Shown here: positions 1-27,308 of the stretch, one piece after another
Layout: each line of letters opens with the position of its first letter
Position numbering within the stretch: the first letter of the stretch is position 1
Virus record (IMG/VR): IMGVR_UViG_3300022752_006365
Location: 1 to 27,308 of that record
Source: a virus
Reading direction: 5' to 3' (one strand)
DNA: 27,308 bases
The notes under the pieces: model-generated
Database searches by the model: none
What the model was told of the DNA's origin: nothing
Seen by the model: only the letters and a program-made list of their open reading frames with translations
Made by a program: the position numbers and the translations under genes

Positions 1-138
1 CACGTTGAGAATGCAGATCTTCGAGCTAACATGACTTCTAAAGCTTTTACTGAGTTGCTTCCTCAGGTGGGGTGGACATTACCTGAATGGCATTCTGCTG
101 TTGATCGCGAATTGCAGAAAAAGAAGAAAAGATCTTAA
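1..138 (+). CDS. C-terminal end of an unidentified protein (partial, enters from the left)
   Basis: The frame beginning at base 1 is open to the TAA at 136-138 and has no internal requirement for a start, so it is the last 45 residues of a gene that begins outside the window. The fragment contains a Trp/Pro-containing stretch (VGWTLPEWH) and ends in a strongly basic tail (LQKKKKRS). A Shine-Dalgarno-bearing gene starts 16 bases after its stop, so the two are probably co-transcribed. No family can be assigned from so short a piece. Confidence 0.6.
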   Translation, partial: HVENADLRANMTSKAFTELLPQVGWTLPEWHSAVDRELQKKKKRS

Positions 139-154
139 ATTACAAAGAGGTTTT

Positions 155-697
155 ATGGGTAGAAATGAAAATCTTCCGTTTCATCTTTATGTTAACGTGA
201 AAAATGAATTTCTTGGACCCGCAATGCCTAGTGGATGTACATCTGGAATTTGGTATGGAGTTTATTCAAGACCACATCAGGTTTTATTGTGTCACGTGAT
301 GTTGGAATCTGGGGCAAACTGGAGTGGTCTTCCATTGCACGCATTATCGACTTTTGACTATTTTGATGAGAAGCTAGAAAACTTGATGCCCTGGTCTTGC
401 ATGGGAGACGATATTCAAACTTTTCACGCAAAATATTTAGAGGGATTGGAGTGCGAAATCATTCGTCCTTCGAAGTATGAAGGTAGACATACTGGGATCA
501 TAATTGATTGGTCAGATGGATACAGCAGATACCCTCAAGAACATAAACCTTTAAATTTGATTGAATTATCTTGCGGACAATTCGGATTATTACCAAATAA
601 CTTTGTTACATTTAAAGATAAACACTTCACAAGTGATGAAGCAAAATTGAATATGAAATATTATCGTAGGGGAGAGACAGTGTATTGGGAGAAATAA
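155..697 (+). CDS. Conserved hypothetical phage protein, 180 aa
   Basis: I chose the ATG at 155 because AAAGAGG lies 4 bases upstream and the earlier in-frame start at 101 would run through the end of the preceding gene. The protein has no signal peptide or membrane segment. A central block, PSGCTSGIWYGVYSRP followed by HVMLESGANWSGLPLHALS, is rich in Gly, Trp and His and reads like a conserved core; I recall similar wording in unannotated proteins of large phages but cannot name a family. It sits between the partial upstream gene and a tagged gene at 729, all on the plus strand. Function unknown. Confidence 0.75.
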   Translation: MGRNENLPFHLYVNVKNEFLGPAMPSGCTSGIWYGVYSRPHQVLLCHVMLESGANWSGLPLHALSTFDYFDEKLENLMPWSCMGDDIQTFHAKYLEGLECEIIRPSKYEGRHTGIIIDWSDGYSRYPQEHKPLNLIELSCGQFGLLPNNFVTFKDKHFTSDEAKLNMKYYRRGETVYWEK

Positions 698-714
698 TTT
701 TCTATCATAAGGTA

Positions 715-720
715 TATAGT
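715..720 (+). promoter_or_regulatory. Start-proximal -10-like hexamer TATAGT
   Basis: TATAGT ends 8 bases before the ATG at 729, and there is no Shine-Dalgarno at normal spacing (AAGGT lies 15 bases away). If used by a sigma70-type polymerase, transcription would start at or next to the ATG, giving a leaderless mRNA. The extended form TATAGTTA recurs before the cysteine synthase gene and, as GATAGTTA, before the minus-strand gene starting at 15401. No -35 element is evident. Confidence 0.35.
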
Positions 721-728
721 TATATCCC

Positions 729-1193
729 ATGAAGATCACAGTAAGACAATTGCGAGACATCATCAAGGAAGAAGTTTCTAGAGTTATTTCTGAAAACACG
801 ACCCTAGAACAATCCGCAGAAGATTATGCAAAATTTAAAGAAGGACAAAAGCATCTTGGTCTTTGGCTGCAGCTAGCATCAAAGATTCCAGATATTGATG
901 CGTTAAAAGAAGAAGCCCAAGGCGACTACTATCGTTTTTTTGATGCAGTCAAGAAAAAAGTCCCATCCGCACTCCCAAATTACATAGACATGTACTTCAA
1001 TATGGATGTGAACCGTGACCAAGCTGAAGAAATGCACAACGACTACGAAAAGTTGAAAGGATTCTTCAAAGAAGCAGATGTAACATCTGAACGTGACGTT
1101 CAATACGGTCGTAAAAGAACACAGGTTATTGATATTCGTACGGGCCAACCCGTTGATACCTTAGGTGGAACAGGCGGTTCTTTAGGAACTTGA
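729..1193 (+). CDS. Tagged small protein (candidate virion cargo), 154 aa
   Basis: The protein opens with MKITVRQLRDIIKEE, a member of the tag shared by ten proteins in this window, and contains an I-K-E tripeptide of the type cut by T4-like prohead proteases. After the tag come about 100 residues that look helical and highly charged, with an aromatic patch (GLWLQL) and IDMYFNMDV, then a glycine-rich end (TLGGTGGSLGT). No enzymatic motif is visible. The gene stands alone between two plus-strand genes of unknown role. By analogy with T4 internal proteins I infer it may be packaged in the capsid; this is not shown by the sequence itself. Confidence 0.8.
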   Translation: MKITVRQLRDIIKEEVSRVISENTTLEQSAEDYAKFKEGQKHLGLWLQLASKIPDIDALKEEAQGDYYRFFDAVKKKVPSALPNYIDMYFNMDVNRDQAEEMHNDYEKLKGFFKEADVTSERDVQYGRKRTQVIDIRTGQPVDTLGGTGGSLGT

Positions 1194-1259
1194 TTCTTCT
1201 ACAGATAGATTTCTAAATCTAAAAAACAAGAATTAGTTCCATGACGAATATTTATTGTC

Positions 1260-1550
1260 ATGGCATGGTCCATCATACCCAGCAGTAGCTTGGGAGAATG
1301 GAAAGTAGAAACGCCATCATGGGCGCAACCTACTGTTTGGTTGCCTGTCGAGGTTGGCTGTTTAGCTAGAGTTTTACCGATCGGTGGACCAATTTGGATG
1401 AATGAATTAGTCGTTGTTCTTGAAGAAATGAAAGTAAATGGAACAAAATTTGCTTACAGGGTTGCTGGAAGACTAGGTGAAACAACTCTACCGTATTATG
1501 CATTAGACATTCAAATGTATCCCAGCGGAAGCATAAACCGTAGATACTAA
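1260..1550 (+). CDS. Hypothetical protein, 96 aa
   Basis: The ORF has a start ATG preceded by TTATTGTC and no Shine-Dalgarno. The protein alternates hydrophobic and polar residues (VWLPVEVGCLARVLPIGG, MNELVVVLEEMKVNGTKFAYRV), which suggests a small beta-barrel or SH3-like domain, but I do not recognise the family. It ends at 1550, overlapping the stop codon of the converging minus-strand gene by four bases. Similar small beta-rich proteins are encoded at 2858 and 14431. Function unknown. Confidence 0.65.
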   Translation: MAWSIIPSSSLGEWKVETPSWAQPTVWLPVEVGCLARVLPIGGPIWMNELVVVLEEMKVNGTKFAYRVAGRLGETTLPYYALDIQMYPSGSINRRY

Positions 1551-2800
1551 TGACCAGATTTTTTTGGTCTACCGACATAGGGAAGCACCAACTTGTAATC
1601 GCCTGGTTTTTCCAAGATCACTTCTAATTTGACTTCTTCTGGAATCTTCAATCCAAGGTAATTTTCTATTGCTTCCTTTGGATTACGAACCAAATTAGCC
1701 TTGAATGATGGATCATCTATCGTTTTTTGTACAAGTCCAGCCTCTAATTCGCTACGAGAAACATTTGAAAAGAGGTTATGCCAATCCCTAGCTCTTTCTC
1801 GACTCTCTTCTGTAACTGGTGGTAGATCTTTACTAACCCCCGTTCGACCCTCTGGATGATCTGTCAAATTACCCTCCATAGGCCAGTTATAGAATACATC
1901 GTGTCGAGTGGTGATAGCGTCAGGATTGAGTATGGTACCGTAACCATCATCTTGCATGAGCCAATCGCACATATCCTTTGATGCGCTTTCTCCATGGTAA
2001 TAGTCCCAGCTAGAGTACCAGTCACCTACTCCCAGACGAGGTTCCGTCACTGACATACCGCTGTTTGGGCATCCGGCGCAAGATCCATCTTGGTCAGGCC
2101 ACCATAGAACTATGATGTCTCTATTGGAATTCGTTTGATCCTTTGCAAACTTTCGAGCATCGTCGTCAGACCAGCCATCCCAGAAATCGTTCTTGGGAGA
2201 ATGGAGGATGTTCCACTTCTTACCGATCACGTTCTTGACGAGATTGTATTTGAAAGCTGCCACGGTTTTGTCTGACGCTTCGTCGTATTTTGCTGGGTTA
2301 TAAAACCTCTGGTCTCCCACCTGAGGATTTCTACTAGGAAAGAACACGTCACCTCGGCCCAAGTCACTCACTGTAAAAGTCTTGCCTGTGAAAGGATCGT
2401 TGATCGTCTTATCCCAGTTTTCCTCTGGGTTAGTAGCATAATCGCCGAAGGAATCTTGCATCGTCTGGAAGGTGGTTGAGAATCTACCCCACACGTCACC
2501 GAAAGCCTTGTTGAGAGGTTCAGGCGTGTCGCTAGAGAAAGAACCCACGAGGCTTTGCATCGCATATCCCGTGATGGCCGCGCCAGGAAAATCTAAGTCA
2601 GCAACAACAGCCATGGCTATGTCCATGATTCCCGACACCCACTTCTGGGTAGGATCACCGCTACCGTCTTGCGAAAGCTTGAAATAGGCTTCGTTAACCG
2701 TATCTTGGCAAAAGCCATGCACGTGGTCAAGCCACTCTTGGATGTTGTAGCAGTTTTGTTGAAGTTGTTTGATTTGTTCTGGTGTTGGTATTTGTTTCAT
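1547..2800 (-). CDS. 417-aa protein with a C-terminal nitrile-hydratase-leader-like (NHLP) domain
   Basis: Residues about 349-417 match the pattern of the nitrile hydratase alpha / NHLP leader family: a helix (LEAGLVQKTIDDPSFKANL), the RNPKEAIENYLG stretch, then the hallmark IPEEVKLEV and a final strand KLVLP. In bacteria this domain serves either as part of nitrile hydratase or as the leader of RiPP precursor peptides, where it precedes the modified core. Here it is at the C-terminus of a large protein with only a nine-residue basic tail after it. The first 350 residues are rich in Trp, Asp and Tyr, contain a hydrophobic stretch (about 57-88) and a CAGC pair (241-244), and match nothing I know. 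The gene is more GC-rich than its neighbours, suggesting acquisition from a host. No nitrile hydratase metal-site motif is visible. Confidence 0.75.
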   Translation of the reverse strand: MKQIPTPEQIKQLQQNCYNIQEWLDHVHGFCQDTVNEAYFKLSQDGSGDPTQKWVSGIMDIAMAVVADLDFPGAAITGYAMQSLVGSFSSDTPEPLNKAFGDVWGRFSTTFQTMQDSFGDYATNPEENWDKTINDPFTGKTFTVSDLGRGDVFFPSRNPQVGDQRFYNPAKYDEASDKTVAAFKYNLVKNVIGKKWNILHSPKNDFWDGWSDDDARKFAKDQTNSNRDIIVLWWPDQDGSCAGCPNSGMSVTEPRLGVGDWYSSWDYYHGESASKDMCDWLMQDDGYGTILNPDAITTRHDVFYNWPMEGNLTDHPEGRTGVSKDLPPVTEESRERARDWHNLFSNVSRSELEAGLVQKTIDDPSFKANLVRNPKEAIENYLGLKIPEEVKLEVILEKPGDYKLVLPYVGRPKKSGH

Positions 2801-2827
2801 AAGCAGCTTAAAATAAAGTATAAATTA

Positions 2828-2846
2828 ATCTTTTGAATTAAAAGAT
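2828..2846. promoter_or_regulatory. Inverted repeat in the divergent promoter region
   Basis: ATCTTTT and AAAAGAT form perfect 7-base arms around GAATT. The repeat sits in the 57-base gap between the minus-strand NHLP-domain gene and the plus-strand gene at 2858, and its right edge touches the TATAAT hexamer of the latter. It is a plausible operator for a dimeric repressor but could arise by chance in AT-rich DNA. Confidence 0.35.
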
Positions 2847-2851
2847 ATAAT
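2846..2851 (+). promoter_or_regulatory. Perfect -10 hexamer TATAAT six bases before a start codon
   Basis: TATAAT ends six bases before the ATG at 2858 and no ribosome-binding site is present. With normal sigma70 geometry the transcript would begin at the start codon. This is one of the clearest cases of the start-proximal pattern seen throughout the window. Confidence 0.45.
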
Positions 2852-2857
2852 CTATAA

Positions 2858-3115
2858 ATGAGATCCGGGTTTAAGGTTGGAGAACTTACAGGCATCGACC
2901 CTGGGTATAATGGTGGAATTTGGTTAAGACCTCAATCAGGAATGAATATTTCTGCAGACATCGGTCATGTACATCCAGATGGACTTTTAGTCGTCATCGA
3001 GATTGATGAAAAATCATCTTCTAGAGATTATTCGATAAAGGTTGTCTCATCATGCGGAAAAGTCGGATGGACATTTATTAGCAGGTTAAAAAAATTAGAC
3101 CTTCAAGGAGTATAG
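2858..3115 (+). CDS. Hypothetical small beta-rich protein, 85 aa
   Basis: The protein reads as a compact beta domain: FKVGELTGI at the start, then LLVVIEIDE, YSIKVVSSCG and VGWTFISRL. The layout (a short 'F-x-V-G-E' entry followed by alternating strands) resembles SH3-like barrels, and a similar plan is seen in the 90-aa protein at 14431, whose ending is also Gly/Trp-rich. It lacks a signal peptide and catalytic motifs. It is followed after 10 bases by the cysteine synthase gene, with which it is probably co-transcribed. Function unknown. Confidence 0.65.
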   Translation: MRSGFKVGELTGIDPGYNGGIWLRPQSGMNISADIGHVHPDGLLVVIEIDEKSSSRDYSIKVVSSCGKVGWTFISRLKKLDLQGV

Positions 3116-3125
3116 TTACTTACGT

Positions 3126-4004
3126 ATGTCTGAAGAATTCAAGAAAGCATGTGGAAATACCCCTCTGATAAAAGTTTCAGATAAACTATATGCCAAATTA
3201 GAAACATTTAATCCTACCGGGTCTGTGAAGGACAGAATGATTGCCTATGTGCTATGTAAAGCAATCGAATCTGGTCACATCAAGTCTGGTACTGTCTTGT
3301 GCGAAGCGACGAGTGGAAATTCCGGTATATCTTTAAGCGCCTTAGCAGCCAGTATTGGATCGAGATGTGTCATCTTCATGCCGAGTAACATGTCTGAAGA
3401 AAGAAAGCAGATGATGCGTGTTTATGGGGCTGAGATTGTCGAGGCACCTCCCAGCGACTTTGAAGCGGCTATAAAGATGAGAGACGAATTTATTGTAGCA
3501 AATTCAGGGTCATGGTCTCCGATGCAGTTCAGCAATCCCGACAACGTTGAGTGTCACCGTACGATAACAGCGCCAGAAATATCCATGAAGACTTGGTTGA
3601 TGGGAGTGAAGTGGTCTGCATTCATCCATGGGTCTGGGACAGGTGGAACAATCGAAGGTATTAGACAATATGTTCGTAATGAATCTGGATTCTTGAAAGA
3701 CAATGGTCATGTCAAAGTTTGTATGGTCGTCCCCACCGAGTCGCCACACGGGATTCAAGGCATTGGAGACGGAAGAGATTTCCTTGCGAAGCAAGCCGAT
3801 ATGGATGAAACCATCGTAGTGAAGACAGAAGAAGCTATTGAAAGAGCCAAACGGTTTGCAAAAGAAACTGGTTTGCTCGTCGGGATTAGTTCAGGGGCAA
3901 ACCTTGTGGCTTCAGAACGATGGATAGACACAAACAAGCCCGACGGAATTGTTGTAACTATGTTGTGCGATAGAGGCGAACGGTATATGTCCTTGTACAG
4001 ATGA
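3126..4004 (+). CDS. Cysteine synthase (O-acetylserine sulfhydrylase family, PLP-dependent)
   Basis: This family joins O-acetylserine and sulfide to make cysteine in the cytoplasm, using pyridoxal phosphate. The landmarks are all present: NPTGSVKDR with the PLP-binding Lys at residue 35, the substrate loop TSGNSG (62-67), the phosphate-cradling GSGTGGT (169-175), HGIQGIGDG (208-216), GISSGAN (253-259) and a C-terminal CDRGERYMS. At 292 aa it is slightly shorter than usual CysK/CysM (about 300-320) but appears complete and active. The N-terminal region is trimmed, starting close to the GNTPL motif. It converges on the lipoprotein gene at 4005, stop to stop. A phage copy would act as an auxiliary metabolic gene for sulfur assimilation; CysK versus CysM specificity cannot be decided here. 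Confidence 0.93.
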   Translation: MSEEFKKACGNTPLIKVSDKLYAKLETFNPTGSVKDRMIAYVLCKAIESGHIKSGTVLCEATSGNSGISLSALAASIGSRCVIFMPSNMSEERKQMMRVYGAEIVEAPPSDFEAAIKMRDEFIVANSGSWSPMQFSNPDNVECHRTITAPEISMKTWLMGVKWSAFIHGSGTGGTIEGIRQYVRNESGFLKDNGHVKVCMVVPTESPHGIQGIGDGRDFLAKQADMDETIVVKTEEAIERAKRFAKETGLLVGISSGANLVASERWIDTNKPDGIVVTMLCDRGERYMSLYR

Positions 4005-4577
4005 TTAAAAAGATTGCCTACACCACGAAAGAGTGCTTGGGTCGATTCCATTTGCTATGGCAACTTGAGCAACAGTAGCAGCGTCAGGACACCTGTATTT
4101 AAAATAAATGATCTCATCATTCATCATAGTACCTGGCATGTGTCTTGCACCTAAAGCATGACCTATTTCATGAAGAGTAATTGACAACGGATCGATCTCA
4201 TATCTTCCACGGTATAGTTTAATTTCTCTTCCAAACAATCTTGAAGTCGCGCCAAGAGTCCTTGGACCGGTATCATCGTCTGGATCGACCTCTTTTATCA
4301 TGTAATTGCAATCATCAAAGTCTGGACCCAACCTGGGAGCTAGGTGCTTCCAGTTTCTTATCGCTGAATCCCAAGCATAAATTGCATCCAGCACTTCTGG
4401 CAAATATTTCTTATTCACGTCGACGCAAACTTCTGCTTTCTCCGACACATTTAAAACCTCTCTATTGCCGCCCATGTATATGACCGTTGGACCACATGCA
4501 GATGGGCTGATCGACGTCGTAATCATCATCAACAACATCAATAAAGAAGTGACAACTTTGCTAGTTGAACTTCGCAT
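4005..4577 (-). CDS. Predicted secreted metzincin-type metalloprotease (lipoprotein-like), 190 aa
   Basis: Residues 136-146 read HEIGHALGARH, the HExxHxxGxxH zinc site of metzincin peptidases, with the general-base Glu at 137 and a downstream Met-turn candidate (PGTMM, ending at 152). The N-terminus is a basic start followed by a hydrophobic segment rich in Leu/Met and a Cys at 28 (SPSAC); this is a signal peptide and perhaps a poor lipobox, so the enzyme would act in the periplasm or outside. The catalytic domain is small, close to the minimal size of archaemetzincin/matrixin-like domains. The gene heads its own leftward unit, divergent from the SpoU methyltransferase gene. It could serve in lysis, envelope remodelling or fibre processing; the target is unknown. 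Confidence 0.82.
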   Translation of the reverse strand: MRSSTSKVVTSLLMLLMMITTSISPSACGPTVIYMGGNREVLNVSEKAEVCVDVNKKYLPEVLDAIYAWDSAIRNWKHLAPRLGPDFDDCNYMIKEVDPDDDTGPRTLGATSRLFGREIKLYRGRYEIDPLSITLHEIGHALGARHMPGTMMNDEIIYFKYRCPDAATVAQVAIANGIDPSTLSWCRQSF

Positions 4578-4579
4578 AT

Positions 4580-4591
4580 GAATACGTATTC
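4580..4591. promoter_or_regulatory. 12-base perfect palindrome upstream of the metalloprotease gene
   Basis: GAATACGTATTC is a perfect palindrome ending three bases upstream of the minus-strand ATG at 4577, and its centre (TACGTA) falls where the -10 hexamer would lie in the start-proximal pattern. A TTGAGT element is found 17 bases further upstream on the minus strand. It may be an operator overlapping the promoter. Confidence 0.35.
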
Positions 4592-4641
4592 GTTCAAGAA
4601 AACGTACTCAACGGAAATAGGTGCAAATGTAACAATTAAAT

Positions 4642-4657
4642 TGATATGATCATATCA
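4642..4657. promoter_or_regulatory. 16-base perfect palindrome spanning the -10 and start codon of the SpoU gene
   Basis: TGATATGATCATATCA is perfectly symmetrical. It contains the -10-like TATGAT (4645-4650) and ends on the A of the ATG at 4657. A dimeric protein bound here would block both polymerase and ribosome access to the promoter of a gene with no Shine-Dalgarno. A comparable 16-base palindrome covers the GroEL start codon. Confidence 0.45.
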
Positions 4658-5220
4658 TGCCGTACGATCCAGAAAGCCCATTTTGCCAGTGGACACGAAA
4701 TGTCATCGATGAATTTAAGGGATTGACAAACGAAGAAATCAACCAACGTTTGGATCAACGCTCAAACGAATTTGCAATCCTGATGACGCACATCAATGGT
4801 GACTTTAACATTGGAACAGTGCTACGATCTGCAAATTTCCACGGCGCGAGGGATTTCTATTATTTAGGAAGAAAGAAATTCGATCGAAGAGGTTGTGTTG
4901 GCGTTCATAACTACACAAAGATGCAATTTATCGATGATATCGATGGCGTCTTTGAAATCAAAAAGAATTACACATTAGTCGCCCTTGAGAACAACATTTC
5001 CGAAACCGTGTCTTTATACGATTTTAACTGGAATCTTGAAAAGCCGCCCTGCATTGTAGTCGGCGAAGAATGTAATGGAATTCCGCAAGAAGTGTTGAGT
5101 CTATGCGACAAGTTTGTTGAGATTCCAAACTACGGTTCTGTTCGAAGTATGAATGTCGGAGCAGCTGCTTCGATTGCAATGCACGATTATGTGAGCTCTA
5201 AGCGCAGGAGAAAGTCATGA
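4657..5220 (+). CDS. SpoU/TrmH-family (SPOUT) RNA ribose methyltransferase
   Basis: SPOUT enzymes transfer a methyl group from S-adenosylmethionine to a 2'-O-ribose of tRNA or rRNA, using a deep trefoil knot. The three family motifs are clear: motif 1 NIGTVLRSA (51-59) with the conserved Arg, motif 2 VVGEECNGIP (134-143), and motif 3 from EIPNYG through SMNVGAAASIA (155-174) forming the knot. At 187 aa it is a single-domain protein lacking the extra N-terminal RNA-binding domain of RlmB-type enzymes, similar in size to TrmL/TrmH. It is translationally coupled to the following lipoprotein gene by an ATGA overlap. The RNA target cannot be deduced; modification of host tRNA or rRNA during infection is an inference. 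Confidence 0.9.
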   Translation: MPYDPESPFCQWTRNVIDEFKGLTNEEINQRLDQRSNEFAILMTHINGDFNIGTVLRSANFHGARDFYYLGRKKFDRRGCVGVHNYTKMQFIDDIDGVFEIKKNYTLVALENNISETVSLYDFNWNLEKPPCIVVGEECNGIPQEVLSLCDKFVEIPNYGSVRSMNVGAAASIAMHDYVSSKRRRKS

Positions 5221-5891
5221 AGAAAAGCTTGATTGGTCTCATTAGTCTTCTCGTCGGGTGTGGACCTAACAGGGACTTTGAAGGAAAAAACATCTTTGGT
5301 TCTCAAACGTCTGTTGGCGTGACAGTTACTTCATCGGTCTCATCAACTTCATCAGGTGACGGACAACCCTCATGGCCCCAAGAAAATGTTGGTTACAACG
5401 TTGGTCAAACCATTTCAGAGTCCTTAACATGGCCAGGATATCTAGAGGGAGATCCGAATACATCACAATTGAATACGTTAAGTCCTCATCAATGGTACGA
5501 TCCCGATGGGAGCAAGAGTATTAATGCTGTTTTAGTCATCACTTCAAAATACGAATGCTCTGCTTGCGCTTCTGAGGCGAAACAACTACAAAATTTGGCA
5601 GAAGACTGGTCTTCACAAGGGTTGGGAATTAAAATTGTAGTTTTAATGACGACAAACAGTGAAGCAAATGGACCACCAACGGCTTCTTCTACATTTCAGT
5701 GGAAATCGCAATACGGATTAATCGATATGGCAGTAGGAGTAGATCCGAATTTTACCTTCTCAATTTCATCAGCTTTTGCCACGCCTCTTCATACGATTAT
5801 CAACCCTCGCGATATGAAAGTGGTAGACGTTCAAGAAGGAAATATCGAAGATTATAGCGCACTGGAGTCAACTGCAAATGAAAACAAATAA
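5217..5891 (+). CDS. Lipoprotein with thioredoxin-like domain (CSAC motif), 224 aa
   Basis: A signal peptide (MKKSLIGLISLLVGC) ends in a clean lipobox L-V-G-C with Cys at 15. A Thr/Ser/Val-rich linker (TVTSSVSSTSS) leads to a domain starting near residue 100 with the strand AVLVITS and then CSAC (114-117), the position of the CxxC of TlpA/AhpC-like thioredoxin folds; a strand IKIVVLM and the cis-Pro-like ATPLHTIINP follow in the expected order. It would be anchored in the inner or outer membrane facing the periplasm and could exchange disulfides. Start and stop overlap both neighbours (ATGA with the SpoU gene; 14 bases with the MazG-like gene), so the three form one operon. Redox partner unknown. 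Confidence 0.83.
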   Translation: MKKSLIGLISLLVGCGPNRDFEGKNIFGSQTSVGVTVTSSVSSTSSGDGQPSWPQENVGYNVGQTISESLTWPGYLEGDPNTSQLNTLSPHQWYDPDGSKSINAVLVITSKYECSACASEAKQLQNLAEDWSSQGLGIKIVVLMTTNSEANGPPTASSTFQWKSQYGLIDMAVGVDPNFTFSISSAFATPLHTIINPRDMKVVDVQEGNIEDYSALESTANENK

Positions 5892-6213
5892 ACTCGTTCG
5901 AGACAATATTCCTGAATTAATCAAAAAATCTGGTAAGGAAGCCAAGTGGGTTAGCGTTGTTAAGGAGCAAAGGATTCCCGCGCTGGTAGACAAACTCAGA
6001 GAAGAAGTCGATGAGCTTGTAAAAGCTTCTACTTCGAAAGACGCGAATGAATTTCTAGAAGAAGCCGCAGACGTTTATGAGGTTTTGTTGGCGCTGGTAT
6101 ATCAACACGGTTTTATCGATGCTGATTTAGACCTAAAGACGAAACGTAAGCGTCATGAAAAAGGATCTTTTGATAAGTTCATTTGGCTTAAGAGCATAGA
6201 AACAGATGACTGA
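5878..6213 (+). CDS. MazG-like nucleotide pyrophosphohydrolase, 111 aa
   Basis: The opening KLVRDNIPELI is characteristic of a small MazG/PRA-PH-superfamily group (predicted house-cleaning NTP pyrophosphatases). The Mg-binding acidic motifs of the all-alpha NTP-PPase fold are visible: EExxE at 42-46 (REEVDEL) and ExxD at 62-65 (EEAADVYEVLLAL). Members hydrolyse NTPs or modified NTPs to the monophosphate plus pyrophosphate. The gene begins inside the last codons of the lipoprotein gene, so it is expressed with it. In phages such enzymes are thought to clean nucleotide pools or lower alarmone-type signals; substrate here is unknown. It ends one codon from a converging minus-strand gene. Confidence 0.85.
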   Translation: MKTNKLVRDNIPELIKKSGKEAKWVSVVKEQRIPALVDKLREEVDELVKASTSKDANEFLEEAADVYEVLLALVYQHGFIDADLDLKTKRKRHEKGSFDKFIWLKSIETDD

Positions 6214-6375
6214 TTATTTCTCTGCATTTCCCATTTGATCATATTCGCTTCCATCACCTTGGTGGTTTAACTGGACAGATTCAGGATCACCTGATTGTTC
6301 ATGCCCTTGATCAACGGAATCTTCTTCAATTATTTCTCTAATAATTTTTCTAAGCTCATTTAATTTAATTTTCAT
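6214..6375 (-). CDS. Tagged mini-protein, 53 aa
   Basis: This short gene has an ATG at 6373-6375 and TAA at 6214-6216. Its first residues, MKIKLNELRKIIREIIEED, belong to the shared tag and contain the I-R-E tripeptide. The remainder (SVDQGHEQSGDPESVQ to DQMGNAEK) is acidic, Gln/Gly/Ser-rich and probably disordered. If the tag is cut at I-R-E, only about 40 residues would remain, similar to T4 internal peptides. It is divergent from the tagged kinase-like gene at 6402, with a 26-base shared regulatory gap, and convergent with the MazG-like gene. Function unknown; tag assignment is firm. Confidence 0.75.
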   Translation of the reverse strand: MKIKLNELRKIIREIIEEDSVDQGHEQSGDPESVQLNHQGDGSEYDQMGNAEK

Positions 6376-6390
6376 GATTATTGAGTTAAT

Positions 6391-6396
6391 TATAAT
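6391..6396 (+). promoter_or_regulatory. Perfect -10 hexamer TATAAT five bases before the kinase-like gene
   Basis: TATAAT ends five bases before the ATG at 6402, without a ribosome-binding site. The 26-base gap must also hold the promoter of the divergent mini-gene at 6375; read on the minus strand it contains another TATAAT 13 bases before that ATG, overlapping the plus-strand element almost exactly. The two promoters may therefore compete. Confidence 0.45.
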
Positions 6397-6401
6397 GAGA
6401 T

Positions 6402-7136
6402 ATGAAAAAAGATTTATTAAAAGCTTATATCAGAGAATTGATCAATGAAATGGCAATGGAAGATGTCGAAACGTCTTCTGATCCTCTTGATTGGATAACT
6501 GCTGCATACCAAAGCCCAGAAGAATGGGAATCAAAAACTCCTTTTGAGGCAATGCTTAAAGCATTGAGCAAATTTGGATTAAAGCAAATCGGAGAAGGAA
6601 GTTCACGATTAGTGTTCGAACTTGACGGAAATTCAGTCGTTAAATTGGCTAAAGATGAAAAAGGTCTGGCACAAAATGAACTTGAAGTCACGGCAGGAAG
6701 AGATCCTCAAGTAGAATCGATCATTTCTGGGGTGTTAGATTATGATCCAGAATTTTATTGGGTCGTTTCAAAGAAAGTCATCCCTCTTCATGATGCAGAA
6801 GTTTCTAAAGCGGAAAAAATTATAGGAGTTCCGTGGAATGAAGTAAGAAAAACGATGGGACTATCTGCAAGATCAGAATATGATGCAACTGCGCCGGTGG
6901 GAGGACAAAAATCTGGGGTTACACAACGAGTTCAACCAGTAGGAAGAGAAAACTGTATGACCGGCAATGACTTTTTATCCGCAATTTCTTCCTTCATGGA
7001 AAGGTATAAAGACATGTTGCCAGGGGATCTTGCGAAGTTGTCTTCTTGGGGAATTACAGGTGAAGGATGTTTGGTTTTGTTGGATTATGGAATCACAACA
7101 AAGAAGTTCAGAGAACTATATAAACAAAATCAATAA
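6402..7136 (+). CDS. Tagged kinase-like protein, 244 aa
   Basis: The N-terminus MKKDLLKAYIRELINEM is a divergent tag carrying I-R-E and I-N-E. From about residue 60 the sequence follows a protein-kinase-like fold: Gly-rich loop GEGSSRLVF (64-72), beta-3 Lys at 81 in VVKLA, a QNELEV helix that could give the alpha-C Glu, hinge-like WVVSKKVIPL, and near the end LVLLDYG (DYG at 228-230) in place of DFG. The usual HRD-N catalytic loop is absent; GDLAKLSSWGI (208-218) occupies its place. I recall the same arrangement in unannotated marine phage proteins. It may be an atypical kinase or a pseudokinase, and the tag suggests it could be packaged and injected. Activity and targets are unknown. Confidence 0.72.
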   Translation: MKKDLLKAYIRELINEMAMEDVETSSDPLDWITAAYQSPEEWESKTPFEAMLKALSKFGLKQIGEGSSRLVFELDGNSVVKLAKDEKGLAQNELEVTAGRDPQVESIISGVLDYDPEFYWVVSKKVIPLHDAEVSKAEKIIGVPWNEVRKTMGLSARSEYDATAPVGGQKSGVTQRVQPVGRENCMTGNDFLSAISSFMERYKDMLPGDLAKLSSWGITGEGCLVLLDYGITTKKFRELYKQNQ

Positions 7137-7171
7137 AGATTTTTAAAATATAAAACTTTAACATCTCATGA

Positions 7172-7177
7172 TATGAT
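7172..7177 (+). promoter_or_regulatory. -10-like TATGAT six bases before the nuclease gene
   Basis: TATGAT ends six bases before the ATG at 7184 and there is no Shine-Dalgarno. The local sequence TGATATGAT is identical to that before the SpoU gene at 4657. Confidence 0.4.
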
Positions 7178-7183
7178 AAATTC

Positions 7184-7873
7184 ATGAGTACAAATTTGCT
7201 TTCAAGAATTTCAAGCACAATGATGTGTGATGGATTGTCTCCTACTCAAGAGATGATCACATATGCAATTGCATGTGACTCTTATGCTGATGGAACAATT
7301 TCCGCAGAAGAACTTCAACTTGGAATGTGCAAATATCTTGATCAATCTGCGAGACGATCAAGATCACTTTCTGAAGTCATCAATAGAATCAAAGAACCTT
7401 CAATTTCTGAAGTTTTTACAGAATGCACAATCATGATGATTGATGCGGTGTTGAGGTCAAAAGATTTCATTCATAAAGGCCTTAAGGTGACATCAGAAAA
7501 TAACATAAAAATTGATAAAGGAAAATATGTTAAACCAGATGTGGCAATTTGGAGGGATGACAGGATCATCGGAGTGATTGAATGTAAAACCAGCCTCGGA
7601 AGAGCCAGAAATGAATGGGAAAATTCTTTCAATGAAAGAATTAAAATTTTTGAAAGCGTTGGAATCAATAAAGATTTTGTGTTCCTATTTGTTGCGACGG
7701 AAAATTGCTGGCAAGGATTTCCAGCTGCTGATCCTCGAACCATGTCTACATGGTTCTCTATTTGTCCCAAAGGAACTTGGTTCGGAGGAGGAAAACAAGG
7801 TGAAGTAAAACTTTCAGAAAAAATGAATAAAGAATCTTTGGCGAAGCTAATTGAAAAGCTAAAGCTTCTATAA
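7184..7873 (+). CDS. PD-(D/E)XK nuclease-fold protein, 229 aa
   Basis: The core motif is KPDVAIW (P118-D119) followed 14 residues later by the strand GVIECKTS (E133-x-K135), the metal-binding signature of restriction-endonuclease-like nucleases; a Glu at about 80 in a preceding helix (SEVFTECTIM) may complete the site. The first 70 residues are helical and the C-terminal part is Trp/Gly-rich (TWFSICPKGTWFGGGKQG). The protein could degrade host DNA, act in recombination or be a defence effector; the fold does not tell. No methylase gene is adjacent, so a restriction-modification pair is unlikely. It converges on the tagged HTH gene with a six-base overlap. Confidence 0.8.
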   Translation: MSTNLLSRISSTMMCDGLSPTQEMITYAIACDSYADGTISAEELQLGMCKYLDQSARRSRSLSEVINRIKEPSISEVFTECTIMMIDAVLRSKDFIHKGLKVTSENNIKIDKGKYVKPDVAIWRDDRIIGVIECKTSLGRARNEWENSFNERIKIFESVGINKDFVFLFVATENCWQGFPAADPRTMSTWFSICPKGTWFGGGKQGEVKLSEKMNKESLAKLIEKLKLL

Positions 7874-8257
7874 TTTTTCATCTTCTAAAGATTCGTCATC
7901 ATCAGAATCTTTATCTTTGGATAATCTTTTTTCTGTCTCTTTTTCTTTTCTTTCTTCATCTTGAAATTTATCTTGAGCTGTGTCGAGCTTCGGCGACATA
8001 GAGATGTAATCGTACATTCTTCTTGTACTGACTCCTAAAGATTTTGCTGCTTTAGTAGCATCTCCACCGGTTGCAGCTAAAGCTTTCATTGCATCCGAAA
8101 TTGCTCCGGATTTTTCAATTCTAAATTTTGCGCCAAAATCAGTCAATCCTCCGCCTGGTGTGTTATCTTCGTTTAATAAAGAAGATTCAATAATTTCTCT
8201 TATCAGCTGTCTTAAAACAACGATTTTTGGATCAATTTTGCTCATTTTATTTGTCAT
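7868..8257 (-). CDS. Tagged helix-turn-helix protein with acidic tail, 129 aa (or 125)
   Basis: Two in-frame ATGs (8257 and 8245) are possible; both keep the tag LRQLIREIIESSLLNE with I-R-E and I-I-E sites. A Gly-rich linker precedes a helix-turn-helix of the Fis/HTH_8 kind, GDATKAAKSLGVSTRRMYDYI, which would bind DNA. The last 45 residues are highly charged (EERKEKETEKRLSKDKDSDD) and probably disordered. Combining a packaging-type tag with a DNA-binding helix suggests an internal protein associated with packaged DNA or an injected regulator; that is inference. It diverges from the fibre gene across an operator-like inverted repeat. Confidence 0.78.
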   Translation of the reverse strand: MTNKMSKIDPKIVVLRQLIREIIESSLLNEDNTPGGGLTDFGAKFRIEKSGAISDAMKALAATGGDATKAAKSLGVSTRRMYDYISMSPKLDTAQDKFQDEERKEKETEKRLSKDKDSDDDESLEDEKL

Positions 8258-8264
8258 AACTATT

Positions 8265-8296
8265 GTATCAATATATCTTTTTTATATTGTTGATAC
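8265..8296. promoter_or_regulatory. Inverted repeat between divergent HTH and fibre genes
   Basis: GTATCAA (8265-8271) and TTGATAC (8290-8296) are perfect 7-base arms with an 18-base AT-only-rich spacer. The left arm overlaps a minus-strand TACAAT and the right arm overlaps a plus-strand TACATA near the GTG at 8305, so each arm sits on one of the two -10-like elements. A dimeric repressor or activator site is plausible. Confidence 0.35.
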
Positions 8297-8304
8297 ATAT
8301 TCTC

Positions 8305-10392
8305 GTGAGCACTACGCAAATAAAAGGCAGCCAGATACAAGATGGTACGATCAAGTCGGCAGATATTGATGATGATCTTGAAAAAGACTTCACTAAATCT
8401 AGGATTTCAATCAATGATTCTTCGTCGGGGTTCTTATCATCAAAAATCCTTGCTGGAGATAATATAACGATCAACATAGTTGGTTCATCAGGATCAATTC
8501 AATATCTTGCAATATCTGGATCTGCTTCTGGCGGCGGGTCTTCAGGACAAGATTTCTTTTCTAGCGCAACGACTAATTCCATCATCGCAACTGGATCTGT
8601 CGCACTTCGTGGACAAGAACAAATAAGTTCTCCATCCGCAAAGGGACAAGATGTTTTCTTCTATGTTAGCGGAACGCTAGGCAGTTCGTCTTCTCCCAAA
8701 ATTTCATTATTTGGAGGAGACGTTGTAGTCTCTGGTTCATTAAATTCAGCAGGCGGATTATCTGTAACAGGAAACTCTGTGATCTCTGGAGATGGAGCGT
8801 TTCTAGGAACATTAACGGTTCTAGACGACGTAAATGTTGAAGGAAAAATTAACATTTCTTCAGGCGCAGACGTAACAGGATCTGTTAAATTTGTCAACGG
8901 ATTGAGCGGATCACTGACAAATTTAATCGATGGATCTTCATATCTTATAGCAGGTCCAAACGTAGCTATAACTACGGGATCTAATGGATCAATCACAATT
9001 TCATCGAATGTGTCTGAAGGATTTCAAGGACCGCAAGGAGTCCAAGGAAGTACTGGTTCACAAGGCGTTCAAGGAGAAATTGGTGTGACGGGTCTCACAG
9101 GGCCGCAAGGTCCTCAAGGAGAAGTAGGGTCAGTAGGATCGCAAGGTGCCACAGGAAACCAAGGGCCTCAAGGGTTGATTGGTTCTCAGGGTCCTCAAGG
9201 CTATGCTGGACCTCAAGGATACCAAGGCGAAACTGGTCTTCAAGGCGTTATGGGAAATCAAGGCCTTCAAGGAAGTACTGGTTCGCAAGGCCCTCAAGGA
9301 GAAATGGGGTCCACAGGACCACAAGGTCTTCAAGGAAACCAAGGACCGCAAGGAGAAACCGGATTGCAGGGTTCTCAAGGGTACCAAGGGCCGCAAGGAC
9401 CACAAGGTCTTCAAGGAAATCAAGGTTCACAAGGATTAACAGGGCAACAAGGTGTTCAAGGTGCACAAGGAAGTCAAGGGTCTCAAGGTAACCAAGGCGT
9501 TATAGGAGCACAAGGAGAGGCTGGTCCTCAAGGATGGCAAGGTCAAATAGGACAGCAAGGATCCCAAGGTTTTCAAGGACATCAAGGGTATCAAGGTGAA
9601 ACTGGATCTTCCGGTCCTCAGGGTACACAAGGAAGCCAAGGATCAACAGGGCAACAAGGTCTTCAAGGTTCACAAGGAAATAACGGAGATAATTTCTTTT
9701 CTAGCTTAACGAGCGCATCGATTATAACAACGGGTTCTTTGGCTTTAAGAGGACAAGAATCGATTAGCTCACCTGCAGAAAAAGGACAAGATGTTTTCTT
9801 CTACGTCAGCGGAACCTTGGGTTCGATATCTTCTCCTAAAATTTCTCTATTTGGCGGTGATGTTATAGTATCAGGATCCTTAAATAGCGCCGGTGGATTG
9901 TCTGCGACTGGAAATGCAATTGTGTCTGGAGATGCTGCAATTCTAGGAACTCTTAATGTCTTAGATGATATTAATATTGACGGTGAACTTTCAGTTTCAA
10001 CTGGTGCTACTTTTACGGGAGCAGTTACAGTTAGTGGAAGCTTCGAAGTAGCAAAAGGTTATAGCTTTAACATAGGACAAGCTTCAGTGACTCAAACAGG
10101 TAGCTTGACGTCTTCTGTTACTGTCAATTCTGCTTCTGGGGTCATAACGACCGTGAATGCTTCTATAGGTTCAAACAACTCACAAAGTTTTACAGTAAAC
10201 AACAATGTCGTGACTTCAACTTCAGTCGTTGTTGCTTCTATTGGAGACTATTCAGGCACATTTGGAACCAACGGACATCCATATATTCATGTAGATTCAA
10301 TAACCAACGGATCTTTTAACATTAGAATAATTAATTCCCATAGTTCCAGCTCAATAAATGGAACATTTAAAATAAAATTCATAGTATCATAA
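8305..10392 (+). CDS. Large collagen-like fibre protein with duplicated beta module, 695 aa
   Basis: I chose the GTG at 8305 because the protein then begins STTQIKGSQIQDGTIK, a typical phage fibre/appendage N-terminus, whereas the upstream TTG would add an artificial hydrophobic leader. Order of domains: N-terminal attachment region (about 1-80); beta-rich module A (about 83-182) ending in VSGSLNSAGGLS and GTLTVLDDVNVEG strands; collagen-like Gly-X-Y shaft (about 239-460) dominated by GPQ, GSQ and GLQ triplets; module B (about 463-562), a close copy of module A; and a Ser/Asn/Thr-rich C-terminal head (563-695). It should form a trimeric fibre on the virion, with the head contacting the host. 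It is first in a run of four collagen-like genes and differs from the other three in both ends. Confidence 0.85.
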   Translation: MSTTQIKGSQIQDGTIKSADIDDDLEKDFTKSRISINDSSSGFLSSKILAGDNITINIVGSSGSIQYLAISGSASGGGSSGQDFFSSATTNSIIATGSVALRGQEQISSPSAKGQDVFFYVSGTLGSSSSPKISLFGGDVVVSGSLNSAGGLSVTGNSVISGDGAFLGTLTVLDDVNVEGKINISSGADVTGSVKFVNGLSGSLTNLIDGSSYLIAGPNVAITTGSNGSITISSNVSEGFQGPQGVQGSTGSQGVQGEIGVTGLTGPQGPQGEVGSVGSQGATGNQGPQGLIGSQGPQGYAGPQGYQGETGLQGVMGNQGLQGSTGSQGPQGEMGSTGPQGLQGNQGPQGETGLQGSQGYQGPQGPQGLQGNQGSQGLTGQQGVQGAQGSQGSQGNQGVIGAQGEAGPQGWQGQIGQQGSQGFQGHQGYQGETGSSGPQGTQGSQGSTGQQGLQGSQGNNGDNFFSSLTSASIITTGSLALRGQESISSPAEKGQDVFFYVSGTLGSISSPKISLFGGDVIVSGSLNSAGGLSATGNAIVSGDAAILGTLNVLDDINIDGELSVSTGATFTGAVTVSGSFEVAKGYSFNIGQASVTQTGSLTSSVTVNSASGVITTVNASIGSNNSQSFTVNNNVVTSTSVVVASIGDYSGTFGTNGHPYIHVDSITNGSFNIRIINSHSSSSINGTFKIKFIVS
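8551..8850 (+). repeat. Duplicated 300-base module, copy A (before the collagen shaft)
   Basis: This in-frame segment encodes a beta-rich module with GQDVFFYVSGTLGS, SPKISLFGGDV and VSGSLNSAGGLS. It is matched at the same length by 9691-9990 on the other side of the collagen shaft, with strong protein and clear DNA similarity (for example the shared GGACAAGATGTTTTCTTCTA). Confidence 0.85.
9019..9684 (+). repeat. Collagen-like repeat tract, first fibre
   Basis: About 220 codons of uninterrupted Gly-X-Y triplets. The Y position is nearly always Gln or Thr, as in GPQGPQGEVG, with few charges. At DNA level this gives a nine-base rhythm of CAAGGN, prone to slippage and recombination with the similar tracts at 10.8, 11.9 and 13.1 kb. 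Confidence 0.85.
9691..9990 (+). repeat. Duplicated 300-base module, copy B (after the collagen shaft)
   Basis: This is the partner of 8551-8850, offset by 1140 bases and equal in length, so no net insertion or deletion separates the copies. It encodes GQDVFFYVSGTLGS, SPKISLFGGDV and VSGSLNSAGGLS again. Most differences look synonymous or conservative, pointing to selection on the protein after duplication. Confidence 0.85.
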
Positions 10393-10583
10393 TAAGAACA
10401 CCAATACCTTTTAATCTTGGTGCATCGATTACAACAAATTTAGATAAAGAAAATTAAAATTCTTTGTAATGAAAAATTCTATAAAGAATTTGTAAATCAT
10501 GAAATAAATATTTCTGGCATAGTTTGACGTGCGGATGTTGCTGTGCGTTGAGCATGATCTGTATTTCTAGAAAGGATTTGATC
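10393..10583. other. 191-base intergenic region with AT-rich inverted repeats
   Basis: No gene is visible. It holds CACCAA/TTGGTG arms just after the first fibre gene, perfect 9-base arms AAATTCTTT (10457-10465) and AAAGAATTT (10483-10491), and GAAATA/TATTTC arms at 10501-10514. None is followed by a T-run, so a classical intrinsic terminator is not supported. The end carries the AAAGGA ribosome-binding site of the next gene at 10571-10576. It may house the promoter of the three-gene fibre operon. Confidence 0.4.
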
Positions 10584-11753
10584 ATGGCTGTATTGTCTAG
10601 ACGCAATTTTGGGAATATAGAGATATTAAAAGTCTCTAGTAATCCGAATGGAAGTGTATCTGCAGCTGCAGGTTCATTGGCAAAAAACATAAACACAAAT
10701 AATCTTTATAAAAATGATGGAGGAACTTCATGGACATTAGTTTCTCCAACAAACTCCATCAATCCAACTCAAATATCGGGTCAAGGTGGAGGAAGTGGAC
10801 AAGGGGCTCAGGGTGCACAAGGACAAACAGGTGCATCAGGACCAGCCGGTGCGCAAGGCGCACAAGGTCCTCAAGGGCCACAAGGAAATAGCACACAAGG
10901 AGCGCAAGGCGCACAAGGTCCTCAAGGGACACAAGGTGTACAAGGTCCTCAAGGAGATCAAGGTGCACAAGGGCAGCAAGGATCACAAGGAGCTCAAAAT
11001 TCGCAAGGACCTCAAGGGGATCAAGGAACGCAAGGACTTCAGGGGGCTCAAGGAGACCAAGGCGCTCAAGGGCATCGAGGGTTTCAAGGAGTTCAAGGAA
11101 ATCAAGGATCGCAAGGAAATCAAGGATCGCAAGGAAATCAAGGAAATCAAGGAGCTCAAGGATCGCAAGGGCCAACAGCCAGTATGCAAAGTTTAGGATG
11201 GTCTGGCGGGGCCGCAATGAATATCGGATCTGGATCTGGATTGTCTTTAGTTTCAAGACAAATTATCACTGGGTCTGCAGTAACCACAGTGACATTCTCT
11301 GGATTAAATGGCGATACTGACAAAAATTATTTTTTAAAATGTTTCATTAGAAACGTAACAACAGGTAGCTTACCGATATACGTCAATTTAAAGCCAAATA
11401 GCGGAACTTCGAACCAAAGAAACTCATTTCTTTATCAAGATGGATCTACACAAGGAGCTGGAATTCTTGGAAGTACTAGCTTAATACAATTGCTTCAAGG
11501 AACTGCTGGATCTGAAGGAATAGCGACTTGCGAAATTTCAGCAAGAACAGGAACAAGAAGAACGTTCTTTGGTACTTCCGTACATTGGGATTCAGTTAAT
11601 TCCATTTTTCAAACCACCCGTTGGGGAGGAAACTGGAACGACACTTCAACGAATATCACTTCGCTAGTAATCGACACCATGTCAAACAACGCAACGTCGA
11701 CAAATGCTATTGGGGTTGGTAGCGAGTTTTACCTTTACAAGTATGGAGTTTGA
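10584..11753 (+). CDS. Collagen-like tail-fibre paralogue 1, 389 aa
   Basis: The ATG at 10584 has AAAGGA at good spacing and gives MAVLSRRNFGNIEILKV, the same N-terminus as the two following genes; the ORF is open further upstream but the extra Cys-rich residues are not shared. Domains: about 60-residue anchor ending GGTSW; collagen shaft (about 68-196) of GAQ/GPQ/GNQ triplets; C-terminal head (197-389) with SGLNGDTDKNYFLK near its start and EFYLYKYGV at the end. The head framework is common to the three paralogues while the middle varies, as expected for receptor-binding tips. Its stop is two bases before the next ATG (TGATCATG), so translation is coupled. Probably a homotrimeric virion fibre. 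Confidence 0.87.
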   Translation: MAVLSRRNFGNIEILKVSSNPNGSVSAAAGSLAKNINTNNLYKNDGGTSWTLVSPTNSINPTQISGQGGGSGQGAQGAQGQTGASGPAGAQGAQGPQGPQGNSTQGAQGAQGPQGTQGVQGPQGDQGAQGQQGSQGAQNSQGPQGDQGTQGLQGAQGDQGAQGHRGFQGVQGNQGSQGNQGSQGNQGNQGAQGSQGPTASMQSLGWSGGAAMNIGSGSGLSLVSRQIITGSAVTTVTFSGLNGDTDKNYFLKCFIRNVTTGSLPIYVNLKPNSGTSNQRNSFLYQDGSTQGAGILGSTSLIQLLQGTAGSEGIATCEISARTGTRRTFFGTSVHWDSVNSIFQTTRWGGNWNDTSTNITSLVIDTMSNNATSTNAIGVGSEFYLYKYGV

Positions 11754-11755
11754 TC

Positions 11756-12844
11756 ATGACGATATTATCTAGAAGAAACTTTAATAATATAGAAATTTTA
11801 AACGTTGATAGTTTAACTAGCGTAACTGCATTGCCAGGATCTCTTGCAAAATTATCATCATCAAATTCAGTATATAAGACGCTAGATGGATCAACATGGT
11901 CTTTGTTAAGATCTCAATCCAGCAGCGGTCCACAAGGTGCTCAAGGAAATCCAGGATCTCAAGGTCCTCAAGGAGCATCTGGAAATGTGGGAGCACAAGG
12001 ATATCAAGGAAGCCCAGGAGATGCTGGTGATCAAGGAGATCCAGGCGCGCAGGGTTCGCAAGGAAACGTTGGACACCAAGGCCAACAAGGAAATCCTGGT
12101 CCTCAAGGGGCTCAAGGATCAACCAATGAATCTGGAGATAAAGGACCTCAAGGACTTCAAGGTCCACAAGGCGTTCAAGGATCTCAAGGATCTCAAGGAT
12201 CACAAGGCGTTCAAGGATCTCAAGGATCTCAAGGAAATCAAGGAGCTCAAGGATCGCAAGGTTTGCAAGGTTCTCAAGGAGTGCAAGGAACCCAGGGTGA
12301 TGCTGGTTCTCTAACGTCAGGAGGAGGAATTTATTTAGTACAAAGTCAAACTGTAACAGGATCGTTTGTTTCATCCGTAACTTTTTCTGGGTTAGATGGA
12401 AATGCTCATAAAAATTATCTTTTGTTTTCAAGAATTTTTATTGGTGGATCTGCGGCAACTCCATATTACGTTCAATTAGAATTAAATGGATCTTCTTCTG
12501 ATGCAAACATTAGAGAAATTTCAAGATTCACAACAGCTGCGTCTACTTTTTCTAGAAGAACGAACAAACATTTAATGATTAATAATGGTTCATCTGGAAG
12601 CTATTATATCACAAAAACAGATATGAAGACTTCAAGTTCTTATCCCAGATATATTAAAGATATCGGTGGAGGATATTTCACTGCAGCATCTTCAAATGCA
12701 GTTTTTGAAAATGCAGCAAGATGGGATAATACAGCTGATAATTTAACGTCTTTTAACATCTCTAGTTATCTTAGCTCGAGTAATGCTTCTGCATCAGTCA
12801 TTGCATCAGGCAGCTCGTTTCATCTTTACAGGTATGAGGTATAA
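11756..12844 (+). CDS. Collagen-like tail-fibre paralogue 2, 362 aa
   Basis: It starts MTILSRRNFNNIEILNV and shares the anchor (GSLAK, VYK, GSTWSLL) with its neighbours. The shaft runs from about residue 58 to 184 and is briefly broken by a non-Gly step (STNESGDKG) near its middle. The head begins VTFSGLDGNAHKNYLLF and ends SFHLYRYEV; its interior (RRTNKHLMINNGSSGSYY) is unlike the other two. Second gene of the tandem array, with coupled starts on both sides. The likely role is a virion fibre with its own receptor preference; whether all three fibres share one virion or alternate is unknown. Confidence 0.87.
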   Translation: MTILSRRNFNNIEILNVDSLTSVTALPGSLAKLSSSNSVYKTLDGSTWSLLRSQSSSGPQGAQGNPGSQGPQGASGNVGAQGYQGSPGDAGDQGDPGAQGSQGNVGHQGQQGNPGPQGAQGSTNESGDKGPQGLQGPQGVQGSQGSQGSQGVQGSQGSQGNQGAQGSQGLQGSQGVQGTQGDAGSLTSGGGIYLVQSQTVTGSFVSSVTFSGLDGNAHKNYLLFSRIFIGGSAATPYYVQLELNGSSSDANIREISRFTTAASTFSRRTNKHLMINNGSSGSYYITKTDMKTSSSYPRYIKDIGGGYFTAASSNAVFENAARWDNTADNLTSFNISSYLSSSNASASVIASGSSFHLYRYEV

Positions 12845-12846
12845 TC

Positions 12847-13974
12847 ATGGCGATTTTATCAAGAAGAAATTTAGGATCAGTAGAAGTCTTACGTGTTAAT
12901 TCAAATCCAAACGGAGTCGTATCTTCTACTGTTAAATCTCTTGCAAAACACATAAATGGCAATGTTTATGAATGTCAAGGCGGAACAAGTTGGATTCTTC
13001 TTCAGACATTTTCAAACGTAAAACCGTCTGCTTCTTCTGTCATCATAGGAGACGGATCAGGACCTCAAGGTGCGCAAGGGCCTCAAGGTTCGCAAGGATC
13101 TCAAGGACCTCAAGGCTCGCAAGGTGCACAAGGACATCAAGGGTTTCAAGGTCCTCAAGGATCTAAAGGAGCACAAGGAGCACTAGGGGCACAAGGTTTC
13201 AACGGTTCACAAGGTCCGCAAGGATCGCAAGGATTGCAGGGTCCACAAGGTGCTCAAGCAGCGAAAGGCGCTCAAGGTCCACAAGGATCTCAAGGATCTC
13301 AAGGATCACAAGGCGCATCAGGAGCAAATGGAACGCAAGGAATTCAAGGAAATTCTGGTACTCAAGGATCTCAAGGTTCGCAAGGTTCTCAAGGTGTGCA
13401 AGGATCTCAAGGAAATCAAGGAACTCAAGGATCACAAGGCTCATCAGCTGCAGCAGGAAGCAGCTTGGTTTTAATAGCTAGCGATAACAAAGCTTCAAAC
13501 GGACAATACGTCGACTTTAGCGGACTAGACGGAGATACTCAAAAAATTTACATTATTAAACAAAGAATTGTTAAACCAGTAACAACAAGTTATACATACT
13601 ACTTCTATCCTAACCAAAGCTCTTCTGGTTTGTCTGTCATAAACCATTATGCATATTGGACAAATAGCCCAAATACTGGAAATACCGGCGTCAATTCAGT
13701 TAGCAGCAATTCAACAGGAGCATATGCATCTTCTGGAGGTATTGATATATGGAATGTAACCATGTATGTTTTCGCAGAAAGACCGAATAGAATGGCGATA
13801 ACAGAATTATCCCGATACGGGGTAGCATCATCAACTACCGTTTATGAAATGAATCAACCTTTTATAAGGTGGTCAAACACAACTGACAATTTGACGTCAA
13901 TACGTCTTGCTTCAAATAATGCATCTGGATTTGGTGCAGGAACTGAAACGTTCTTATACAGATTGGAAGTTTGA
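12847..13974 (+). CDS. Collagen-like tail-fibre paralogue 3, 375 aa
   Basis: It starts [17 protein letters not shown], closest to paralogue 1 in the anchor (SNPNG shared). The collagen shaft spans about residues 72-198, with interruptions [10 protein letters not shown] and AQAAKGAQ. The head opens [18 protein letters not shown] and closes [13 protein letters not shown] to ETFLYRLEV, the same frame as the others around a different central region. The start lies two bases beyond the stop of paralogue 2 (TAATCATG). Last gene of the fibre operon; the next gene at 14005 has its own ribosome-binding site. Confidence 0.87.
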
Positions 13975-14004
13975 TAAAATTAAAAATTTATAGGAAAATC
14001 TTTC

Positions 14005-14418
14005 ATGCGAAATTTATCTGAAGTGCATGGATTAGAGCTAATAAGACGTGCTGCTAAAGAAAAAATAAAGCAAGAAGAAAATCGATCCAGGGTTTGGTCA
14101 GATATCATGAATTGTTGGGGGTTTTTTGCAGAAAATCCAAACGAACAAGATGTTTTCATGATCATAGGATGTTCAAACCCTGGTGACATGTTTATTCCTC
14201 GCAAATATGGTCCTTACTTATTCACTGTGCCTGACTGTAAATTTTTAGAAAATACTTCTGATAATGATCCACATGTTATTTTAGAATTAAAACAACTAAT
14301 TGTGGATGAAACACAAGTGTTTGGACTTGAAATGTTAAAATCAAATCCGCCGATGATTTGCCAACTTTTAGCATATCATAAATCAATGTTTAAAATCGCT
14401 TGGGAATCGTTGTCTTAG
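14005..14418 (+). CDS. Hypothetical protein, 137 aa
   Basis: The ATG is preceded by TAGGAAAATCTTTC, a usable ribosome-binding site. The protein starts with a charged helix (LELIRRAAKEKIKQEENRS) and continues with a mixed domain containing WGFFAENPNEQDVFMIIG and a Pro/Tyr-rich strand IPRKYGPYLFTVPDC. There is no signal peptide, membrane segment or catalytic motif. It follows the fibre operon by 30 bases and precedes another small gene by 12, so the pair may be transcribed with the fibres. It could be a fibre chaperone by position, but nothing in its sequence shows this. Confidence 0.65.
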   Translation: MRNLSEVHGLELIRRAAKEKIKQEENRSRVWSDIMNCWGFFAENPNEQDVFMIIGCSNPGDMFIPRKYGPYLFTVPDCKFLENTSDNDPHVILELKQLIVDETQVFGLEMLKSNPPMICQLLAYHKSMFKIAWESLS

Positions 14419-14430
14419 ATACTTAACAAT

Positions 14431-14703
14431 ATGAGAGATGATCAACATTCGGGACTTAAGTTCCGAATTGGAGATATTGTCATACCTGTAAAAAAGTTTC
14501 ATCCTATCATGTTGCGAAAAAACGCATATGAGTGGATGTCAGATTGGGAAACATGTCCCTCTTGGCCCATAGGTTCTTCAGGCGTTATTTTAGAAATAAA
14601 AGTTGATATGGACAGCATAGGACAAGTTATGATTAAAATCATGACGCCTTCGGGAACAGGATGGACAGATTGGTGGAATGTTTCTCATGCCTTTGAAGAA
14701 TGA
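14431..14703 (+). CDS. Small SH3-like beta protein, 90 aa
   Basis: The pattern FRIGDIVIPVKKF, then GSSGVILEIKVDM and VMIKIMTPSGTGWTDWW, is that of a KOW/SH3-like barrel: a 'GD-x-V' first strand, a turn, a 'G-x-I-x-x-I' second strand. Similar plans appear in the proteins at 2858 and 16530-16736 of this window. These short barrels in phages bind nucleic acid or protein partners, but no specific role can be assigned. It has no ribosome-binding site; TACTTA lies five bases upstream. It converges on the HNH gene with a 19-base overlap. Confidence 0.65.
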   Translation: MRDDQHSGLKFRIGDIVIPVKKFHPIMLRKNAYEWMSDWETCPSWPIGSSGVILEIKVDMDSIGQVMIKIMTPSGTGWTDWWNVSHAFEE

Positions 14704-15083
14704 AATCTTTTTGATTTAATTTCTTCTATCAAAAATCGTCTATGACCTTCATCAGAAGACAAATATTTTCTTGCGTCTCTTTCCACACGAGGGTTATAAC
14801 ATTTCCAAGAATCTCCGTGACCAATTGCAAGATGACATTCATCTTTTCCCATGCATAAAGTTATGAGATTATTTTCATCAAGTTCCAATTTTTCATTCAC
14901 ATGAAAAGGAATTATATGATGAACCTGCAATTTTTCAGTTCCTCCGCATGCAGCACATGTTGGATTCAAAGAAAGAAAATTATCTCTTACTTCAGACCAA
15001 TCTTTCGATCTTCGTTTTTCTTTCTTCTTTTCTCGAATCTTCGATGTAAAGACTCGTAACTTGTGTCGTAAAGCTAGAAACAT
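14685..15083 (-). CDS. HNH endonuclease, 132 aa
   Basis: A basic N-terminus (SKIREKKKEKRRSKDW) leads to the HNH zinc-stabilised ββα-metal core: CAAC (43-46), QVHHIIPFH with catalytic His 55/56, DENNLITLC with the Asn at 71-72, and ECH (82-84) closing the second metal-binding pair, followed by GHGDSWKCYNP. HNH proteins of this small, free-standing type in phages nick or cut DNA, either as homing enzymes or for packaging. No intron or split gene is visible around it, and no terminase is nearby, so free-standing homing is the more natural reading. It starts three bases after the stop of the tagged gene at 15087-15401 and is co-transcribed with it. Confidence 0.87.
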   Translation of the reverse strand: MFLALRHKLRVFTSKIREKKKEKRRSKDWSEVRDNFLSLNPTCAACGGTEKLQVHHIIPFHVNEKLELDENNLITLCMGKDECHLAIGHGDSWKCYNPRVERDARKYLSSDEGHRRFLIEEIKSKRFHSSKA

Positions 15084-15086
15084 TGA

Positions 15087-15401
15087 TTATCTACGATGGT
15101 CGGCTTTAGGAGTAACATGCCAATTTTGTGTGTACGGATCGATGAACACCCCTGGCTCTTGAGCAAGTGGAGGAACCGGTCCATAGCAATCTTCCATGTC
15201 AAACTCTGGTTCCATTAAATGAGCTGAAATTTCATCTTCTTCTTTTTTTCTCTTCTTTCCCAAATAAGGAATTTCATCTCTTTGAGAAAGATGAGGAGAC
15301 ATTAAATTTGTTAGATGAGGACCATCTACGTTGCTATAATATGCTTCTTGCAAAATGCAACGTATATAATGTCTTAAGATAAAATCTTTTGAGCTATTCA
15401 T
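15087..15401 (-). CDS. Tagged small protein, 104 aa
   Basis: The ATG at 15401 is used in preference to the TTG one codon earlier. The start MNSSKDFILRHYIRCILQEA is the most divergent version of the tag: the L-R-x-x-I-R-x-I-L-x-E spacing is kept and L-Q-E provides the cleavage-type tripeptide. The body is acidic and Pro-rich with a Lys/Glu patch (GKKRKKEEDE) and ends YTQNWHVTPKADHRR. It is followed in the same direction by the HNH gene. GATAGTTA sits six bases upstream of the start, the same element as before the genes at 729 and 3126. Function unknown. Confidence 0.7.
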   Translation of the reverse strand: MNSSKDFILRHYIRCILQEAYYSNVDGPHLTNLMSPHLSQRDEIPYLGKKRKKEEDEISAHLMEPEFDMEDCYGPVPPLAQEPGVFIDPYTQNWHVTPKADHRR

Positions 15402-15415
15402 CAAGATTAACTATC

Positions 15416-15544
15416 TTATTCATGAAAGTTTTTATTGTATTTATATGCTGAGGTCTTTACTACCGAATGACATATTGATGTAATTCCATAAAAAACTAAA
15501 AACGCAAAAATGTAAGGATGTTGTTCAATCCAATTTTGGAACAT
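15416..15544 (-). CDS. Small membrane protein, 42 aa
   Basis: A short gene with a strong ribosome-binding site (AGAGGAG, seven bases before the ATG) located in the end of the preceding gene. The product is one membrane span, IFAFLVFYGITSICHSVV, flanked by MFQNWIEQHPY and a basic tail (KTSAYKYNKNFHE). Such single-span phage proteins can be holins, spanin parts, or superinfection factors, but there is no lysin gene nearby to guide the choice. It directly follows the miniature GIY-YIG gene (one base between stop and start). Confidence 0.65.
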   Translation of the reverse strand: MFQNWIEQHPYIFAFLVFYGITSICHSVVKTSAYKYNKNFHE

Positions 15545-15545
15545 T

Positions 15546-15722
15546 TTAGTTCTCCTCTTTTTTTGTTTTTTTATACAATTTCATGCTCTCTGAAATTTTT
15601 CTTTTTTGTTCTTCGGACATTTTTCGTCCTTTTCTATTTTTTGGACTTTTAGTTTGACCAGTATAAATTTTAGAATTTAATGTGTTCGTAATTGCATAAA
15701 CGTAATAAATGATATTTCTCAT
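15546..15722 (-). CDS. Miniature GIY-YIG/NUMOD3 protein (deletion remnant), 58 aa
   Basis: The first 25 residues, IYYVYAITNTLNSKIYTGQT with its flanks, are the opening strands of a GIY-YIG nuclease (YVY for GIY, IYTG for YIG). They are joined almost directly to one NUMOD3 DNA-binding motif (GRKMSEEQKRKISESMK). The 60-70 residues that carry the rest of the catalytic domain, including the Arg and Glu needed for cleavage, are missing. The full gene at 26428 in this window shows the normal order. It therefore looks like an internal deletion product that stayed in frame; it may still bind DNA. TATACT precedes the start by seven bases. Confidence 0.7.
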   Translation of the reverse strand: MRNIIYYVYAITNTLNSKIYTGQTKSPKNRKGRKMSEEQKRKISESMKLYKKTKKEEN

Positions 15723-15729
15723 GCATGTA

Positions 15730-15735
15730 AGTATA
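15730..15735 (-). promoter_or_regulatory. -10-like TATACT before the miniature GIY-YIG gene
   Basis: Read on the minus strand, TATACT ends seven bases before the ATG at 15722, without a ribosome-binding site. It lies in the 20-base gap after the IF-1 gene, so the remnant can be transcribed independently. Confidence 0.35.
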
Positions 15736-15742
15736 CATAAGG

Positions 15743-15961
15743 TTACTTTCGCCGCATAATGCGTCCCCGCGTGGTATCGTAAGGCGACACCTCAATGATA
15801 ACCTCATCGCCGGGCAAAACCATAATGTGGTTTTGTCTCATCTTACCTGACAATGTTGCTAAAACAGTTTGTCCTGTTGTAGTTTTAACTTCAAACAACG
15901 TTCCAGGAAGCGACTCAACTACTTTACCGATTAATTCCATTCTATCTTCGCGATCATTCAT
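15743..15961 (-). CDS. infA: Translation initiation factor IF-1, 72 aa
   Basis: IF-1 is a single OB-fold that binds the 30S A site and works with IF-2 and IF-3 in start selection. The match is collinear through the whole fold: MELIGKVVESLPGTLFEVK, then the signature LSGKMRQNHIMVLPGDEV and the end VSPYDTTRGRIMRRK. Starting at the ATG at 15961 gives 72 residues, the usual bacterial length; an upstream in-frame ATG at 15982 would add seven residues and overlap the preceding gene. It begins one base after the stop of the tagged gene 15963-16178 and belongs to the leftward series from GroEL. A phage-borne IF-1 is unusual; it might alter host initiation or favour phage messages. Confidence 0.93.
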   Translation of the reverse strand: MNDREDRMELIGKVVESLPGTLFEVKTTTGQTVLATLSGKMRQNHIMVLPGDEVIIEVSPYDTTRGRIMRRK

Positions 15962-15962
15962 A

Positions 15963-16178
15963 TCATGACGATTCTTCTTCATAAACTAACTCTTCATTCT
16001 CCTTTTCTTCAATTTCATCACCAGAATCTTTTCCAAGTCCTGGTGGAACTCCGTATGTTATGCCTCTGCCTGGTTGACTTAACCTAGCACCATTCATTGC
16101 AATTCCTGCAGTCCATCTAAGATTACGTTCCATTTCTTCCCTGATCATTTTTCTCAGGGCCAACATTGTTATCTTCAT
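15963..16178 (-). CDS. Tagged small protein, 71 aa
   Basis: It opens MKITMLALRKMIREEMERN, a canonical tag with I-R-E. The middle (WTAGIAMNGARLSQPGRGI) is Gly-rich and the C-terminus strongly acidic (EIEEKENEELVYEEESS). The ribosome-binding site is ATAGG before TATGAATC-ATG, inside the upstream gene: the first 56 bases, which code the tag, overlap the end of the gene 16123-16530 in another frame. IF-1 follows immediately. No known domain; inferred candidate internal virion protein. Confidence 0.75.
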   Translation of the reverse strand: MKITMLALRKMIREEMERNLRWTAGIAMNGARLSQPGRGITYGVPPGLGKDSGDEIEEKENEELVYEEESS

Positions 16179-16530
16179 GATTCATACCTATTTCGAGGTT
16201 CATGAGTTGTAATTCTTTCGATAAACTTAAAATATCTTCCGCATCAACAGTGACGATCATATCATCAAAAATAAATTCTAAAATTGATCCATTATGAATT
16301 GGATAGACATTTAGAATATTTTTTTTAGAATGAAAGAAATCATCTAGATTTAATTCTTTTAATATACAACTAGATGTTAAAATGATCAGCTCTTTTGTTT
16401 TTGGATGAATGCCACAAGAAACGATAGAAATTGATCCATCATCATAAAACGATTCAATCGTATTCATGAAATTCGGAAGATCAAATTCACAATTTCCTGA
16501 AATTGAATATGAAGAACTATTTTCAATCAT
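16123..16530 (-). CDS. Hypothetical protein, 135 aa
   Basis: The body is a run of beta-strand-like segments (GSISIVSCGIHPKTKELIILTSSC, ILEFIFDDMIVTVDAED) ending in a helix. The final 18 residues (NHEDNNVGPEKNDQGRNGT) are low in hydrophobics and are read from the same DNA as the tag of the next gene. Its ATG overlaps the stop codon of the preceding gene (TAATG), so translation is coupled. No motif or relative recognised; a structural or regulatory role is equally possible. Confidence 0.65.
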   Translation of the reverse strand: MIENSSSYSISGNCEFDLPNFMNTIESFYDDGSISIVSCGIHPKTKELIILTSSCILKELNLDDFFHSKKNILNVYPIHNGSILEFIFDDMIVTVDAEDILSLSKELQLMNLEIGMNHEDNNVGPEKNDQGRNGT

Positions 16531-16736
16531 TAACTTACCTTAGATAGCTCGCTTGAAAGAAAAGGTCCTTCTATTAAATCTTCAAAAAGAACATAATGAT
16601 TCAAATGATAGCTTTCAGAAACATTTTCTACGTGTTTACTAGGATAGCTGTTTGATGGTTTAGAACATACAACTATACCACACTTTGTTTTAAAGATGTG
16701 ATAAACTAGGTCTCCGTTGTTAATCTTATTTAGCAA
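16530..16736 (-). CDS. Small SH3-like protein, about 68 aa, TTG start
   Basis: The reading frame opens at a TTG four bases after the GroEL stop, with AAGG eight bases upstream inside the GroEL end; no ATG lies near the start, so TTG is the likely initiator. The sequence INNGDLVYHIFKTKCGIVVC has the GD-x-V / G-x-V-x-x plan of SH3-like barrels, followed by a polar region and LFEDLIEGPFLSSEL. It sits directly behind GroEL and is coupled to the next gene. A GroES role is not supported: no mobile loop or roof pattern is visible and it is shorter than GroES (about 95 aa). Confidence 0.6.
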   Translation of the reverse strand: MLNKINNGDLVYHIFKTKCGIVVCSKPSNSYPSKHVENVSESYHLNHYVLFEDLIEGPFLSSELSKVS

Positions 16737-16739
16737 ACT

Positions 16740-18356
16740 TTATACCTTGGAATCATTTAAAACGACGGCGTCCAAAGTCATAAACAACTTTGCTACAGAA
16801 GTTGAATTTTTTAGGGCCGTTTTTGTCACTTTGGCTGGATCAATTATACCTGCTGCAATTAAATCGATAAACCTTCCAGTTGATGCATCATATCCTAATT
16901 TTTGACCCTTATTTCTTAGCATTTCATCTTCAACAACGTCAGATGATTTATCTGAATTTTCTACGATTCTTCTCAACGGAGCCTTGCAAGCTTTTAAAAC
17001 GACCTCAATTCCTGCAAGAACATCTCTATCATGATCTGCACTAAGAAGAACAGCTTTTGATTCTTCTGCAGCATAGAACAATGCTGAACCTCCTCCGGGA
17101 ACGATTCCATCTTCTGCTGCCGCTCGAGTTGCATGAAGGGCATCTTCTATTCTGTACTTTCGTTCGATCATTTCAATTTCAGTTGCACCTCCAACCTTAA
17201 TGATTGCAACGCCTGAAGATAATCTTGCAATTCTCATTTTTAATGCAGACAATTCTTCATGACCCAGCGTAATGTCAGTAGCTCGTGTTCTCAAATCTTC
17301 TACATGTGAACTTACTTTTTCTTGAGAAGATTCTGTTCCAACAATGGTCGTAGATTTTGCATCTACTACAATCTTCTTTGTTTTACCAAGCTCATTCAAC
17401 GTAGCTTTGTCTAAAGTGATTCCATTAATGCTTGAAATTAATGTAGCACCGGTTAGAACGCAAATGTCATTCAAATAGTCGGTTCTTGATGGACCAAATC
17501 CAGGTGCTTTGATTGCAACAACCTGTAATTGAGTTTTAACTCTATTTAGAACCAACCCCTGTAAAGCTTCTCCTTCAACATCATCTGCGACGATCAACAG
17601 AGGTTTTCTTACTTCAACAATTCTTTCAAGAATTTGAAGAATTTCCTTTATCGTAGAAATCTTCTTGTCTGTAACTAAAACGTATGCATCATTATACATT
17701 GAATGCATTTTTTCGTTATTTGTAACGAAGTAAGGAGAAAGATATCCTCTGTCAAATTGCATGCCGTCGACAACATCAAAGCTAGTTGCAGTTCCTTTTG
17801 CGTCTTCAACTGTTATGATTCCATCTTTTCCAACCTTATCCATCGCTGCAGCAATGATTTCACCAATTTTTTCATCACCGTTTGCGCTAATCGTTCCGAT
17901 TTGTTTTATTTTTTCTGATGATTCAACCGGAGTAGACATCATCGACAGAAAGTTTGTAATAGTCTTGGAAGCTAGATCAAATCCTTCACAGAGCTTTTTT
18001 GAATTGTATCCAGCATCAAGTAATTTGACGCCGTCTTTTACCAAAGCATGAGTTAAAACAGTCGATGTTGTCGTTCCATCTCCAGCGACATCGTTGGTTT
18101 GAGAAGCAGCTTCTCTTAACAGCTGGGCTCCCATCATTTCCAAAGGATCTGGAAGCTTGATCGATTTGCTTACAGTTACTCCGTCCTTGGTTATAATTGG
18201 AGAATTATTACCGTTTTGAATTAAAACTGTTTTTCCATTCGGACCCAAAGTGCAGCTTACGGCTTCAGCAGCTAATCTTAGACCGTTGTAAAGCTTCTTT
18301 CTTGCGTCTTTTGAAAAGACAATCCCAACATTACTTTGCTCTTGTTCAGATGACAT
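16740..18356 (-). CDS. groL: GroEL-type chaperonin (Hsp60), 538 aa
   Basis: The group I chaperonin is complete from the equatorial start (KDARKKLYNGL, TLGPNGKTVL) to the end. ATPase landmarks are intact: ITKDG with the Asp at 58 (E. coli Asp52), DVAGDGTTT with Asp at 93 (E. coli Asp87), and IEDALHATRAA carrying the Asp398 equivalent. The apical region keeps GMQFDRGYLSPYF and PLLIVADDVEGEAL. It ends at VVLNDSKV, without the Gly-Gly-Met tail that fills the cavity of most bacterial GroEL. No GroES gene is seen in this window, so it may borrow the host's or another phage co-chaperonin. It leads a leftward operon; a 16-base palindrome covers its start codon. Confidence 0.96.
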   Translation of the reverse strand: MSSEQEQSNVGIVFSKDARKKLYNGLRLAAEAVSCTLGPNGKTVLIQNGNNSPIITKDGVTVSKSIKLPDPLEMMGAQLLREAASQTNDVAGDGTTTSTVLTHALVKDGVKLLDAGYNSKKLCEGFDLASKTITNFLSMMSTPVESSEKIKQIGTISANGDEKIGEIIAAAMDKVGKDGIITVEDAKGTATSFDVVDGMQFDRGYLSPYFVTNNEKMHSMYNDAYVLVTDKKISTIKEILQILERIVEVRKPLLIVADDVEGEALQGLVLNRVKTQLQVVAIKAPGFGPSRTDYLNDICVLTGATLISSINGITLDKATLNELGKTKKIVVDAKSTTIVGTESSQEKVSSHVEDLRTRATDITLGHEELSALKMRIARLSSGVAIIKVGGATEIEMIERKYRIEDALHATRAAAEDGIVPGGGSALFYAAEESKAVLLSADHDRDVLAGIEVVLKACKAPLRRIVENSDKSSDVVEDEMLRNKGQKLGYDASTGRFIDLIAAGIIDPAKVTKTALKNSTSVAKLFMTLDAVVLNDSKV

Positions 18357-18364
18357 ATGTCATC
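18349..18364. promoter_or_regulatory. 16-base perfect palindrome over the GroEL start codon, with TATGAT
   Basis: GATGACATATGTCATC is perfectly symmetrical and the minus-strand ATG (18354-18356) lies within it. The -10-like TATGAT (18362-18367 on the minus strand) overlaps its edge five bases from the ATG, and a direct repeat ATAACGT-TTC-ATAACGT lies further upstream. No Shine-Dalgarno is present. This could be an operator and/or an RNA element at the very 5' end of the message. Confidence 0.45.
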
Positions 18365-18406
18365 ATATTAAGATCAATAGCAAAAATGTACATACGTTAT
18401 GAAACG

Positions 18407-18733
18407 TTATTCTTTCGTAACTTTAACGTATACTGGTTGCCCTCGGCGCCAAGCAATTGCAACATCACCTTTTTTGTAGTCATGAAGTAATGCAACTAAT
18501 ACCATCTTTTGTTGAGGGTCATTGACAGTATCAATATATCTTTTTAATCTGCATGCAGAATAATCGATCAAATTTCTCTTTTTTGAAGATGAAAAATTTT
18601 GTTGAGTAACATGCAATGTAAATTCAGTGCACGACTCTAAAGTTGTATTTTGTCCGGTAGTACCTCTAGTTCGCATTTTAAGCTTGTTGTTTTCTAGAGC
18701 TTGTTGATCATAAGTAGGCTTTGGTCCGAACAT
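18407..18733 (-). CDS. Hypothetical protein, 108 aa
   Basis: The ATG at 18733 has GGAG eleven bases upstream. The protein starts basic and polar (PTYDQQALENNKLKMRTRG), then a Ser/Thr stretch, a helical part (ACRLKRYIDTV, QKMVLVALLHDYKKGDVAIAW) and a short strand PVYVKVTKE. The C-terminal third could be a small alpha/beta domain, but I do not recognise it. It lies just upstream of GroEL in the same direction with its own AT-rich spacer between. Function unknown. Confidence 0.65.
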   Translation of the reverse strand: MFGPKPTYDQQALENNKLKMRTRGTTGQNTTLESCTEFTLHVTQQNFSSSKKRNLIDYSACRLKRYIDTVNDPQQKMVLVALLHDYKKGDVAIAWRRGQPVYVKVTKE

Positions 18734-18818
18734 TTACATTAATTCTCCATCTTCAATTTCTATTAAAGATGATTATAATCTAATTCAACGCTTACTGTAA
18801 TTACACAAAACTGAAAAA

Positions 18819-19706
18819 TTATTTTTTATCATATTTCCTGGACATTTTTAGAGCTTTATCTTTTTTTACTCCTCCTGCCATATAAACTTTCATTTTATAG
18901 TCTGCAGAATCGGTGTCACCGTCTCCATCCATGTCTTCTTTTTTATTTTCTTCTTCTTTTAACTCATCAAGGATAAATTCTCTTATTACTTTTTTTAATT
19001 TATTGATGTCAGAAGATTCACCAAATTTTGATGCGGCTGATTTAACACCTCTGGCCATATACATTGAAGGATCAACTTTGGGTGCTTGCATAGATTTATA
19101 TCCTGCAATGTATTTTGAAGGATCTTCTGCTTTCTTTGCATATAATCCATCAAGAGTATCATCAATCATTTGTTTCAACTTTGGCTCATCTTCAGGACTT
19201 TCTCCTCTTCCAGGATCGACCATAAGATGCCATTCAGTAACTTTTTCTTCGATGTATCTTCTAAATTCTGGATCTAGTTTTAAGGGATGATCATCGCTAA
19301 GATTATCATCTCGCTTCAACATGTTTTCTAAGGTATCATATAAAACCATGTCATCTATTCCACCTGGAACTGCAAATATGTGATCTTCTAAGTCATCTTT
19401 GCTGAGAAATAATTTTCCGTCTTTTGAAGTAGGAGCAGCCTTAAATGCAGCTTCTTTTCCTTCTGGGCTCATTAATGTCGTTACTGTTTCTCTAATCAAC
19501 TTACGTAACTCAGATAAGTTTATTTTCATGGTTTCATTCCTCTCAACATTTTCTGCTTCAATTGCTGCAATCTGCCCTCTTGCTTTCTTTTTGGACGTAT
19601 GGCAATTACGGTGCTTTTTTCCTTTTTTATCCGTGTATGACAAAACGTACGTACCACTATCACCATCGGATTGCTTGCATTTTTGTTTTCTTATCGTATA
19701 AGGCAT
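18819..19706 (-). CDS. Composite protein with internal tag, second tag-like helix and EF-hand-like loop, 295 aa
   Basis: Residues 1-59 form a basic Cys/His-containing domain (KQKCKQSDGDSG, KKHRNCHTSKKKARGQI). Residue 60 is a Met that opens MKINLSELRKLIRETV, a perfect copy of the tag found elsewhere only at N-termini, and AGAGGA lies eight bases before this internal ATG (19529). The gene may therefore make two products: full length and a 236-aa tagged form. A second tag-like helix (INKLKKVIREFILDELKEEE) lies near the C-terminus, followed by DMDGDGDTDSAD, an EF-hand/dockerin-type calcium loop, and a basic ending. This reads like a fusion of separate modules. Role unknown; a packaged protein is inferred. 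Confidence 0.75.
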   Translation of the reverse strand: MPYTIRKQKCKQSDGDSGTYVLSYTDKKGKKHRNCHTSKKKARGQIAAIEAENVERNETMKINLSELRKLIRETVTTLMSPEGKEAAFKAAPTSKDGKLFLSKDDLEDHIFAVPGGIDDMVLYDTLENMLKRDDNLSDDHPLKLDPEFRRYIEEKVTEWHLMVDPGRGESPEDEPKLKQMIDDTLDGLYAKKAEDPSKYIAGYKSMQAPKVDPSMYMARGVKSAASKFGESSDINKLKKVIREFILDELKEEENKKEDMDGDGDTDSADYKMKVYMAGGVKKDKALKMSRKYDKK

Positions 19707-19713
19707 GGTCTAA

Positions 19714-19926
19714 TTATTTCTTGCTCGTTGAGAGTCCCATGTCTTTTGCCCATTTTTTAATTTTCTTTTTTATATCATCAGGTACATACACGCTTCCGTC
19801 ATTAAAAGCAGAATCATCTAAAAGTTCTTTATCATAACTTTCTTCTGGATGAGATCCTGCTTTAATATCGTGAACTTTAACAAATTCTCTGATTAACTTT
19901 CTTAATGTTAGTTCTTCTTTGTCCAT
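19714..19926 (-). CDS. Tagged small protein, 70 aa
   Basis: The start MDKEELTLRKLIREFVKVHD is a tag variant with I-R-E. The rest is short and charged: an acidic segment (ESYDKELLDDSAFND), a YVPDDIKKKIKKWAKDMG helix, and a Lys-rich end. The size and layout resemble the T4 internal peptides that follow capsid-targeting sequences. It precedes the composite gene by seven bases in the same direction, so both are likely made together. No known domain. Confidence 0.75.
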   Translation of the reverse strand: MDKEELTLRKLIREFVKVHDIKAGSHPEESYDKELLDDSAFNDGSVYVPDDIKKKIKKWAKDMGLSTSKK

Positions 19927-19933
19927 AACAATA

Positions 19934-19939
19934 CTTATA
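19934..19939 (-). promoter_or_regulatory. -10-like TATAAG before the tagged gene at 19926
   Basis: On the minus strand TATAAG ends seven bases before the ATG at 19926 and no ribosome-binding site is present. The 29-base gap also serves the divergent lipoprotein gene at 19956, which by contrast has AAGGTG at normal spacing. Confidence 0.35.
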
Positions 19940-19955
19940 TTTAAGGTGTGAACTA

Positions 19956-20267
19956 ATGAAAAACTACCACCTTATAAGTTTTTTATTTCTATTGACTATA
20001 ATGTCTTGCGCAGCAAAAATTGAAGACACAAGCGAAGACATAATAAAAAGTTCAATCGGTGGAGAAGGTTACGGTCCTTATCCATTAATTGACTCAAAAG
20101 AATCGAAACATGAAGAAAATGAAAATTACTGGGATTGCGGATCAGAATGGATCGTAGTTGAAGGACCTGATGGAAAATTGATAAATAAGGAAATACCTCT
20201 TCAATGCGATCCTCATGCAGATTTTTATGTAGGATGCCCTACTGAAATTAACTTAATACAAAAATAA
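19956..20267 (+). CDS. Small predicted lipoprotein, 103 aa
   Basis: A signal peptide (MKNYHLISFLFLLTIMSC) ends in the lipobox I-M-S-C with Cys at 18. The mature part begins polar and acidic (IEDTSEDII), has a GGEGYGPYPL turn region, then a likely compact domain with three Cys (WDCGSEWIVV, PLQCDPHAD, VGCPTEIN). An AAGGTG ribosome-binding site precedes the ATG. It is a single gene facing right, ending before a terminator that belongs to the opposite strand. Phage lipoproteins often act in superinfection exclusion; that is only a guess here. Confidence 0.75.
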   Translation: MKNYHLISFLFLLTIMSCAAKIEDTSEDIIKSSIGGEGYGPYPLIDSKESKHEENENYWDCGSEWIVVEGPDGKLINKEIPLQCDPHADFYVGCPTEINLIQK

Positions 20268-20270
20268 AAA

Positions 20271-20292
20271 AGGCCCTGGTTTCCCAGAGCCT
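20271..20292 (-). terminator. Intrinsic terminator for the minus-strand lipoprotein gene
   Basis: On the minus strand AGGCTCTGG-GAAA-CCAGGGCCT forms a nine-pair stem with one mismatch and a GAAA loop, directly followed by TTTTTTATTTTT. It stands 24 bases after the stop of the Gly-rich lipoprotein gene. On the plus strand no T-run follows, so it serves leftward transcription. Confidence 0.8.
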
Positions 20293-20316
20293 CATTCGTA
20301 TAAACTAATTTAAAAA

Positions 20317-20586
20317 TCAGTTTCCGCCTTGCCCACCAGCACCGCCAACAGATGAAGTAGATCCGCCTTGCCCACCGGTACCCTTTGATCCGCCGGCTGA
20401 GTCAGAAGAGCCACCGTCTCCTCCTGCGCCGCCAAGACCACCCTCACCACCTGAGCCTCCTTGACCCCCAGTAGCTGATGAAGTGACAGTCACGGTCGCG
20501 GACGTTGACCCTGTCTCTGACTTCTTGTCCTCGCAACCGAAGACAAAAGCCGCAACACAAAAAATTGACAATACTTTCTTTGACAT
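20317..20586 (-). CDS. Gly/Ser-rich lipoprotein of myxobacterial style, 89 aa
   Basis: The ATG at 20586 (seven codons inside the longest frame) has AAAGG at good spacing and begins directly with the signal peptide MSKKVLSIFCVAAFVFGC, lipobox V-F-G-C. The whole mature chain is low complexity: a charged start (EDKKSETGS), TVTVTSS, then GG-rich repeats such as GGQGGSGGEGGLGGAGG to the end. There is no folded domain after the linker. Such Gly-rich linkers after a lipobox are common in Myxococcota lipoproteins, where they tether a domain; here the tether ends in nothing. DNA is GC-rich because of the Gly codons. It may coat the host surface or be a truncated host-derived gene. Confidence 0.75.
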   Translation of the reverse strand: MSKKVLSIFCVAAFVFGCEDKKSETGSTSATVTVTSSATGGQGGSGGEGGLGGAGGDGGSSDSAGGSKGTGGQGGSTSSVGGAGGQGGN

Positions 20587-20672
20587 TTTATAACCTTTCG
20601 ATACCATCTAATGAAAGATGTTATCAACGATTATATCACGACATCAAGAATGTTTATACTAAGAAAGTTAAA

Positions 20673-21077
20673 TCACTTTCCTTTAAGAATCTTAGAAACA
20701 GGTTTTGTAGACCACATGCGGCAGGCCCAGTAGGCTGCTTTTGTTCTATCTGAAGCTCTGGGAGTACCGCATCCATGTCTGGCTCTAAAAGATTTTCTTG
20801 CCTTTGGATTATCTCTACGAATTTCCATGTTAGGATCTCCGAATTCGACTTTTTTCACATTACCAGTTTTTTCATCTTTGACATAAACTTTGTATTTTTT
20901 TACGTCGCCACGCATCGGTTTTCCTAGAGAAACTTCCCTACCTTTATACTCTGCTTCTAAGATAACTTCTTCTGAAATAGTTTCAAAATCAAGCTCAAAC
21001 TGGTCTAAAACGCCAAAGGCTTCAAGCATGACAGCTTCTTCTATAATTTCTTTAAGGATTTCAGGAGTAATTTTCAT
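20673..21077 (-). CDS. Tagged conserved phage protein with Cys-rich C-terminus, 134 aa
   Basis: The tag MKITPEILKEIIEEAVM carries I-E-E. The body from residue 60 reads GREVSLGKPMRGDVKKYKVYV, then KTGNVKKVEFGDPNMEI and a terminal block FRARHGCGTP to AAYWACRMW. I recall this last module as widespread in myoviruses and their metagenomic relatives, usually of unknown role. Two Cys and His residues in the end block could bind a metal. Its ATG overlaps the stop of the upstream 59-aa tagged gene (ATGA), so the two are coupled. It is probably a structural or packaged protein. Confidence 0.8.
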   Translation of the reverse strand: MKITPEILKEIIEEAVMLEAFGVLDQFELDFETISEEVILEAEYKGREVSLGKPMRGDVKKYKVYVKDEKTGNVKKVEFGDPNMEIRRDNPKARKSFRARHGCGTPRASDRTKAAYWACRMWSTKPVSKILKGK

Positions 21078-21253
21078 GTTTCATCTTCCTTAGAATCTTC
21101 TTCTTCAATTCCGTCAGGAAATCCATCGTAGTATAACTCTTCTGGGTTGTCTACTGGTTCACCGGTGGACGGTTCATAACGCCCAGGAGGATAATTAATT
21201 TGTCCCAAGACCTCTTTAATTAATTCTCGTAATTGTCTTACAGTTATCTTCAT
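21074..21253 (-). CDS. Tagged mini-protein, 59 aa
   Basis: A short gene from ATG at 21251-21253 to TGA at 21074-21076. Its first 14 residues, MKITVRQLRELIKE, match those of the protein at 729-1193 at all but one position; after this the two diverge completely, which suggests shuffling or copying of the tag itself. The remainder is Pro/Tyr/acidic-rich (NYPPGRYEPSTGEP, EELYYDGFPDG, EEEDSKEDET) and likely disordered. It overlaps the next tagged gene by ATGA and is divergent from the gene at 21289. Confidence 0.75.
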   Translation of the reverse strand: MKITVRQLRELIKEVLGQINYPPGRYEPSTGEPVDNPEELYYDGFPDGIEEEDSKEDET

Positions 21254-21288
21254 ATGATATTTGATATATATCCCATAAGGTAGAAGAT

Positions 21289-21693
21289 ATGCATAAAGAT
21301 TTAACCCACAACGGTCGAGATTGGAACGAAGGGCACCCAGATCATGAAGGTGAAATGGCTACTTCTCAATTACATAGAATATCTGACATGGCAAACATGT
21401 TGTTAAATATCATTGGAGAAAATGATGAATTACCCGGGTGGGTTCAATACAAATTAGGACGTGCATATAATGATATGTCTGACCTATTTGGGTACATAGA
21501 ATCAAAATCTCATAATATTCCTTGTGATGATGATGGAATGATGATCGTCGACTTAGATCATGTGATGGTTCAAGAAGCAAAAAAGAAAAAAGGCCAAAAG
21601 GGTCTTTGGGCAAACATAAGAGCAAGAAGAAAAGCAGGAAAACCTAAACTGAAGCCAGGACAAAAAGGATATCCAAAAACTCTAGACGTTTGA
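21289..21693 (+). CDS. Conserved phage protein with basic C-terminal module, 134 aa
   Basis: A ribosome-binding site AAGGT lies seven bases before the ATG. The protein has a His/Asp-rich start (DWNEGHPDHEGEMA), helices including LHRISDMANMLLNIIG and LPGWVQYKLGRAYNDMSDL, and a basic end KKGLWANIRARRKAGKPKL followed by KPGQKGYPKTL. I recall both the 'W-V-Q-x-K' helical part and the final basic module from many unannotated marine phage proteins. No catalytic residues are apparent; the basic end could bind DNA. Role unknown. Confidence 0.75.
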   Translation: MHKDLTHNGRDWNEGHPDHEGEMATSQLHRISDMANMLLNIIGENDELPGWVQYKLGRAYNDMSDLFGYIESKSHNIPCDDDGMMIVDLDHVMVQEAKKKKGQKGLWANIRARRKAGKPKLKPGQKGYPKTLDV

Positions 21694-21725
21694 TTTGAAT
21701 TAAATAAAATAAAAGGGTTATTTAT

Positions 21726-21878
21726 ATGGCGATATTAATTTGTCACGCTGCTATTGCAGCTATCAGCATAGGTTTATTCATTGGAACGTTAAGAATAAAG
21801 AATGGATCCATTCCAAAACCTTCATTATCAAGCAGCAGGAACCTAGATTTTCCAGATGATTTTCATTTTTGGAATTAA
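21726..21878 (+). CDS. Small membrane protein, 50 aa
   Basis: A short frame with AAAGGG about nine bases before the ATG. It has one N-terminal membrane span (ILICHAAIAAISIGLFIGTL) followed by a basic, Ser-rich stretch and an aromatic/acidic end (DFPDDFHFWN). Topology would place the N-terminus outside. It lies between the conserved gene at 21289 and the YeaH cassette; role unknown. Confidence 0.6.
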   Translation: MAILICHAAIAAISIGLFIGTLRIKNGSIPKPSLSSSRNLDFPDDFHFWN

Positions 21879-21917
21879 TCATTTATCTTTTGAAGATATG
21901 CAGAGTTAATGTGTACT

Positions 21918-21923
21918 TATAAT
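21918..21923 (+). promoter_or_regulatory. TATAAT promoter element of the YeaH-SpoVR-PrkA cassette
   Basis: TATAAT ends eight bases before the ATG at 21932, within GTGTACTTATAATC, and there is no Shine-Dalgarno. PrkA begins with the same AGATCATGAGCAT context as YeaH, so both may start from short or absent leaders. Confidence 0.45.
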
Positions 21924-21931
21924 CAAAGATC

Positions 21932-23095
21932 ATGAGCATTTTTCGTGAACATAAAACAGTCGCTGACCGAACTGCGTCAGACCGCAGAAGGCATAAGCAA
22001 AAGATCGAAAAAGCTATTCGAGACGGTATTCACCACATCGTTGCAGATGAAAGCATCATCTCAAAAGATGGAAAACAAAAATATAGAATTCCAGTTAGGG
22101 GAATAAAAGAATATCGATTTGTTTATGGCGATAACGGAAAGCAGGTCGGCTCTGCACCTGGAAAAGATATTAAACGTGGACAAAAGATAGGAGACCAACA
22201 GCAACAGCAAGGTGGTCAACCTAATAAGGCCGGCGGCGACAAGGGTGAAGAATACTATGACGTAGAAATCACCCATGAAGAATTAGCCCAGTATCTCTTT
22301 GCTGAACTGCAACTTCCAGAACTTCAAAAGAAACGCCTAAGCAACATTGATACAGAAAAGATGAAGCGTAAGGGATACCGTCCGCAGGGAATTATGCCCC
22401 GTCTGGATAGAAAAAAATCCGCTATCGCTCGTATCAAGCGAATGAAAGCCGCAGGGTTTGATCCAGAAAAAGCAGAAGAAGGCGAGACATTCTCTTTTCA
22501 TGAAGATGATCTAAAGTATCGCCATTACAAAGTCACAAAGAAGCCTTGCACGAATGCTGTCATCTTCTTCGTCATGGACGTCAGCGGATCCATGAGCCAA
22601 GAAAAGAAGTTCCTTGCAAGGTCTTTCTTCTTCCTTCTTTATCAGTTCCTACGTCTCAAGTATGAAACAATAGAGATTGTGTTCATCTCCCACGACACAG
22701 AGGCTCAAGAAGTTGAAGAAAAAGACTTTTTCGAAAAGGCTTCCACTGGTGGAACGAAGGCATCTTCTGCTCTAGTCATGGTCAATGACATCATACAAAA
22801 GCGTTTCCATCCTTCATCTTGGAACATCTATATGTTCCAGTGCTCTGACGGTGACAACTTCCCAGAAGACAATGAAAAATTTCTAGAAGAAACAGCAAAG
22901 TTAACCTCTGTTGCCCAGCTGTATGGTTACTGTGAAATCGAACCAGAAATTAGTTGGATATCAGATCCTGGAAAGCTGTACCAGCTTCTTAGACCGCACC
23001 AGGGACCTAGACTAAAAGAAGTCAGGATCAACAAGCGTGAAGATGTTTGGCCGGCATTTTTGAGCCTCATGGGCGGAACACAAACGGAGGAGTGA
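21932..23095 (+). CDS. yeaH: YeaH/YhbH-family protein (DUF444, von Willebrand A-like), 387 aa
   Basis: YeaH is the partner of the PrkA kinase in many bacteria and contributes to survival of long nitrogen starvation in E. coli; its biochemical role is unclear. The typical opening (IFREHKTVADRTASDRRRHK), the Gln/Gly-rich hinge around 88-100 and the VWA-like C-terminal half are present. The metal-ion adhesion site is intact: DVSGSMS (D216, S218, S220), TGGT (272-275) and CSDGD (D306). At 387 aa it is shorter than E. coli YeaH (about 427). It is first of the three-gene cassette; its stop lies within the GGAGG-preceded junction of SpoVR. DNA is richer in GC than the adjacent 14-21 kb region. Confidence 0.93.
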   Translation: MSIFREHKTVADRTASDRRRHKQKIEKAIRDGIHHIVADESIISKDGKQKYRIPVRGIKEYRFVYGDNGKQVGSAPGKDIKRGQKIGDQQQQQGGQPNKAGGDKGEEYYDVEITHEELAQYLFAELQLPELQKKRLSNIDTEKMKRKGYRPQGIMPRLDRKKSAIARIKRMKAAGFDPEKAEEGETFSFHEDDLKYRHYKVTKKPCTNAVIFFVMDVSGSMSQEKKFLARSFFFLLYQFLRLKYETIEIVFISHDTEAQEVEEKDFFEKASTGGTKASSALVMVNDIIQKRFHPSSWNIYMFQCSDGDNFPEDNEKFLEETAKLTSVAQLYGYCEIEPEISWISDPGKLYQLLRPHQGPRLKEVRINKREDVWPAFLSLMGGTQTEE

Positions 23096-23096
23096 C

Positions 23097-24404
23097 ATGG
23101 ATTATAAACTAGAAGATCTAAAAGAATGGGATGAAAAGATCGTCGCTCTTGCCAAGAAGCACAACCTTGACTGGTATGAACTAGACTATGAAGTCATTGA
23201 CTATCATGAAATGATCGGCGCCATGGTGCACCACGGTATGCCCTCCATGTATTCTCATTGGTCTTTTGGTAAGTCTTTCGAACAGACCATGAGACGATAC
23301 AACGTCGGTATGGAAGGTCTTCCCTACGAGCTTATTATCAACTCTGATCCTTCTCTTGCTTACCTGATGAGAGAAAACCCGCTCTACCTCCAGATACTCA
23401 TCATGGCCCACTGTGTTGGTCACAGCGATTTCTTCAAGAATAACAGGATGTTCAAGAACACCAGACCAGAATCAGTCATCCAACGTCTGAGGTCTGCAAA
23501 GAAGAGAATTCAAGGGTACGTAGAAAATCAGCACATCGGAATTGAAGTTGTTGAAAGAACCATCGACGCGTGTCAGGCTCTTCAATTTCAAACGACCAAG
23601 TACGGACAGGTAAGGCGTCCCCATGCTGAAATTAAAGCTGAATATGTCGAATTGATCAACAATGACAAGGACGGCAGATATAAAAACTTCAACATAGACA
23701 TGGTTCCGATCGAACCAGACTATGATCTACTAGGTTTCATAGAAGAAAATGCAAAGATCCCAGAATGGAAACGAGACATCATACATGTCTGTCGTGAAGA
23801 AGGTCAATACTTCTGGCCCCAGATCCAAACCAAGATAATGAATGAAGGCTGGGCATCTTACTGGCACTATACGCTGTGCCACGAATTAGAACTTCCAGAT
23901 GGACTTCATTTGCCCATCGTTAAGATGCACAACGCAGTTGTTCGTCCACATGTCGGCGGAATTAATCCATACCATCTTGGATTCCACCTATTCCAGAAGA
24001 TCAAAGAACGTCATGGCATTGATGAATGCTTCTTGGCACGTGAGGTCTGCTATGATGCATCATTCCTACGACAGTACTTGACAGAAGAAGACTGCGTTGA
24101 GCTCAACCTTTTCTCATATTCATCAAAGAAAAAAGCGGGAGTTTCGATCGACGATGTCTCCGACGAGATAGGGTGGGAAAAAGTTAAAGATGAACTGATC
24201 AAGAACGTGGCGGGCGGATCAATCCCGGTGGTCTACGTTGATGAAATGAAGAGAGACGGAATGTTAGTAGTACGTCACGAGCACGACGGCAGAGATTTAG
24301 AAATAAAACACGCAAACGAAGTCGTCGAGCATATTAAATATCTTTGGGGTGGACCGGTGAGATTTTATACGCTTCTCGAAGAAGAACCGTGGGAAATCGA
24401 TTAA
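23097..24404 (+). CDS. spoVR: SpoVR-family protein, 435 aa
   Basis: SpoVR (YcgB in E. coli) is needed for normal spore cortex in Bacillus and is often linked with PrkA and YeaH in Gram-negative genomes. Family hallmarks are MPSMYSHWSFGKSFE, GLPYELIINSDPSLAYL, the following NPLYLQILIMAHCVGHSDFF and NEGWASYWHYTL. Length is a little under the bacterial norm (about 470-510), the loss being mainly at the C-terminus. GGAGG overlaps the YeaH stop codon one base before its ATG region, so it is translationally coupled. The many His/Asp/Glu residues in conserved positions suggest a metal site, but the function is unproven. Confidence 0.93.
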   Translation: MDYKLEDLKEWDEKIVALAKKHNLDWYELDYEVIDYHEMIGAMVHHGMPSMYSHWSFGKSFEQTMRRYNVGMEGLPYELIINSDPSLAYLMRENPLYLQILIMAHCVGHSDFFKNNRMFKNTRPESVIQRLRSAKKRIQGYVENQHIGIEVVERTIDACQALQFQTTKYGQVRRPHAEIKAEYVELINNDKDGRYKNFNIDMVPIEPDYDLLGFIEENAKIPEWKRDIIHVCREEGQYFWPQIQTKIMNEGWASYWHYTLCHELELPDGLHLPIVKMHNAVVRPHVGGINPYHLGFHLFQKIKERHGIDECFLAREVCYDASFLRQYLTEEDCVELNLFSYSSKKKAGVSIDDVSDEIGWEKVKDELIKNVAGGSIPVVYVDEMKRDGMLVVRHEHDGRDLEIKHANEVVEHIKYLWGGPVRFYTLLEEEPWEID

Positions 24405-24435
24405 CTTCAAGAAAAAGAAAGAATACATATAGATC

Positions 24436-26370
24436 ATGAGCATCAAAAAGCAACTTCTCCAACAGATCAAGGCACAACGCGAAGAATCAAGCAAGAAGAA
24501 GAAATTCTCTGGCAATCTCATGGACTACATCGAGATGGTGGAGAAAGATCCTTCTATCGTCAAATCAGCGCACAAAAGACTCTACGATGCAATAGAAGAG
24601 CACGGATCTTATGTGATGCCGGATTCTGACCCACGTAAATTTAAGGTCTTCGATGGAGATCAAGTAAAGATCCACAAGTACTTTGAAGGCGAGTTCTTCG
24701 GAATGGAGAACGTCATCGAAAAAGTCATGAGCTTCTTGTCATCCGCAGCTCACAAAGGTGAGGAATCTCGTCAGGTTCTTCTTCTTATGGGCCCAGTCGG
24801 AGCTGGTAAATCTGCACTTACTGAGCACATCAAGAAGGCTCTAGAGCAGAAGAAGTACTTTGCATTGAAGGGTGATCCACACCGTGGTGAACCGTTACAA
24901 TTAATCCCACGTTCTCTTCGAAAATCCGTAGAAGAATCCTTAGGAGTAAAGATTGACGGTGATATTTCTCCCGTTGCTCGTCATAAGCTTCTCAATGACT
25001 ATGCTGGAAAGTATGAAGACTTCGAGGTTGAAGAAGTTACATTTTCACAACGAGCTCGTCGTGGTGTAGCTTCCGTTCCTCCAATGGATGCCAACTCCCA
25101 AGACGTCTCAGTCCTCATCGGATCTGTTGATATTTCTAAATTAGATAAATTTGCTGAGGATGATCCAAGAGCTCTATCGCTCAACGGTGCATTCAACGTC
25201 GGTAACCGTGGTATCGTGGAACTCGTCGAGGTCTTCAAGAACGAAATTGAATTCCTCCACACCATCATCACCGCCACCCAGGAAAAGAGAGTTCCATCTC
25301 CTGGTAAATCAGACATGTTACACTTCGACGGTGTCATCCTAGCACACTGCAACGAGGCAGAATGGAATCGATTCCAGTCTGAGCACACCAACGAAGCCAT
25401 CATGGATCGTATCGTCAAGATCTCCGTCCCATACTGTCTTGAATTGAATCAAGAAGTCAAGATCTATGAGAAGATGTTAGGCAAGTCTGAGTTCAAGGCC
25501 CACATCGCCCCACACACCCTCAAGGTAGCATCCATGTTCTCTGTCATGTCACGTCTCAAGGATTCTGCCAAGTGTGACCTTCTCACCAAGATGAAGATCT
25601 ACAATGGTGAGGAAGTCCTCGAGAAAGGACGCGTTCGTAAGGTAGATATCAAGGACCTACGAGAAGAGGCGAAGCATGAAGGTATGGACGGCATCTCAAC
25701 TCGTTTCATCACCAAGGCTCTTGACAATGCTCTCACTGCGTCGGATAAGAACATGATCACGCCCATCTCTGTCCTTGACTCATTGACGAAGATGGTCAAA
25801 GAGCAATTGATCGATGAAGCCCTCAAGTCAAAATGCCTAGAGCTTCTCCAGAAAACGATCAGAGAAGAGTATTTAAAGATACTTGAGAATGAAATCGCCA
25901 AGGCGTTTATCTCAGCGTATGAAGAACAAGCTCAAGCTTTATTTGATTCTTATCTTGATAATGCTGAGGCTTATACAACACGTGCAAAACTCAAGGATAG
26001 AGTTACAAAAGAAGAGCGAAAACCAGACGAAGGATTCATGGCCTCAATTGAAGAACAAATCGGAGTTACCGGCTCGTCACGAGACGGATTCCGTTCAGAC
26101 GTCACCGCCTACATGTTTGCCAAAATGAGGCGCGGCGAGAAGGTCTCTTTCAAGACCTATGAGCCCCTTAAGAATGCAATTGAATCATACTTGATCTCTT
26201 CAGTCAGGTCAATGGCTCGTATAGTGACCAAGTCAAAGACACGTGACGAGGATCAACAGAAGAAATACTCAGATATGGTGGAGACTCTTATGAAAGAGTA
26301 TGGGTATTCAGCAGAATCTGCGGAGGAGATCCTAGTCTTTGCTTCAAATAATTTGTGGAGAGATTCTTAG
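24436..26370 (+). CDS. prkA: PrkA-family serine protein kinase (YeaG-like), 644 aa
   Basis: PrkA is an AAA+ ATPase with a C-terminal kinase-like domain; it acts in stationary-phase, nitrogen-starvation and sporulation control. The N-terminus includes DYIEMVEKDPSIVKSAHKRL and FFGMENVIEKVMSFL; Walker A is GPVGAGKS (119-126), and NRGIVELVEVFK plus the GVILAHCNEAEWNRF segment give the Walker B/sensor region typical of this family. The C-terminal domain follows from about 410. Length (644) equals that of E. coli YeaG, so it looks complete. It lies 31 bases after SpoVR, with a possible own start signal (TACATATAGATC-ATG). Codon choice (many ATC, GTC, CTC) differs from nearby phage genes. Bacterial order is usually prkA-yeaH-spoVR; here prkA is last. 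Confidence 0.95.
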   Translation: MSIKKQLLQQIKAQREESSKKKKFSGNLMDYIEMVEKDPSIVKSAHKRLYDAIEEHGSYVMPDSDPRKFKVFDGDQVKIHKYFEGEFFGMENVIEKVMSFLSSAAHKGEESRQVLLLMGPVGAGKSALTEHIKKALEQKKYFALKGDPHRGEPLQLIPRSLRKSVEESLGVKIDGDISPVARHKLLNDYAGKYEDFEVEEVTFSQRARRGVASVPPMDANSQDVSVLIGSVDISKLDKFAEDDPRALSLNGAFNVGNRGIVELVEVFKNEIEFLHTIITATQEKRVPSPGKSDMLHFDGVILAHCNEAEWNRFQSEHTNEAIMDRIVKISVPYCLELNQEVKIYEKMLGKSEFKAHIAPHTLKVASMFSVMSRLKDSAKCDLLTKMKIYNGEEVLEKGRVRKVDIKDLREEAKHEGMDGISTRFITKALDNALTASDKNMITPISVLDSLTKMVKEQLIDEALKSKCLELLQKTIREEYLKILENEIAKAFISAYEEQAQALFDSYLDNAEAYTTRAKLKDRVTKEERKPDEGFMASIEEQIGVTGSSRDGFRSDVTAYMFAKMRRGEKVSFKTYEPLKNAIESYLISSVRSMARIVTKSKTRDEDQQKKYSDMVETLMKEYGYSAESAEEILVFASNNLWRDS

Positions 26371-26405
26371 TAGAAATTATTACTAGCGTAATTTAACAAT
26401 TCTTG

Positions 26406-26439
26406 AATGTGCCGTATAGCTATTATTATGCGGCACATT
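26406..26439 (+). promoter_or_regulatory. Hairpin holding the start of the GIY-YIG gene
   Basis: AATGTGCCG (26406-26414) and CGGCACATT (26431-26439) are perfect 9-base complementary arms around a 16-base loop that contains TATAGC and the ATG at 26428. A transcript reading through from PrkA would fold with the start codon in the loop next to the stem, whereas one starting from TATAGC would lack the left arm. T4-type homing-endonuclease genes are known to be held off by such hairpins in read-through transcripts. Confidence 0.55.
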
Positions 26440-27234
26440 TATACTTTTAGGAATTTAGTAAACGGTAAGATTTACGTTGGGCAAACAAATAAACCAAAAA
26501 AAAGATTATGGGAGCACCTTCATGCTGCAAAAGAAGGTCATAATAGCTTGTTATGTTATGCAATTAGAAAGTACGGAGAAGAAAACTTTCTATTTGAAGT
26601 AATTGAAGAATGTGAAGATGAAGTCACTAATCAAAGAGAAGAATTTTGGATATCACATTTTGATTCTTTTGAAAACGGATACAACATGACAACAGGAGGC
26701 GATCATTTTTCACTTTCAAAAGAAGCAAAGAAAAAAATTGGGGATAGGTTCCGCGGAAAACACCTCTCCGAAGAACACAAACAAAAGCTTCGCGAAGCCA
26801 ACAGGGGGAAAATACCACCCTGCACTGATGAAACGCGGAGGAAACGATCTGAGTCTATGAAGGGAAAGAATACCGGCCCTAAATCAGAAGAACATCGTAG
26901 GAAGTTATCAGAGGCCAGAAGAAAATGGAGTTTGACAGAAGAACAAAAGAAGAAGATAGCTGAGAATAGAAAACCTGTCTCTGAAGAAACGCGTAAAAAG
27001 ATTTCTGAGGCAGGTAAAGGAAGAATAGTTTCGGAAGAAACACGTCGTAAAAAGTCAGAATCTATGAAAGGTAAAAAATTTGGTTCTCCCTCTCAAGAAA
27101 CGATTGAAAAACGCTCTGCAAAAAACAGAGGCAAAAAGAGGTCAGAAGAACAGAGACAACGAATGAGAGATGGATGGAAACGTAAGCGTGAAGAAAAAGA
27201 AAGATTGAAATTACTTGAACAAGGATCTTCTTGA
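26428..27234 (+). CDS. GIY-YIG homing endonuclease with NUMOD3 repeats, 268 aa
   Basis: I prefer the ATG at 26428, giving MRHIYTFRNLVNGKIYVGQT at the N-terminus as usual for this family; an in-frame ATG at 26407 adds seven residues. The nuclease domain (about 1-92) has HIY and YVG for GIY-YIG, an Arg at 26 in KKRLWEHL, YAIRKYGEENF and the catalytic Glu region NQREEFWISHF, ending YNMTTGG. Then come about six NUMOD3-type DNA-binding motifs of the form G-K-x-x-S-E-E-x-R-x-K-x-S-E-x-x-K-G, and a very basic tail. It is free-standing, directly after prkA, and is followed by a terminator. Its recognition site, often in the adjacent gene, would be looked for in prkA. Confidence 0.92.
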   Translation: MRHIYTFRNLVNGKIYVGQTNKPKKRLWEHLHAAKEGHNSLLCYAIRKYGEENFLFEVIEECEDEVTNQREEFWISHFDSFENGYNMTTGGDHFSLSKEAKKKIGDRFRGKHLSEEHKQKLREANRGKIPPCTDETRRKRSESMKGKNTGPKSEEHRRKLSEARRKWSLTEEQKKKIAENRKPVSEETRKKISEAGKGRIVSEETRRKKSESMKGKKFGSPSQETIEKRSAKNRGKKRSEEQRQRMRDGWKRKREEKERLKLLEQGSS

Positions 27235-27249
27235 ATAAATCTAACTAAA

Positions 27250-27283
27250 AAAGCCGGGGGAAACCTCGGCTTTATTTTTTTTT
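27250..27283 (+). terminator. Intrinsic terminator after the GIY-YIG gene
   Basis: AAAGCCGGGG-GAAA-CCTCGGCTTT forms a ten-pair stem with one G-T pair and a GAAA tetraloop, followed by ATTTTTTTTT. It ends the rightward unit that includes the YeaH-SpoVR-PrkA cassette and the endonuclease. Confidence 0.9.
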
Positions 27284-27308
27284 ATTTTTTAATGTCTTGT
27301 AAAGATAC

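Follow-up and report, generated by a model that had tools for sequence, protein, structure and literature searches.

An N-terminal tag shared by unrelated proteins of large phages as a probable prohead-targeting propeptide

The common N-terminal tag that opens otherwise unrelated small proteins in a 27,308-nt stretch of viral DNA (IMG/VR record IMGVR_UViG_3300022752_006365; the whole stretch is called the window here) is real. It is very probably a propeptide that targets proteins to the prohead core in large, mostly uncultured phages with a T4-type head module, similar to the T4 CTS in function, distinct from it in sequence and cut near residue 22. In the mechanism we propose, the tag consists of a basic amphipathic stretch (MKITKxQLRxIIKEE) joined through a short linker to an L-x-E, and would bring cargo to dock with the internal scaffold while the head is being built. 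A gp21-type (S77) protease would then cut, mostly behind this L-x-E at about residue 22, and the mature cargo would stay within the head alongside the DNA and be delivered into the next host. What the sequences show directly is the tag with its hydrophobic-x-E end, the protease, a similar motif in the capsid protein and a conserved tagged gene near the protease; from these we infer docking, cutting, packaging and injection of the tagged proteins.

We see an even chance that in this phage lineage one portable 22-residue zip code loads the head with dozens of fast-changing, unrelated effectors that are delivered together with the DNA, that in some phages cargo polyproteins with internal tags are cut apart by the head protease, and that the zip code probably came from a conserved core protein near the protease. 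To learn which proteins a phage carries in its head and brings into the host, one normally has to culture it and analyse it by proteomics. With a packaging tag that can be read in sequence, candidate injected effectors, almost none of them with a known function, could be listed for many uncultured phages straight from their genomes; as a packaging signal the tag would belong to a new sequence class and be a candidate for loading cargo into phage heads.

The tag in the window and its occurrence

The training set of our profile was 180 unique 16-mers drawn from other viral contigs, with the window and the one locus of its 211-kb near relative, G019, left out. With this profile, six of the ten window N-termini proposed to carry the tag (729, 6214, 15963, 19529, 20673 and 21074) scored 19.4–40.5 bits, and the control, 23,383 starts taken from 80 random viral loci (751 kb in all), reached –2.0 bits at best. 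A looser core pattern, fitted post hoc with the sequences already in view, matched 9 of 10 window copies as compared to 0 of 4,941 random viral ORFs. The earlier note had described an MKIT-type opening common to ten proteins. All ten ORFs exist where it placed them and every one contains the (I/L)-x-E tripeptide; however, the literal opening MKIT...L(R/K)..I(K/R/E)E is confined to four (729, 15963, 20673 and 21074), with MKI(K/N) in 6214 and 19529. By these sequence comparisons the tag set is nine proteins, not ten: six found by the profile and three variants (19714, 7868 and 6402). We do not find support for 15087 (likely start ATG 15401) as a tag bearer, since it has only L-Q-E in common with the others and neither the profile nor the looser core pattern finds a tag. 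The strict profile detected neither the 6402 tag nor the 7868 tag.

Table 1. Tag copies, variants and the doubtful member in the window.
Feature	Position	Strand	Description
Tag of gene 729-1193	729..794	+	I-K-E 12-14, I-S-E 20-22 (predicted cleavage site); profile 40.5 bits; ortholog in G019 at 184753, motif kept
Tag of gene 6214-6375	6310..6375	-	I-R-E 12-14, I-E-E 16-18; profile 22.3 bits
Variant tag, short register, gene 6402-7136	6402..6449	+	Resembles MKKSELKSLIKECIKE of head-cluster genes (by-eye comparison)
Variant tag of gene 7868-8257	8168..8257	-	Core displaced by seven residues toward the C-terminus, terminates in L-L-N-E after the core; looser core pattern
15087, doubtful member	15087..15401	-	L-Q-E its only common feature
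Tag of gene 15963-16178	16113..16178	-	Without second L-x-E; profile 22.8 bits
Tag at internal ATG of ORF 18819-19706	19464..19529	-	Preceded by a 59-residue in-frame segment; profile 19.4 bits
Second tag-like stretch in ORF 18819-19706, Met-less (LKKVIRE...L-K-E)	18954..19010	-	Internal, at residue 237
Variant tag of gene 19714-19926	19861..19926	-	L8-R9-x-L-I-R-E14 (LRKLIRE) exactly in register, residues 2-5 DKEE; -8.2 bits, seventh best window start; looser core pattern
Tag of gene 20673-21077	21012..21077	-	M-L-E 17-19; profile 20.2 bits
Tag of gene 21074-21253	21188..21253	-	L-I-K-E 11-14; profile 35.9 bits

Outside the window, we found the tag in at least 120 stretches of IMG/VR, where the reversed pattern gave 0. 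The earlier note had raised how common the tag is in cellular proteins; in 257 Gb of bacterial and archaeal genomes, we found it in only 4 contigs. In the four MAGs that hold these contigs, S77 lies on a contig of the same size as the tag contig (305,838 bases) in one and on another contig in one, and two have no S77 hit. A relaxed tag pattern is present in 35/35 tag-bearing contigs as compared to 0/29 random contigs, and there are up to 27 tag matches per contig. When we ran tblastn with a 26-residue tag, a short peptide and hence a weak query, against a phage collection, a single record was returned, an uncultured 484-kb phage. The relaxed pattern has 0 matches in T4, Mel-JY01, immuto, RM378, Cr30 and LR756511; of these, Mel-JY01 and immuto are, judged by capsid protein, the closest relatives in culture, and S77 is present in both. 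The letters of the tag gave no match in a literature search, wider queries on packaging signals and injected proteins were likewise empty, and a non-exhaustive search found no proteomic study of virions for any phage with the tag.

Tag architecture and the candidate cleavage site

Conservation of the tag continues to about residue 22, and near this residue there is often a second hydrophobic-x-E that lay outside the search pattern. We found (L/I/V/M/F)-x-E with its E at 19–24 in 120 of 174 body families, as compared to 25.5 ± 4.4 in shuffled sequences (maximum 38) and 15–20 of 174 in four later segments of equal size. This second site is absent from window copies 15963, 19529, 19714 and 21074. 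A small residue follows the second site in 74 of 119 cases (L/I/V/M only; p = 7e-10) and follows the first site, E14, in 18 of 174. Because small residues are common after the second site and rare after the first, cutting near residue 22 appears more likely than cutting after I-K/R-E14. The earlier note had placed cleavage after the I-x-E at residue 14, and I-(K/R)-E14 is nearly invariant, in part through search design; however, 85% of tags have another E at residue 15, unlike the site in the capsid protein, and conservation does not stop at residue 14. We therefore consider cleavage after E14 distinctly unlikely.

The S77 protease and the head module

The T4 gp21-type (S77) protease passed the cut-off in 25 of 35 contigs with the tag as compared to 2 of 29 random contigs (Fisher p = 1e-7), where the 35 are every distinct contig of at least 60 kb among the tag matches listed and the 29 are at least 41 kb. 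Contig size confounds this association: S77 is present in 21/23 tag contigs of at least 100 kb versus 1/3 random ones (p = 0.052), and in 4/12 smaller tag-bearing contigs versus 1/27 random ones (p = 0.025). Some of the tag contigs that gave no S77 hit (2/23 large, 8/12 smaller) may be fragments. The gp21-like protease that the earlier note had looked to is encoded in G019, along with tagged head-cluster genes, but was not found in the window: a search of the window alone with S77 (PF03420) found nothing, its control being equally silent, and there were no head genes among the 20 window proteins scanned.

The portal and capsid proteins of tag-bearing phages are T4-like. At 16/16 loci, the major capsid protein has an (L/I/V)-x-E, with A, S, Q or T as the next residue, that lines up with LTE65/A of T4 gp23, and we take gp23 to be cut at E65; other hydrophobic-x-E sites, such as LLE/N, are also present in capsid proteins. 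A conserved gene family near the protease carries the tag in the same register in 24 of 25 S77 contigs, and in 22 sequences of this family L8, K9 and K13 are invariant and E14, E22 and G23 are conserved in at least 90%. In contig G005 this family was not found; other tag-like genes flank the G005 protease. Among the matches listed, there are more tagged genes near the protease in head loci including L146, L151, L152 and L153. Together, the second hydrophobic-x-E, the like capsid motif and the protease with tagged head genes in G019 favor the removable prohead-targeting tag of the earlier note, with the cut site probably moved from E14 to near residue 22.

Tags and protease were seen to agree in strand, which whole-genome strand bias might also give, and we do not count this as evidence. 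A by-eye likeness of the proteins after the LR756508 capsid gene to ADP-ribosyltransferase had no Pfam support, and we make no such assignment.

Alternative readings and known systems

The 205 tagged proteins of at least 60 residues form 174 body families (BLASTP E 1e-4), and in the window the bodies are unrelated by BLASTP, in line with the earlier note, the best and sole non-self pair being at E 0.077. Functions suggested for two of these bodies fared less well. The 6402 body, called kinase-like, has no Pfam match, matches phrog_4301 (function unknown) from residue 37 and has one relative only, 97% identical; AlphaFold on the two sequences gave pLDDT 46.8. The HTH in 7868 does have a Pfam match, to HTH_8 at E 0.0012, but this is below threshold. 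Since family matches cover only a minority of the 148 scanned bodies (Pfam at most 12, PHROGs at most 23), the tagged proteins might all stem from a single ancestral internal protein that kept its N-terminus as the bodies diverged past recognition, in which case packaging would be shared but the tag would not have been shuffled as a module. This is unlikely, because the tag is found on distinct domains (YkuD, DnaJ, AAA_33, GNAT and tRNA-ligase phosphodiesterase) and because phrog_7595, a profile of 96 positions that has no room for the tag, matches residues 42–122 of tagged protein 20673-21077 with an alignment that starts at profile position 8 (E 6e-12).

If the tag acted at translation start or at the RNA level, and not as a peptide signal, this would account for its place mostly at start codons (247 core motifs N-terminal versus 30 internal) and for the Shine-Dalgarno-like sequence upstream of 153 of 219 tags. 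This reading is disfavored, and to us barely credible: codon entropy in tags is close to that in bodies at most positions (lower at residues T4, R9 and E14) and some proteins have Met-less internal copies, which therefore suggests selection on the peptide. Between the window and G019, moreover, tags have 22 synonymous and 7 nonsynonymous codon changes, none at motif residues (8 and 0 for the tag at ATG 19529), with 66 and 30 in the bodies. An amphipathic N-terminal helix, which AlphaFold places at residues 2–16 of one tag copy with low confidence, could also direct proteins elsewhere, to a replication compartment, membrane or multi-protein complex that the phage builds, and stay uncut, and 54 of 174 families lack a second site at 19–24. 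We find this quite improbable, as the conserved unit terminates at a hydrophobic-x-E with small residues next, a like motif is present in the capsid protein and tagged genes lie near the protease.

A prohead-core propeptide has counterparts in known phages. T4 internal proteins have an N-terminal propeptide of 10–19 residues with core affinity that gp21 removes after L/I-x-E (PMC9026906). Like the T4 CTS, the tag is an N-terminal propeptide-type segment on diverged proteins, in phages whose protease is of S77 type and whose portal and capsid proteins resemble those of T4. In contrast to the T4 CTS, it has a different sequence (T4 ipIII starts MKTYQEFIAE, and the relaxed pattern has no match in T4), is about 22 residues long, recurs many times per contig where T4 has few, and has some internal copies. 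The N-terminal 30 residues of P1 DarB suffice to bring a reporter into the head (PMC9024508); DarB is one very large protein for which the text consulted describes no common tag family, a separation made by description, not sequence. In SPN3US and phiKZ, head proteins that are ejected lose N-terminal propeptides to a protease related to gp21 (PMC5694885, PMC9026906); these propeptides are often longer than 100 residues, with SPN3US gp45 (20 residues) a named exception, and the phiKZ motif is S/A-x-E, whereas the tag here has about 22 residues and L-x-E.

Tagged proteins in the window and beyond

All ten ORFs that the earlier note named are present in this 27.3-kb virus record. Against a tag profile trained on contigs other than the window, six of their N-termini score 19 to 41 bits. 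Three more are variants of the tag, so that the claim of a shared tag stands for these nine; the ORF at 15087 is unsupported. As background, random viral DNA (751 kb, 23,383 start sites) gave a best score of –2.0. By BLASTP, the bodies behind the tags are unrelated to one another (best non-self E 0.077). Five of the six blocks in which the window matches its near relative, a 211-kb IMG/VR contig (G019), are 95–98.5% identical, with inverted order, and the sixth is 375 bases at 78% identity. G019 has 17 start sites above 14 bits among the 24 listed at –12 or better.

At least 120 stretches in IMG/VR match a strict DNA pattern of the tag, and none matches it with codon order reversed. Bacterial and archaeal genomes, 257 Gb in all, have 6 matching stretches on 4 contigs. 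One of the four MAGs concerned has an S77 protease (PF03420, the T4 gp21 family) on a contig of the same length as the tag contig (305,838), a second carries S77 on a different contig, and the other two have no S77 hit. A relaxed pattern matches 1–27 times per contig in 35/35 tag-bearing contigs of at least 60 kb (reversed control, 0 matches in the same 35) and in 0/29 random contigs, which are those of at least 41 kb among 80 listed of 114 loci. It has no match in T4, Mel-JY01, immuto, RM378, Cr30 or LR756511, and seven in LR756508 (484 kb; locus L169), one with an in-frame stop. By eye, a run of five small genes upstream of the L169 capsid gene has tag-like starts, and several genes after it open with a short M-x-L-K-x-L-L-x-E-like stretch. 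Most tagged genes in the window lack a Shine-Dalgarno sequence (by eye), whereas 153 of 219 tags elsewhere have one, which may reflect a different host group.

Few of 148 family representatives of the tagged proteins (the putative cargo) match Pfam, with one member per model (YkuD, DnaJ, AAA_33, GNAT, tRNA-ligase phosphodiesterase, DUF5824, EF-hand, Toprim, PepSY). Named PHROGs among them include a polynucleotide kinase, an ATPase and an acetyltransferase, but no named replication or terminase family; there is one weak virion-structural match, and one member has weak tape-measure matches (E 3e-4).

Other features of the window
Feature	Position	Strand	Basis or remark
DUF444 - SpoVR - PrkA serine kinase cassette	21932-26370	+	Pfam E 1e-108, 1e-115, 9e-139
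GroEL-type chaperonin, untagged	16740-18356	-	Cpn60_TCP1 E 7e-71
GIY-YIG endonuclease-like ORF	26407-27234	+	by eye
GIY-YIG endonuclease-like ORF	15546-15722	-	by eye
Four collagen-like (GxQG repeat) proteins	8263-13974	+	
PLP-dependent enzyme (PALP)	3126-4004	+	presumably cysteine-synthase-like
SpoU methylase	4657-5220	+	

The three-gene DUF444 - SpoVR - PrkA cassette sits in a phage record; a literature search on PrkA and SpoVR in phage genomes turned up one paper, on a jumbo phage. The GIY-YIG-like ORFs lie mostly within gaps of the window-G019 alignment (26370-27181 and 15576-15747), as expected of homing insertions. Positions 10752-13993 are without G019 alignment apart from one 375-base piece (78%); since much of the collagen-like region is unaligned, it varies fast.

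Conservation of the peptide and a second hydrophobic-x-E

Between window and G019, codon changes in the tags are synonymous in 22 cases and nonsynonymous in 7, none of the 7 at motif residues; for the bodies the counts are 66 and 30 (gapped gene 6214 left out). Codon entropy at conserved tag positions is close to body values, and lower at T4, R9 and E14. Among 2,046 ORFs from tag-bearing loci, 247 occurrences of the core motif lie near the N-terminus and 30 are internal, compared to one in shuffled bodies. Many internal motifs are start-codon artefacts or chance; several are Met-less copies in longer proteins (e.g. L058 residue 371, L110 residue 70, L112 residue 134), as is one in window ORF 18819-19706, and in three loci (L009, L021, L046) a single frame holds two tags. 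The entropy values and the Met-less copies suggest that selection acts on the peptide. In window ORF 18819-19706 (minus strand) an N-terminal module of ~59 residues is fused in frame before the tagged protein; a similar module precedes a tagged protein, likewise in frame, in a different phage (L040:4706-5011).

The 216 unique tags are highly informative at residues 1–15 (bar 6), with 1.5 bits at residue 16, 0.7–0.9 at 17–21, 1.05 at residue 22 (E in 39%) and 0.2–0.5 from 23 onward. The majority consensus is MKITKxQLRxIIKEExxxxLxE (alignment of the 148 representatives, the longest-member families out of 184 in a wider locus set). The 205 tagged proteins of at least 60 residues form 174 body families, and in 120 of these an (L/I/V/M/F)-x-E, which was not included in the search pattern, places its E at 19–24. 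Shuffling gave 25.5 ± 4.4 (maximum 38 in 500 shuffles), and four later windows of equal size gave 15–20 of 174. The residue directly after this second site is one of A, S, Q, G, T and N in 74/119 cases (L/I/V/M sites only; background 0.343, p 7e-10), and after the first I-x-E in only 18/174.

Prohead protease and head genes

A gp21-like protease, for which the earlier note had proposed a check, was found in most tag-bearing contigs: PF03420 is above cut-off in 25/35 tag-bearing compared to 2/29 random contigs. Contig size confounds this association. At 100 kb or more, the counts are 21/23 tag-bearing and 1/3 random (p 0.052), and among smaller contigs 4/12 and 1/27 (p 0.025), one 107-kb control being counted in both comparisons. 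In G019 the portal is followed by the protease, two tagged genes, a putative scaffold named by position only, the major capsid protein and another tagged gene, with untagged genes interspersed; PHROGs back the portal, protease and capsid protein. The tagged gene closest to the protease is a member of a family that 24/25 S77 contigs encode within ~3 kb downstream of the protease (three found only in wider stretches). Across 22 distinct sequences of this family, one from a MAG, L8, K9, K13 and E18 never vary, E14, E22 and G23 are conserved to at least 90%, and the register matches that of the cargo tag.

The major capsid protein was identified in 16/20 head loci examined. At the column of T4 gp23 E65, which we take to be the gp23 cleavage site, 16/16 (L156 and L161, identical over the stretch shown, both counted) carry an (L/I/V)-x-E with A, S, Q or T as the next residue. 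Because these proteins contain further hydrophobic-x-E sites, the match is no more than suggestive.

Comparison with T4 propeptides

As published (PMC9026906), T4 internal-protein propeptides are N-terminal, 10–19 residues long and have affinity for the core; gp21 cuts them after L/I-x-E, and they suffice to load foreign proteins. By the same logic, the tag would target cargo to the prohead and then be removed, as we infer from sequence; delivery of the cargo to the host, one step beyond and less certain, is reasonably probable. No description of this tag was found in the open-access literature searched. Sequence homology to the T4 tag was tested and not found; membership of the T4-type functional class is supported on the features that sequence can test.

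Follow-up and report, generated by a model that had tools for sequence, protein, structure and literature searches.

Why should a virus carry genes of a bacterial starvation operon, where did it get them, and what might it gain from them? These questions are raised by a 27.3-kb linear IMG/VR virus record (27,308 nucleotides, the whole stretch analysed, hereafter the window), in which yeaH, spoVR and prkA stand together. A preliminary description, made from the sequence alone, had seen in them a stress/sporulation module and suggested its capture from a bacterium.

An intact module in a T4-type phage genome

The three open reading frames are adjacent on the same strand, free of internal stops and separated by 1 nt (yeaH/spoVR) and 31 nt (spoVR/prkA), and all three proteins score far above the Pfam cut-offs, which for the PrkA families stand at 25 bits. 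yeaH (21932..23095, +) encodes a 387-aa DUF444 protein (PF04285, 364 bits, E = 1.5e-108) with a VWA fold by AF2 and Foldseek and a full MIDAS, made up of D216-x-S218-x-S220 (22577..22591, +), T275 (22754-22756) and D306 (22847-22849), which does not vary among 56 YeaHs from phages and bacteria. spoVR (23097..24404, +; 435 aa) has a SpoVR domain (PF04293, 387 bits, 1.1e-115) followed by SpoVR_C (35.4 bits, 1.1e-8). prkA (24436..26370, +; 644 aa) combines both family domains, AAA_PrkA (462.9 bits, 9e-139) and the PrkA C-domain (268.3 bits, 1e-79), in one protein that keeps Walker A (GPVGAGKS, residues 119-126; 24790..24813, +), Walker B, sensor-1 Asn306 and Arg325; every AAA+ residue checked is retained. 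The module is complete, as first described, with MIDAS and Walker A intact.

It is flanked in the window by genes for four collagen-repeat tail-fibre-like proteins, GroEL, HNH and GIY-YIG endonucleases, and small proteins. The window, a fragment, has no capsid or portal genes; these are present in a 211-kb sister contig (L007/G001), 97.5% identical to the window across the module, over 10.6 kb, which encodes both hallmarks of a T4-type jumbo myovirus, the capsid protein gp23 (1.4e-64) and the T4 portal protein gp20 (3.9e-74). Their presence there excludes a reading of the window as bacterial chromosome, and upholds its assignment to a phage. gp23 was detected in 12 of 20 module-bearing records and the T4 portal in 13 of 14; one 361-kb contig (L020, G003) has the module with neither gp23 nor T4 portal detected. 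Terminase family PF17289 had no match in the module-bearing contigs, and gp23 and portal were used as markers instead.

Some other features of the window deserve mention. Directly 3' of prkA lies a GIY-YIG/NUMOD3 homing endonuclease gene (26407-27234) that is absent from L007; the stretch 3' of prkA is about 811 bp long in the window against about 67 bp in L007, suggesting a recent mobile insertion. Short proteins encoded at 5217-5891 and 20317-20607 begin like lipoproteins, with a Cys after the signal peptide, and end in tails rich in Ser, Thr and Gly; they are odd for a phage, and may hint at the host group. A PLP-dependent, cysteine-synthase-like enzyme (PF00291; 3126-4004) is a possible auxiliary metabolic gene.

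One gene order in phages, another in bacteria

Our scan of viral sequences was pattern-limited, so that its counts are lower bounds, and the scan of bacterial genomes was limited likewise. At least 172 viral stretches encode a PrkA relative and at least 121 a SpoVR. All three genes are present at 111 of 116 distinct viral loci, every one reading yeaH-spoVR-prkA as the window does; the remaining five lack one gene, mostly at a contig cut. All 75 complete bacterial loci from the genome scan read prkA-yeaH-spoVR. The rearrangement proposed from the window alone is thus confirmed, and the same order, once sought in other phage genomes, proved universal among these three-gene loci.

Three apparent bacterial exceptions (L201-L203) have the permuted order, but fall inside the phage clade. 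L201 (NHDW01000006.1, 305,838 bp, from a Methylococcaceae MAG) carries gp23, the T4 portal and the permuted module, and is jumbo-phage DNA that was binned with a bacterial genome. L202 and L203 were excluded likewise, their reading as phage contigs in MAGs drawing solely on clade and gene order. A yeaG-yeaH pair in Enterobacter phage LAU1 (MN688132.1:1-3308) was also rejected, being almost certainly host sequence that flanks a prophage at one end of a record labelled as a complete phage.

The bacterial operon (R. etli CH02817-CH02815, Clostridia, Thermomicrobium) comprises the same three families, co-linear and with the same AAA+ and MIDAS residues; in E. coli yeaGH lie together and ycgB elsewhere. 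The phage module differs from it in its permuted order, in its chaperonin neighbour, and in the loss of the CHCC site from 63 of 111 phage PrkAs.

Ancestry and number of captures

In a tree of 97 PrkA sequences, its bacterial sampling limited to a few phyla, the T4-like phage proteins group as a single clade next to Clostridia and Desulfobacterota, with SH-aLRT 100 and a stem of 0.41. The SpoVR and YeaH trees present the same picture, each with phage-clade support of 100. One fully supported clade in all three trees argues for a single, old capture, and the bacterial ancestry that had been suggested is borne out. We consider it very probable that the whole trio was acquired once, long ago, from a lineage of Clostridia/Desulfobacterota type, permuted, and inherited as a unit under strong purifying selection; the donor lineage is provisional, given the few bacterial phyla sampled. 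One intact, rearranged trio is thus long established in more than 100 T4-like giant phages.

Purifying selection on the module is strong as judged from codon comparison of the window with L007 (dN/dS: YeaH 0/0.071, SpoVR 0/0.138, PrkA 0.0049/0.199). The preliminary description had taken a higher GC content as a sign of capture, but in 105 phage modules GC equals that of the DNA on either side (0.398 vs 0.405, r = 0.84), and GC3 in the window module is 0.42-0.49 against 0.490 for the capsid gene of the sister contig. The module has ameliorated to the phage, and the capture is ancient and common to 100 or more phages; its GC is no sign of capture, and it is the trees that speak for ancestry.

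Among the phages, the trees of the three genes resemble one another more than they resemble the gp23 capsid tree, which implies that the trio travels together, for the most part by vertical inheritance. Its co-inheritance with the capsid (r = 0.50-0.65 overall) stems mostly from a deep split; when the outgroup and a near-copy are removed, r against the capsid becomes 0.00 for PrkA, 0.49 for SpoVR and -0.10 for YeaH, so that exchange of the module among related phages is possible.

Not all phage trios belong to this clade. Thermus phages YS40, TMA, MN1, phiLo and Lalka8 carry the three genes, in an order that reads yeaH-spoVR-prkA in YS40 (with one extra gene before prkA), MN1, phiLo and Lalka8; their proteins are 20-34% identical and occupy a separate branch of the PrkA tree. 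PrkA, YeaH and SpoVR are also phage-borne in uncultured phages of 595-642 kb (LR756502, LR745206, LR756504, LR756511), and in those of 595-636 kb the linked copies have the bacterial order, unlike the T4-like phages. Both the Thermus and the 0.6-Mb phages group away from the T4-like clade in the PrkA tree. The AU test rejects a common origin for the PrkAs of T4-like and Thermus phages (p = 0.009), though the branches involved are long, and the PrkAs of the 595-642 kb phages lie with Pseudomonadota (three) or Bdellovibrionota/Desulfobacterota (one), which argues for separate captures. The Thermus phages and the 0.6-Mb phages thus appear to have captured the trio separately, which makes at least three captures and probably four. 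Ralstonia jumbo phage RsoM2USA looks like one more case: in this lytic isolate SpoVR (ORF28) and PrkA (ORF30) are one gene apart, the tabulated coordinates imply the bacterial order, and the best matches are to Vibrio and Alcanivorax, the genes being listed separately and the module not recognised (PMC8504454).

A predicted AAA+, VWA and zincin-like machine

The phage PrkAs fall into two sorts. The CHCC set, complete in all Clostridia PrkAs, is complete in 48 of the 111 phage proteins, and in the other 63 all three cysteines are lost, with no intermediates; the usual residues are then D-Q-S-A, as in the window (D147/Q155/S178/A181; 24874..24978, +). Judged by residues, this all-or-none pattern is like that of zinc-dependent and zinc-free paralogues.

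SpoVR is the least familiar of the three. Sequence search found no solved relative, and its AF2 model (pLDDT 88) had no significant Foldseek match in the PDB and one clear match among viral models, A0A3Q8HYQ4 (617 residues). When the model was compared by VIA-align, nearly all the top rows were zincin metallopeptidases, bearing in mind that middling Z scores can arise by chance in helical models: 3o0y came first (Z 12.1, rmsd 3.8, 182 residues), and M3 oligoendopeptidase F (Z 10.7, rmsd 4.2, 184 residues) and the M32, M1 and ACE families were also represented. Two conserved motifs resemble, in sequence, the metal ligands of gluzincins: HxxxH (residues 105-109; 23409..23423, +), whose His105 and His109 are invariant in 62 sequences, and NEGWA (249-253; 23841..23855, +), of which N249, E250 and G251 are invariant and which we take to resemble NEGFA of M1 peptidases. 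The HExxH of an active enzyme is not found, the first motif being HCVGH in phages and HVYGH in Clostridia, with Cys or Val respectively at the position of the catalytic Glu. Its absence suggests a metal-binding protein that is perhaps no peptidase; SpoVR may be zincin-like, going by the model, and we do not class it as an active peptidase. Another phage locus (L013:3255-5816, +) has an 853-aa SpoVR open reading frame with an intein inserted exactly after NEGWA. Inteins tend to occupy active sites, and NEGWA is therefore likely to be a functional centre of SpoVR.

From these features we propose a working model in which the three proteins are assumed to form one complex. PrkA would be an AAA+ motor; YeaH would be its VWA/MIDAS client adaptor, by analogy with NorQ-NorD and the MIDAS domain of Rea1, the YeaH model matching VWA domains that include the AAA+-motor partners Rea1/midasin and NorQD (AF2/Foldseek); SpoVR would be a metal-binding partner of zincin fold. 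Together they would make an ATP-driven protein-remodelling machine.

A chaperonin neighbour

The window carries a full-length GroEL gene near the module but outside the operon (16740..18356, -; PF00118 6.8e-71, PHROG groEL 3.9e-150), its GDGTT motif intact. A full GroEL is found near the module in 11 phages, all of the window's subclade. In 60 of the 111 phages the gene directly 3' of prkA encodes a relative of GroEL, matching the window GroEL with a profile E of 3.8e-37, and in all 60 the GDGT ATPase motif is missing; no phage has both chaperonins, and 40 have neither. The motif is present in other GroEL-bearing phage contigs, save for one that is truncated where the contig ends. No chaperonin was found near prkA in the bacterial loci. 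The GDGT-less proteins apparently constitute an undescribed family of degenerate chaperonins, to go by their sequences; examples are encoded at L048:12194-13570 and L038:12186-13523, and they evolve fast, at about 20% pairwise identity.

What the phage may gain

In bacteria the operon is starvation-induced, under (p)ppGpp, NtrC or sigma-54 control (PMC3188799, PMC4664914), which favours a role in arrested hosts. The trio would be made during infection and would impose the operon's starvation-survival activity on growth-arrested hosts, which would thus remain able to yield phage for the time that a large phage needs; the machine may also remodel phage proteins, with the neighbouring chaperonin. 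By analogy with bacteria a host-starvation role is plausible. The 'sporulation' of the preliminary description is misleading, as the operon is induced by (p)ppGpp and starvation in non-spore-formers such as R. etli (PMC3188799), and Thermus phages carry the trio too. That in this T4-type jumbo myovirus the PrkA-YeaH-SpoVR operon has been domesticated, acts as a remodelling machine and is put to starvation-survival use has as a whole about an even chance of being right; that the trio keeps large-phage production going by imposing starvation survival on arrested hosts we propose more tentatively, at somewhat short of that.

A serious rival, which we regard as a lesser possibility, is that the trio and its chaperonin or chaperonin-like neighbour serve virion assembly or protein folding, by folding, remodelling or processing phage structural proteins. 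The chaperonins, the GDGT-less one next to prkA in 60 phages or the full one near the module in 11 others, and neither near bacterial prkA, would fit such a role, and the trio of Thermus phage Lalka8 is flanked by the genes for a minor head protein and TerL; chaperonin neighbour and head-gene context point to assembly as much as to host physiology. Virion assembly has also been proposed for a different pair in group 2.2 jumbo phages, MoxR-vWA (Iyer et al., PMC7824862), which likewise has an AAA+ motor, a VWA partner and a metallopeptidase-type domain, but whose AAA+ family, as named there, is another and whose peptidase is fused to the vWA protein rather than separate. Against this stand the 40 of 111 phages with no chaperonin nearby, the lack of any virion link of the bacterial operon, and the absence of a structural cluster common to all carriers. 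A scan for late promoters showed no enrichment of TATAAATA before yeaH and equally none before gp23, so that no expression timing could be read from it. We place the host-state role slightly ahead of assembly. A broader proposal spans both, and we regard it, too, as a lesser possibility: that a bacterial dormancy operon was repeatedly and independently made into a phage AAA+/VWA/zincin-like complex, with a dedicated ATPase-dead chaperonin paralogue, serving large-phage replication or virion building in growth-arrested cells.

Counter-defence, in which the module would keep an infected host from arresting its growth through toxin-antitoxin systems or other responses, is improbable: E. coli YeaG does repress transcription of mqsRA and dinJ-yafQ in nitrogen starvation (PMC4664914), but this effect was shown only for the E. 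coli protein, a member of another clade, and no defence genes are tied to the module. Less probable still is the original suggestion that PrkA is a signalling kinase which reprograms the host by phosphorylating its proteins. Early reports of in vitro phosphorylation by B. subtilis and E. coli PrkA, as cited in PMC3188799, would support it, but in PrkA of B. anthracis neither kinase nor protease activity could be detected, and a kinase P-loop is missing (PMC13001217), and the conserved features seen here are those of AAA+ proteins; kinase activity is doubtful, and PrkA is better read as an AAA+ motor. From a single window seen alone one might suppose that the trio does nothing for the phage, whether as cargo taken up by chance or recently or as part of a bacterial contig wrongly listed as viral, host-flank artefacts such as that of LAU1 being known; this is refuted by gp23 and portal on the sister contig, the one fixed order in 111 phages, and purifying selection.

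Phage copies of these genes have been annotated before, in RsoM2USA and in YS40, whose record already names SpoVR and a serine kinase. The open-access literature yielded no account of the trio as a phage module, of its permuted order or repeated capture, of a chaperonin link, or of a zincin-like SpoVR; as far as we have found, the fixed permuted module, its repeated capture and the chaperonin link are new. In a survey of oxygen-minimum zones no viral 'sporulation' gene was more abundant than spoVR (PMC8940887), and our findings question that label in viral surveys. In bacteria the operon is among those most strongly induced by starvation, and its long carriage and apparent repeated capture by phages suggest that the poorly understood PrkA-YeaH-SpoVR machine is of benefit to them. 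Phages that carry it offer compact genetics and laboratory hosts (Thermus thermophilus, for one) for deleting the trio and finding its clients; the trio is also relevant to how large lytic phages fare in hosts that are starved or grow slowly.
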